A stretch of DNA of 44,482 nucleotides from Myxococcales bacterium (GTDB taxonomy: Bacteria; Myxococcota_A; Polyangia; Polyangiales; Houyiibacteriaceae): positions 1-44,482 of the forward strand of contig JAHEEE010000032.1 in NCBI GenBank assembly GCA_024640845.1. The letters are read 5' to 3'. Numbering within the stretch: position 1 is the stretch's first letter; each line of letters opens with the position of its first letter. The translations under genes were made by a program, and so were the position numbers. Below, in pieces: positions 1 through 44,482 of this stretch. The notes below the pieces were generated by a model that saw only the letters and a program-made list of their open reading frames with translations, had not been told where the DNA came from and searched no databases.

Positions 1-1589
1 TCGTCCTGGTCGGCCGCGGCGTCGAGCAAGAGCATCCGCATCTCGCGAGGAGAAGCGCCGCTGATGCCCTCGTAGTCGGACACGGACGCCGCTTCCCGCT
101 CCACCTCGGCAATGGCCCCAGCGAGGATCTTCCCTTGGTCGGAATCAAAGCGCGAGGGGACGTTGCCATCGGAAAGGAGGTCGGCCTTTTCGAGCGGGGT
201 CAGGGACGCGACGATGGTGCCAACCTCGCTGTCGGCGAACCAAGATGCGTCTGGCTTGCGAAGCCGCGTGAGCACCGACCAGAGCGCTGCGACGTACGTG
301 GTGTGTGGCGCCACATGTTTTGGGATCTGAGGAATGATCTGTCCGTCGTAGATTTCGCGCTCGGCGTGGACGTCGAGCAAGTAGCCCACGCGAATGCGCA
401 CGATGCGACCGCGGAACGAGTTGTACTCGGGGTGCTGCCGGAACGCGCTAAGGTGAAGCTCGTTGGAGCTCGCTACCATGACGGCGTTGATCGGCAGGTT
501 CGACATCTGAAGGGACACCTCGCCGTTCTCGATTGCCAACAGCAGATACTTCCAGGCCTCGAGCGGACGCTTGAGCAGGTCGCTGAACTCCACGATGCCG
601 CCGGAGGCGTCGACGAGCTCGCCGAAGGGCTCGAACAGCGTCAACGCGCTCAGCGAGGCCGGCAGCGACTCGATCGAGCGGTCGGCCGTGATCTGTCGCT
701 CCGACGCGTCGACCGACATCTGCGGGCCGATGGTGACCGCGCCAACCCGATAGCGGCGCGAGATGTAGAAGCGCTCGACTTGGATGTGCGCGAGCACGCA
801 GTCGAGGTCGCCACGATAGGCCGTCAAGAGCGCCTGGAAGATCTGTTGGTTTTTGCGAGCGAGCTGCCCCGTCCACACCCAATCGGGAGCGGCTTCGGGA
901 ACATCGGCCGCTTCGTAGGCGCGCGTGATCAGCTGCTGACGGACGTCGCGCGGCAAGAGGAGCAATGGATGCTCGCGGACGGAGCTCTGAAGCTTGGCGA
1001 TGATTCGATCGTCTGGGAGGTGGGCGAACGAGTCGCTCTGACCGAGGGCATCAGCCGCCGTCGTGAAGCCGATGCCCCCACCCTCGCGAGAGCGCGGGAA
1101 GATCCATGAAAACCGGTAGAGCGCGCCGTCATCGGTTTCGGAATAGGCCTCGAGCCCGCGCATCAGACACGCGACGAAGGTCGACTTCGCGCTTCCGTTC
1201 GGGCCGTGCATCAACACCAGCCGGTTGGCGCGCCCTTCCCGCTCGAACCCGTCCAGGATCCGATAGAAGGACGCTTGGGCCGCCTCTTGACCGGCAAGCC
1301 GGTCGCGCAACTTCAGCTCTGCCTGATGGCCGCTGTTCTCGCGCCCGAGCTCGAGGTCGAAGACCTTCCAGCGCTTGCGCGTCCCTGCCGGCCTATGCAC
1401 CTCGTACGAGCCGAAGAAGTCCATGGAGTCCTTGAGGTAGCGCGCGGCGTCGCGCGTGTGCCGGCGCGGGTTGTCCTGAACGAGGGCCAAGTACTCGCGA
1501 AACGAGAGCACCCGCTTCTGGGCCTCGAACCGCGCTTTGACGTCCTCTCGGATCGCCTCCAACGCGGTGTTGAGTCCCCCCTCACTCAT
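1..1589 (-). CDS. prkA: PrkA-family serine protein kinase, N-terminal part (runs off left edge)
   Basis: This reading frame stays open from an ATG at 1589 to the left window edge, giving about 529 residues with no stop, so the C-terminus is missing. A Walker A motif (GPNGSAKST) lies at about residues 129-137. The AAA part also shows an acidic GGIVEFSDLLKRP segment and an ASSNE segment, both matching the PrkA AAA domain. Known PrkA proteins are about 640-680 residues and end in a kinase-like domain, which would lie mostly beyond the edge. They are AAA-type Ser/Thr kinases tied to stress and starvation responses, and in many bacteria they sit next to yeaH and spoVR, which could lie just left of this window. 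The ATG follows the TGA of the upstream lipoprotein gene (1591-1593) by one base, so the two are probably translationally coupled. The family call is firm; substrates cannot be read from sequence. Confidence 0.88.
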   Translation of the reverse strand, partial: MSEGGLNTALEAIREDVKARFEAQKRVLSFREYLALVQDNPRRHTRDAARYLKDSMDFFGSYEVHRPAGTRKRWKVFDLELGRENSGHQAELKLRDRLAGQEAAQASFYRILDGFEREGRANRLVLMHGPNGSAKSTFVACLMRGLEAYSETDDGALYRFSWIFPRSREGGGIGFTTAADALGQSDSFAHLPDDRIIAKLQSSVREHPLLLLPRDVRQQLITRAYEAADVPEAAPDWVWTGQLARKNQQIFQALLTAYRGDLDCVLAHIQVERFYISRRYRVGAVTIGPQMSVDASERQITADRSIESLPASLSALTLFEPFGELVDASGGIVEFSDLLKRPLEAWKYLLLAIENGEVSLQMSNLPINAVMVASSNELHLSAFRQHPEYNSFRGRIVRIRVGYLLDVHAEREIYDGQIIPQIPKHVAPHTTYVAALWSVLTRLRKPDASWFADSEVGTIVASLTPLEKADLLSDGNVPSRFDSDQGKILAGAIAEVEREAASVSDYEGISGASPREMRMLLLDAAADQD

Positions 1590-1590
1590 C

Positions 1591-2115
1591 TCACTGCACC
1601 TCGAGCTCCATCGCGACCTTCCGCTTCTCGAGGATACAGTTTTCTTCGGTGCACATGGCAAAAGAAACGTCACACGTTACTTCGTGCGTGCCCGCGGTGG
1701 AGGGCTCGACGGACGCCAAGAAGCGCACTTTTTCATCGCCAAACTCCTTCGCATCGTCTTTCACGAGCTCTGCCTTGGGAATCGCGACACCGGGCGCCGC
1801 CTCGATGGCGACTCGAATCGGATAGTCCTGATTGACGTGCCACTCGCCGCGGCTCTCGAGGGCGATCTCGAGCTCGCCCGCCTTGCCGGCCGCATACTTT
1901 GGCTGCGCAGGTGTGAGGGCAAGCAGGAAGGCACCCGTCTCGATGCGCGGCCCGGCAGGCTCGTCGGCTTTCGGCTCTGCGGGCTGGTCGTGCTCGTGCT
2001 GCGCATGGTCGTGTTGCGCGTGATCGTGCTTCGGGGCCGGTGGGCTGTCCTTACAGCCACCTACCGCAAGCACCAAAGAAAGGATTGAAAAGAGTGTCCA
2101 AATACGCATCTGCAT
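1591..2115 (-). CDS. His-rich lipoprotein with DsbD-alpha-like (disulfide bond corrector) domain
   Basis: This is a 174-residue exported protein. A lipoprotein signal ends in a lipobox (LAVGGC, Cys21). A linker follows with the repeated His/Asp pattern HDHAQHDHAQHEHD, a likely metal-binding stretch. The C-terminal ~110 residues resemble the N-terminal periplasmic domain of DsbD (DsbDalpha/DsbC-like family), including two cysteines spaced as in that family (FAMCTEENCILEKRKV). In DsbD the Cys pair passes electrons to periplasmic thiol enzymes. A role as a membrane-anchored thiol or metal-handling protein is an inference, since no transmembrane DsbD partner is visible. The start could be the second Met (third codon). 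It lies one base upstream of prkA and 46 bases downstream of the next lipoprotein gene, on the same strand, suggesting one transcript. Confidence 0.72.
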   Translation of the reverse strand: MQMRIWTLFSILSLVLAVGGCKDSPPAPKHDHAQHDHAQHEHDQPAEPKADEPAGPRIETGAFLLALTPAQPKYAAGKAGELEIALESRGEWHVNQDYPIRVAIEAAPGVAIPKAELVKDDAKEFGDEKVRFLASVEPSTAGTHEVTCDVSFAMCTEENCILEKRKVAMELEVQ

Positions 2116-2161
2116 GTCTCCGTGCTTACTCTGGGGAGAGGTCGAGGTTACGCAAGCCGCG

Positions 2162-2710
2162 CTAGCGGGGCTCGACCACCTCTACCTCGGTATGGGGGTC
2201 AGGGGCGGCGCGGCGCAAGACGTAGTCGATCTTGCGGCGCACCGCCTCGGAATCGGGCGATAGGTGCCAATGGGCGATCAGCTCGGACGACGCGGGGTCG
2301 GACTTCCATTTGACGAACGCGATGAACGAATCGTGGAGCAAGCGGTCCTCGTTCACCTCGACGCTCCGGTACCCGCGCTCGTCATCGCTCACCCGAAGCT
2401 CGATCTCTTTGGTGGAGGCGCCTTTGAGTTGGTCTTTCACCTTGGCGGTGAGGCGATACGCGGAGCGGTGCTTGATCAACTCGGCGTGGAGCGACAGCAC
2501 ACGGATCGAAGCGATGAGATCGGCGCGAGCCACCCGCCGCTCGAACGCACCGGACGCGCCTTCAACGATGACCGGCGCGGCCACCAAGTCGACCGAGTTG
2601 TCGAAAAGCGAAACGTCGGACGCGCGGAAGTCGGTCGCGGGCACATTCGAAGCGGCCCCCGCACACCCGATCCCCCAACTCGCGATGGCTGCGATCAGCA
2701 CACGCACCAC
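2162..2710 (-). CDS. Small lipoprotein of unknown function
   Basis: The product is about 180 residues with a hydrophobic N-terminus and a lipobox (WGIGCAG), so it is probably a lipoprotein. I do not recognise the mature domain; it has several beta-like stretches and a conserved-looking segment DSFIAFVKWKSD. The frame opens further upstream at a TTG at 2740, which would overlap the end of the pseudouridine synthase gene. GTG codons at 2710, 2707 and 2701 follow that gene's stop (2718-2720), and 2710 is chosen here because a TAGG lies 7 bases upstream. The gene sits between rluA-like and the His-rich lipoprotein in a compact leftward run. Function is unknown. Confidence 0.6.
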   Translation of the reverse strand: MVRVLIAAIASWGIGCAGAASNVPATDFRASDVSLFDNSVDLVAAPVIVEGASGAFERRVARADLIASIRVLSLHAELIKHRSAYRLTAKVKDQLKGASTKEIELRVSDDERGYRSVEVNEDRLLHDSFIAFVKWKSDPASSELIAHWHLSPDSEAVRRKIDYVLRRAAPDPHTEVEVVEPR

Positions 2711-2717
2711 AGGCAGC

Positions 2718-3782
2718 CTAGCACGCCCCGACCGAAGCAAAGATCGCCTCGGAAAGGGGCTCTCGCCAAAGCGCGACGAGGTCGTCTGCGAGCGGTGCGC
2801 AGAGCGTCGTTGGCTCCCCCGTGTCGGGGTGGGTGAAATGAAGCTCGTAGGCGTGCAAGGCCTGCCGATCGTGGCCGAGGCGGTCGCGGAGCGAGTCGGT
2901 CAAGCCCGTCTCGATGTAGTCGAGAAACGCTTGCACGCCGTCAGGGCCGTAGAGCTTGTCGCCGATGATCGGGTGGCCGAGCGCTGCGAGGTGTACGCGA
3001 AGCTGGTGTTGCCTGCCGCTCTCCGGAGCAAGCGCCACGAGGGTTGCGCCATCGCGGCGCGCCAGCACACGGTAACGCGTCACCGACGGGTAGCCTTCGC
3101 CTTCGGGCGTGACTTCCATGAGGATGTGGAGGCCCTCTTTCGCACGGTCCATTGGAAACGCGATGCGACCTGAATCGTCCGGCATCTCGCCGCGGACGAT
3201 GGCGAGATAGCGTTTGCTCACGCGGCGGTTCTCGAAATCGATCTTGAGCGCACGCTCGGACGCGTGGGTCCGCCCGCACAGAATCAGGCCGCTCGTCTCG
3301 CGATCGAGGCGGTGCGCGATCTGCGGCGCATCCTTGCCATAGCGTTGGCGCAACAAATACGTGAGCGTGTGCTTGTGATAGCTCGCGGACGGATGCACGG
3401 GCAGGCCTGCCGGCTTGTCGAGTGCGAGGATCGCGTCGTCTTCATGCAGCACGTCGAAGTAGAGCGGCACGTTTGGCTCTTCGAAGGCCGGGCGCACCAG
3501 AATCACCGTCTCGCCCGCCCGGACACGCTCGCTCGCCCGTCGTCGGGTTCCGTCCGCGCGATAGGCGCATGACTTCACGACCTCCTGGGCGCGAGTGCGC
3601 GACAGGCGGGGAATACGATGCTGGATGAAGCGGTCCAGGCGCTGCCCGGCATGCTCGGGCGCGACGGGGAACGTGAGGAGGATGGAGGCCGGATCGCAGC
3701 CCGGTGGAAGAGAAACCTCGGGGCGTCTACGCGGCCTTGACAACCTTACCCGAACGGATGCAGCGCGTGCAGGCCGTGACAC
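2718..3782 (-). CDS. RluA-family 23S rRNA / tRNA pseudouridine synthase
   Basis: This 354-residue frame has an S4-like RNA-binding segment (QRLDRFIQHRIPRLSRTRAQEVVKSC). It is followed by the RluA catalytic domain with the signature HRLDRETSGLIL, whose Asp is the family's catalytic residue, and by GRQHQLRVHLAALGHPIIGDKLYG near the C-terminus. The family isomerises uridines in 23S rRNA or tRNA; which RluA/C/D subtype is not clear, so no symbol is given. The start is uncertain: the ATG at 3782 and an alternative TTG at 3743 both lie inside the 3' end of rpmB (stop at 3727) in another frame. The gene therefore overlaps rpmB and is likely co-transcribed with it. Confidence 0.88.
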   Translation of the reverse strand: MSRPARAASVRVRLSRPRRRPEVSLPPGCDPASILLTFPVAPEHAGQRLDRFIQHRIPRLSRTRAQEVVKSCAYRADGTRRRASERVRAGETVILVRPAFEEPNVPLYFDVLHEDDAILALDKPAGLPVHPSASYHKHTLTYLLRQRYGKDAPQIAHRLDRETSGLILCGRTHASERALKIDFENRRVSKRYLAIVRGEMPDDSGRIAFPMDRAKEGLHILMEVTPEGEGYPSVTRYRVLARRDGATLVALAPESGRQHQLRVHLAALGHPIIGDKLYGPDGVQAFLDYIETGLTDSLRDRLGHDRQALHAYELHFTHPDTGEPTTLCAPLADDLVALWREPLSEAIFASVGAC

Positions 3783-3918
3783 GACGGACCTGACCTTCCA
3801 CGAGCGCCCGAATCGACTGCAGGTTGGGCTGTTGCCACTTCCTGGTCTTGATGTTCGAGTGGCTCACCTTGTGGGCCTTGTGGCGGTTCTTACCGCAAAA
3901 ATCGCATGTCTGTGCCAT
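3727..3918 (-). CDS. rpmB: 50S ribosomal protein bL28
   Basis: The product is 63 residues, the usual size of bL28, beginning MAQTCDFCGK. It keeps four cysteines as two CxxC pairs (residues 5/8 and 50/53), so this is the zinc-binding (C+) form, and it has the basic core HKVSHSNIKTRKW. The same frame stays open upstream to 4113, but the family N-terminus fits the ATG at 3918. A candidate sigma-70 promoter lies at 3947-3975. The 3' end overlaps the start of the RluA-type gene. The divergent neighbour on the plus strand starts at 4023. Confidence 0.95.
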   Translation of the reverse strand: MAQTCDFCGKNRHKAHKVSHSNIKTRKWQQPNLQSIRALVEGQVRRVTACTRCIRSGKVVKAA

Positions 3919-3946
3919 GACCGGTTTCGACTCCTCAGGGAGGCCG

Positions 3947-3975
3947 GATGTAGCACTGGCACTCGGGTGCCGCAA
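3947..3975 (-). promoter_or_regulatory. Candidate sigma-70 promoter for rpmB
   Basis: Read on the minus strand, TTGCGG (3970-3975) is separated by 17 bases from TACATC (3947-3952). The predicted transcription start is near 3940, about 20 bases before the rpmB ATG at 3918. Matches to consensus are partial, so this is an inference from spacing and position. Confidence 0.4.
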
Positions 3976-4022
3976 GAATGCGGTCTCGCACGACCGCTTG
4001 ATCAACGATACAACCAGAGAGG

Positions 4023-6053
4023 ATGCGGAACGCGGGGGCAATCGCCGGGCTGATGGTGCTGGGGAGCTTTGTAATTCCAGGCACCTACACAGCGAAAAGA
4101 GACCCGGTGTCAAGGCTCGGACGCCCGGACGCTCGGCTTATGGCGTCTCAGGAAGAGCTCGACGCGGGCTTCGCGGCCTTGGGGGGCCGCGTGTACGATG
4201 AGGGCGGTCAGCCGGTCGAAGGCGCGATCGTCTCACTCGGGGGCAGCGGCTTCTGGCCGGCGCGAGCGGTGCAGAGCCAGGCGGACGGCCGCTTCCATTG
4301 GCCCGACATCCCGGCCGGGATCTACGAGCTCCGGGTCTCCAAGGGGGGATTGGTCGCCCCGCCGATCGAGGGGCTGATCCTCGATGCGGGCGCTCGCCGC
4401 GCGTTCGCCGTGAAGCTTGGCAGAGGCTGGACGCTGAGCGGGCGCGTCGTCGACGCAGCCACCGGGGACGCCGTCCTGGGCGCAGACGTGACCGTGGCCA
4501 CCGGAGCCCTCGGTCTGCACTCGCGCGGGACTGAGTCCGACAGCAGCGGGCGCTTTGCGCTCGAAGGAATCATTGGCGACGAACAAAGCCTCTATGTCGA
4601 GGCCGATGGTTACATCGTTGCCGGACCGGTGACGCACACGATCGATTCGGGCTCGCTCGTCGTTCGGTTGGAGCGCGCTGGGCGCATCGAGGGTCGGGTG
4701 GTCGACCCACGCGGACGACCGATCGCGGGGGCGCTAATTCGCGCCTTCAGCGAGCAGGTCACGGCTGCGGCTCCAGGCACGGACTTCTTGGGGGTCACGG
4801 ACGGACCGGTGCCGCCGATTTCCGCGGCGGGCGACAGCTCGCTCGCGTTCATCGGGCAAGCGACGACGGCGCCCGACGGCGGTTTTTCGCTGGGCAACCT
4901 GCAACCCGGGCCTTACACCGTCGCCGCGAGTCACGAAGATTTCGCGCCCGCAGCGATCGAGCGAGTCCCAGTCGATGGGGGCGCGACGCGTTCAGGCGTG
5001 AGCATCACGATGGAGCGCGGGGCGAAACTGGTGGGCCGCGTCGTCGACGATCGGGGCGACGGCCTCGAGTCGATTCCGGTAGAGCTCCGAGCTGCCGAGG
5101 AGCGAATGCCGCGCATGACGCTGACCTCCTCCGATGGCTCGTTTTCTTTCGAGGGGGTCCGCGGCGAGGTGACGGTCACAGCACTTCCTTACGACCTCCC
5201 CCCCGCGCGGACGACAGTCACCATCGAAGGCGATGCGCCCATCACCGTCGAGCTCGCGCTCTCCAGCTCGCTCTACACGATGCGCGGGCGTGTGGTGGAT
5301 GAGCGTGGGTTCGCGGTCAGCGGCGCGCTGATCACGGTCTCTTCGAACGACCCTCGGACTCCCACCCGACGAAACGCGAAATCGGACGCCGATGGTACGT
5401 TCTCCGTACCCGCACTTCCTGCACCGCCCTACTCGCTTCGCGCCGAACACCCTTCGTTCAGCGAAGCGCGACTATCGGAGCTCGAAGAGATCGAGGACGT
5501 TGAGGTGGTCATGTCGGCGGGTGTGACCTTGCTCGGCGAGGTGCTGGACGACTGGACCAACGAGGGGCTTCCGAACGCGAGCGTTCGCTTGGACGGGCCG
5601 ATGAAGACCGAGACGAAGACAAGAAGCGATGGCACGTTCGTGTTTCGGCAGCTCCCGACCGGAACATACGATGTGAAGCTCTCGCACCCGGACTATGAAA
5701 CGCAGGCGCAGCGTGTCGTCATCGAGCCTCCGCGCTACGTCGACCGCCCACAGGAGCTCGATCGGGTTCGGCTCGTGCCGGGCGGGGTCGTCGAGGGCGA
5801 AGTCCTCGACAGCCACGCCGACCCGGTCGCTGGAGCCGAAGTCACCTGGGACGACCCACCGCGCTGGCACCGTTCCGTACGGACGGACGCTCGGGGCAGG
5901 TTTCGCTTGCGAGGGGTCCCGGCTGGATCCGTGTGGATCATCGCGCGCCACGACGCGGCCGGCGAGAACTGGGCCGACGAGCCAGTCCAGGTGAGGCCAC
6001 TAGAAACCTCGCCAGGGGCCCTCGTTCGGTTGCCCGACGCAACGATACCGTGA
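4023..6053 (+). CDS. Secreted protein with seven carboxypeptidase-regulatory-like repeats
   Basis: The product is 676 residues. A weak signal or anchor segment (GLMVLGSFVIPG) is followed by about seven tandem beta-sandwich repeats of the CarboxypepD_reg type. They begin at segments such as LGGRVYDEGGQPVEGA, LSGRVVDAATGDAVLGA, IEGRVVDPRGRPIAGA, LVGRVVDDRGDG, MRGRVVDERGFAVSGA, LLGEVLDDWTNEG and VEGEVLDSHADPVAGA. Each ends with a DGxF...G.Y motif. Such repeats are common in large exported proteins of Myxococcota and Bacteroidota, where they act as structural or adhesive modules; no catalytic domain is visible. A purine-rich AGAGAGG directly abuts the ATG at 4023, and an in-frame ATG at 4053 is an alternative start. 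It is followed 33 bases later by the DUF547 gene on the same strand. Confidence 0.78.
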   Translation: MRNAGAIAGLMVLGSFVIPGTYTAKRDPVSRLGRPDARLMASQEELDAGFAALGGRVYDEGGQPVEGAIVSLGGSGFWPARAVQSQADGRFHWPDIPAGIYELRVSKGGLVAPPIEGLILDAGARRAFAVKLGRGWTLSGRVVDAATGDAVLGADVTVATGALGLHSRGTESDSSGRFALEGIIGDEQSLYVEADGYIVAGPVTHTIDSGSLVVRLERAGRIEGRVVDPRGRPIAGALIRAFSEQVTAAAPGTDFLGVTDGPVPPISAAGDSSLAFIGQATTAPDGGFSLGNLQPGPYTVAASHEDFAPAAIERVPVDGGATRSGVSITMERGAKLVGRVVDDRGDGLESIPVELRAAEERMPRMTLTSSDGSFSFEGVRGEVTVTALPYDLPPARTTVTIEGDAPITVELALSSSLYTMRGRVVDERGFAVSGALITVSSNDPRTPTRRNAKSDADGTFSVPALPAPPYSLRAEHPSFSEARLSELEEIEDVEVVMSAGVTLLGEVLDDWTNEGLPNASVRLDGPMKTETKTRSDGTFVFRQLPTGTYDVKLSHPDYETQAQRVVIEPPRYVDRPQELDRVRLVPGGVVEGEVLDSHADPVAGAEVTWDDPPRWHRSVRTDARGRFRLRGVPAGSVWIIARHDAAGENWADEPVQVRPLETSPGALVRLPDATIP

Positions 6054-6086
6054 CGAACCTCCGGGTCGGGCGTACGCTCGAGTCAG

Positions 6087-6998
6087 ATGGTCGATTGGCT
6101 TCGCAAGCTCCGCGACGCGAGCGATGTGCTTCGACGGGCAAGGAACCCGGCGGAGCTCGCCAAGGCGCTGGTGCCAAACGCGTGGTTGACGCGAAGGGTG
6201 CTCAATCTGGATGCCCCCCGAGCGGGCGGATCGGTACCTGCCGTCGAGGCCGCAGAGGCGCTTCGAACGCTCGGCCACTCGCTCAAAGCCGAAGCGATCG
6301 GGTCGGGCGGGCAAGTCGACTACGGGAAGCTCCAAGCCTCGGCGACGTTTTCGGAGCTCGAGCGCACGAGCGGCTTGCTCCAGCACGTCGACCCGCTGCA
6401 GCTCGTCAACGACGATGCACGCATCGCATTCTGGATCAACGTGTATAACGTGCTCGCGATTCACGGCGTCGTCGCCACGGGGGTGCGAGAATCGGTGATG
6501 GAGATCCCTTCGTTTTTCGGAGTGATCGCCTATCGGGTCGGCGACTTCGTCGTGACGTTGGATGAGATCGAAAACGGCATCCTCCGCAGGAACGCGCCCC
6601 ACCCGGCCAGCAAGTCTCGCCTATTCGACGACGACGATCCGAGGCTCGCGCTGTGCCCCGACTATGTGGATCCGCGGATTCACGCGGCGTTGGTATGCGC
6701 CTCGACGAGCTGCCCCCCCGTCTCGTTCTACGAGGAGAGCCAACTCGACGAGCAACTGGACTTGGCGGCGGACAACTACGTGGCTGCCGATGTCCAAGTG
6801 GACGACGCGACGCAGGTGATTCGGTTGCCGATTACGTTTCGGTATTACGAAAGCGATTTCGGTCGACGAGCGGGCGTACAAGTCTTCTTGTTGAAGCACA
6901 GCGCCGGCCCGCAGCGTCAAGCGCTCCGAGGCGCCTTCGATGCCGGCTACGCGTTCGACTATCATCGGTATGACTGGTCGTTGAACGCGCTGGCGTGA
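6087..6998 (+). CDS. DUF547 domain protein
   Basis: The product is 303 residues. It matches the DUF547 family by its ordered motifs: VDYGKL near residue 93, AFWINVYNVLAIHGV around 113-127, and DPRIHAALVCASTSCPPV around 195-212, with the paired Cys of that last motif retained. DUF547 proteins are widespread and of unknown biochemical role. The conserved Cys and the overall fold have prompted suggestions of a transglutaminase- or papain-like relation, but that is not established. No clear signal peptide is seen. It lies 33 bases downstream of the repeat protein, so they are probably co-transcribed, and it converges with the HNH endonuclease gene (gap 22 bases). Confidence 0.8.
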   Translation: MVDWLRKLRDASDVLRRARNPAELAKALVPNAWLTRRVLNLDAPRAGGSVPAVEAAEALRTLGHSLKAEAIGSGGQVDYGKLQASATFSELERTSGLLQHVDPLQLVNDDARIAFWINVYNVLAIHGVVATGVRESVMEIPSFFGVIAYRVGDFVVTLDEIENGILRRNAPHPASKSRLFDDDDPRLALCPDYVDPRIHAALVCASTSCPPVSFYEESQLDEQLDLAADNYVAADVQVDDATQVIRLPITFRYYESDFGRRAGVQVFLLKHSAGPQRQALRGAFDAGYAFDYHRYDWSLNALA

Positions 6999-7020
6999 CG
7001 CCGCCCGAATCTGAAGAGCG

Positions 7021-8907
7021 CTAGGCGAGCAGGATTCGTTCGCGGCCTTGGACCCGCATCACCGGCGTTCGGCCGAGGAGCCAGGTTGGATTGGAGCCGG
7101 GTGGAAGGATCTTCAGCCGACCGCCGTGCTCGCCTTCCAAGTGGCAGAACGCGCACGGGCAGGTGAGGTTGTCGGGGCTGTCGTCGCCCCCGTGCGCGCG
7201 GTACTGCACGTGGTGGAGCGTGACCTTGCGTTGATGGCAGACCGGGCTCGTGCAGCGGTAGCGATCGCGGCGGTAGATGGACTCCCATTTGTCCGAAACG
7301 CCCAAGGTCGGCACCCATTGTTGCCAGAAATTGCCGCAAAGAAATCCGAGGAAGCTCTCCCCGGGCAAGACTCGGCGGTGAAGCCGCTCGAGCTGGCGGT
7401 AGTGAAGGAGGAGGTCGCCGGGGACGCGCATGCGCAGTGTCACCCGGCTTCCCAAAGTCCCGGATATCTGGACAGCAGTGGACTCGTCGGACTCGTCGGG
7501 CCCGTCGGGTGCGGCGCCCGACGGGGCGTCACTCGATGGCGCCTCTGCAAGACCGTGAGCCCCCGCGTCCTCGGCCTGGTCGACGACCCGACGCAGGAGC
7601 TCCCCGCTCAAAATCGAGCGTTCGAGGGCCTGCATCCGGCGAAGCTGCTCTTCGCTTGGAGGCTCGCGCGCTGCTTCGCCGGCAATCCGCTGGCTCAGCT
7701 CGACCCACTGCACCTCCTCGCGCAAGTGCTTGAAGGTGCGGCGGGCCGCGCGGTCGACCCAAGCCTCTTCAGTGGCCGCGGTGGCGACCCGGGCGACGAG
7801 CTGCGTGGCTTCGAACCCGATTCGGCCTTGCTGGAGCGCGTCGACGAGGTGGTCGCGGCCCTCGGTGCGGCGCGCCAGGGTCATCTTGCTTCGCAATGAC
7901 GCGCGCGACATCCCGAGACGCTCGCGGGCGTAGTGTGCTTCGCTCACGAACCCGAGCGACTGCCACCCGCCGAGCGCCACGAACCGGCGGGCGATGCGGC
8001 CGAAGAAGAGGTCGCGACTGCCGAGCTCCGCGGCGTATTGACGGATGCGAAGGTCGAGCTCTTCGAGACTGCTGGGAAGGTCGTCGGCCCCGGGTGCTTG
8101 GCCAGCCACGGGATCCGCGCTGACCCGCGGACGACTCCTAAGCTCGGCCTTGGCGTGCTGATGCTGAAGGTGTTCGAGCTCGGCGCGCCACGCCGCATGC
8201 TCGGCCTCCATCTGCAACGAGGTGTCGTCCTCGCCCGACCGTAGAAGCGCGAGCAGCGACGCGTGCCCTTCGGCAAGCACCGCCTCGAGCCAATGCTCAC
8301 CCGACGACTTGCCGTCGAGGTGCTCGACCATCATGCGCGTCGCCTCGAGCGCCCAGGCTTCTTCGACGGGCACCGTGAGCGACAGCGCGCGGGAGTCGTC
8401 GTCATCATCGTGAGGCTCTTGATGGGGACTCAACGCAACGCGCATCGCCTGCACCGTCTTGTCGCGAGCTACCTCGAGCAACGCGGCTTCGGTCTCGGGC
8501 GTCGCATGGCGCGCAAGGAGCTCCGCCATGCTCCAACCGATCCACCCCGCTTCGAGCGCAGCACTCAAGTGTGGAAGCAGCTCCAGCCGCCCGGCCAACG
8601 CGCGGCTGTCCGCCGCCCACCGACCGCCCCGCGAACAACGCTCGAGCGCGTAAGCACCCAAGGTCGAGAACCCAAGCTCGCGATAGCCCAACCCGAGCCG
8701 ATGCAGCGCCTGCCCGATGCGAAGCCGAAGCCGGCCGGCACCGCGTGCGAGCCAGTAGAGCTCCTCGTCGAGACACTCGGCCTCGTCGAACGGGCCAATC
8801 CCGCCCGGCGGGCCGACCTCATCGACCCGGCCGACTTCGGCAAGCCGGCTTCCCTTGGCAAGCTGGCCCACCTCGAACTTTGCAAACTCCAAACTGGATC
8901 CCCGCAT
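7021..8907 (-). CDS. HNH endonuclease with internally duplicated N-terminal domain
   Basis: This is a protein of about 628 residues with a C-terminal HNH nuclease module. In numbering from the upstream ATG at 8919, the module has a Cys pair at about 556/561, His-His at 569-570, Asn at 584 and a C-x-C-x2-C-H cluster at 587-593. The N-terminal two thirds contain two related helical segments, about residues 77-160 and 316-402. Each follows the pattern LGF.S..AYA.ER......S...L..RL......L..AL..G.IG, indicating an internal duplication. HNH proteins of this layout are recurrent in myxobacterial genomes and are often assumed to be mobile or selfish, but their role is unknown. The ATG at 8919 overlaps the -10 element of a strong promoter, so the start is put at the ATG at 8907; a TTG at 8892 behind GGGGA is another option. 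Confidence 0.75.
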   Translation of the reverse strand: MRGSSLEFAKFEVGQLAKGSRLAEVGRVDEVGPPGGIGPFDEAECLDEELYWLARGAGRLRLRIGQALHRLGLGYRELGFSTLGAYALERCSRGGRWAADSRALAGRLELLPHLSAALEAGWIGWSMAELLARHATPETEAALLEVARDKTVQAMRVALSPHQEPHDDDDDSRALSLTVPVEEAWALEATRMMVEHLDGKSSGEHWLEAVLAEGHASLLALLRSGEDDTSLQMEAEHAAWRAELEHLQHQHAKAELRSRPRVSADPVAGQAPGADDLPSSLEELDLRIRQYAAELGSRDLFFGRIARRFVALGGWQSLGFVSEAHYARERLGMSRASLRSKMTLARRTEGRDHLVDALQQGRIGFEATQLVARVATAATEEAWVDRAARRTFKHLREEVQWVELSQRIAGEAAREPPSEEQLRRMQALERSILSGELLRRVVDQAEDAGAHGLAEAPSSDAPSGAAPDGPDESDESTAVQISGTLGSRVTLRMRVPGDLLLHYRQLERLHRRVLPGESFLGFLCGNFWQQWVPTLGVSDKWESIYRRDRYRCTSPVCHQRKVTLHHVQYRAHGGDDSPDNLTCPCAFCHLEGEHGGRLKILPPGSNPTWLLGRTPVMRVQGRERILLA

Positions 8908-8918
8908 GATTACAAGCA

Positions 8919-8949
8919 TTTATATGCTCAAAGACTGAACATTTGTCAA
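8919..8949 (-). promoter_or_regulatory. Strong sigma-70-like promoter for the HNH endonuclease gene
   Basis: On the minus strand a perfect TTGACA (8944-8949) precedes TATAAA (8919-8924) with a 19-base spacer, or ATATAA with 18. The predicted start of transcription is near 8912, five bases before the ATG at 8907. The mRNA would then be nearly leaderless or use the downstream TTG at 8892. The first in-frame ATG (8917-8919) touches the -10 box and is unlikely to be translated. Confidence 0.6.
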
Positions 8950-8982
8950 GTACTCTGTCGACCCGACCCGGGTTACGCTTTC

Positions 8983-9048
8983 GCGTCAGCGTCAGCGTCA
9001 GCGTCAGCGTCAGCGTCAGCGTCAGCGTCAGCGTCAGCGTCAGCGTCA
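8983..9048. repeat. Perfect (GCGTCA)11 hexanucleotide tandem repeat
   Basis: Eleven uninterrupted copies of GCGTCA (TGACGC on the other strand) occupy 66 bases, followed by a partial copy. The array lies about 34 bases upstream of the -35 box of the HNH endonuclease promoter, between that gene and the end of the neighbouring lipoprotein gene. Because the unit is a multiple of three, several frames stay open through it as dipeptide repeats (for example Ser-Val or Thr-Leu), but none of these frames shows other signs of being a gene. Confidence 0.97.
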
Positions 9049-9091
9049 GCGAAACATGGCCTGGGGCTATCCGAACGCAATCCACGAATGG

Positions 9092-9123
9092 CGTGGTCCA
9101 ACCACGAATAATGTGGGTTATTC
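9092..9123 (-). terminator. Two adjacent small hairpins, possible end of the lipoprotein transcript
   Basis: CGTGGT-CCA-ACCACG (9092-9106) is a perfect 6-bp stem. It is directly followed by GAATAA-TGTGGG-TTATTC (9106-9123), another perfect 6-bp stem sharing one base. They lie downstream of the Cys-rich lipoprotein gene on the minus strand. There is no T-tract, so intrinsic termination is only a guess. Confidence 0.3.
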
Positions 9124-9128
9124 CAGGG

Positions 9129-9212
9129 CTACGGCTGCACCTCAAACGCCCCAACGTCGCACGCGGGCCCAGCCCCCTCCGAGGCTGCTCCTGCCGCCTG
9201 GTCCACGGTCAA
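9129..9212 (-). pseudogene. Decayed C-terminal tail of a choice-of-anchor Q / CSLREA-type protein
   Basis: Immediately after, and slightly overlapping, the stop of the Cys-rich lipoprotein gene, another minus-strand frame encodes about 27 residues ending ACDVGAFEVQP and a TAG at 9129-9131. The preceding TVDQAAGA and the CDVGAFE core look like the conserved end (T-D-Q-R-G ... C-D-I-G-A-F-E) of right-handed beta-helix proteins of the choice-of-anchor Q type. No start or body of such a protein is present, so this reads as a remnant. A frameshifted copy lies at 10185-10218. Confidence 0.5.
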
Positions 9213-10033
9213 AAGCTGCAAAGCCAGTTCTGGGCCGGGTCGATACCAAGGGGGCACATCAAGAGGCTGCACGAACCCGGTTGGCCGCAGTAGTCGCATG
9301 AATCCGCCGTGCCGTCGGCACAGTCCAGATCGATGACGCCGCAGCCGCAGTCGCATCCGTCGCCGGTTCCGTAGTACTCCCCTGAGCAGGTCCAGCCCGG
9401 AGGACCGCCGCCGGTCGGTTCCGCAGCGAAACACCGCCAGTCCCCCTCTTGGCACTCGCCCGGGCCGTCGTAGCCAGTGAACCAGCAAAGGGTCCCGGAA
9501 CCAAGGCCCCGACAATCGAGCACCGCGCAGTCGCCCTTCCAGCAAAGGCCGATGGTGTTCCCGACTTCGCACGGCGTCGCGGCATCACGGCCGGTGCAGT
9601 CGCGGGGATATCCGTTGCCGTCAACGCAGCCACCGTCGATGCACCAACCAATACGTATGCAGCGGTCCCAGCAACAGAAAGGCAAACAGTCCCACGACTC
9701 ACAGCTAAACTCTGATTCAATACAGCAAGACTGGCCGTGGAACCAATCGGTGTGCCCGGTGCACTCCACCACTCCCGTCTCCGGGTCGCAGTAATAGGCC
9801 TCTAAGTCTGAGCAGTCCTCGTGCCAGTTACCTTCGCATGGCTTGTCCCAGTGCTCGCAGTACCCATCACCGCCATCGATGGTGCAGTCATCGATGCTGC
9901 ACAGATCACCATCATCACACTGTTCATCACTAAGGCACCGCGGATACTCGGGCACGCCATCCTCATCCGTACACCCCACGACACACAAGACCCCCAGCGC
10001 GAGCACGAGAAACAAACTCGTTATCGAGCGCAT
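9209..10033 (-). CDS. Very cysteine-rich lipoprotein
   Basis: The product is 274 residues. A type II signal peptide (MRSITSLFLVLALGVLCVVGC) ends at Cys21. The mature part holds about 36 more cysteines, many in EC, DC and CC pairs and in Asp/Gly-rich repeats such as CDDGDLCSIDDC. That resembles the disulfide-rich, Ca-binding-like repeats common in surface proteins of Myxococcota. It is probably exported and disulfide-bonded; no enzyme domain is seen. A clear ribosome site (GGGAGG) precedes the ATG. Its upstream region shares sequence with that of the lipoprotein gene at 10952-11434, and its signal peptide resembles those of the two lipoproteins to its right. Confidence 0.7.
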   Translation of the reverse strand: MRSITSLFLVLALGVLCVVGCTDEDGVPEYPRCLSDEQCDDGDLCSIDDCTIDGGDGYCEHWDKPCEGNWHEDCSDLEAYYCDPETGVVECTGHTDWFHGQSCCIESEFSCESWDCLPFCCWDRCIRIGWCIDGGCVDGNGYPRDCTGRDAATPCEVGNTIGLCWKGDCAVLDCRGLGSGTLCWFTGYDGPGECQEGDWRCFAAEPTGGGPPGWTCSGEYYGTGDGCDCGCGVIDLDCADGTADSCDYCGQPGSCSLLMCPLGIDPAQNWLCSF

Positions 10034-10075
10034 AACAACCTCCCTTCCTCACCCAGGTCGTTAGGCGGTCACCAA

Positions 10076-10181
10076 GTAGCGTGGGGTCGCCGGCCTGTGC
10101 CGGTCCATACGTATTTGTTTCCTAAGCGGCCGATTTCAGGCGCGGCATTTGCGCCTGGGGCGTGGGGGCGCAGCGGGTGCG
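10076..10181 (-). repeat. Conserved leader region, copy 1 (upstream of Cys-rich lipoprotein gene)
   Basis: This segment matches 11470-11558. On the minus strand it reads CGCACCCGC..GCCCCCA, then GAAACAAATACGTAT (about 10105-10120), then a small hairpin (CCGG-CACAGG-CCGG) and CGACCCCACG. It lies 43-148 bases before the ATG at 10033. The TACGTAT block could be a -10-like element with the hairpin in the 5' leader; this is inference. Confidence 0.6.
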
Positions 10182-10184
10182 CGC

Positions 10185-10218
10185 CTACGGCTGCGCCTCA
10201 AACGCGCCGACTGTCGCA
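10185..10218 (-). pseudogene. Frameshifted second copy of the CDVGAFEVQP tail
   Basis: Downstream of the lipoprotein gene ending at 10282, the minus strand encodes Val-Gly-Ala-Phe-Glu-Ala-Gln-Pro followed by TAG (10185-10187). One extra base (10212) separates this from an upstream Cys-Asp in the other frame. At the DNA level it closely matches 9129-9162. It is too short and broken to be a gene. Confidence 0.5.
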
Positions 10219-10281
10219 CATCGTGCTGCCGGGTGGCGGCGTGCCAACGCTCCGACGACCCTTTGAGCGAGTGAAGGCCGA

Positions 10282-10854
10282 TCACCAGTAGTCGGCGCAG
10301 GTTTCCGACTCGACCTCGGGCACGATCTCGCGAATGGCAGCGAAGACCCTCTCGAAATCTGAGCAGCTGATAACTGGTCCCATGAAACTATGGTCGTTGT
10401 CTGCGCATTTTCTGTCGCTCACGCTGAGGACCAACCGGTCTTGTGCGTGCACGACAGACAGCACCGGCGGAAATGGTACGCCGTCCACCGCCCACGTCTC
10501 ACAGTCCTCATTGATGCGGTATGAAACGCCCTGCACGACACTCACGAGCTGGTCCATCGTCTCACGGGTCGCAGGAGGAAGCGACTCCGGCGGAACCGAG
10601 TTCCGCAGCCACTCGTGCGTGACCGCTAGCTCGGCAACCTGAAACGTGTACTGCTCGTCGCCCCGCTGATCACCGTCCTCATACAGCCTGTTGAGCGTGA
10701 GTGCCAACGTGTCAATCGCAGGAAATCGATCCCCAATTTCACCGCCGGCGCCACCTGAGCCACCGTCACCAGCCGCTCCACCCGTGCCTGCTGCCTCGCT
10801 GCACCCGATGATGCTCAGCGCCAGTACGCAGATGATTCGGAATACGTAACGCAT
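10282..10854 (-). CDS. Lipoprotein of unknown function
   Basis: The product is 190 residues from the ATG at 10854, which has a good ribosome site (GAGGGAG, 7 bases upstream). The signal peptide MRYVFRIICVLALSIIGC ends at the lipobox Cys. A Gly/Ala-rich linker (GTGGAAGDGGSGGAGG) follows, and the globular part has four cysteines. An upstream in-frame ATG at 10884 is less likely. I do not recognise the domain. The signal peptide closely resembles that of the lipoprotein encoded at 10952-11434 (both contain RYVF....CV.AL), suggesting a shared origin of the 5' ends. The 98 bases to the next gene upstream show no clear promoter. Confidence 0.65.
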   Translation of the reverse strand: MRYVFRIICVLALSIIGCSEAAGTGGAAGDGGSGGAGGEIGDRFPAIDTLALTLNRLYEDGDQRGDEQYTFQVAELAVTHEWLRNSVPPESLPPATRETMDQLVSVVQGVSYRINEDCETWAVDGVPFPPVLSVVHAQDRLVLSVSDRKCADNDHSFMGPVISCSDFERVFAAIREIVPEVESETCADYW

Positions 10855-10951
10855 AACGATCTCCCTCACCTGACTCGACCTCATCAGAACGCCGCCAAGT
10901 CATATGTTCTACTCGCGCTCGGCGTGCGGTCGATAGGTCTCCGCCCGCAGC

Positions 10952-11434
10952 TCACTTGGGAACCGCAACGACAACGTAGGTTTGTCCAATCTGACAGAGG
11001 CTAAGGTCATCGGAGAACATCTGCGCGGTCGTCAGGGCGCTCAGTGTCCACGTGTTGTCCGATACGGTGATGGTGGCCGCGAAGGGCTGACCGCCGTCGG
11101 CCGTCGCCTCACATTCTCCCTCACAGCCGGGGCTACAGGTGATCGCGCCCGCATCGACGATTGTGGCGCCCCCCGCTGCCGCCATGAAGGTCATCTGCAT
11201 GGTGCTCTGGCAGGTCGTGTTCTGAGTCAAGATCATCTCGCCGGTGCAGTCGGCGGTAAGAGCGAACTCAACGCTGGGAAGCTCTTCGGCAACACCATCA
11301 CAGGACACGTTGCTGGCTATCCACTCGCCGGCCCAGTCAGCACACGCATCACCGCCCCCTCCATCCTCGCCGCACCCAACCAAGGGCATCACCCCGAGCG
11401 CGCAGACACATAGAAACCCGAATACGTAACGCAC
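10952..11434 (-). CDS. Small lipoprotein of unknown function
   Basis: The product is 160 residues starting at a GTG at 11434 behind the ribosome site GAGAGG. The open frame extends to 11467, but the hydrophobic signal VRYVFGFLCVCALGVMPLVGC and the resemblance to its neighbours favour this start. After the lipobox Cys the mature part opens CGEDGGGGDACADWAGEW. It has a beta-rich pattern with several Cys pairs, a lipocalin-like or META-like look that I cannot assign firmly. Its leader (11470-11558) is homologous to that of the Cys-rich lipoprotein gene. Confidence 0.62.
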   Translation of the reverse strand: MRYVFGFLCVCALGVMPLVGCGEDGGGGDACADWAGEWIASNVSCDGVAEELPSVEFALTADCTGEMILTQNTTCQSTMQMTFMAAAGGATIVDAGAITCSPGCEGECEATADGGQPFAATITVSDNTWTLSALTTAQMFSDDLSLCQIGQTYVVVAVPK

Positions 11435-11756
11435 GACAACCTCTCGCCCGACCCGCAGAGGGGTCATCCGTAACGTGGGGTCGCCGGGCAGCGCCGGCTA
11501 TACGTAATTGTTTCTCATCGCAGAGCCCGCGCCTACGTTTGGGGGCACGGCGGGTGCGTTGTTTTGGAGAGGGTCGGTGCGTGTCTGTGGGCCCCCTCCG
11601 CCTCGGTAATAGCTGAGGTGAAAGGAGGAACCGGTACCCCCTGGGGGTTTCCATCAACGCGTTTCCACTTGTCGTCGCGCCCGATCTCGTGCGTCGCGAC
11701 TAACTACGAATAATCGAAGTTACCACTAGTTGAGCAACGGGCGTCCCGCCTGAGGC
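11435..11756. other. Intergenic stretch (322 bases)
   Basis: No gene is supported here. The left part is the conserved lipoprotein leader (11470-11558). The middle holds a perfect palindrome ACCCCC-T-GGGGGT (11636-11648) of unknown role. The right part, next to the stop of the hydrolase gene, shows nothing recognisable. Confidence 0.6.
11470..11558 (-). repeat. Conserved leader region, copy 2 (upstream of lipoprotein gene 10952-11434)
   Basis: On the minus strand it reads CGCACCCGCCGTGCCCCCA, AGGCGC, GAAACAATTACGTAT, then the hairpin GCCGG-CGCTGC-CCGGC and CGACCCCACG. It matches copy 1 (10076-10181) over most of its length, with one gap of about 17 bases. The hairpin is kept although the loop bases and one stem pair differ between copies. 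Confidence 0.6.
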
Positions 11757-12626
11757 TCAGCTCGGCGACCAGCGGTCGCCCTCTTTGGCGATCCGACCCT
11801 CACGTTCGAGCTTGATCAAATGAGCCTCGATCGATTGCAGCGCCAGCGGCCACAAGTGCTTCGGTGTATCCGCGTACACTTGGGCGACCAGGTGTCTTGG
11901 GCGGGACGGTTTGCCTCTTGCCTCGAGTGCGTCGAGCACCTTCTTCTCTCGCATCAGGCGGTGCTCGATGTAGAAACTCAAGATCGCTTGGGGCTCCGGG
12001 ATCAGGTCGCCGTGGGCCGGAAGAAGACCCGTCGGCTCGAGCGCAGCCATCTTTCGGAGCGACTCCAGGTAGAGCAGCATGTCGCCATCGGTGGGCTCGA
12101 CGATGATCGTGCCGACCGAGGCCACCATGTCGCCGGCGATCATGATGTTGCTGGCCTCGTCGGTGAAACACAGATGACCCGGCGCGTGGCCGGGGGTGTG
12201 AAGCGCGCTCAGCGCCGTTGGCGTCGGGCCGTCGAGGACGATACGCTCGCCGTCTTGGATCAGCATGTCGATCTCGACGATGCCGTCGAGGCGCTGGGCG
12301 GTCATGGCGTGCGCCCAAAGCGGGAGCTGGAGGCGTTCCTTGAGGGCCATCGCGCCGCCGACATGATCAGGGTGGTGATGGGTCGCGAGAATCGCGATCG
12401 GCTCGATGCCATCGAGGCGCGCGGCATGGACCCACTCGACCATGAGGTCTTGCTCCTCGCGGTACGGGGTGGCCGGCTCGATGACAACCGCCTCTTTGGT
12501 GCCCACGAGGAACGTGTTGGTGTGCGTGGCCGGCGGAAGCGTCGGCGTACGCACGGGAAGCATTTGAATCGTGGGCGCAACCGCCCGGACGCGATCAGCA
12601 AACGGCGGTGAGCTGGCCGACGCCAT
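11757..12626 (-). CDS. Metallo-beta-lactamase-fold hydrolase (LACTB2-like)
   Basis: The product is 289 residues. It carries the metal-binding motif THHHPDHVGG (H83, H85, D87, H88), a further HTPGHAPGH, the bridging Asp in IAGDMV and the final His in PAHGD, so the di-metal site looks complete. The C-terminal ~70 residues fit the winged-helix-like tail of LACTB2-type hydrolases. The substrate is unknown: this group includes thioesterases, nucleases and glyoxalase-like enzymes. A GAGGT ribosome site precedes the ATG. It starts 7 bases after the stop of the MglA-family GTPase gene, so the two are probably co-expressed. Confidence 0.85.
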   Translation of the reverse strand: MASASSPPFADRVRAVAPTIQMLPVRTPTLPPATHTNTFLVGTKEAVVIEPATPYREEQDLMVEWVHAARLDGIEPIAILATHHHPDHVGGAMALKERLQLPLWAHAMTAQRLDGIVEIDMLIQDGERIVLDGPTPTALSALHTPGHAPGHLCFTDEASNIMIAGDMVASVGTIIVEPTDGDMLLYLESLRKMAALEPTGLLPAHGDLIPEPQAILSFYIEHRLMREKKVLDALEARGKPSRPRHLVAQVYADTPKHLWPLALQSIEAHLIKLEREGRIAKEGDRWSPS

Positions 12627-12633
12627 GCCGACC

Positions 12634-13374
12634 TCAGGCGCTGCCGACCAGCTCGATGTCGTCGAGGTCGAGCTCGTGTTCCTCTTCCTCGGGCACCAGG
12701 GCGTGGATCATCGAGACCGGGCCGCTCGGGTAGAAGCGGTCGCGTGGCTCGTCGAGCAAGCACTCGACACGGCCCTCGGGCAGCAACGCCGGATCACCGA
12801 GCTGGCGCATCGAGATGCGCACCACCGACTTGAGGGCTTCGAAGACGCCCCACCCCTCGCGCGCGGAAGCGACGAGCTCGGGCACCCCCTCGGGAACACC
12901 GAGGCGCTCGCCGAGCTCCTCGACGTCGAGCACGCCGGGAATGTCGCGCTTGTTGTACTGCACGACCAGCGGCACGCGATCCGGATCGATGCCGTGCAGG
13001 CGAAGGTTGTAGTCGAGGTTCCGAATGCTGAAGTTGTTGCCCTCGAGCGCGTCGGGCTGGCTGTCGACCACGAGGACGACGCCGTCGACGTTACGAAGCA
13101 CGAGCCGGCGCGTGGAGTCCTGGGCGATCTGCCCGGGCACCGACAAGAGATGCAGGCGAACGTTGTAACCACGGAAGGTGCCGAGCTCGAGCGGCAGGAA
13201 GTCTAGGAAGAGCGTGCGCTCCGCCTCGGTGTTGACCGTGACGAGCTTGCCCCGCGACTCGGGTCGCGACTGGGAATGGATGGCTTCGAGGTTCGTGGTC
13301 TTGCCCCCGAGCCCGACGCCGTAGTAGGCGATTTTGAGCGTGATTTCCCGCTGCGCGTGAAGAATCAGGGCCAT
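12634..13374 (-). CDS. MglA-family small Ras-like GTPase with C-terminal extension
   Basis: The product is 246 residues. It has a P-loop GVGLGGKT (residues 19-26), the MglA-type block TERTLFxDFLPLELGTxRG with Ala in place of the first Thr, SVPGQ in place of the Ras DxxG (residues 79-82), NKRD (141-144) and SAR (170-172). MglA proteins of about 195 residues control polarity and motility in myxobacteria and bind GltI/AglZ-type partners. This one differs in switch II (QIAQDSTRR) and has an extra ~50 acidic residues at the C-terminus, so it is probably a paralogue rather than MglA itself. No MglB/roadblock gene is adjacent. It lies about 6.6 kb downstream of gltI on the same strand. Confidence 0.85.
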   Translation of the reverse strand: MALILHAQREITLKIAYYGVGLGGKTTNLEAIHSQSRPESRGKLVTVNTEAERTLFLDFLPLELGTFRGYNVRLHLLSVPGQIAQDSTRRLVLRNVDGVVLVVDSQPDALEGNNFSIRNLDYNLRLHGIDPDRVPLVVQYNKRDIPGVLDVEELGERLGVPEGVPELVASAREGWGVFEALKSVVRISMRQLGDPALLPEGRVECLLDEPRDRFYPSGPVSMIHALVPEEEEHELDLDDIELVGSA

Positions 13375-13433
13375 AGCTCGGAACTACCTGGGTCCCACGA
13401 AAGCGTCAAGAAGCTGGCGCGATTGCACGGGGG

Positions 13434-15521
13434 TCAGCCTGCATCCTCGCGGACGGCCGCAGCGCGCTCCCAGCGGTCCACGGCAGCTCGGGCTGGGGCA
13501 TGGTCCGGCAGGTCGAGCGTGGGATCGGCTGCAACGATGCGGTCGACGAGGTCCGCCGCGCGCCCAAGGAGCGCCCTGTCTTCGATCAAATTCGCGAATT
13601 GGAGGCCGCTCGCCCCGGACTGGCGATAGCCGAAAAGGTGACCTGCGCCCCGGAGCTCGAGATCGCGCTCGGCCAACCGGAACCCATCATCGCAGTCACA
13701 GAGCGCCTGAAGCCGGGCCTCGGCCTCCTCGGTCAGCGGCTCGCCGAAGGTCAGCAAGCATGCGCTCTTTTGGCCGGCCCGCCCCACCCGGCCTCGAAGC
13801 TGATGAAGCTGCGCGAGACCAAAACGTTCGGCCTGCTCGACGACGATGATGTTTGCGTCGGGAATGTCCACGCCGACCTCCAGGACCGTAGTGCCGACCA
13901 GCACTTGCTGCTCCCCCGCGGCAAAGCCCCGCATCGCCTCGCGGCGCGCGTCACTCGAAAGGCGCCCATGCACCTGCCCCACCCGGCGCTCGCCAAAATG
14001 TGCGCACATCTCCGCGAACGTCTCCTCGACCGTCACCATCTCATCGGACTCCGAGATCGCGGGACACACGACGAACGCTCTCCCGTCTGCCTCGAGCGCG
14101 CGCTCGATCTGCCGGAACACCTTCGCGCGGTCGTTTCGAGACACCATCTTGGTGATCGAGGGCACACGGCCCGGAGGTTTCGCGTCGATCGTGGTGAGAT
14201 CGAGCCCCGCATACAAGACGAGGGCGAGGCTTCGCGGAATCGGCGTCGCCGTCATCACCAGCAGATGCGGCCGACGGGTGGCGCCTCGCGTGCCGAGGCG
14301 CAAACGCTGGGCTACCCCGAAGCGGTGCTGCTCGTCGATGATCACCAAGCCGAGATTTGCGAATCGCACCTCGCCACTCAGGAGCGCATGCGTGCCGACG
14401 ACGATGTCCACCGCCCCCGTCGCCATCCGATCGAGCATGGAGCGGCGCTCTCCCTTGCTCAATGTGCCGGTGAAGAGGCCGAGACGAAGCCCGAGCTCAT
14501 CGGCCGTCGGGCGCAGGGTTTCGCCATGCTGCTCCGCCAACAGCTCGGTCGGCGCCAGAAAGACCGACTGGGCCTTCCCTCCGGCCACCTGCGCACACGC
14601 GACGAGTGCCACCGCTGTCTTTCCGCACCCGACGTCGCCTTGCAGCAGTCGCTTCATGGGGCTCTCGCTGTCCAGGGCCCGGCTCACCTCCGAGACCGCG
14701 TTGCGCTGCGCCGGGGTGAGCTCGAAGGGGAACGCCTCGGACGCCGCCGTGACGGGCCCGGCTGCGAACCGCTCAGCGCGCCCACCTTTCTCCGAAGCGC
14801 GACGCAAGCGAAGCGCAAGCTCCCAGAGCACCAGCTCCTCGAGCGCAAGCCTGCGGTAGCCGGGCGGCGGCGCCTCGGGGTCGGCATCGAACGCGACCGG
14901 ATCGGGGACGTGAATCGCGCGGAGCGCTTGACCCAACGGCTCCACACCCAACTCGGCGCGAAGCCCGGGGGGGATCAAGTCGGGAACGGCGCTCGCGGCG
15001 CGGTCGACCGCAGCCCGGATCGCTTTTCGCAGCGCCTTTCTGCGCACGCCGGGGACCTCGGGGTACCGAGGCACGATCGCACCCGGCGCCTCCGCCGACA
15101 GAGATTCCGGATGCGCGATCGTGGCGGTGCCCCGGTACTCCTGGACGCGGCCGGCGACCCGCACTCGCGTCCCCTCCGAAAAGCGCCGCCCGAGCCCGGG
15201 GATCGCGGCAAACCAAACGAGCTTCAGCTCGCGATAGCCATCTTGCCCCGCAGGCGCGCCGTCGTCTTCGATGCGCGCGTCGAAGCCGACGCGGCCTCCA
15301 CGGGGAAAGGAATGCGCCTCGCGAACGACCCCCTCGACAACGGCGTACTCACCGTCGCGGAGCGCGTGAATCGGTGTGGGCCTGCGCTGATCGTCGTAGC
15401 CGCGCGGTAAGAGCCACAACAAGTCGCCGACCGTCGCGTATCCGCGCTGCCGCAACTGCGCCCCCGTGGTAGGCCCAATGCCGGGCAACGACTCGACGGG
15501 ATGATCCAGGAGCGACGGCAC
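13434..15521 (-). CDS. recG: ATP-dependent DNA helicase RecG
   Basis: The product is 695 residues, a normal RecG length. A helix-hairpin-helix-like start (LPGIGPTTGAQLRQRGY) leads into the OB-fold wedge domain. The superfamily 2 helicase core follows, with Walker A GDVGCGKT (295-302), DEQH (396-399), TATPIPRSL, GRLSS and the late motif HQLRGRVGRAG. RecG remodels stalled forks and Holliday junctions in DNA repair. The start is a GTG at 15521 that directly follows the greA stop (TGA at 15522-15524), so the two genes are coupled. Confidence 0.95.
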   Translation of the reverse strand: MPSLLDHPVESLPGIGPTTGAQLRQRGYATVGDLLWLLPRGYDDQRRPTPIHALRDGEYAVVEGVVREAHSFPRGGRVGFDARIEDDGAPAGQDGYRELKLVWFAAIPGLGRRFSEGTRVRVAGRVQEYRGTATIAHPESLSAEAPGAIVPRYPEVPGVRRKALRKAIRAAVDRAASAVPDLIPPGLRAELGVEPLGQALRAIHVPDPVAFDADPEAPPPGYRRLALEELVLWELALRLRRASEKGGRAERFAAGPVTAASEAFPFELTPAQRNAVSEVSRALDSESPMKRLLQGDVGCGKTAVALVACAQVAGGKAQSVFLAPTELLAEQHGETLRPTADELGLRLGLFTGTLSKGERRSMLDRMATGAVDIVVGTHALLSGEVRFANLGLVIIDEQHRFGVAQRLRLGTRGATRRPHLLVMTATPIPRSLALVLYAGLDLTTIDAKPPGRVPSITKMVSRNDRAKVFRQIERALEADGRAFVVCPAISESDEMVTVEETFAEMCAHFGERRVGQVHGRLSSDARREAMRGFAAGEQQVLVGTTVLEVGVDIPDANIIVVEQAERFGLAQLHQLRGRVGRAGQKSACLLTFGEPLTEEAEARLQALCDCDDGFRLAERDLELRGAGHLFGYRQSGASGLQFANLIEDRALLGRAADLVDRIVAADPTLDLPDHAPARAAVDRWERAAAVREDAG

Positions 15522-15992
15522 TCAGCCCCAGCGGACGTCGCTGACTTCGTAGTTGCGGACGCCGCCTGGCGCCTGGACACGCACCTCATCGCCTACTTCG
15601 CGGCCCACCAGCGCGCGCGCAACCGGAGAGGTGATCGAGAGCTTGCCCTGCTTGATGTCGGACTCGTCGGGGCCGACGAGGCGGTATGTGACCGTCGTAC
15701 CATTGTCCATGTCTTCGAGCTCGACGATGGCGCCGAACTTCACCTTCTCGCCGCTGAGCGTCGAAGGGTCGATCACTTCGGCGCGCGAGAGCTTGTCCTC
15801 GATCTCCGCGATGCGCGCCTCGCAGAGGCCCTGCTTTTCCTTCGCAGCGTGGTATTCGGCGTTCTCTTTGAGATCCCCGTGCTCGCGGGCAACCCCGATC
15901 TCTTGGGAGATCTTCGGGCGCTCAGCTTTGAGCGCCGCAAGCTCCGCCGTCAGGGCCGCGTGCCCTTCGGGTGTCATTGGTACCCGGTCCAT
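15522..15992 (-). CDS. greA: Transcription elongation factor GreA
   Basis: The product is 156 residues. The N-terminal coiled-coil hairpin carries the tip motif [15 protein letters not shown]; its acidic residues D40 and E43 reach into the RNA polymerase active site to stimulate cleavage of backtracked RNA. The C-terminal FKBP-like domain ends with [23 protein letters not shown]. It is directly coupled to recG and lies 72 bases downstream of carB. Confidence 0.95.
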
Positions 15993-16064
15993 CCCCCCTA
16001 CGTATAACGCGGCCCCTCGGTTCGCAAGGAGGCGACGCCACGTGGAGGATGCGAAGCGTCCCGT

Positions 16065-19421
<3,357 letters not shown>

Positions 19422-19490
19422 GGACTCAGTTCAACCTGGACGTTCGCGCGGGCTTACCAGAGCCCCCTAGGCACCGCAACCGGGAATCGT

Positions 19491-19964
19491 TCACGTTGAA
19501 AGCCCCCTGCTGAGAGCGCTGATGATCGCATCACCGCGCGCGCGCCCGGCACGCAAACGCACCCGCCGCGCATCGTCGGACAGGATCTCGAGCTCGACCC
19601 ACACGGCGGTCCTAGCGGCCATCCCTGGAAACTTCAGGCCCCACTCGACGAACAGCACGGCGCCGTCGTGCACTAGCTCGTCGAGGCCGAGCTCCTCGAG
19701 CTCGATCTCGTCAGCGAGGCGGTAGAGGTCCGCGTGTCCGATCGGAAGCCGGCCCTCGTATTGATGAAGGAGCGCGAACGTAGGGCTGGTGACGGGGGTC
19801 TCTTCTCCCACTCCGAGGCCATAGACCGCCTCGCGCGTGAACGTCGTCTTGCCAGCGCCAAGCCCGCCTTCGAGGCCGACGACATCACCACCCTCGAGCA
19901 CGGCCGCAAGGGAACGTGCCAAAGTCGCGGTCGCCGCTTCATCTTCGAGTTCGAGCTCGAGCAT
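19491..19964 (-). CDS. tsaE: tRNA threonylcarbamoyladenosine biosynthesis ATPase TsaE
   Basis: The product is 157 residues from the ATG at 19964; the frame runs to 20000 but the family N-terminus fits the later Met. Walker A GGLGAGKTTF, the threonine loop TSPTF, HADLYRL and FVEWG are all present. TsaE works with TsaB and TsaD to form t6A37 on ANN-decoding tRNAs. It lies 57 bases after the stop of the giant gltI gene and 69 bases before carB. Confidence 0.93.
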   Translation of the reverse strand: MLELELEDEAATATLARSLAAVLEGGDVVGLEGGLGAGKTTFTREAVYGLGVGEETPVTSPTFALLHQYEGRLPIGHADLYRLADEIELEELGLDELVHDGAVLFVEWGLKFPGMAARTAVWVELEILSDDARRVRLRAGRARGDAIISALSRGLST

Positions 19965-20021
19965 GCGACAAGCCCTGGCACATGATGGGGCTTGGCGCAC
20001 GCTCGCCGTCCGAGACGAGCT

Positions 20022-23000
20022 CTACACCTTGATCTGGATGCCGAGCTGCTCGCGCAGACGGAAGTAGCTCTCCGAAATGCTGTAGAGGACGATCTCTTTG
20101 ACCTTGTCGCGCGGCGCGAGGTCGGCCGTCGACTCCGACGGAATCTGCTGAGTCATCTTCACCGCCGTGTCGACGTCGTCGCAGAGCAAGAGGCCGGCAC
20201 GAAGCGAAGTGATTTCCGTCCCCTGCATCCAGCGCTTGATATCCGCCTGTCCGCCGGAATCGACGAACTTGCGGACGACCTGCTTGAGGACGTCGAGGTG
20301 CGATTGCTCCATGTACTTGCCGAGCTGCTTGGCCGTAGACTCGACACTTGCGTCACCGCCGCCCATGCCGACCAACCGCATCGCCGCAAGCAGCAGCGTC
20401 CGGAGCTCGGTGTGGGATTGGTACATCGTGCGGATGAAGTGTTCGCCACGGTAGTAGGTGAGGTGACGGCCGCAGACGAACGCCAGGTCGATCGGACGGT
20501 ATCCGGACAGGAGCGTGTAGCCCGTGATGATCGCGGGCGGGTTGCTGCGCGCCTCGTCTCGAAGGGCGCCCGAAAGCTCCTTTTGAATGTAGAGGCGAAC
20601 CGGAATGCTGACGTTGAGCACGTCCTGCGCCAATTTGAACTGCCGTGCCAGCGCGAGACTCGGATTGGCGAGGTCTTCGGCCTTGCGCTTGTGGAGATTG
20701 AGCTTCTTGTCGCTCACCGCCAGCGAGGCCCGAACAGCCGGAGCAATCACCTCCATGATCTTGGAGATATAGATGTCCTGGCTCGGGTGCATCAGGTCTT
20801 TGACCCAGTTCTCGTTGCTGAGCCGGGTCGTCGGCTGAATCTCGCGATCCTGTTTGTACTGCTGGAAGAACTTCTGTTGCTCTTCGTCGGCCTTCTGGAA
20901 GTACGCGAGCGTCCGCGCGATGCACCACGCTTTGTCGTATGCACGCGCGTCGAAGTAGAGCTTGTAGAGCGCCCGGTAGGAATCCAGCCGGTTCGGATCG
21001 TTCTGCAAGAGCCACTGATGCTCGGCGATGGCCTCGTTGGTTTTTTCGGGCATCGTCGCGTAGAGCTCGGCCAGGATCTGATGCTGAGTCGCGTCGTCCG
21101 GCTTGAGCGCCGCGGCCATCTTGAACGCCTCGGCGGCCGCGTCGAAGTTGCGCTGACGGTCGCGGTAGATGATTCCCAGCGTGTGCCAGAGATTGTGCTC
21201 GAGGTCGGTGTTGCCCTGGTTGATGATGCGGTGGAGCATCTTGCGGTACGCCCGCTCGAGAGCCTTCCAATCCTTGCGCGTGTTGAGGATCTTGTTGACC
21301 GCTTCGAACGGCTTGAGCTGGGTGGCGTCGAGGTCCAACGCCTCGTTGAAGCGCTCGAGCGCCGCGTCCTCGTCTTCGAGCTTGTCGCGGAGGATGACGC
21401 CGATCGTGTAGGTGTACTTCGACTTGGCGTCGTCCCGCTCTTCCAAGCCGGCGACCCGCTCGATGACGTCGATGGCCTCGGACCAGCGTTCCGCCGCCTG
21501 GTACGTGATGAGGAGCTTGTGCAGGAGACGATGGTTGTCCGGTTCGAGGTCGAGGGCCTCAGTGTAGGCCTCGGCAGCCTGATCGGGCTCGTTCAGTTTC
21601 TCGTGCCAGAGGTCGCCGAGCTCGATGAGGAGCTGGGCACGCGCGGAAGGCTCGTCTGCAACGTCGAGAATGCGCTTCTTGTACTCGACCACCGAGGTCC
21701 AATCACTCTCGGCGCTCTGGAGCGCGACCATCGCTTCGAGAGCGGGCACGAAATGCGTGTCCTCCTCGAGCGCCTTGTCGAACATGTTGCGCGCCTTCTT
21801 GTCCTCGCCCTGCTCGCGCTTCACCACGCCGAGCCGGTAGAAGACCTCGGTGATCTCATCGCGGCCGAGCGCATCGCGGTGCTGCACCAAGAGCACCTGG
21901 TGGTACTTGAAGGCCTCGTCCCACTGCTCCGCGCGGAAATAGCTTCCGGCCAAGCCCTTGAGCGCGTCCGAGTCGTCGTTGTCGAGCTCGTAGGCCTTCT
22001 CGTAGGCCGCGACGGCGTCGTTCGCACGACCCAGCTTGGTCGCCGTCTCGCCCAGCATGAGCGCCAGCCGGTGCTGTTCGTCTGGGTCGCGCTTGTCCGA
22101 GCGCTGCACGAGAACCTCGAGTAGCGGGAATGCGTCTTCGTAACGCTCGCTTCCGAGGTACGAGTCAACGAGCGGCATGAGCGCGTCCTCGTTGTCTGGA
22201 TCGGCTTGCGAGGCCGCTTCGAACGCTTGCACGGCGCCGTCTTCGTCGTCGAGTCGATCCGCACGCACCCGGCCGAGCTCGACGAGTAGCGCTGCGCGCT
22301 TGCGGTCCTTCTCGGTGTGCTGCACCTCGAGCGCGATCATCTTGGCCGCAGCAACCCAGTCACCCGAATCGACGTAGATGTTCCGCATCGCTTCTAGTGA
22401 TGGAAGGTGCGCCGGATCGATGTCGACAGCCGCTTGGAACTGCTCGAGTGCCGAAACGCGATCACCGAGCTCCTGATCGAGGATTCGGCCCATACGATGC
22501 TTCAGAAGCACCTGCTCCGCCGAGTCGTCGACCACGACTGCGAGTTGACCGAGGATGTCGAGGGCCGACGAATGGTCGCCCTTGCGCTCGTAGAGCTTTC
22601 CGAGCGCCTGAAGGCTGAAAACGTCTTGCTCGTTGAGGTTGAGCGCATTGAGATAGCTGTCGATCGCCTGCTCGACGTCGTCCTTGTGAGTCGCGTAGAC
22701 TTCGCCGAGCTCGCGGAAGATGCGGACCCGCTCTTCGGTGTCCGCCGTCGCGCTCGCGTGGCGGTCGTAGGTGCGCACGAGGTCGTCCCAGCGCTGCATC
22801 GTGCGGTAGAGCTGCTCCAGGTGGCAGAGCGCGTCGTCATGTAGGGGGTCGATGTCGAGAACCTGCTCGAGGCGCTCGGCGGCGTTGTCGGGCTTCCGGA
22901 ACTCCCGCTCCCACATCTCGGCGAGCCGCATCAGGATGTCGATGCGCTCGCGCTCGGTGGCCACCACCTCGTACTCTCGTTCGAGGATGCCAACCAGATC

Positions 23001-26000
23001 CTGGTAGCGCCCCTCTTGCGAGTACAAGCGCTCCAAACCTCGAAGTGCTTTGAGGTCCGACGGCGAAAGCTCGGCGGCCTTCTCGTAGTTGTCGATGGCA
23101 GCCTTCGAGTCGTTGAACTGCTCTTCGTAAGCCTCGGCGACTTGGAGCAGCGCCGACACGATGCTGTCGACGTCCTCGACTGCCTCGGCCTTGCGCTCGA
23201 GGATGTTCAGCAGCTTGTGAGAGCGGCCCTCCTCGCGATAGATGCGCTCGAGCGCCCGGAGCGCTCCAACGTGCTTCTCCTGAAGGTGAAGCGCCCGGCG
23301 GTAGTAGTCTTCGGCCTCTTGGCGCATCGCAAAGCGGTCGTCGGCCAGGTCACCCATGCGAACGTATGTAGTTGCCTTGACCTCGTCGTCGTCCGTGAGC
23401 TCGACGAGTTTCGCGAGGGCCTGGGCAAGCTTGTCCCATTGATGGGTCGTCTCGTAGAGGTCGCCGAGCTGCCACCACGCCTTGGCGTTGCTCGGGTCGA
23501 GCGCGCGAATCTGCTCGTAGTAAGGAATCGCGTACTCCGGATGACCGAGGTCCTGGCCGTACCACTTGGCACAGCACAGACAAATCGCGATTTGCGTCTC
23601 CGGCTCGTGGTCTTCCTGCAATACCTGATTCGCGGAGGTCAACAGCTCGTTCCACTTGTCGTTTGCGGCAGTGACGCGTTCGAGATCGACGGCGGTGTTC
23701 TTGTTCGCGAAGTCCTCCGTCCATGCGATGTAAAGCGTGTGATACGCCTGCTCGCCGTCACCCAGACGCTCTTCGTAGACCCGGGCGGCCGCGCGAAGAA
23801 GCTCGATACGCTCGGCGCGGTCTTCCGTAGCCTCGATACGGGTGACGTAGAGGTCGATCAGATCGTCCCAGCGTTCCGCTTCACGGTGGAGCCCCTGAAG
23901 CTCCGAGAACGCGTACTGGTGCATGGGGTCGACGTCGAGGATTCGGCTGAAGGCTCCCGCTGCGCGGTCCTTGTCGCCGACCTCGTGTTCCCACATCTCG
24001 GTGATGGCAATGAGCTGCCGGATCTTCTCCCCGGGCTCGAACAACGCGAGTGCGCGCTGTTCCATGACGCCGATGACCTCTTCCCAGTCGTTCTCTTCGC
24101 GGAAGATGAGCTCGAGGGAATCGAGAGCCTCGAAGAAGGTGGGGTCGACGTTCAGAACGTTGCGGTATGCCTCGGCGGCCTCGGCGGGCTGCCTGAGCTC
24201 GTTCGCGTAGATGTGGCCGAGCTGCATGTAGACCGTGACGAGGTCGGCATCCTCGAGGGTCGCCGCGCCTACATCGATGATCCGGTGCAGTGTCTCGGCC
24301 CTTTCCCGCGACTGACCGCCCGCACGCTGAATCTCGGCGATGCTGAAAAGAGCGTAGGTGTTGCCCGGATCGATGTCGAGCACGCGCTCCCAGTTTTCGA
24401 TCGCGTTGCGCTCGCGCTCGAGCTTCTCGTACCAGACCCTAGCGAGATCGGAGTATACCTGAACGCGGAACGCATCATCCTCGGCGACGCCCGCCTCGCG
24501 CTCGAGCACGTCGACCAGGTCGCGCCAGTTGCCCTGACCGGCGTAGATGTCACCGAGTGCGTTGAGAGCTTCGGGGTCTTCACCCCGGAGGTCGAGCACC
24601 CGCTGCCAGAGGCCGATGGCCTTCTCTTGGTCGCGGAGGCGATTGGACGAGAGCCGCGCCATGCGCGCGAACACATCCGCCTGCTGCGAATCGCCCAGCG
24701 CAATGCTCAGCTCCTTCTCGAAGGCCGCGAAAAGCTCGGGCCAACGCTCGGTGTTCGCGTAGATTCGTTGAAGCGACTGAATCGCCGGCGCGTGCTCGGA
24801 GTCGTACTCGCTCAGGAGCTTGTCGAACGCCTCGATGGCCTCTTCGGTCATCCCGAGGTTTCGGTCGAGGACGGTGCCGAGACGGAAGTGAAGGTCGACG
24901 AGATCCGAGCTGTTGTTCGAGCCTTCGATCCGCTTTCGGAGCACCTGCGAGAGCGCTCGATACGCGCCGTGTTTCGCATAGATGCGGTCGAGCGCGGCAA
25001 GGGCGTTTTCATCGTGATCGTCGACACCCAGTACGAACCGATAGGTCTCCTCGGCTCGTTCGAGATCGTCGAGTTGCTCCTCGTAAACCTTGGCGAGACG
25101 CCGACCGAGCTCCGCCTTGTTGAGGGCGTCGCTCGTGCGCTCGATACCACTCGCATAGGTCGTCGCCAAATCGGACCAGCCGTCGACGATGGCCGAGAGT
25201 CGTTCGGCCTCGCCGATCGTGTGGTCGTGGCTCGGGTCCTCGATCAGCGCCTTCTGCATCCAGCGGAACGCGCGGTCGTGGTCGGCGGCCTTGTCCTCTG
25301 CGATCTCCGCGAGGCGGTGCATCATGACGACGCGCTCGATCGGGTCTTTCTGATATTCGACCTGCACCTCTTGAACATTGAGGAGCTGATCCCAATTGCC
25401 CTGCATGCGGTAGAGGGGCTCGAGCACCTCGCCGACCTCGAGGGGCCGGACACCGCTCGCGAACATCTCTTCGAGTGCCGAAACCGCGGGCGCGTACTCC
25501 GGCGCCGCAGCGAGGATGTCGCGGTACTGGGAGATGGCAGACTCCATGTTGGCGAGCTGATTCTGGAATAGCTGGCCGGCACGGAATTGGAGATTGAGCA
25601 CCTCCTCGGGCGTGGTCGCGACCGCCGCTTCGATCTGGAGCGTCGCCGCCAAGTCGTCCCAGCGCTCGGTCTGCTCGTAGAGCCGGTCGAGCGCCTCGAT
25701 GCAGGCCACGTCCGATGGGTCGGTGTCGACGACGAACTGGTAGCGGGAAATCGCGCCATCGACGTCGTCGAGCTGAACCTCGTTGATGACCGCGGAACGC
25801 CTCGCGAGGTGGATGACCTCCTCTGGAAATTCCGCTTTCTTCTTCTGTACTTCCTCGTCGTAACGAGAGGCCACTTCATGCCAGCGACCGGTCTGCTCGG
25901 CGAGCCGTTCGAGCGACGACAGCGTCAGCTCGTTTCGATTGTCGAGAGGCAGCGCCCGAACGAACGCCCCAAAGGCTGCGGGCAGGTCCTCGAGCTGGAT

Positions 26001-29000
26001 CTCGTAGATCTCGGCGAGCTGCTGGAGCATCTCGACCTGGTCGCGCGGATCCTCCGTGAAGCGAACCTTCACCTCGCGCGCGTCGGCGAGCTTGCGGTAC
26101 TCGCCTGCGGCGAGGTGGACCTCTTCGAGGACCTCGGCGGCGGCCAAAGGCTCGACCGCGTCGGTGGTCATGACCGTCAGCGCATCGAGTGTCGCTTGGT
26201 GGTGCGGCGCCTCGGCTAGGATGTCCCGGTAGATCTCGATGGCCCGCGTCGGGTCCTCGAGGTGCCGCCGCCAGAGCTCTCCGATGCGGAAACGAAGCTG
26301 GATTCGCTGATCGTGGTCATCGACGAGCTCGGCCTGACGCTCGAGGACCTGCAGCAGGTCGCGCCATTTCTCGGTCTCCGCGTAGAGCCCATCTAGGTGC
26401 GCCAATGCCGGAAGGTCGTCAGGATCGATCTCGAGGGCCCGCTGATAGGCATCGATTGCCTTGTCCGCGTCGTCGAGCTGCGCCTCCTGGACCTGGCCCA
26501 TGGCGGTGAAGAGCGCTTTTCGCGCGTCGGGGTCCGACACGACCTCGGCCTTGCGCTCGTAGGTTTCGAGCAGCGACGACCATTTGCCGAGCTGCATCTG
26601 AAGCTCGATCAATCGGTCGATCGACTCGGCGTCGCCCGGCTCGATCTCGAGCACCTGCTGGTACACCGAAATCGCATCGCTCGGCTTGTCGAGGATGTCC
26701 TCGTAAATCGCGGCTGCTTTCACCAGCTGCTCGCGTTGGTCGGTAGCAGACGGCAGCATCCGGGCCTTGCGCTGGTAGATCCCGGCGAGGTCTTCGTAGC
26801 GCTCCGACTGCTGGAACAGACGCTCGAGTGCGTCGGCCGAGGCGTGATGCTCCTCATCGATTCGAAGCACGCGCTCGTAGTGCTCGATGGCACGGTCGAG
26901 CTGCCCGAGGTCGTCTTCGCGAATCTCGGCGGCACGAAGCAGAAGGCCGACTGCGAGCTGCGGGTCGTCAGCCTCGGCGACCACCTGCTCGTAGACGCTG
27001 GCTAGCGCATCGGCCGCGCCCACCGCCGCGCTGAGCCGCTCGAGCTCTTCCTTTGATTTCGGATGGCCTGGGTCCTCCCTGAACGCCCGCGCGTAGCTTT
27101 CGAAGGCGCTGCGGAGGTCCGTGAGCGAGAACTCCTGCAATTTGGCGATTTCGCTGAAGAGCTCCAAGCGCCGCTCGGGTGCGGTCGCGTGGTGCGCCTG
27201 GATCTCGTAGACGTCGACGAGTCGCGCCGCAGCGCCGCCGTCGCGATAGATCGGCTCGAGGATGTCGGCCACGGCCGCCTGATACTCCGACGACTCGAGA
27301 AGCCGCTCGAGCGCGCCGAGCGCCGCCGGGTTGCTCGCGTCGTTCGAAAGCACATCCCGATAGATCTCGATCGCGGAGTCGGTCGAGCCCATGCGCTCTT
27401 CGCGAATTTCGGCCAGGCGAAGCAAGAGCGTGGTTTGCTCGTACGGATCCTCGGCCAATGAAAGTTGGCGTTCGACGTTGTCTGCGAGGTCGCTCCAGAG
27501 CCCCTGGCGCGCAAGAAGCTCGTCGAGCGCGCTCAACGCCCCGCGGTTGGTCGGGTCGAGCTCGAGAATCTCGTTCTGAAGCGCGATGGCCTGCTCAGGC
27601 TCGTCGAGGAGGTCCGCATGGGTGCGCCCCATCTCCGCGAGAACTGCAATCTTCTCGTCGGGCTCGGTGTAGGCCTCCGCCCGCGCGCGCAAAACGCCCA
27701 CGAGCTCGTGCCAGCGCTGAGCGCTGCGGTACACGATGTCCAGAGCGCCAAGCACCTCGAAATCCCCGGGGTCCATCTCGAGCACTTTGCGGTACGCCGC
27801 AACCGCAGCCTCGACGTCCGTGAGTTGCGTTTCGTGGATCTGTGCGGTCTTGATCCAGAGCGAACGACTCAAGGTCGGGTCCTCGATGCTCGCAGCCAGG
27901 TCGCCTGTGAGGTCTGCGAGGGCCTCGAACAGATCGTTGTCGGTCGCGAGCATTTCGAGGCGTTGCAGTGTCGCCGCGTCGGAAGGCAGCTCACGGAATG
28001 CCTCGCACAGCGATACGAACCCCCGCTCGCCATCGCCAATGTGGTTGAAGTAGGTGTCGGCGACACGCGTGAGGAGAGACAGCTTTTGCCGCGGCTCGTT
28101 GCTGTATCGGTGCTGAACGCGGAGTGCGTTCACGTACTGGGTCCAATCCTCGGCCATCTCGTAGACGGGCTCGAGGACCCGCGATGCGTCGGATGCCACT
28201 TCCGAATCCACGAGCAACTTCTCGAGTTGTTCCCTCGCGCCATCGTGCTCCGGCATGATCGAGAGCACTTCGCGGTAGAGATCCACCGCGCGGGGCTTGT
28301 CCTGCAGCTGCGACTCACACACACGCCCCAAACGGAACTTGAGCGAGGCAAGCGTTTCGTGGCTCTCCGGGCCGGCTTCGATTCGGCGTTCGAGAAGCTG
28401 GCCGAGCTCCTGCCAACGCGCTTCCCCCTCGTAGAGCTGCTCGAGGGCCCGGCACGCGTCGTCCTGCTCCACACCGTACTCGTCGATGATGCCTTCGAGC
28501 GCTTCGATAGCGCTATCGATGTCTTCGAGCGCTTCGGCGAGAACGGTGACCCGCTTGTAGGCGACCTGCAGACGAACCTCGGGATCCTGCTCGAGCTCGA
28601 TCTGCCGCGCGTAGATCTCCAGAAGATCGCGGTACCGTTCCGTCGTGAGATAGAGGTCCCCAAGCGCCGAGATAGCGTCGAGATTGTTGCTCTCGAGCTC
28701 GTACACGAGTCGGTACTGCTCAACGGCTTCATCGATGCGATCGAGCTGAGTCAACGTTTGGCCGTAGCTCAGTCGAATGGGCACGGCTTGATGCGGATCG
28801 GAGACCGCTTCGATCGCCGTCTCGAAACCCGACACCAAACGGTCCCAGCCGTTCATCTCTCCGGCCAAGCGCTCCACGTCGATGCGCGCTTCGTCGTGCG
28901 TCGGTGCAAGGGCGAACGCCTCGAGGTAGCGTTCGAACGCAACCTCCGGCTGTCGCAAACGCTCTTCGAACACATGGCCGATCTTTCCGAGCAGCTCGAC

Positions 29001-30074
29001 CTTGGAATCCGTTTCGCTCGCATGTGCGAATCGGACTTCGAGGACCGACACGAGCTTGCGCGCATCGTGGGCCTCTTCGTAGATCGGTGTCAGCGCTTCT
29101 GCGGCCTGAACGTTGTCGCCATCGGCGGCAAGGATCTTCTCGTACACGCGCGCCGCGCGGTCCGGCTTTCCCTTCTTGTCCTCCCAGAGGCGAGCCGCAC
29201 GGAACAGAAGCGGAATCTTATCGTCTGTCGAAGTCTCTTGTGCTTCAGCCTGGCGCTCGACAATGCGGATGAGCTCGTCCCACTTTTCGTTGGCGGCGTA
29301 GAACGCTTCGAGCTCGTCCCAAGCGCCAAGGGAGACGTAGCGGCGCTTGAGCTGCTCTTGCGCGCGTCGGTCGGACGGGTCGAGCTCGAGGAGTTTCTTG
29401 AACGCCCCAATGGCGCCTTCATCGTTGCCGATCTTGTCGGCGTAGATCATGCCGAGCTTCTGAAGTTGCTGCTTCATCGAGCTGACGTCGGTATCGCTCT
29501 CGACCAGCGTTTCGAGCACATCGGCGAGCGGCTCCCACTCACGGGCGCGTTCGTAAAGCTGCGCGAGGTTGCTGAGCGCGGTCGGGTTTTGCGAATCCCC
29601 CTCGAGAACCTTCTGCCAGAGCTCGATGCATACCGCAGGCTTGCGCAGCCGTTGCGTCGCGAGATCGGCCATCTCGGCGTAGCGAATGAGCCGATCGTCT
29701 TCCGGAAGGAGCTCGACCTCGCGCTCCATCGTGCGGATCAGCTTCTCCCAGTCGCGACGCTTCTCGTACATCTGCTTGAGACGCTCGATCGCGTCGACAT
29801 CGGTCGCGTCGTATTCGAGCAGCTGCTCGAAGCACTTGATCGCCTCAGCCTGATTGCTCGAGCGCTCGAGGTAGAGCGTCCCCGCGGTGCGGAAGAGCTC
29901 GACCTTCTCGGTCGGCTCCTGAACCAGATCCGCCTTTTTTAGAATGGAGCGGATCATGTCCGACCATCGCTTCTGTTCCTCGAACTTCGCGATCGCGTCG
30001 TCAAGCTTTTCAACTTCTGCCATCTCGTCTGGCGTCATCTCGCGAACCTCATCCCCCGATTGTTCTTCCGACAT
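20022..30074 (-). CDS. gltI: Giant TPR protein GltI (AgmK-like), 3350 residues
   Basis: This is a 10-kb gene for a cytoplasmic-looking protein with no signal peptide or membrane span. Residues about 30-3050 are a continuous helical array of roughly 40 units of about 72 residues, each a pair of TPR-like helices. The recurring pattern is A(I)..Y..vLe.dP.d..Al.aLe.LY....rWddLv.v; Trp marks such as RWDDL, EKWDEL and KDWKAL recur along the whole length. The C-terminal ~280 residues are different and contain LAFVCGRHLTYYRGEHF (about 3195-3211). Size, repeat type and synteny after gltG match GltI/AgmK of M. xanthus, a very large TPR protein of the Agl-Glt gliding machinery that docks the cytoplasmic MglA/AglZ side to the motor. 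It starts 14 bases after the preceding TPR lipoprotein gene. Confidence 0.85.
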   Translation of the reverse strand: MSEEQSGDEVREMTPDEMAEVEKLDDAIAKFEEQKRWSDMIRSILKKADLVQEPTEKVELFRTAGTLYLERSSNQAEAIKCFEQLLEYDATDVDAIERLKQMYEKRRDWEKLIRTMEREVELLPEDDRLIRYAEMADLATQRLRKPAVCIELWQKVLEGDSQNPTALSNLAQLYERAREWEPLADVLETLVESDTDVSSMKQQLQKLGMIYADKIGNDEGAIGAFKKLLELDPSDRRAQEQLKRRYVSLGAWDELEAFYAANEKWDELIRIVERQAEAQETSTDDKIPLLFRAARLWEDKKGKPDRAARVYEKILAADGDNVQAAEALTPIYEEAHDARKLVSVLEVRFAHASETDSKVELLGKIGHVFEERLRQPEVAFERYLEAFALAPTHDEARIDVERLAGEMNGWDRLVSGFETAIEAVSDPHQAVPIRLSYGQTLTQLDRIDEAVEQYRLVYELESNNLDAISALGDLYLTTERYRDLLEIYARQIELEQDPEVRLQVAYKRVTVLAEALEDIDSAIEALEGIIDEYGVEQDDACRALEQLYEGEARWQELGQLLERRIEAGPESHETLASLKFRLGRVCESQLQDKPRAVDLYREVLSIMPEHDGAREQLEKLLVDSEVASDASRVLEPVYEMAEDWTQYVNALRVQHRYSNEPRQKLSLLTRVADTYFNHIGDGERGFVSLCEAFRELPSDAATLQRLEMLATDNDLFEALADLTGDLAASIEDPTLSRSLWIKTAQIHETQLTDVEAAVAAYRKVLEMDPGDFEVLGALDIVYRSAQRWHELVGVLRARAEAYTEPDEKIAVLAEMGRTHADLLDEPEQAIALQNEILELDPTNRGALSALDELLARQGLWSDLADNVERQLSLAEDPYEQTTLLLRLAEIREERMGSTDSAIEIYRDVLSNDASNPAALGALERLLESSEYQAAVADILEPIYRDGGAAARLVDVYEIQAHHATAPERRLELFSEIAKLQEFSLTDLRSAFESYARAFREDPGHPKSKEELERLSAAVGAADALASVYEQVVAEADDPQLAVGLLLRAAEIREDDLGQLDRAIEHYERVLRIDEEHHASADALERLFQQSERYEDLAGIYQRKARMLPSATDQREQLVKAAAIYEDILDKPSDAISVYQQVLEIEPGDAESIDRLIELQMQLGKWSSLLETYERKAEVVSDPDARKALFTAMGQVQEAQLDDADKAIDAYQRALEIDPDDLPALAHLDGLYAETEKWRDLLQVLERQAELVDDHDQRIQLRFRIGELWRRHLEDPTRAIEIYRDILAEAPHHQATLDALTVMTTDAVEPLAAAEVLEEVHLAAGEYRKLADAREVKVRFTEDPRDQVEMLQQLAEIYEIQLEDLPAAFGAFVRALPLDNRNELTLSSLERLAEQTGRWHEVASRYDEEVQKKKAEFPEEVIHLARRSAVINEVQLDDVDGAISRYQFVVDTDPSDVACIEALDRLYEQTERWDDLAATLQIEAAVATTPEEVLNLQFRAGQLFQNQLANMESAISQYRDILAAAPEYAPAVSALEEMFASGVRPLEVGEVLEPLYRMQGNWDQLLNVQEVQVEYQKDPIERVVMMHRLAEIAEDKAADHDRAFRWMQKALIEDPSHDHTIGEAERLSAIVDGWSDLATTYASGIERTSDALNKAELGRRLAKVYEEQLDDLERAEETYRFVLGVDDHDENALAALDRIYAKHGAYRALSQVLRKRIEGSNNSSDLVDLHFRLGTVLDRNLGMTEEAIEAFDKLLSEYDSEHAPAIQSLQRIYANTERWPELFAAFEKELSIALGDSQQADVFARMARLSSNRLRDQEKAIGLWQRVLDLRGEDPEALNALGDIYAGQGNWRDLVDVLEREAGVAEDDAFRVQVYSDLARVWYEKLERERNAIENWERVLDIDPGNTYALFSIAEIQRAGGQSRERAETLHRIIDVGAATLEDADLVTVYMQLGHIYANELRQPAEAAEAYRNVLNVDPTFFEALDSLELIFREENDWEEVIGVMEQRALALFEPGEKIRQLIAITEMWEHEVGDKDRAAGAFSRILDVDPMHQYAFSELQGLHREAERWDDLIDLYVTRIEATEDRAERIELLRAAARVYEERLGDGEQAYHTLYIAWTEDFANKNTAVDLERVTAANDKWNELLTSANQVLQEDHEPETQIAICLCCAKWYGQDLGHPEYAIPYYEQIRALDPSNAKAWWQLGDLYETTHQWDKLAQALAKLVELTDDDEVKATTYVRMGDLADDRFAMRQEAEDYYRRALHLQEKHVGALRALERIYREEGRSHKLLNILERKAEAVEDVDSIVSALLQVAEAYEEQFNDSKAAIDNYEKAAELSPSDLKALRGLERLYSQEGRYQDLVGILEREYEVVATERERIDILMRLAEMWEREFRKPDNAAERLEQVLDIDPLHDDALCHLEQLYRTMQRWDDLVRTYDRHASATADTEERVRIFRELGEVYATHKDDVEQAIDSYLNALNLNEQDVFSLQALGKLYERKGDHSSALDILGQLAVVVDDSAEQVLLKHRMGRILDQELGDRVSALEQFQAAVDIDPAHLPSLEAMRNIYVDSGDWVAAAKMIALEVQHTEKDRKRAALLVELGRVRADRLDDEDGAVQAFEAASQADPDNEDALMPLVDSYLGSERYEDAFPLLEVLVQRSDKRDPDEQHRLALMLGETATKLGRANDAVAAYEKAYELDNDDSDALKGLAGSYFRAEQWDEAFKYHQVLLVQHRDALGRDEITEVFYRLGVVKREQGEDKKARNMFDKALEEDTHFVPALEAMVALQSAESDWTSVVEYKKRILDVADEPSARAQLLIELGDLWHEKLNEPDQAAEAYTEALDLEPDNHRLLHKLLITYQAAERWSEAIDVIERVAGLEERDDAKSKYTYTIGVILRDKLEDEDAALERFNEALDLDATQLKPFEAVNKILNTRKDWKALERAYRKMLHRIINQGNTDLEHNLWHTLGIIYRDRQRNFDAAAEAFKMAAALKPDDATQHQILAELYATMPEKTNEAIAEHQWLLQNDPNRLDSYRALYKLYFDARAYDKAWCIARTLAYFQKADEEQQKFFQQYKQDREIQPTTRLSNENWVKDLMHPSQDIYISKIMEVIAPAVRASLAVSDKKLNLHKRKAEDLANPSLALARQFKLAQDVLNVSIPVRLYIQKELSGALRDEARSNPPAIITGYTLLSGYRPIDLAFVCGRHLTYYRGEHFIRTMYQSHTELRTLLLAAMRLVGMGGGDASVESTAKQLGKYMEQSHLDVLKQVVRKFVDSGGQADIKRWMQGTEITSLRAGLLLCDDVDTAVKMTQQIPSESTADLAPRDKVKEIVLYSISESYFRLREQLGIQIKV

Positions 30075-30088
30075 TTGCCCCAGCCCCC

Positions 30089-30958
30089 CTACGGCGATTC
30101 GGTCCTCAACTCTGCAAGACGGTCACGCGCTGCCTTTACGTAGTGATCAGGGGCATCGGTGCCCGCCATCATCACGTACTTGTCCAGGTAGCGCTTCGCC
30201 TCCTCGTCGTTGCCCTGAAGGGCATACGTCCAGCCCAGCGAAAACAGGGCGTCAGGCATGCCAGGGACGATCGCGAGCGCGGCCTGAAATTCGCCGATCG
30301 CCTCGTCGAACTTTCGCTGCTGCTGATACACGGTGCCCAAGAGATGGTGCACGTTGGCTTCCTCTTCGGTGCCGGGCATCGCGACCTTGAGCGCTTCGTT
30401 CAACACCTGTGCCGCGTGGTCCGGGTACTTCAGATCCGCGTAGAGCCGACCAAGCGCGGAATACGAAGGCAGGAACCGCGGTCCGGTCTTGATCGCATCC
30501 GTGTATTGGTAGAGCGCATTCTGCGGATCCTCGAGCTCTTCGCTGCAACGGCCGAGCTTGAAGTGCGCCTTGAACAGCGATGGATCGAGCTCGAGCGCCT
30601 TTGCAAACGCGCTCTGCGCGGCCTTCCAATCCTCGAGCTCCATCAGCACGGTGCCAAGCTTCTCGTGGTAGCCCGCCACGTCGGGCTTCGCGACGATCGC
30701 CCGCTCGAGCGCCTCACGCGCCGCCGAGAACGACCGCAGCTCGATCTGCACGATGGCGAGATTGAAATACGCCTGGTGGTTGGTTGGATCGATCGCTCCA
30801 GCCTTCTGCAGGCTCTCTGCCGCCTCGCTGAACCGTTTCATCTGCGCGAGCTCTACCCCCGCGTTCATCTCGTTCATCGATTCGACCCTGGCGCGCGAAC
30901 AATTGCCGCCCATCAGGAGTAGACCCACCAACACAACCCCAATTGTCCGAGCTCGCAT
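30089..30958 (-). CDS. TPR protein, probable lipoprotein, in the glt cluster
   Basis: The product is 289 residues: a signal peptide (MRARTIGVVLVGLLLMGGNC) then at least six TPR motifs, for example AYFNLAIVQIELRSFSAAREALERA and AHFKLGRCSEELEDPQNALYQY. Asn before the Cys makes the lipobox atypical, so lipidation is not certain. A strong ribosome site (GTAGGAGG) precedes the ATG. It sits between gltG and gltI. The M. xanthus locus also carries additional genes between pglI/gltG and agmK/gltI, but I cannot assign this one to a named Glt protein. It may act as a periplasmic or outer-membrane adaptor. Confidence 0.78.
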   Translation of the reverse strand: MRARTIGVVLVGLLLMGGNCSRARVESMNEMNAGVELAQMKRFSEAAESLQKAGAIDPTNHQAYFNLAIVQIELRSFSAAREALERAIVAKPDVAGYHEKLGTVLMELEDWKAAQSAFAKALELDPSLFKAHFKLGRCSEELEDPQNALYQYTDAIKTGPRFLPSYSALGRLYADLKYPDHAAQVLNEALKVAMPGTEEEANVHHLLGTVYQQQRKFDEAIGEFQAALAIVPGMPDALFSLGWTYALQGNDEEAKRYLDKYVMMAGTDAPDHYVKAARDRLAELRTESP

Positions 30959-30995
30959 GCTTGCCTCCTACGCTTGGAAATTCACAAGCACTTCA

Positions 30996-31025
30996 ATCCT
31001 ACAGCATTACTCGCATTGCAAACAA
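30996..31025 (-). promoter_or_regulatory. Candidate internal promoter before the TPR lipoprotein-gltI pair
   Basis: The 208-base gap between gltG and the TPR lipoprotein gene is AT-richer than its surroundings. On the minus strand TTGTTT (31020-31025) precedes TAGGAT (30996-31001) by 18 bases. Transcription would start near 30989, about 30 bases before the ATG. This would let gltI be expressed separately from the upstream glt genes. Confidence 0.35.
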
Positions 31026-31166
31026 CACTAAATCCGCCTCTTTTTTCGGCTATTTTCGCCATCTTGGCCAGTTTCAGGCGCACGTATGTTCCCTGCACGC
31101 TGGAACAGCGGCTGGAAAGCCTGGTTATCCGGACGGAATCTCGCTTTTCAGGCGATCGCCCGGACG

Positions 31167-33212
31167 TCACTGACCCGCTGCGTCGAGCAAGAACGGGTAG
31201 TTGACGACGACGACGCCGCCGCCGTCGGGCGCGGGGAACGTCCATCGACGGACCGCGCGCACGATGCAGCTCTCGACCGCCTCGTTCCGCAAGCTCGAGC
31301 TGCCGACCATCGCCGACTGCACGGAGCCGGTCGGAGAGATGACGAAGCGCGTAGTGACGCGGCCGTTCAGGTCGGGTCGCGCGTTGAGCTGCTGCTCGTA
31401 GCAGAACTTCACCTCGTTGATGTGGCGTCGGACCACGCGACGGATGACTTCCTTCGAGAGCGAGCCGCGCACCTCGGCGCCGCCACTGCGAACCTGCGGT
31501 ACCCCAGCGGAGCGCCCACGGAATCCGCCGACGCCGCGACCGTAGCCGCCCTCGCCTGCGCCACGACCGCCACCGCGGCCGATCGTTCCGAAGTTGCCCA
31601 TGCCGATCGTGCCCTGGCCCATGCCGCCGCCACCGCGACCCGTGCCACGAAGGCCCAAGCCTCCGAAGCCGAAGTTCTGGCCGATGTCGTTGCCGGTCAT
31701 CGCGCCGAGCGCGCTAGCTGGATCGTTGCCGAGCGCGAAGTCCGCGCCGTATGGCGAAGTTGGCGAATTGAACGAACCCTGCATCGACGCGAGTGTGCCG
31801 ATGATGCCCGCGGTGCGCGCCTCTTCCTTGGCTTGCTCGCGCGCCATCACTGGGTCGGGGTTGTCCGCCGGACCCTCGATGCCGTACTTGTTCTTGGTCT
31901 TCTCGGCGGTTTCGTCGCCCATCTGGCCCTGTTCGCCTTCGTGTGCCTTGCCGGTGCCGCCACCCGACGAGTCCGAGCCGTTGAGCCACTCGGGCTCCGG
32001 CTCTTCGAGCTCCTCCGGCTCCATGAGGAACTGGATCAGTCGCGAATCGGTGCTGAGCAAATCCGACGAAAGTCCCCGCGGACGCGGCGGTTGGAAGTAG
32101 AACATCGTCAGCACGAGGCTCGCGAACAACGCGGCACCTGCGACATAAATCATCGGGCGCACGTCGAGCTTGGCATGCCCTGCGACCTTTTTGCCCGCCT
32201 TCACGTCTTTGATGATGAAGGTGAAGTCGCGATGCTTCATGCGCACCGAGCCGCCTTCCGGCACCGGGAACTCCATCGCGCCACGGAAGTTAGCGCTCTC
32301 ACGGAAGTCGCCTTGGCCACGCATCAGATCGAACGATCGAGTCTGGTCGCCAATCGTCGCTTCACCCTTCGCGCCCTCCGGAATGATCGCGGTCACGCCC
32401 GCTCCCTCGGCCACGCAAAGCGGCATTCGGTCTACGCCGATAGCGTCGTGACCGAGAATGTAGTCTACGTCTTCCTCGCTCCCGGGTTCGCCGACGTAGT
32501 AGTCGCGCGGCGGCGTGAGGTAATCGACGTTGAGCACGTTGCGGTCGCCCCAAAGAACGGAGACTTCGATCGAGCGCTCGTCAGTTTCGATCTCGTGCGA
32601 AGGAACGGCAGGCGCCGTGGCGATCAGACCGTAGACGTCGCCTTCCTCTTCGACCCTCGCCGCTGCCGAAGCAAACGGCGTACGAGACTTGCGCTTCGCG
32701 CCTACTTCGAACGGATTGAACTTCGGACCGGAGTCCTCTTCGGGTCGCGTCGCGACGGGCTGAGGTGCCTTCATCCTCGGCTCGGATTCCTCGTCGACCA
32801 TCGCGGTCATGGCGCCTTCGTCGACGACGGGTGTCGGGCGCCCCCCGGCACCGGCAGCCATCGCGACAGGCGGGCTCGACGCCACCGCCACCGTGCCGGT
32901 GATGATGTCGACATGCAGCTGCTTGTTGCCGAGTTGGATCTGATCGCCGGTCTGCAACTTGCGCTTGTTGACTTTCTCGCCATTGACGAGCGTCCCCGAC
33001 GCGGAGCCGAGATCGATGATGAACACCTCACCTGGTGCCGTCACTTCGATCACCGCGTGCATGCGGCTCACCTTGTCGTCGTCCAGGCGAATATCACTCG
33101 TCGCCAGACGACCGATCTTGATGATCTCTTGGCTCAGCGTTTCACTGCTCAGCAGTTGCTCCCCATCGTAGATGGAAAACGCGACCGACGTATTGTGGCT
33201 CGTGTCACTCAC
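31167..33212 (-). CDS. gltG: GltG (PglI-like): FHA domain, one membrane span, AgmX/PglI C-terminal domain
   Basis: The product is 681 residues. The N-terminus is an FHA phosphothreonine-binding domain with the expected marks: IGR (33-35), SRMH (49-52) and GTLVNGEKV (N77). A long cytoplasmic linker follows, then a single membrane span (about 353-372), a periplasmic segment and a Gly-rich stretch (about 500-570). The last ~95 residues form a TonB-like AgmX/PglI-type tail (RHINEVKFCYEQQL ... RRWTFPAPDGGG). This layout and the position after gltF match GltG/PglI of M. xanthus, an inner-membrane subunit thought to couple the AglRQS motor to periplasmic Glt parts. The FHA domain suggests control by a Ser/Thr kinase. 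It starts 12 bases after gltF. Confidence 0.87.
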   Translation of the reverse strand: MSDTSHNTSVAFSIYDGEQLLSSETLSQEIIKIGRLATSDIRLDDDKVSRMHAVIEVTAPGEVFIIDLGSASGTLVNGEKVNKRKLQTGDQIQLGNKQLHVDIITGTVAVASSPPVAMAAGAGGRPTPVVDEGAMTAMVDEESEPRMKAPQPVATRPEEDSGPKFNPFEVGAKRKSRTPFASAAARVEEEGDVYGLIATAPAVPSHEIETDERSIEVSVLWGDRNVLNVDYLTPPRDYYVGEPGSEEDVDYILGHDAIGVDRMPLCVAEGAGVTAIIPEGAKGEATIGDQTRSFDLMRGQGDFRESANFRGAMEFPVPEGGSVRMKHRDFTFIIKDVKAGKKVAGHAKLDVRPMIYVAGAALFASLVLTMFYFQPPRPRGLSSDLLSTDSRLIQFLMEPEELEEPEPEWLNGSDSSGGGTGKAHEGEQGQMGDETAEKTKNKYGIEGPADNPDPVMAREQAKEEARTAGIIGTLASMQGSFNSPTSPYGADFALGNDPASALGAMTGNDIGQNFGFGGLGLRGTGRGGGGMGQGTIGMGNFGTIGRGGGRGAGEGGYGRGVGGFRGRSAGVPQVRSGGAEVRGSLSKEVIRRVVRRHINEVKFCYEQQLNARPDLNGRVTTRFVISPTGSVQSAMVGSSSLRNEAVESCIVRAVRRWTFPAPDGGGVVVVNYPFLLDAAGQ

Positions 33213-33224
33213 CCGAAACCCCCA

Positions 33225-33494
33225 TCACAAATCTTCCACAGATTTCAACATCTCGGGAATAAAGTGCTCTCGAATCTGAATCAGGGAAGCCCGACGGCCG
33301 CGCCGTCGGACGATCAACTGCTCTCCATCGGGCCGCACCAAGTCGCCCGTGACCAGGTCATCCTCGAAGTCGTACGTGGTCTCTGCGGCAGGGACGCCCT
33401 GCGCTGACACCGGCGCACCCATCATCGAAATGCCGACGATTAGCGATGCAAAAACGAGGGTTTGCGAGATGAACTTCGAAAAGTATTTGCTCAT
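33225..33494 (-). CDS. gltF: Small exported protein GltF (CglF-like)
   Basis: The product is 89 residues: a signal peptide (MSKYFSKFISQTLVFASLIVGISMMGAPVSAQG cleaved near SAQG, shown here as the first third) then a short mature part with YDFEDDLVTGDLVRPDGE and an Arg-rich RRRGRR patch. Its size, export signal and place between gltE and gltG match CglF/GltF of M. xanthus, a small periplasmic or membrane-linked component needed for adventurous motility. It is tightly packed, 9 bases after gltE and 12 bases before gltG. The symbol rests mainly on synteny and size, since the protein has no diagnostic domain. Confidence 0.7.
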   Translation of the reverse strand: MSKYFSKFISQTLVFASLIVGISMMGAPVSAQGVPAAETTYDFEDDLVTGDLVRPDGEQLIVRRRGRRASLIQIREHFIPEMLKSVEDL

Positions 33495-33503
33495 AATGTC
33501 TCC

Positions 33504-34784
33504 TTACCCCGCCATCTGCATGGCTTCGATCGAGATGTCGATGTTCTGCATTCGGCCCGGTCGGCACTTGGGCGCCCCGCGCTTCTTGCTCTGCCGTTGG
33601 TCACAGCGCGTGTTGACGTTCTGAACGCTCGAGCGGAATTCGGGAGCGTTGCCGGCGCGCTTCAAGAACTCTCCAAAGTAGCTCCTCGCCTTCTTCAGGT
33701 CAGCGACGGAGCCCGACATGTAGTCCTGATAGAGCACACCGAGGTTGAAGTAGGCCTCCGGACGGTTCCCGTTGAGCTGCTCGGCTCGCTCGTACTGAGC
33801 TTGCGCCTCGGAGAACTGCCCTAGGCCCCGAAGTGCGGTACCAAGGCCCACGATGGCATCATAGTTTTCGGGCTGGAGCGCCACCGCGCGCGCGAACGCT
33901 TCTCGCGCATCTTCGTAACCGCGGAACGAGATTGTCACCTGGCCGAAATTCATCTGGGCCTCGAAGAGATCGGGATCGAGCATGATAGCCCGTTGGAAGT
34001 AGCGAAGCGCCGAGATGACGTCGCCCTTGTAGACCTTGATGAGCCCCCACGTGTTGTAGATCGGCGCATAGTCCGCATCGAGCATCTGCGCTTGACGGCA
34101 GACGACCTCAGCGAGGTCGAGCTCCGCTGGCTTGCCCTGGCGACCGCGATCGTAGTGAAGAAGCGCCATCTGGTTGAACGCCGCGAGGTAGTCGGACTCG
34201 ATGGCAAGGGCGCGCCGAAGGTTCTTGAGAGCCTCGTCGTTGTTGCCCTGCGCGCGCTGCACGATAGCGAGATTCGTGTACCCGGACGTGCACTGAGGGT
34301 CGTCTTTGATCGACTCCTCGAAGGTCGACTTCGCCTGACTCATGCGGCCGTTCTCCAGGTCCCGAAGCCCCATGGCGACACGCGCCTTGCAGAACTTCGA
34401 GTCTACCTTGAGTGCGGCCTCGTAGTGGTCGTACGCGCCGTCGTCGCCGCAGCGCGAGAGCGACAGCCCAGCCATGTAGAGCGCCTCAGCAAATCCCCCG
34501 CCCTGAGCATCGGACACGCGCTCGAACGCCTTCGCCGTCGAGCTGCACTCGGCAGACGTCCAGCCGCTCTTTTCGTTTGCCTCGAACTCGTCCAGTGCAG
34601 ACTTCCACTTGCCGTGGGCCTTCTTGCTGACGGCGTTGCCGTCGGCCGTTTTGATGGCCTCACCGCCCGCAGTGCGCGCAACGTCCGCGGACGGAGCCGC
34701 CGTCGTGCTGCTGCTTGGGCCCTCGCCGCCGCCGCAACCGACGACGAGCGCGATGGCAATGAAACTTACGCTATGGTTTCGCAT
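33504..34784 (-). CDS. gltE: TPR outer-membrane lipoprotein GltE (AglT-like)
   Basis: The product is 426 residues. A lipoprotein signal ends IALVVGC. A Ser/Thr/Ala linker leads into about six to eight TPR motifs, for example AYFNLGVLYQDY and AQMNFGQVTISFRGYEDAREAFARA. A basic tail RCDQRQSKKRGAPKCRPGR holds two Cys, and the protein ends IDISIEAMQMAG. This fits GltE/AglT, the TPR lipoprotein of the Glt machinery. The ATG at 34784 shares its A with the gltD stop (TGATG), behind a strong AGGGAGGAG, so translation is coupled; a GTG at 34787 is the alternative. Confidence 0.8.
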   Translation of the reverse strand: MRNHSVSFIAIALVVGCGGGEGPSSSTTAAPSADVARTAGGEAIKTADGNAVSKKAHGKWKSALDEFEANEKSGWTSAECSSTAKAFERVSDAQGGGFAEALYMAGLSLSRCGDDGAYDHYEAALKVDSKFCKARVAMGLRDLENGRMSQAKSTFEESIKDDPQCTSGYTNLAIVQRAQGNNDEALKNLRRALAIESDYLAAFNQMALLHYDRGRQGKPAELDLAEVVCRQAQMLDADYAPIYNTWGLIKVYKGDVISALRYFQRAIMLDPDLFEAQMNFGQVTISFRGYEDAREAFARAVALQPENYDAIVGLGTALRGLGQFSEAQAQYERAEQLNGNRPEAYFNLGVLYQDYMSGSVADLKKARSYFGEFLKRAGNAPEFRSSVQNVNTRCDQRQSKKRGAPKCRPGRMQNIDISIEAMQMAG

Positions 34785-37700
34785 CACGGCTCCTCCCTAT
34801 TGGCAACCGCATCTTTGGTATCGAACCGCTGTTGATTGATCGCGCCGAGGTCGACGACACCGGGATCGCCCACCGTCGCCTTCACGTAGTTCGGCTCACC
34901 GCGAAGCTCGGCTGCAATTGGGTACTTCGTCGGGTTGAGCCCGTTGAGCTCTTGCTCACAAGCTCGGGACCACTTGTTGAACCACCGAACTTGAGTCGCC
35001 GTCTTCAGGCAGAACTCGAACTTGTCGACCGCCTGCCGCTGAAGCGGCTCGGACACGTCATCGAGCGCGCCCACGTAGATGTCGAAGAGCTCTGGATCCT
35101 TTTCGATCTCCCGCGGGATCGGAGCATCGCGGAACTCATCCACGAAGCTTCGGTACATCTCGCCGGTCCGCGATGCGGCGGCGATTTGCCACGGCGCCGA
35201 CTTCATCTGCACGCCGCCGGCGTCGACCGTCATTCTCGCGACCTTCGCGTAGTCGGCCTCGGCCGCGCGAAGCGCGCCTTGCTTTCGCTGTACCCATTTC
35301 TTGAACTCGGTGTCCGACCACTTCTTCACCTTGGCCATGCTCTTGCCGCCCCGGTACTGCGGGAACGCGACCTTCTGGAAGTCCTCGAACTCGTACTCGG
35401 ACAGGTAGAACTGCGCCTCCGCCGCGCTGTCGAGGGCCTGTCGAAGGTAGAGCACCTTGTCCTCCTTCGAGGCTTTGAGCGCCGAGATCCGCTTGGGCGC
35501 GCCAGACGTCCAGGTCTTCACGGCCGCAGCGAAGCTAGGCTTGGCCTCGCCCTTCTTGTTGAGCTCCCAGAATGCACGGCCGATGGCGGTGTGCGCTTCG
35601 ATGATCTGGTGCGGCATGCCGACCTTGCCGTACTTCTGTAGGTACTCTCGGTAGTGCGTGATCACCTGGAACCAGCGCTCCTGCCGCTCGTAGATCGAGC
35701 CGATCGAGAAAAACACCTGCGAGGTCTGTCGCGGGAGCTTCTTGCGGTAGTTCTTCGCGAAGAGGTCGGAGTTCTCGATGGCGGTCTTGTCGTCGCCCAG
35801 GCCTATCCGGAAGAACGTCGCTTGCTCGAGGCCCTCGATGGCGTTCGGGCAGGTACCGTTCTTCTTGTCCTCGGCGGTGCAGCGCGTGCCGTCCTCGCCG
35901 GGGAACTTCCGGGCGAACTGCTCGTAGTACTTCGCGGCCTGCTCGTAGTAGGCGAGAGCCTGGAAGTTCTGCCCGATGAGATAGATCGCTTTCTTCGAAA
36001 GCTCGCTCTCCGGATAGCGCTCGATCAAGACGCTGCGCACCTGGATGGCCCGGCCTAGCAAATGGGCCGCCTCGAAGTTGATCGCGGCGTTGTAGAGCAT
36101 CTCGTCCATCTCGCCGCACTCTTCATGCCGGCGGAAGATGCGAACGTATGTCGCGGCGGCCTTCTTGAACTCCCCCGTCTTCTGGTAGGTCTCGGCCTCC
36201 TTGCGTCGGACTTGGCACTGCAGCGTGCTCAGTGTGCCGCAGAGGTCCGGGTGTTCGTCCTGAAGCGTCTCGGTCCCACAATACGATGCACTCATCGGAT
36301 CGATCGTGGCGCCGAGCTCTTGAATGCACGCGACACGCGGCTGCGCGATTTGCGTGCCCATCACGTTGAGGCAATCCAGGTAGAGGTTCGCGGCGTACTC
36401 CGCAAGCTCGCTGTCCTTGTGATTGAAAGCGATGTCGCGAAAGAGCACAGCCGCTTCCTCGAAGCGATTGGCCTCGTAGTAGATTCGCGCGCGGCGATAC
36501 TTGATCGTCGCGAGGTCTTCCGCCTGGTCGACGTAGCAAACATAGCGATTGAACGCCTCGAGCATCCCCTCCTGAAGCGGAGTGAGCTTTTTGGGTGCGA
36601 ACTCGTTCTCCGGCACCGCGTTCGCCTTCTTCATCCGCGCCTGGTCAGTCTTGCTGATGAACTTCGTCGTCGTTTCGCGCGGGACGTACTGCTGCTGGTA
36701 GAGGTTATTGTAGCAAAGCACCGCGGCGTACGCGGCATCGCTCGTGTACTCACCCTGAGGATTGATCTCGACCACGTGGTCGAAGGCCGGACCACACTGG
36801 CCCCATTCCTCCATCTTCCAGAGCAGCTCCGCGTAGAAGTACGAAATCCTGTACTTGGTGGGCCAGTCCCGCTTGTCGATGTTCGGGAAATCCATCTGCT
36901 CCATGTCGGGGAACTCCTTGAGGAGCGTGCGGTAGAGCACCGCGGCCTGCGACATGGTCTTCTTGTTCTTGGTGCCCGGTGCGTCGTCGCTGCCTACCGC
37001 TTCGCGGTGCCAAGAGGTGCCGAGCCAAAGCATCGTCGTCGCGGTCTCGGCTTTGCACTCCTCGACCTTGTCCTGTGGCTTGCCGCCCTTGTTGAAGGTC
37101 CGGTAGACGTCGACGAGCCGCTTGAGCTCGACGATTTGTTTGTCCTTCGACTGGGACGAGATCACGGCATTGGTGACCTTGGTCTGCCACTCGCAAAGCG
37201 AGTTGCTGCGCGGCGTGTCGGCCATGAGCTTGTGGTAGACGGTGATCGCCTGCGGCCACTGCCCGGTGTCGTAGTAGAGCTCACCGAGGTTCTCGAGCAT
37301 CTCGTGCGCCTCGGCGTCGCTACGGGCGTAGCGACGGAAAAACTGAAGCGCCTTGCCGGGCGAGCCGTAGCGTGAGTATGGAAGCACGAGCTCCTTACGG
37401 GCCTGCTTCGCCAAGTTCTTCGCATCGTTGGCGTACTTGTTCTTCTGGGCGAACTCGAGGATGTCGACGAAGCCCTGAAGCGATTGCCGGTAGCGCTCGC
37501 GGTTGTATTCGACCCATGCGATCTTGTAGAGCGCATAGCCGTAGACCGAGTTTCGATTGGGCGGGAACTCGAGGACCTTGCGGTAGAACTTCCCGGCCGC
37601 CTCCATGTCGACTTCATCGTTGAAGTAATACTCGGCGAACGAGAGGTACGCGTTCGGTACGAAACGACTGTTCGGGTAGTCCTTGATCAGCCGCCGATAG

Positions 37701-38401
37701 ACCGAGCGCGCCTTGTCGAACTGATTCAGCTCTTGGAGCGCAAAGGCGAGCGAGAAAAGGACCTCGTCCATTCGGTTGAAGGTCGGATGGTCGCGAACGA
37801 GTGTCGCGTAGGTCCGGATGCTGTCCTCGCGGATCTTGTCGAGCTCCGCTTCCGCGGCCTTCTGACCGTCACGCGCTTGCTTGCAGCGGGCCTGGTCCTG
37901 GTCTCGGGTGCATGCTTCGTAGATCGGGTCGTCGAAAGAGCGCACCTTGGCGTTCTTCGCGATCTGCATCTCGAACTGAGTCTCGGCGAGGCGGAGTAAC
38001 ACCTCTGGGCGCCTCGGGTCGTCCTCCGAGCTGTTCTTGACGAGCCTCTCGAGAATCCCGATCTCTTTTTCGAGCAAGCTCTCGGCCCTCGCACGGGTCT
38101 GTTCCCGTCCGAGCCGTGTGCTCATGTCGATCTGAAGCGAAGGGCCGGTCGGGCCTCCGGTCTTGATCTTCTTCCGCTCTGCGGCCGTCATTCGGGAGAC
38201 CGGCGCATTGCCGCCCTCCTTCGCCACTTCCTTCTTGGCACCTGCCGGACAAGCCGCGATCGCTCGCTCGGTGTCGGCCGGAATGCACATCGGGGCGGTG
38301 CTCATAGGCGCTTGTTCCGCAGCGGCCTCGCCCCCCATTACCACTGCGAACAACCCGAAAAGGAAGCCCGCCACGTACTTGGTGTTTCTTAGCGCGTACA
38401 T
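34784..38401 (-). CDS. gltD: Large exported TPR protein GltD (AgmU-like)
   Basis: The product is 1205 residues with an N-terminal signal peptide (VAGFLFGLFAVVMGGEAAA). Degenerate TPR/half-TPR helices follow along most of the length, for example RLIKDYPNSRFVPNAYLSFAEYYF and YLIGQNFQALAYYEQAAKYYEQFARKFPG. Several cysteines are scattered through the protein. It corresponds by size class, export and order (just before gltE) to GltD/AgmU of M. xanthus, a large TPR protein placed in the periplasm that moves with focal adhesion complexes. Its ATG overlaps the end of the upstream gene by 13 bases, and its stop overlaps the gltE start, so the three are a tightly coupled unit. Confidence 0.82.
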   Translation of the reverse strand: MYALRNTKYVAGFLFGLFAVVMGGEAAAEQAPMSTAPMCIPADTERAIAACPAGAKKEVAKEGGNAPVSRMTAAERKKIKTGGPTGPSLQIDMSTRLGREQTRARAESLLEKEIGILERLVKNSSEDDPRRPEVLLRLAETQFEMQIAKNAKVRSFDDPIYEACTRDQDQARCKQARDGQKAAEAELDKIREDSIRTYATLVRDHPTFNRMDEVLFSLAFALQELNQFDKARSVYRRLIKDYPNSRFVPNAYLSFAEYYFNDEVDMEAAGKFYRKVLEFPPNRNSVYGYALYKIAWVEYNRERYRQSLQGFVDILEFAQKNKYANDAKNLAKQARKELVLPYSRYGSPGKALQFFRRYARSDAEAHEMLENLGELYYDTGQWPQAITVYHKLMADTPRSNSLCEWQTKVTNAVISSQSKDKQIVELKRLVDVYRTFNKGGKPQDKVEECKAETATTMLWLGTSWHREAVGSDDAPGTKNKKTMSQAAVLYRTLLKEFPDMEQMDFPNIDKRDWPTKYRISYFYAELLWKMEEWGQCGPAFDHVVEINPQGEYTSDAAYAAVLCYNNLYQQQYVPRETTTKFISKTDQARMKKANAVPENEFAPKKLTPLQEGMLEAFNRYVCYVDQAEDLATIKYRRARIYYEANRFEEAAVLFRDIAFNHKDSELAEYAANLYLDCLNVMGTQIAQPRVACIQELGATIDPMSASYCGTETLQDEHPDLCGTLSTLQCQVRRKEAETYQKTGEFKKAAATYVRIFRRHEECGEMDEMLYNAAINFEAAHLLGRAIQVRSVLIERYPESELSKKAIYLIGQNFQALAYYEQAAKYYEQFARKFPGEDGTRCTAEDKKNGTCPNAIEGLEQATFFRIGLGDDKTAIENSDLFAKNYRKKLPRQTSQVFFSIGSIYERQERWFQVITHYREYLQKYGKVGMPHQIIEAHTAIGRAFWELNKKGEAKPSFAAAVKTWTSGAPKRISALKASKEDKVLYLRQALDSAAEAQFYLSEYEFEDFQKVAFPQYRGGKSMAKVKKWSDTEFKKWVQRKQGALRAAEADYAKVARMTVDAGGVQMKSAPWQIAAASRTGEMYRSFVDEFRDAPIPREIEKDPELFDIYVGALDDVSEPLQRQAVDKFEFCLKTATQVRWFNKWSRACEQELNGLNPTKYPIAAELRGEPNYVKATVGDPGVVDLGAINQQRFDTKDAVANREEP

Positions 38402-40026
38402 AGGTTAGTCACCTGTTGTCGATAGAAGCCGAGCTCGTCTCGCCACCACTCCCCATTGAACGGCCAGAGCTGATGTTCTTCGTCCACGTTGACGTCGCCG
38501 CCCCTCGATTGCTTGGCTAGCGTCATTTGTTGCTGAAGCTCCTGGTCGATTTGACCCCGACGGAAGGTCGCGATCTCGAGCTCCACGGTGTCGACCTGAT
38601 TGCTCAGATCCTTGAGCTCGCGAATGAGCCGCTGGTAGCGGCCGCGCGCGAGGTCACCTGCCTGGTCGACGGCAAACGCCTTGGCGAGGGCGATGTCCTG
38701 AAGGATCTGACCGCCTACGGGCGAGTCTTGGAATTCCTGGCTCGATTTGCCGAGCCGCTCCTCTTCCTTGTCGAGGATCGCGACGTACTCGAGGTGCTGA
38801 AGCACCGTGCGATCGCTGAGCGCGGTCGACACGATTGGGCGTACGCGCGGCGATAGGTCTGCGCTACCACTCTGCACCTGCTTGAGGAACTCGAAGAAGT
38901 CGGCGTTCGCTTGGTTCTTCTGGAGCACGGCGTCGAGCTCCTGCTTCACCGGATCGTACTGATCGTGGAACTGCGCGACGGTCGCCTCGGCGTTGTCCAC
39001 CTGACAGTTCACGAAGAACGTGACGGCCTTCAACACGAGCGCCTCGGGATAGAACGCGTCCGTGAAGTACGGCGAGTACAGGGTGTGCACGTTGCCGAGC
39101 GCGCGCGAGTACTCGTCCGCGAGGAAGAACGCCCAGGAAGACTCGAATAGAGAGTCGAGCCAGTACTCGCTCGACTGCTCGACTTTGGTCCACGACTCGA
39201 CCGACTGGCCAAGCAGCGTGCCGTCGATCTGGCCGCTCTTCTGCTGCTGGTTCGCCGCGGTGTAGTAGACGCGCGCGAGCGAGATCCAGGCTAGGTTCTC
39301 CATGCGCTTTTCGTCGACGCCCTTTACGTCGCCCGCATCGATCGCATCGAGAATGGCGCGGAACGACGCGATGGCCGGGCGCGCTTTTCGCATGCGAATG
39401 AAGGAGATGCCTTCGAAGAACTTCGCGTATGCGTATTCCTTGGCCTTGGGGTCAACCTCTTGGAAGACGTCGATCGCCTGCCGGAACGACGCCTGCGAGT
39501 AGAGGTGACGGCCCATCAAATAGAGGAGCTGGTTGTAAAGATCAGGATCCTTCTCTTTGAACTCCTCGAGCGCGCCGATGCCGTAGCGGCCGACCTTCTC
39601 GATGATCCCCGACGATTCGGGAAGCTTCGAAGCCAACAAACCGAGCCACTCGAGCGTCTCGCCGAAGAACAGGTGACGTGGACCCTGTGCGCTGATGTCG
39701 TCGAAGACGGTGAGCGACGACTGGTAGAAGCCCATGTTGTAGAGCGTTTGTCCCAACATGAACTGCGCCTTGTCGCGATTCCCGCGGCCGTCCTTCGACT
39801 TCCCCGCGGCAACACGCTCGAAGCCCATCGCAGCGTCTTCGTACTTCTTCGAGTCGAAGGCGTTCAGCGCGTCGGTGAGTCGCTTCGACGGCTTACCGAG
39901 CTTCACGGGCGCTTCGCTCTGCCCCGTCTCCTCGAGGCCAAAGCTCATGTCCTGGGCCTCTGCTGGCGTGCCCACGCTGAGAGCCCAGACCAACGCAGGC
40001 AGCGCCCACAAGCGGATCCAGTTCAT
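38389..40026 (-). CDS. Exported TPR-like protein, first gene of the glt operon (GltC-like position)
   Basis: The product is 545 residues. The signal peptide (MNWIRLWALPALVWALSVGTPAEAQ) is followed by a mature start DMSFGLEETGQ. Degenerate TPR helices come next (FMLGQTLYNMGFYQSSLTVFDDI, YLMGRHLYSQASFRQAIDVFQEV). A C-terminal coiled-coil-like stretch (RGRYQRLIRELKDLSNQVD) and a Trp-rich tail (LWPFNGEWWRDELGFY) complete it. A TTG at 40038 is in frame, but the ATG at 40026 has GGGGGA five bases upstream and is preferred. Position immediately before gltD suggests GltC of the M. xanthus machinery; I am not sure enough of that assignment to give the symbol. It is the promoter-proximal gene of the cluster. 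Confidence 0.78.
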   Translation of the reverse strand: MNWIRLWALPALVWALSVGTPAEAQDMSFGLEETGQSEAPVKLGKPSKRLTDALNAFDSKKYEDAAMGFERVAAGKSKDGRGNRDKAQFMLGQTLYNMGFYQSSLTVFDDISAQGPRHLFFGETLEWLGLLASKLPESSGIIEKVGRYGIGALEEFKEKDPDLYNQLLYLMGRHLYSQASFRQAIDVFQEVDPKAKEYAYAKFFEGISFIRMRKARPAIASFRAILDAIDAGDVKGVDEKRMENLAWISLARVYYTAANQQQKSGQIDGTLLGQSVESWTKVEQSSEYWLDSLFESSWAFFLADEYSRALGNVHTLYSPYFTDAFYPEALVLKAVTFFVNCQVDNAEATVAQFHDQYDPVKQELDAVLQKNQANADFFEFLKQVQSGSADLSPRVRPIVSTALSDRTVLQHLEYVAILDKEEERLGKSSQEFQDSPVGGQILQDIALAKAFAVDQAGDLARGRYQRLIRELKDLSNQVDTVELEIATFRRGQIDQELQQQMTLAKQSRGGDVNVDEEHQLWPFNGEWWRDELGFYRQQVTNLCTR

Positions 40027-40079
40027 AAAGTCCCCCAAAATTCGAACGAAACCAGCCCCTTCCGGTTCGCTCGCGTACC

Positions 40080-40109
40080 ATCATAGAAAGCGGCCCAAGG
40101 GGTCGTCAA
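40080..40109 (-). promoter_or_regulatory. Near-consensus sigma-70 promoter of the glt operon
   Basis: On the minus strand TTGACG (40104-40109) is followed after 18 bases by TATGAT (40080-40085). Transcription should begin near 40073, leaving a leader of about 46 bases before the ATG at 40026. This is one of the best housekeeping-type promoters in the window and fits the head of the gltC-like/gltD/E/F/G unit. Confidence 0.65.
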
Positions 40110-40246
40110 GGTATAGTCCCATTGAGCCTTTGACGGGCTGACTGCAATTGATGGTGGAAACCGGCGCATGAACCTGACAAATTCCTACAGGGAGCGATGG
40201 GCTTGCCCTGCCTCTCCCCTTTCTGACCCCTGACGGCGGGGGAAGT

Positions 40247-40276
40247 TTGGGTCCCATCTCTCATTGCCGTTATGCT
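40247..40276 (+). promoter_or_regulatory. Candidate promoter for the Cys-rich lipoprotein gene
   Basis: TTGGGT (40247-40252) and TATGCT (40271-40276) are spaced by 18 bases, about 30 bases before the start codon at 40306. Together with 40080-40109 it would form a divergent promoter region. Confidence 0.35.
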
Positions 40277-40305
40277 GAGGATGACCGGGGGCTGCTTAGG
40301 GGGAC

Positions 40306-40743
40306 ATGATGTCTAGGAAATGGCTTGAATTGATGGGGTTTGTCTTGCTCGCACTGAGCGCGGGCGCCTGCTCGGAGACGGGCGTTGGGGATGCCTGTGT
40401 GCCGGAACAGGTGCCGGCGGGCGGTTTCCTCGCTTCGGAAACATATCTGGAAACCAGCTCGGTCCAGTGCGCAACTCGCGTGTGTCTCGTCCGAGAACTC
40501 GACGGTGACCCGAACAATCTCCAGGAAGATGACTGCCCACTTGGCGAAGACACCTGCGTCACGGCAAGCGACGTCGCGGCGAGCGTCTACTGCTCCTGCC
40601 GATGCGGCGCACCGGCCGGAAGCGGGCTCCCGACCTGCGCATGTCCCAGCGGCTTCCAATGTGAAGAGGTCCTCGAGACCGGCGGCGACGGACTGCGCGG
40701 AAGCTACTGCGTCCGCGAAGATCTCGCGACGCCACAGGAGTGA
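40306..40743 (+). CDS. Small Cys-rich lipoprotein
   Basis: The product is 145 residues (or 144 from the second ATG at 40309, better spaced from AGGGGG). The lipoprotein signal ends LSAGAC. The mature part has more than a dozen cysteines in closely spaced groups such as YCSCRCGAP and PTCACPSGFQCEE, an EGF-like look, so it is probably an extracytoplasmic disulfide-bonded domain. It diverges from the glt operon and its end overlaps the YraN-family gene. The function is unknown. Confidence 0.65.
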   Translation: MMSRKWLELMGFVLLALSAGACSETGVGDACVPEQVPAGGFLASETYLETSSVQCATRVCLVRELDGDPNNLQEDDCPLGEDTCVTASDVAASVYCSCRCGAPAGSGLPTCACPSGFQCEEVLETGGDGLRGSYCVREDLATPQE

Positions 40744-41104
40744 TCTCGCTCGCCGCGGCGAAGCCCTCGTAGCATCGCTGCTAGAGAAGCGGGGCTTCAC
40801 GATCTGTGGGCGCAACGTGCGCGTCGGCCGATTGGAGCTCGATGTCGTTGCGCGCCGGGGCTCGCTGCTCGTGGTGTGCGAAGTGCGCTCACGCACGAAC
40901 GCGCGGCCGGTGTTTCCCGCCGAGACAATCGGACGCAAGAAGCTCGAGCGCGTGAGACGCGCCACAGCGATCTTGTTGCGCGAGCGGAAGCTCGGACGCG
41001 TGCATGCACGGATCGATGCAGCGGCGGTCGTCTTCGACGGCCGCGACGGGGAACCGCGGGTGGAGTACTATGAAAACGTATCGTTTCCCCTGAGGCACGC
41101 GTGA
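40661..41104 (+). CDS. YraN (UPF0102) family protein
   Basis: The conserved core covers residues from about 40740 onward: RRGEALVASLLEKRGFTICGRNVRVGRLELDVVARRGSLLVVCEVRSRT. This matches the UPF0102/YraN fold, which resembles Holliday-junction resolvase-like nucleases (pattern G.xxE..A...L...G....rN.r...gElDlva ... vfVEVr.R). No activity is firmly known. The start is unclear: no ATG precedes the core in this frame close by, the best option is a GTG at 40661, and the true start may overlap the lipoprotein stop. The C-terminus (YYENVSFPLRHA) is normal. Confidence 0.75.
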   Translation: MKRSSRPAATDCAEATASAKISRRHRSDLARRGEALVASLLEKRGFTICGRNVRVGRLELDVVARRGSLLVVCEVRSRTNARPVFPAETIGRKKLERVRRATAILLRERKLGRVHARIDAAAVVFDGRDGEPRVEYYENVSFPLRHA

Positions 41105-41204
41105 GCGATCCAACGCCACCCGCCGATCCCCGCCGGTAGTCCCAGCATCACTCTCACCCGAGTGGGCAGCGTGCCTTCGTGCCCCAGGCTTCGCTCGTGC
41201 TTGG

Positions 41205-41221
41205 CGGCGCCTTTGGCGCCG
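41205..41221. terminator. Hairpin between convergent genes
   Basis: CGGCGCC-TTT-GGCGCCG is a perfect 7-bp stem with a 3-base loop. It lies between the YraN-family gene (ends 41104, plus) and the HAMP-domain gene (ends 41276, minus). No T-tract follows on either strand, so its use as a bidirectional terminator is only suggested by position. Confidence 0.4.
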
Positions 41222-41275
41222 GGCTTCGCCGTTGCGGCTCGCGGTGCCGCGCATGGCTTGGAGGAGGACCGCGGG

Positions 41276-41863
41276 CTAGTCGACGCTCTTGCGGATGCGG
41301 TCTAGTACCGCGCGGAGCTCGGTCAGATGCGCCGACTGAACCCCGGATGCTTCCATCTTGCTGAGGGTATCCTCGAGGCGCTCGATGTCTTCTGCGCGTT
41401 GGTCTCGCAACGACTCCACCATTTCTGCAAACGAGCGATAGAGCTCCTGGAGCTCGTCGCCTTTTCGGATGCCGGTGGTGACTTCCAGGTGGCCTTCGCC
41501 GACATGTTGGAACAAGCGCCTCATTCGATACGCCGGACCAACGACGCGGTGGGTGACCATGATGCCGGTGATGCCAAGCGCGAGGGTCATCAGCAGCACG
41601 CCCCCAATGATGGCGTTGCGTACCTTCCGGTCCTCTTGCTTGGCGAACCGCTCTAGGTCGCTCGCGGTTTCCGGATCGAGATCGGGCTGCGCAGCAAGCT
41701 GTGCCGTGAAGGCCTCGGTTTGCCCCTTCGAGAAATCGTACGCCATGTAGCCGAGCACACCGGCCACGGCGAGGGTGACCAGCAACACCATGCCCGTGTA
41801 CTTCAGCTGAAAACGCCGATCGAGCAGGTAGTTCTTCATCTTGCGTTGTTTCTTGTCCCCCAT
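41276..41863 (-). CDS. Two-span membrane protein with HAMP domain
   Basis: The product is 195 residues from the ATG at 41863 (AGGAAG upstream); a GTG at 41875 is the alternative start. A basic N-terminus leads into a first span (MVLLVTLAVAGVLGYMA). A short periplasmic loop follows, then a second span (NAIIGGVLLMTLALGITGIMVT) and a HAMP segment (HRVVGPAYRMRRLFQHVGEGHLEV). The C-terminus is a coiled coil (RAEDIERLEDTLSKMEASG). It lacks a methyl-accepting or kinase output domain, so it may pair with another signalling protein. It lies about 39 bases downstream of the HEAT-repeat gene on the same strand. Confidence 0.8.
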   Translation of the reverse strand: MGDKKQRKMKNYLLDRRFQLKYTGMVLLVTLAVAGVLGYMAYDFSKGQTEAFTAQLAAQPDLDPETASDLERFAKQEDRKVRNAIIGGVLLMTLALGITGIMVTHRVVGPAYRMRRLFQHVGEGHLEVTTGIRKGDELQELYRSFAEMVESLRDQRAEDIERLEDTLSKMEASGVQSAHLTELRAVLDRIRKSVD

Positions 41864-41901
41864 CGCGTCACTCACTTCCTACGCTCATCGCTCTACGCGG
41901 G

Positions 41902-42726
41902 TCAAAGGCTTCCTCTGGCTTTCGCGGCTTCGAGCACCGTGGGCAAACGCCGGAGCGCGCCCACGAACGCGCCCTGAATCGCTTGCTCGGCGGTCGCAGA
42001 GCTGTAGCGGCCGGTCGCCGTTGCTGCGCCGCGCAGCATGCCCCGCATGTCCCGACCCGGGTTCGACAGGACGATGATCGACACGACCGCCCTCACCCCC
42101 GCTCCCTTGGGCTCGAGCGTCACGACCGAGCTTTCGAGATGAAATCCGCTCAATCGGCGCCGCGAGATTTCGGCTTTCACATCGGCCGGGCTGAGATCGT
42201 CCGGGGCAAGCTCGACGCCCTGGAGCTCGATCAACTGCTCCGAGAGATAAATACGCGCATCGAAGAGCATCTGCCGCGAGACGCGCTCGGCCTTGGCTCC
42301 TGGCATCCCCACCGTCACCAGATATCTCGGCGGACCGGGCCCCCGCTGCCGCTCTCCGATCGCCTCGAGCGCCTCCACCGCCTCGAGCGCAGCCCTTCTC
42401 ACCGACTGGTTGCGGTCTTTGGTCGCTCGTTCGACCACCTCGAGTGACTGCTTGGACTCCAAGCGCCGAAGCGAAGTAATCGCCGACACCCTCACGGCCG
42501 GGTGTTTGTCCCGCACCGCGCGTTCGAGGGCCGCCACCGAGCGGCTCGTCCGCTCGATCTGGCCGAGCGAGAGCGCTGCCTGGGCGCGAACACGAAAGGC
42601 ATCCGAGCTCCGGAGCAGGCGAAGCAGGTAGTCCTCGCTGCCGTTGGCGTAGGCTGTGCTCGAAACGAGGAGCGCCCCGATGACCAACAGTCGCCAACAG
42701 TGCCATCGGCCGATGTGCCCCTCCAA
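41902..42726 (-). CDS. Exported HEAT-repeat protein
   Basis: The product is 274 residues. A signal peptide (LLVIGALLVSSTAYA) is followed by HEAT/PBS-lyase-like repeats (residues about 30-120), recognisable in SDAFRVRAQAALSLGQI, HPAVRVSAITSLRRLES and QSVRRAALEAVEALE. A separate C-terminal domain of about 150 residues is not recognised. The start is a TTG at 42726 behind GGAAGGG; a second TTG at 42687 would still keep the hydrophobic signal. It is divergent from ftsY. The function is unknown; HEAT repeats usually serve protein binding. Confidence 0.7.
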   Translation of the reverse strand: MEGHIGRWHCWRLLVIGALLVSSTAYANGSEDYLLRLLRSSDAFRVRAQAALSLGQIERTSRSVAALERAVRDKHPAVRVSAITSLRRLESKQSLEVVERATKDRNQSVRRAALEAVEALEAIGERQRGPGPPRYLVTVGMPGAKAERVSRQMLFDARIYLSEQLIELQGVELAPDDLSPADVKAEISRRRLSGFHLESSVVTLEPKGAGVRAVVSIIVLSNPGRDMRGMLRGAATATGRYSSATAEQAIQGAFVGALRRLPTVLEAAKARGSL

Positions 42727-42875
42727 ACGCGCCCGCCCTTCCCCGAGCTTCCATTATCACAGGACCAGAAGCAGGACGGCAAACGATTCGGTGATGCAGC
42801 CGCGTTGACGGACCGGTGCTCGGCTCTCACTATTGCGACCGTCCCAACGACCATCGGGGGGTCATCAGAGGTCGA

Positions 42876-44144
42876 ATGGAGTCACTAGATTTAAACAACC
42901 CAACCGTTCTCGGCGCCATTGCCGCAGTCGCCGCGCTGATCCTGATCGGCATCATCATCGGGTTCGTCCGCGCGCGAAAAAAGCGCTCGGCTCTCGAAGC
43001 GCCAGCGCCTGCACCTCCAGAACCAGAAGCGCTCCAAGAAGAGCGACCGAAGATCGAGGTGCCGGAGGCTCGCGAAGCGACGGCCGAACCGACGCAGCCG
43101 ATTCAAATCGAGGACCTCGTGCCGGGCCCCGCCCCCGAGCCGCTGCCGACTCTGATTCCCGAACCCACGGTCGTACCGCCCCCAAGGCCGCCGGCCGACC
43201 TCAGCGCGTTCCGGAGCGGTCTCCGGTCCACCCGCGGAAACTTGATCTCGCGCCTAGCCGGTGTGTTCCGAAAGGACCGCGAGCTCGACGCCTCGATTCT
43301 CGACGAGGTCGAGGAAGTCCTCATTACGGCCGACGTTGGCGTACACACGACCCAGCGTATCCTCCAAGCGCTTCGCGCGAAGCTAAGCAACGGCGAGCTC
43401 GGATCAGCGGAGGATGCCTGGGAAGCCATTCGCGAAGAGTCGCGCTCGATCCTCGCGTCGAGCGGCGGGGGCCTCGCGATCGATCACAAGCCGACGGTGA
43501 TTCTCGTGGTGGGCGTCAATGGCGTCGGCAAGACCACGACAATCGGCAAACTCGCGAGCCGCTTCGACCGGCAGAACAAGAGCTTCTTACTCGCGGCGGG
43601 CGACACCTTCCGCGCCGCCGCGGTAACGCAGCTCGAGGTGTGGGGCCGACGCGTGGGTTGCGAGGTCGTGAAGGGCAAGGATCGCGCCGATCCGGGCTCG
43701 GTGATCTTCGACGCGATTCAAAAAGCCAAAGACGAAAACCTCGACATCGTCATCGCGGACACCGCGGGTCGCCTTCACACGAAGGTCCCCTTGATGGACG
43801 AGCTCAAGAAGCTCGGGCGCACTGTCGAGAAAGCGCTCGGGCGCCCCGCAGATCACGTGCTGCTCGTCCTCGACGCAACGACCGGCCAGAACGCGATTCA
43901 ACAGGCTCAGCTCTTCAAGGACGCCCTTCCGGTGAGTGGGATCGTACTCACGAAGCTCGACGGCACTGCCAAAGGCGGCGTCATCTTGGGCATCGTCGAC
44001 CGCCACGAGGTCCCGGTCGAGTTCATCGGAGTTGGCGAGCGAGTCGAGGATTTGAAAGCGTTCGACACCGAATCCTTCCTCGAGGCTTTGTTCGAGGCGC
44101 CCGAGGATCTCGAATCCTCAGCGGAAGCCGCAAACGCCAGCTAA
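42876..44144 (+). CDS. ftsY: Signal recognition particle receptor FtsY
   Basis: The product is 422 residues. Unusually for FtsY, it begins with a clear membrane span (about 11-30, VLGAIAAVAALILIGIIIGF) and a Pro/Glu-rich linker to about residue 105. The N domain follows, then the G domain with GVNGVGKTTTIGK (about 211-222), DTAGR (about 294) and TKLDG (about 358). FtsY is the SRP receptor GTPase that brings ribosomes to SecYEG. An upstream ATG (42816) is in frame, but MESLDL at 42876 has a ribosome site (AGAGGT) and places the span at the N-terminus. Confidence 0.95.
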   Translation: MESLDLNNPTVLGAIAAVAALILIGIIIGFVRARKKRSALEAPAPAPPEPEALQEERPKIEVPEAREATAEPTQPIQIEDLVPGPAPEPLPTLIPEPTVVPPPRPPADLSAFRSGLRSTRGNLISRLAGVFRKDRELDASILDEVEEVLITADVGVHTTQRILQALRAKLSNGELGSAEDAWEAIREESRSILASSGGGLAIDHKPTVILVVGVNGVGKTTTIGKLASRFDRQNKSFLLAAGDTFRAAAVTQLEVWGRRVGCEVVKGKDRADPGSVIFDAIQKAKDENLDIVIADTAGRLHTKVPLMDELKKLGRTVEKALGRPADHVLLVLDATTGQNAIQQAQLFKDALPVSGIVLTKLDGTAKGGVILGIVDRHEVPVEFIGVGERVEDLKAFDTESFLEALFEAPEDLESSAEAANAS

Positions 44145-44187
44145 CTCTCCGCGACTACGCCACTTTCATCGAAAATCGCCTCACGAT

Positions 44188-44217
44188 TTGGTAGTGCGAT
44201 AATCGCCATGGTATAGT
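44188..44217 (+). promoter_or_regulatory. Candidate promoter for the gene at the right edge
   Basis: TTGGTA (44188-44193) and TATAGT (44212-44217) are spaced by 18 bases. Transcription would start near 44224, leaving a leader of about 90 bases that contains a small stem GTCCG...CGGAC (about 44227-44244). Confidence 0.45.
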
Positions 44218-44312
44218 CTTGCTGTCCGATTGGAAACGGACACTTGTTACGTGATTTCAGCGAGTTGCCAAGGTGGGGGCCGAGGCACTCGGGGGGGGAA
44301 GGCCAGAGGCCG

Positions 44313-44482
44313 ATGCGAGTTTTCGGGGGGATTGCGCTACTCATGGCGGCTTTTTGGCTGACGCTGCCGCCGGCGGTCCAGGCCCAGATGGAGTTCTCCC
44401 TCGACGAAGTCGATGAGGAGGAAGCCAAGCCGGCGGACAAGAAGCAGGAGAGCCAAGGCGATCTCATCGAAGAGCTCGCCGC
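44313..44482 (+). CDS. N-terminus of an exported acidic protein (cut by right edge)
   Basis: From the ATG at 44313, preceded by a purine-rich GGGGAAGG, 56 codons are visible. A signal peptide (VFGGIALLMAAFWLTLPPAVQA) is followed by QMEFSLDEVDEEE and a Lys/Glu-rich stretch. The mature start resembles that of the first glt-operon protein (AQDMSFGLEE). The rest of the gene lies outside the window, so the family cannot be named. Confidence 0.7.
   Translation, partial: MRVFGGIALLMAAFWLTLPPAVQAQMEFSLDEVDEEEAKPADKKQESQGDLIEELA

Follow-up and report, generated by a model that had tools for sequence, protein, structure and literature searches.

The window, a 44,482-nucleotide stretch that makes up one whole contig (C136) of a 4.14-Mb draft genome in 145 contigs (95.6% complete), carries a block of seven consecutive genes on the minus strand between positions 20022 and 40026. 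The genes read gltC-gltD-gltE-cglF/gltF-gltG-TPR lipoprotein-gltI (Table 1). The original prediction had placed a Glt (gliding transducer) block here, and all seven genes were found in the order and range that it gave. The gaps along the block, from gltC to gltI, are -13, -4, 9, 12, 208, and 14 bp, which fits the one or two transcripts that had been proposed. The housekeeping genes tsaE and carB come after the block, as had also been noticed, and were rejected as linked genes since ~14 kb of other genes separates them from gltI in the same genus.

Table 1. Features of the Glt locus and its surroundings in the window
Feature	Position	Strand	Description and evidence
MglA-like small GTPase, outside Glt block	12634-13374	-	246 aa; extra to canonical MglA on C81
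gltI/agmK	20022-30074	-	3350-aa cytoplasmic TPR protein; TPR arrays
TPR lipoprotein, unnamed, between gltG and gltI	30089-30958	-	TPR matches; Cys after signal peptide (GGNC)
gltG/pglI	31167-33212	-	FHA, TM, and TonB-like tail; NF033760, NF033768, PF00498
gltF/cglF	33225-33494	-	89-aa exported protein; NF033764
gltE/aglT	33504-34787	-	TPR lipoprotein; NF033758, lipobox
gltD/agmU	34784-38401	-	1205-aa exported TPR protein; TPR matches, signal-peptide-like N terminus
gltC	38389-40026	-	Periplasmic TPR protein, signal peptide; start ATG at 40026, frame open from TTG at 40038; NF033756
LpC, Cys-rich lipoprotein, divergent from gltC	40306-40743	+	Co-conserved; invariant Cys residues
HAMP-domain protein, two TM, without kinase	41276-41875	-	Conserved neighbour; PF00672; synteny
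HEAT-repeat exported protein	41902-42726	-	Conserved neighbour; PF13646; synteny
ftsY	42816-44144	+	TIGR00064, 335 bits; constant block neighbour in Polyangiales (synteny)
OmpB1, GltB-like outer-membrane barrel, first residues	44313-44482	+	Cut by contig end; continues at C105:1-860

We compared the block with the curated NCBI equivalog models of Glt proteins, and those for GltC, GltE, CglF, and GltG all matched, each below its cut-off. GltC matched NF033756 with 298 bits (E 1.3e-88) over model positions 118-619, and its C terminus holds a WPFxGExWRDELGxY motif that is invariant among 13 homologues. GltG matched NF033760 with 401 bits (E 7.7e-120) over 5-649, while NF033768 matched its tail; the protein consists of a cytoplasmic FHA domain (PF00498), a single TM segment at 355-373, a periplasmic Gly-rich linker, and the TonB-like tail. 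CglF matched NF033764 with 60.9 bits (E 9.2e-17), and its length equals that published for GltF of M. xanthus, 89 aa. The reciprocal best hits on which the original prediction was to stand or fall have one explicit case in GltE, which at 118.9 bits to NF033758 is the top GltE match genome-wide, compared with 89.6 for a paralogue on contig C118. No curated GltD model matched GltD in the profile search. The protein found at the same position is 82% identical in the same genus and 28-34% identical in other families. The putative GltI, which is free of signal peptide and TM segments, likewise occurs at the same place with 79% identity in the same genus and 29-55% elsewhere. The GltD and GltI assignments, made without a specific model, thus rest on position, size, TPR make-up, and conservation.

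The matches fell short of the equivalog cut-offs (GltG 401 against 650, GltC 298 against 450, GltE 119 against 225, and CglF 61 against 90), which are tuned to M. xanthus and serve as a naming threshold and not as a biological feature. The cut-offs appear narrow, as the one for GltG was reached by none of 379 sampled genomes and the one for GltC by none of 57. The Glt identity of the block is supported by the equivalog profiles, the GltE reciprocal best hit, scores for GltC, GltG, and CglF above those of the C118 paralogues, and synteny with cultured gliding myxobacteria. The clustered core transducer, GltC, D, E, F, and G, is present, with GltD included through its position, TPR make-up, and conservation.

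The order of the block had been described as that of M. xanthus. This holds for gltD-E-F-G followed further on by gltI but not for gltC, as in M. xanthus gltD-E-F-G-H-I-J form one cluster and gltK-B-A-C a second (PMC3169522), whereas in the window gltC heads the gltD cluster; the order is therefore that of the Polyangiales. In Anaeromyxobacter G1 and G2 are also grouped (PMC3169522). The likeness to the M. xanthus G1/G2 clusters with aglRQS (M1) (PMC3169522, PMC4488436) extends to the presence of GltC, a separate AglRQS-type motor, and paired OmpA-like barrels. In further differences, the place occupied by gltH in M. xanthus, between gltG and gltI, is taken by the TPR lipoprotein, gltJ is on another contig of the window's genome, and the barrels come after ftsY. 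CglC/GltK was not detected in this genome with NF033754, a model whose control matched nowhere either.

The seven-gene order recurs in two loci each from the same genus, the same order, and other classes, and in another family of the class, where gltC is cut by the end of the retrieved stretch. Several further loci have the same order with one gene missed by the simple gene caller. This recurrence argues that the order did not arise by chance. Across the phylum, 105 of 141 sampled genomes carry genes of the GltG type. Among the best 80 loci of a GTDB scan, none of them from Myxococcus, we counted only contigs long enough to show the gene concerned; gltD (68/69), gltE (64/65), gltF (60/61), and gltG (57/59) lie downstream of gltC, and two barrels lie upstream of it in about 35 of 53. 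The original prediction had called the TPR lipoprotein extra, yet it is a conserved member, found in 48 of the 55 long-enough loci from the same 80 and kept in other classes as well. The arrangement OmpB2-OmpB1-ftsY-HEAT-HAMP-UPF0102-LpC-gltC-D-E-F-G-TPR lipoprotein is shared with Sorangium cellulosum So0157-2, Polyangium, and Minicystis rosea, UPF0102 being undetected in one of these loci (L130). S. cellulosum, Polyangium, and M. rosea are among the named members of the GTDB set. These loci differ from the window in sequence, with GltC 43-45% identical to that of the window.

At the right end of the window the barrel gene ompB1 starts and is truncated where the contig stops. The window's final 121 bp and the opening 121 bp of C105 are the same sequence, an exact overlap that makes the two contigs very probably adjacent, and genomes of the same genus in which this region is unbroken have the layout of the window plus C105. 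C105 completes OmpB1 and carries a second barrel gene in tandem; both match TIGR04565, the second below its cut-off. The copy of OmpB1 from the same genus is predicted to form an eight-stranded barrel with OmpA as its best match (mean pLDDT 70, N terminus poorly predicted). As GltB and GltA of M. xanthus are themselves OmpA-like barrels and paralogues of each other (PMC4488436), the C105 barrels, although matched to the broad family TIGR04565, are strong candidates for GltB and GltA. The original prediction had the outer-membrane barrels missing from this stretch, but one barrel gene does start in the window.

The divergent LpC gene is adjacent to gltC in 72 of 75 testable loci among the best 80 from GTDB. 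As a neighbour it is on a par with the Glt genes in constancy, and its conserved position suggests a role in the machine. LpC belongs to no known family, and its predicted fold (AlphaFold pLDDT 84) matched nothing in the PDB. A tentative proposal, which we hold to be somewhat doubtful, is that both the TPR lipoprotein and LpC belong, as components so far unrecognised, to the gliding machine of Polyangiales and neighbouring classes, where they may fill the role that CglC/GltK and GltH have in M. xanthus. The HAMP-only membrane protein and the HEAT-repeat protein, too, remain syntenic with the ftsY and glt genes throughout many Polyangiales.

The original prediction had hinted that the motor, GltJ, and the barrels were absent and had suggested looking for them, along with mglB, in the full genome. 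Candidates for each turned up. The GltJ/AgmX candidate is a 628-aa protein on C62 with a zinc ribbon, a GYF domain, a TM segment, and a TonB-like tail; it matched NF033761 with 105.6 bits, below the cut-off of 450, and its only PDB matches are the AgmX/GltJ domains 7z3c and 7zok. The genome holds four ExbB-type genes. By gene context the one on C39 looks like part of a Tol-Pal-like set and the one on C46 like part of an ExbB-ExbD-TonB set with TonB-type C termini. The other two lie on C72 (3911-8725 of locus L015) in two divergent ExbB-ExbD-ExbD triplets, one followed by a 288-aa protein. Judged by their make-up of one ExbB and two ExbD genes, these triplets are candidates for AglRQS-type motors. 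Divergent pairs of ExbB genes are also present in other Polyangiales, and in M. xanthus, too, there is a second Agl-like set, MXAN_3003-5 (PMC3858216). Three MglA-family GTPases are encoded, and MglB adjoins the canonical MglA on C81.

A second, paralogous GltC-D-E-F-G-like cluster is present on C118 (1890-10363 of locus L012), where the GltG at 430-1890 lacks the FHA domain and no GltI is visible, the contig ending right after the cluster. Its scores are well below those of the window block (GltC 70, GltG 157, and CglF 22 bits). In M. xanthus the Nfs sporulation cluster (nfsA-H) is a Glt paralogue that contains C-D-E-F-G homologues and barrels but lacks GltI, J, and K (PMC3169522), and that works with the same AglRQS motor in spore coat assembly (PMC3858216). 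The window block differs from Nfs in having GltI directly downstream. Because GltI is present, we rejected the identification of the block as an Nfs sporulation complex.

With gene identity, order, conservation, and the co-occurrence of the parts established here, the block very likely supplies the trans-envelope transducer of a complete myxobacterial Agl-Glt gliding system, gliding being read from the genes. In the speculation of Luciano et al. (PMC3169522), possession of AglRQS and GltA-G marks any bacterium as a potential glider, and the candidate parts list of this genome meets that set, the barrel step by inference. By analogy with M. xanthus, a proton-driven AglRQS-type motor, for which C72 has two candidates, would power the machine. 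GltG, with its FHA domain in the cytoplasm and its TonB-like tail in the periplasm, and cytoplasmic GltI would together link the motor to the polarity switch MglA/MglB encoded on C81. Proton flow through the motor would move GltG and its partners, the periplasmic GltC, D, E, and F would pass the force to the GltB/GltA barrels encoded at the start of C105, and the whole would form moving focal adhesions. Counting against the gliding reading are the equivalog matches below their cut-offs, the lack of a GltK/CglC match in a search with an uninformative control, the matching of the barrels to a broad family, and the source, a draft genome of about 4.1 Mb from an uncultured organism.

The alternative that survives best, though we consider it unlikely, is that the locus encodes a Glt-like machine with a function outside gliding, such as surface-polymer movement like that of Agl-Nfs in spores, or an ancestral envelope complex. 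Nfs itself, with the same parts and motor, assembles the spore coat (PMC3858216), group B genes are present in non-gliders (PMC3169522), and the small genome of an unobserved organism is in keeping with this reading. Against this, the block contains the GltI that Nfs lacks, a GltJ candidate and MglBA are found in the same genome, the same locus occurs in cultured gliding myxobacteria, and the core paralogue on C118 is a separate cluster without a visible GltI, though C118 ends just past it. The suggestion that missing parts pointed to an ancestral envelope-spanning version serving another purpose is unsupported since motor, barrel, and GltJ candidates exist in the genome, and this reading is possible but weaker than that of a gliding system. 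That the genes are unrelated TPR/FHA proteins with a chance likeness to Glt is hardly credible; many models do match TPR proteins and neither GltD nor GltI has a specific model, but the full-length equivalog matches of GltC and GltG, the CglF match, the genome-wide best match of GltE, and a gene order kept across classes refute it.

In the GltG tree the window groups with its genus and family beside the Polyangiaceae. The host is therefore placed among the uncultured Polyangiales as a relative of Sandaracinus and Sorangium, and GltC identity makes the Sandaracinaceae its nearest named group. The gliding-system block is an ordinary find of an already known kind. The contiguous gltC-D-E-F-G-(TPR lipoprotein)-I cluster with nearby OmpA-like barrels is the standard Polyangiales arrangement, and the split layout of M. 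xanthus is thus more likely the derived one. The TPR lipoprotein as a conserved member and LpC as a constant neighbour of gltC are mildly new, and the two conserved lipoproteins offer testable leads in cultured gliders. Against M. xanthus MglA (6hjh) the window's own MglA-like GTPase scored 190.8 bits; it is 50% identical to the canonical MglA of its genome and has no adjoining MglB.
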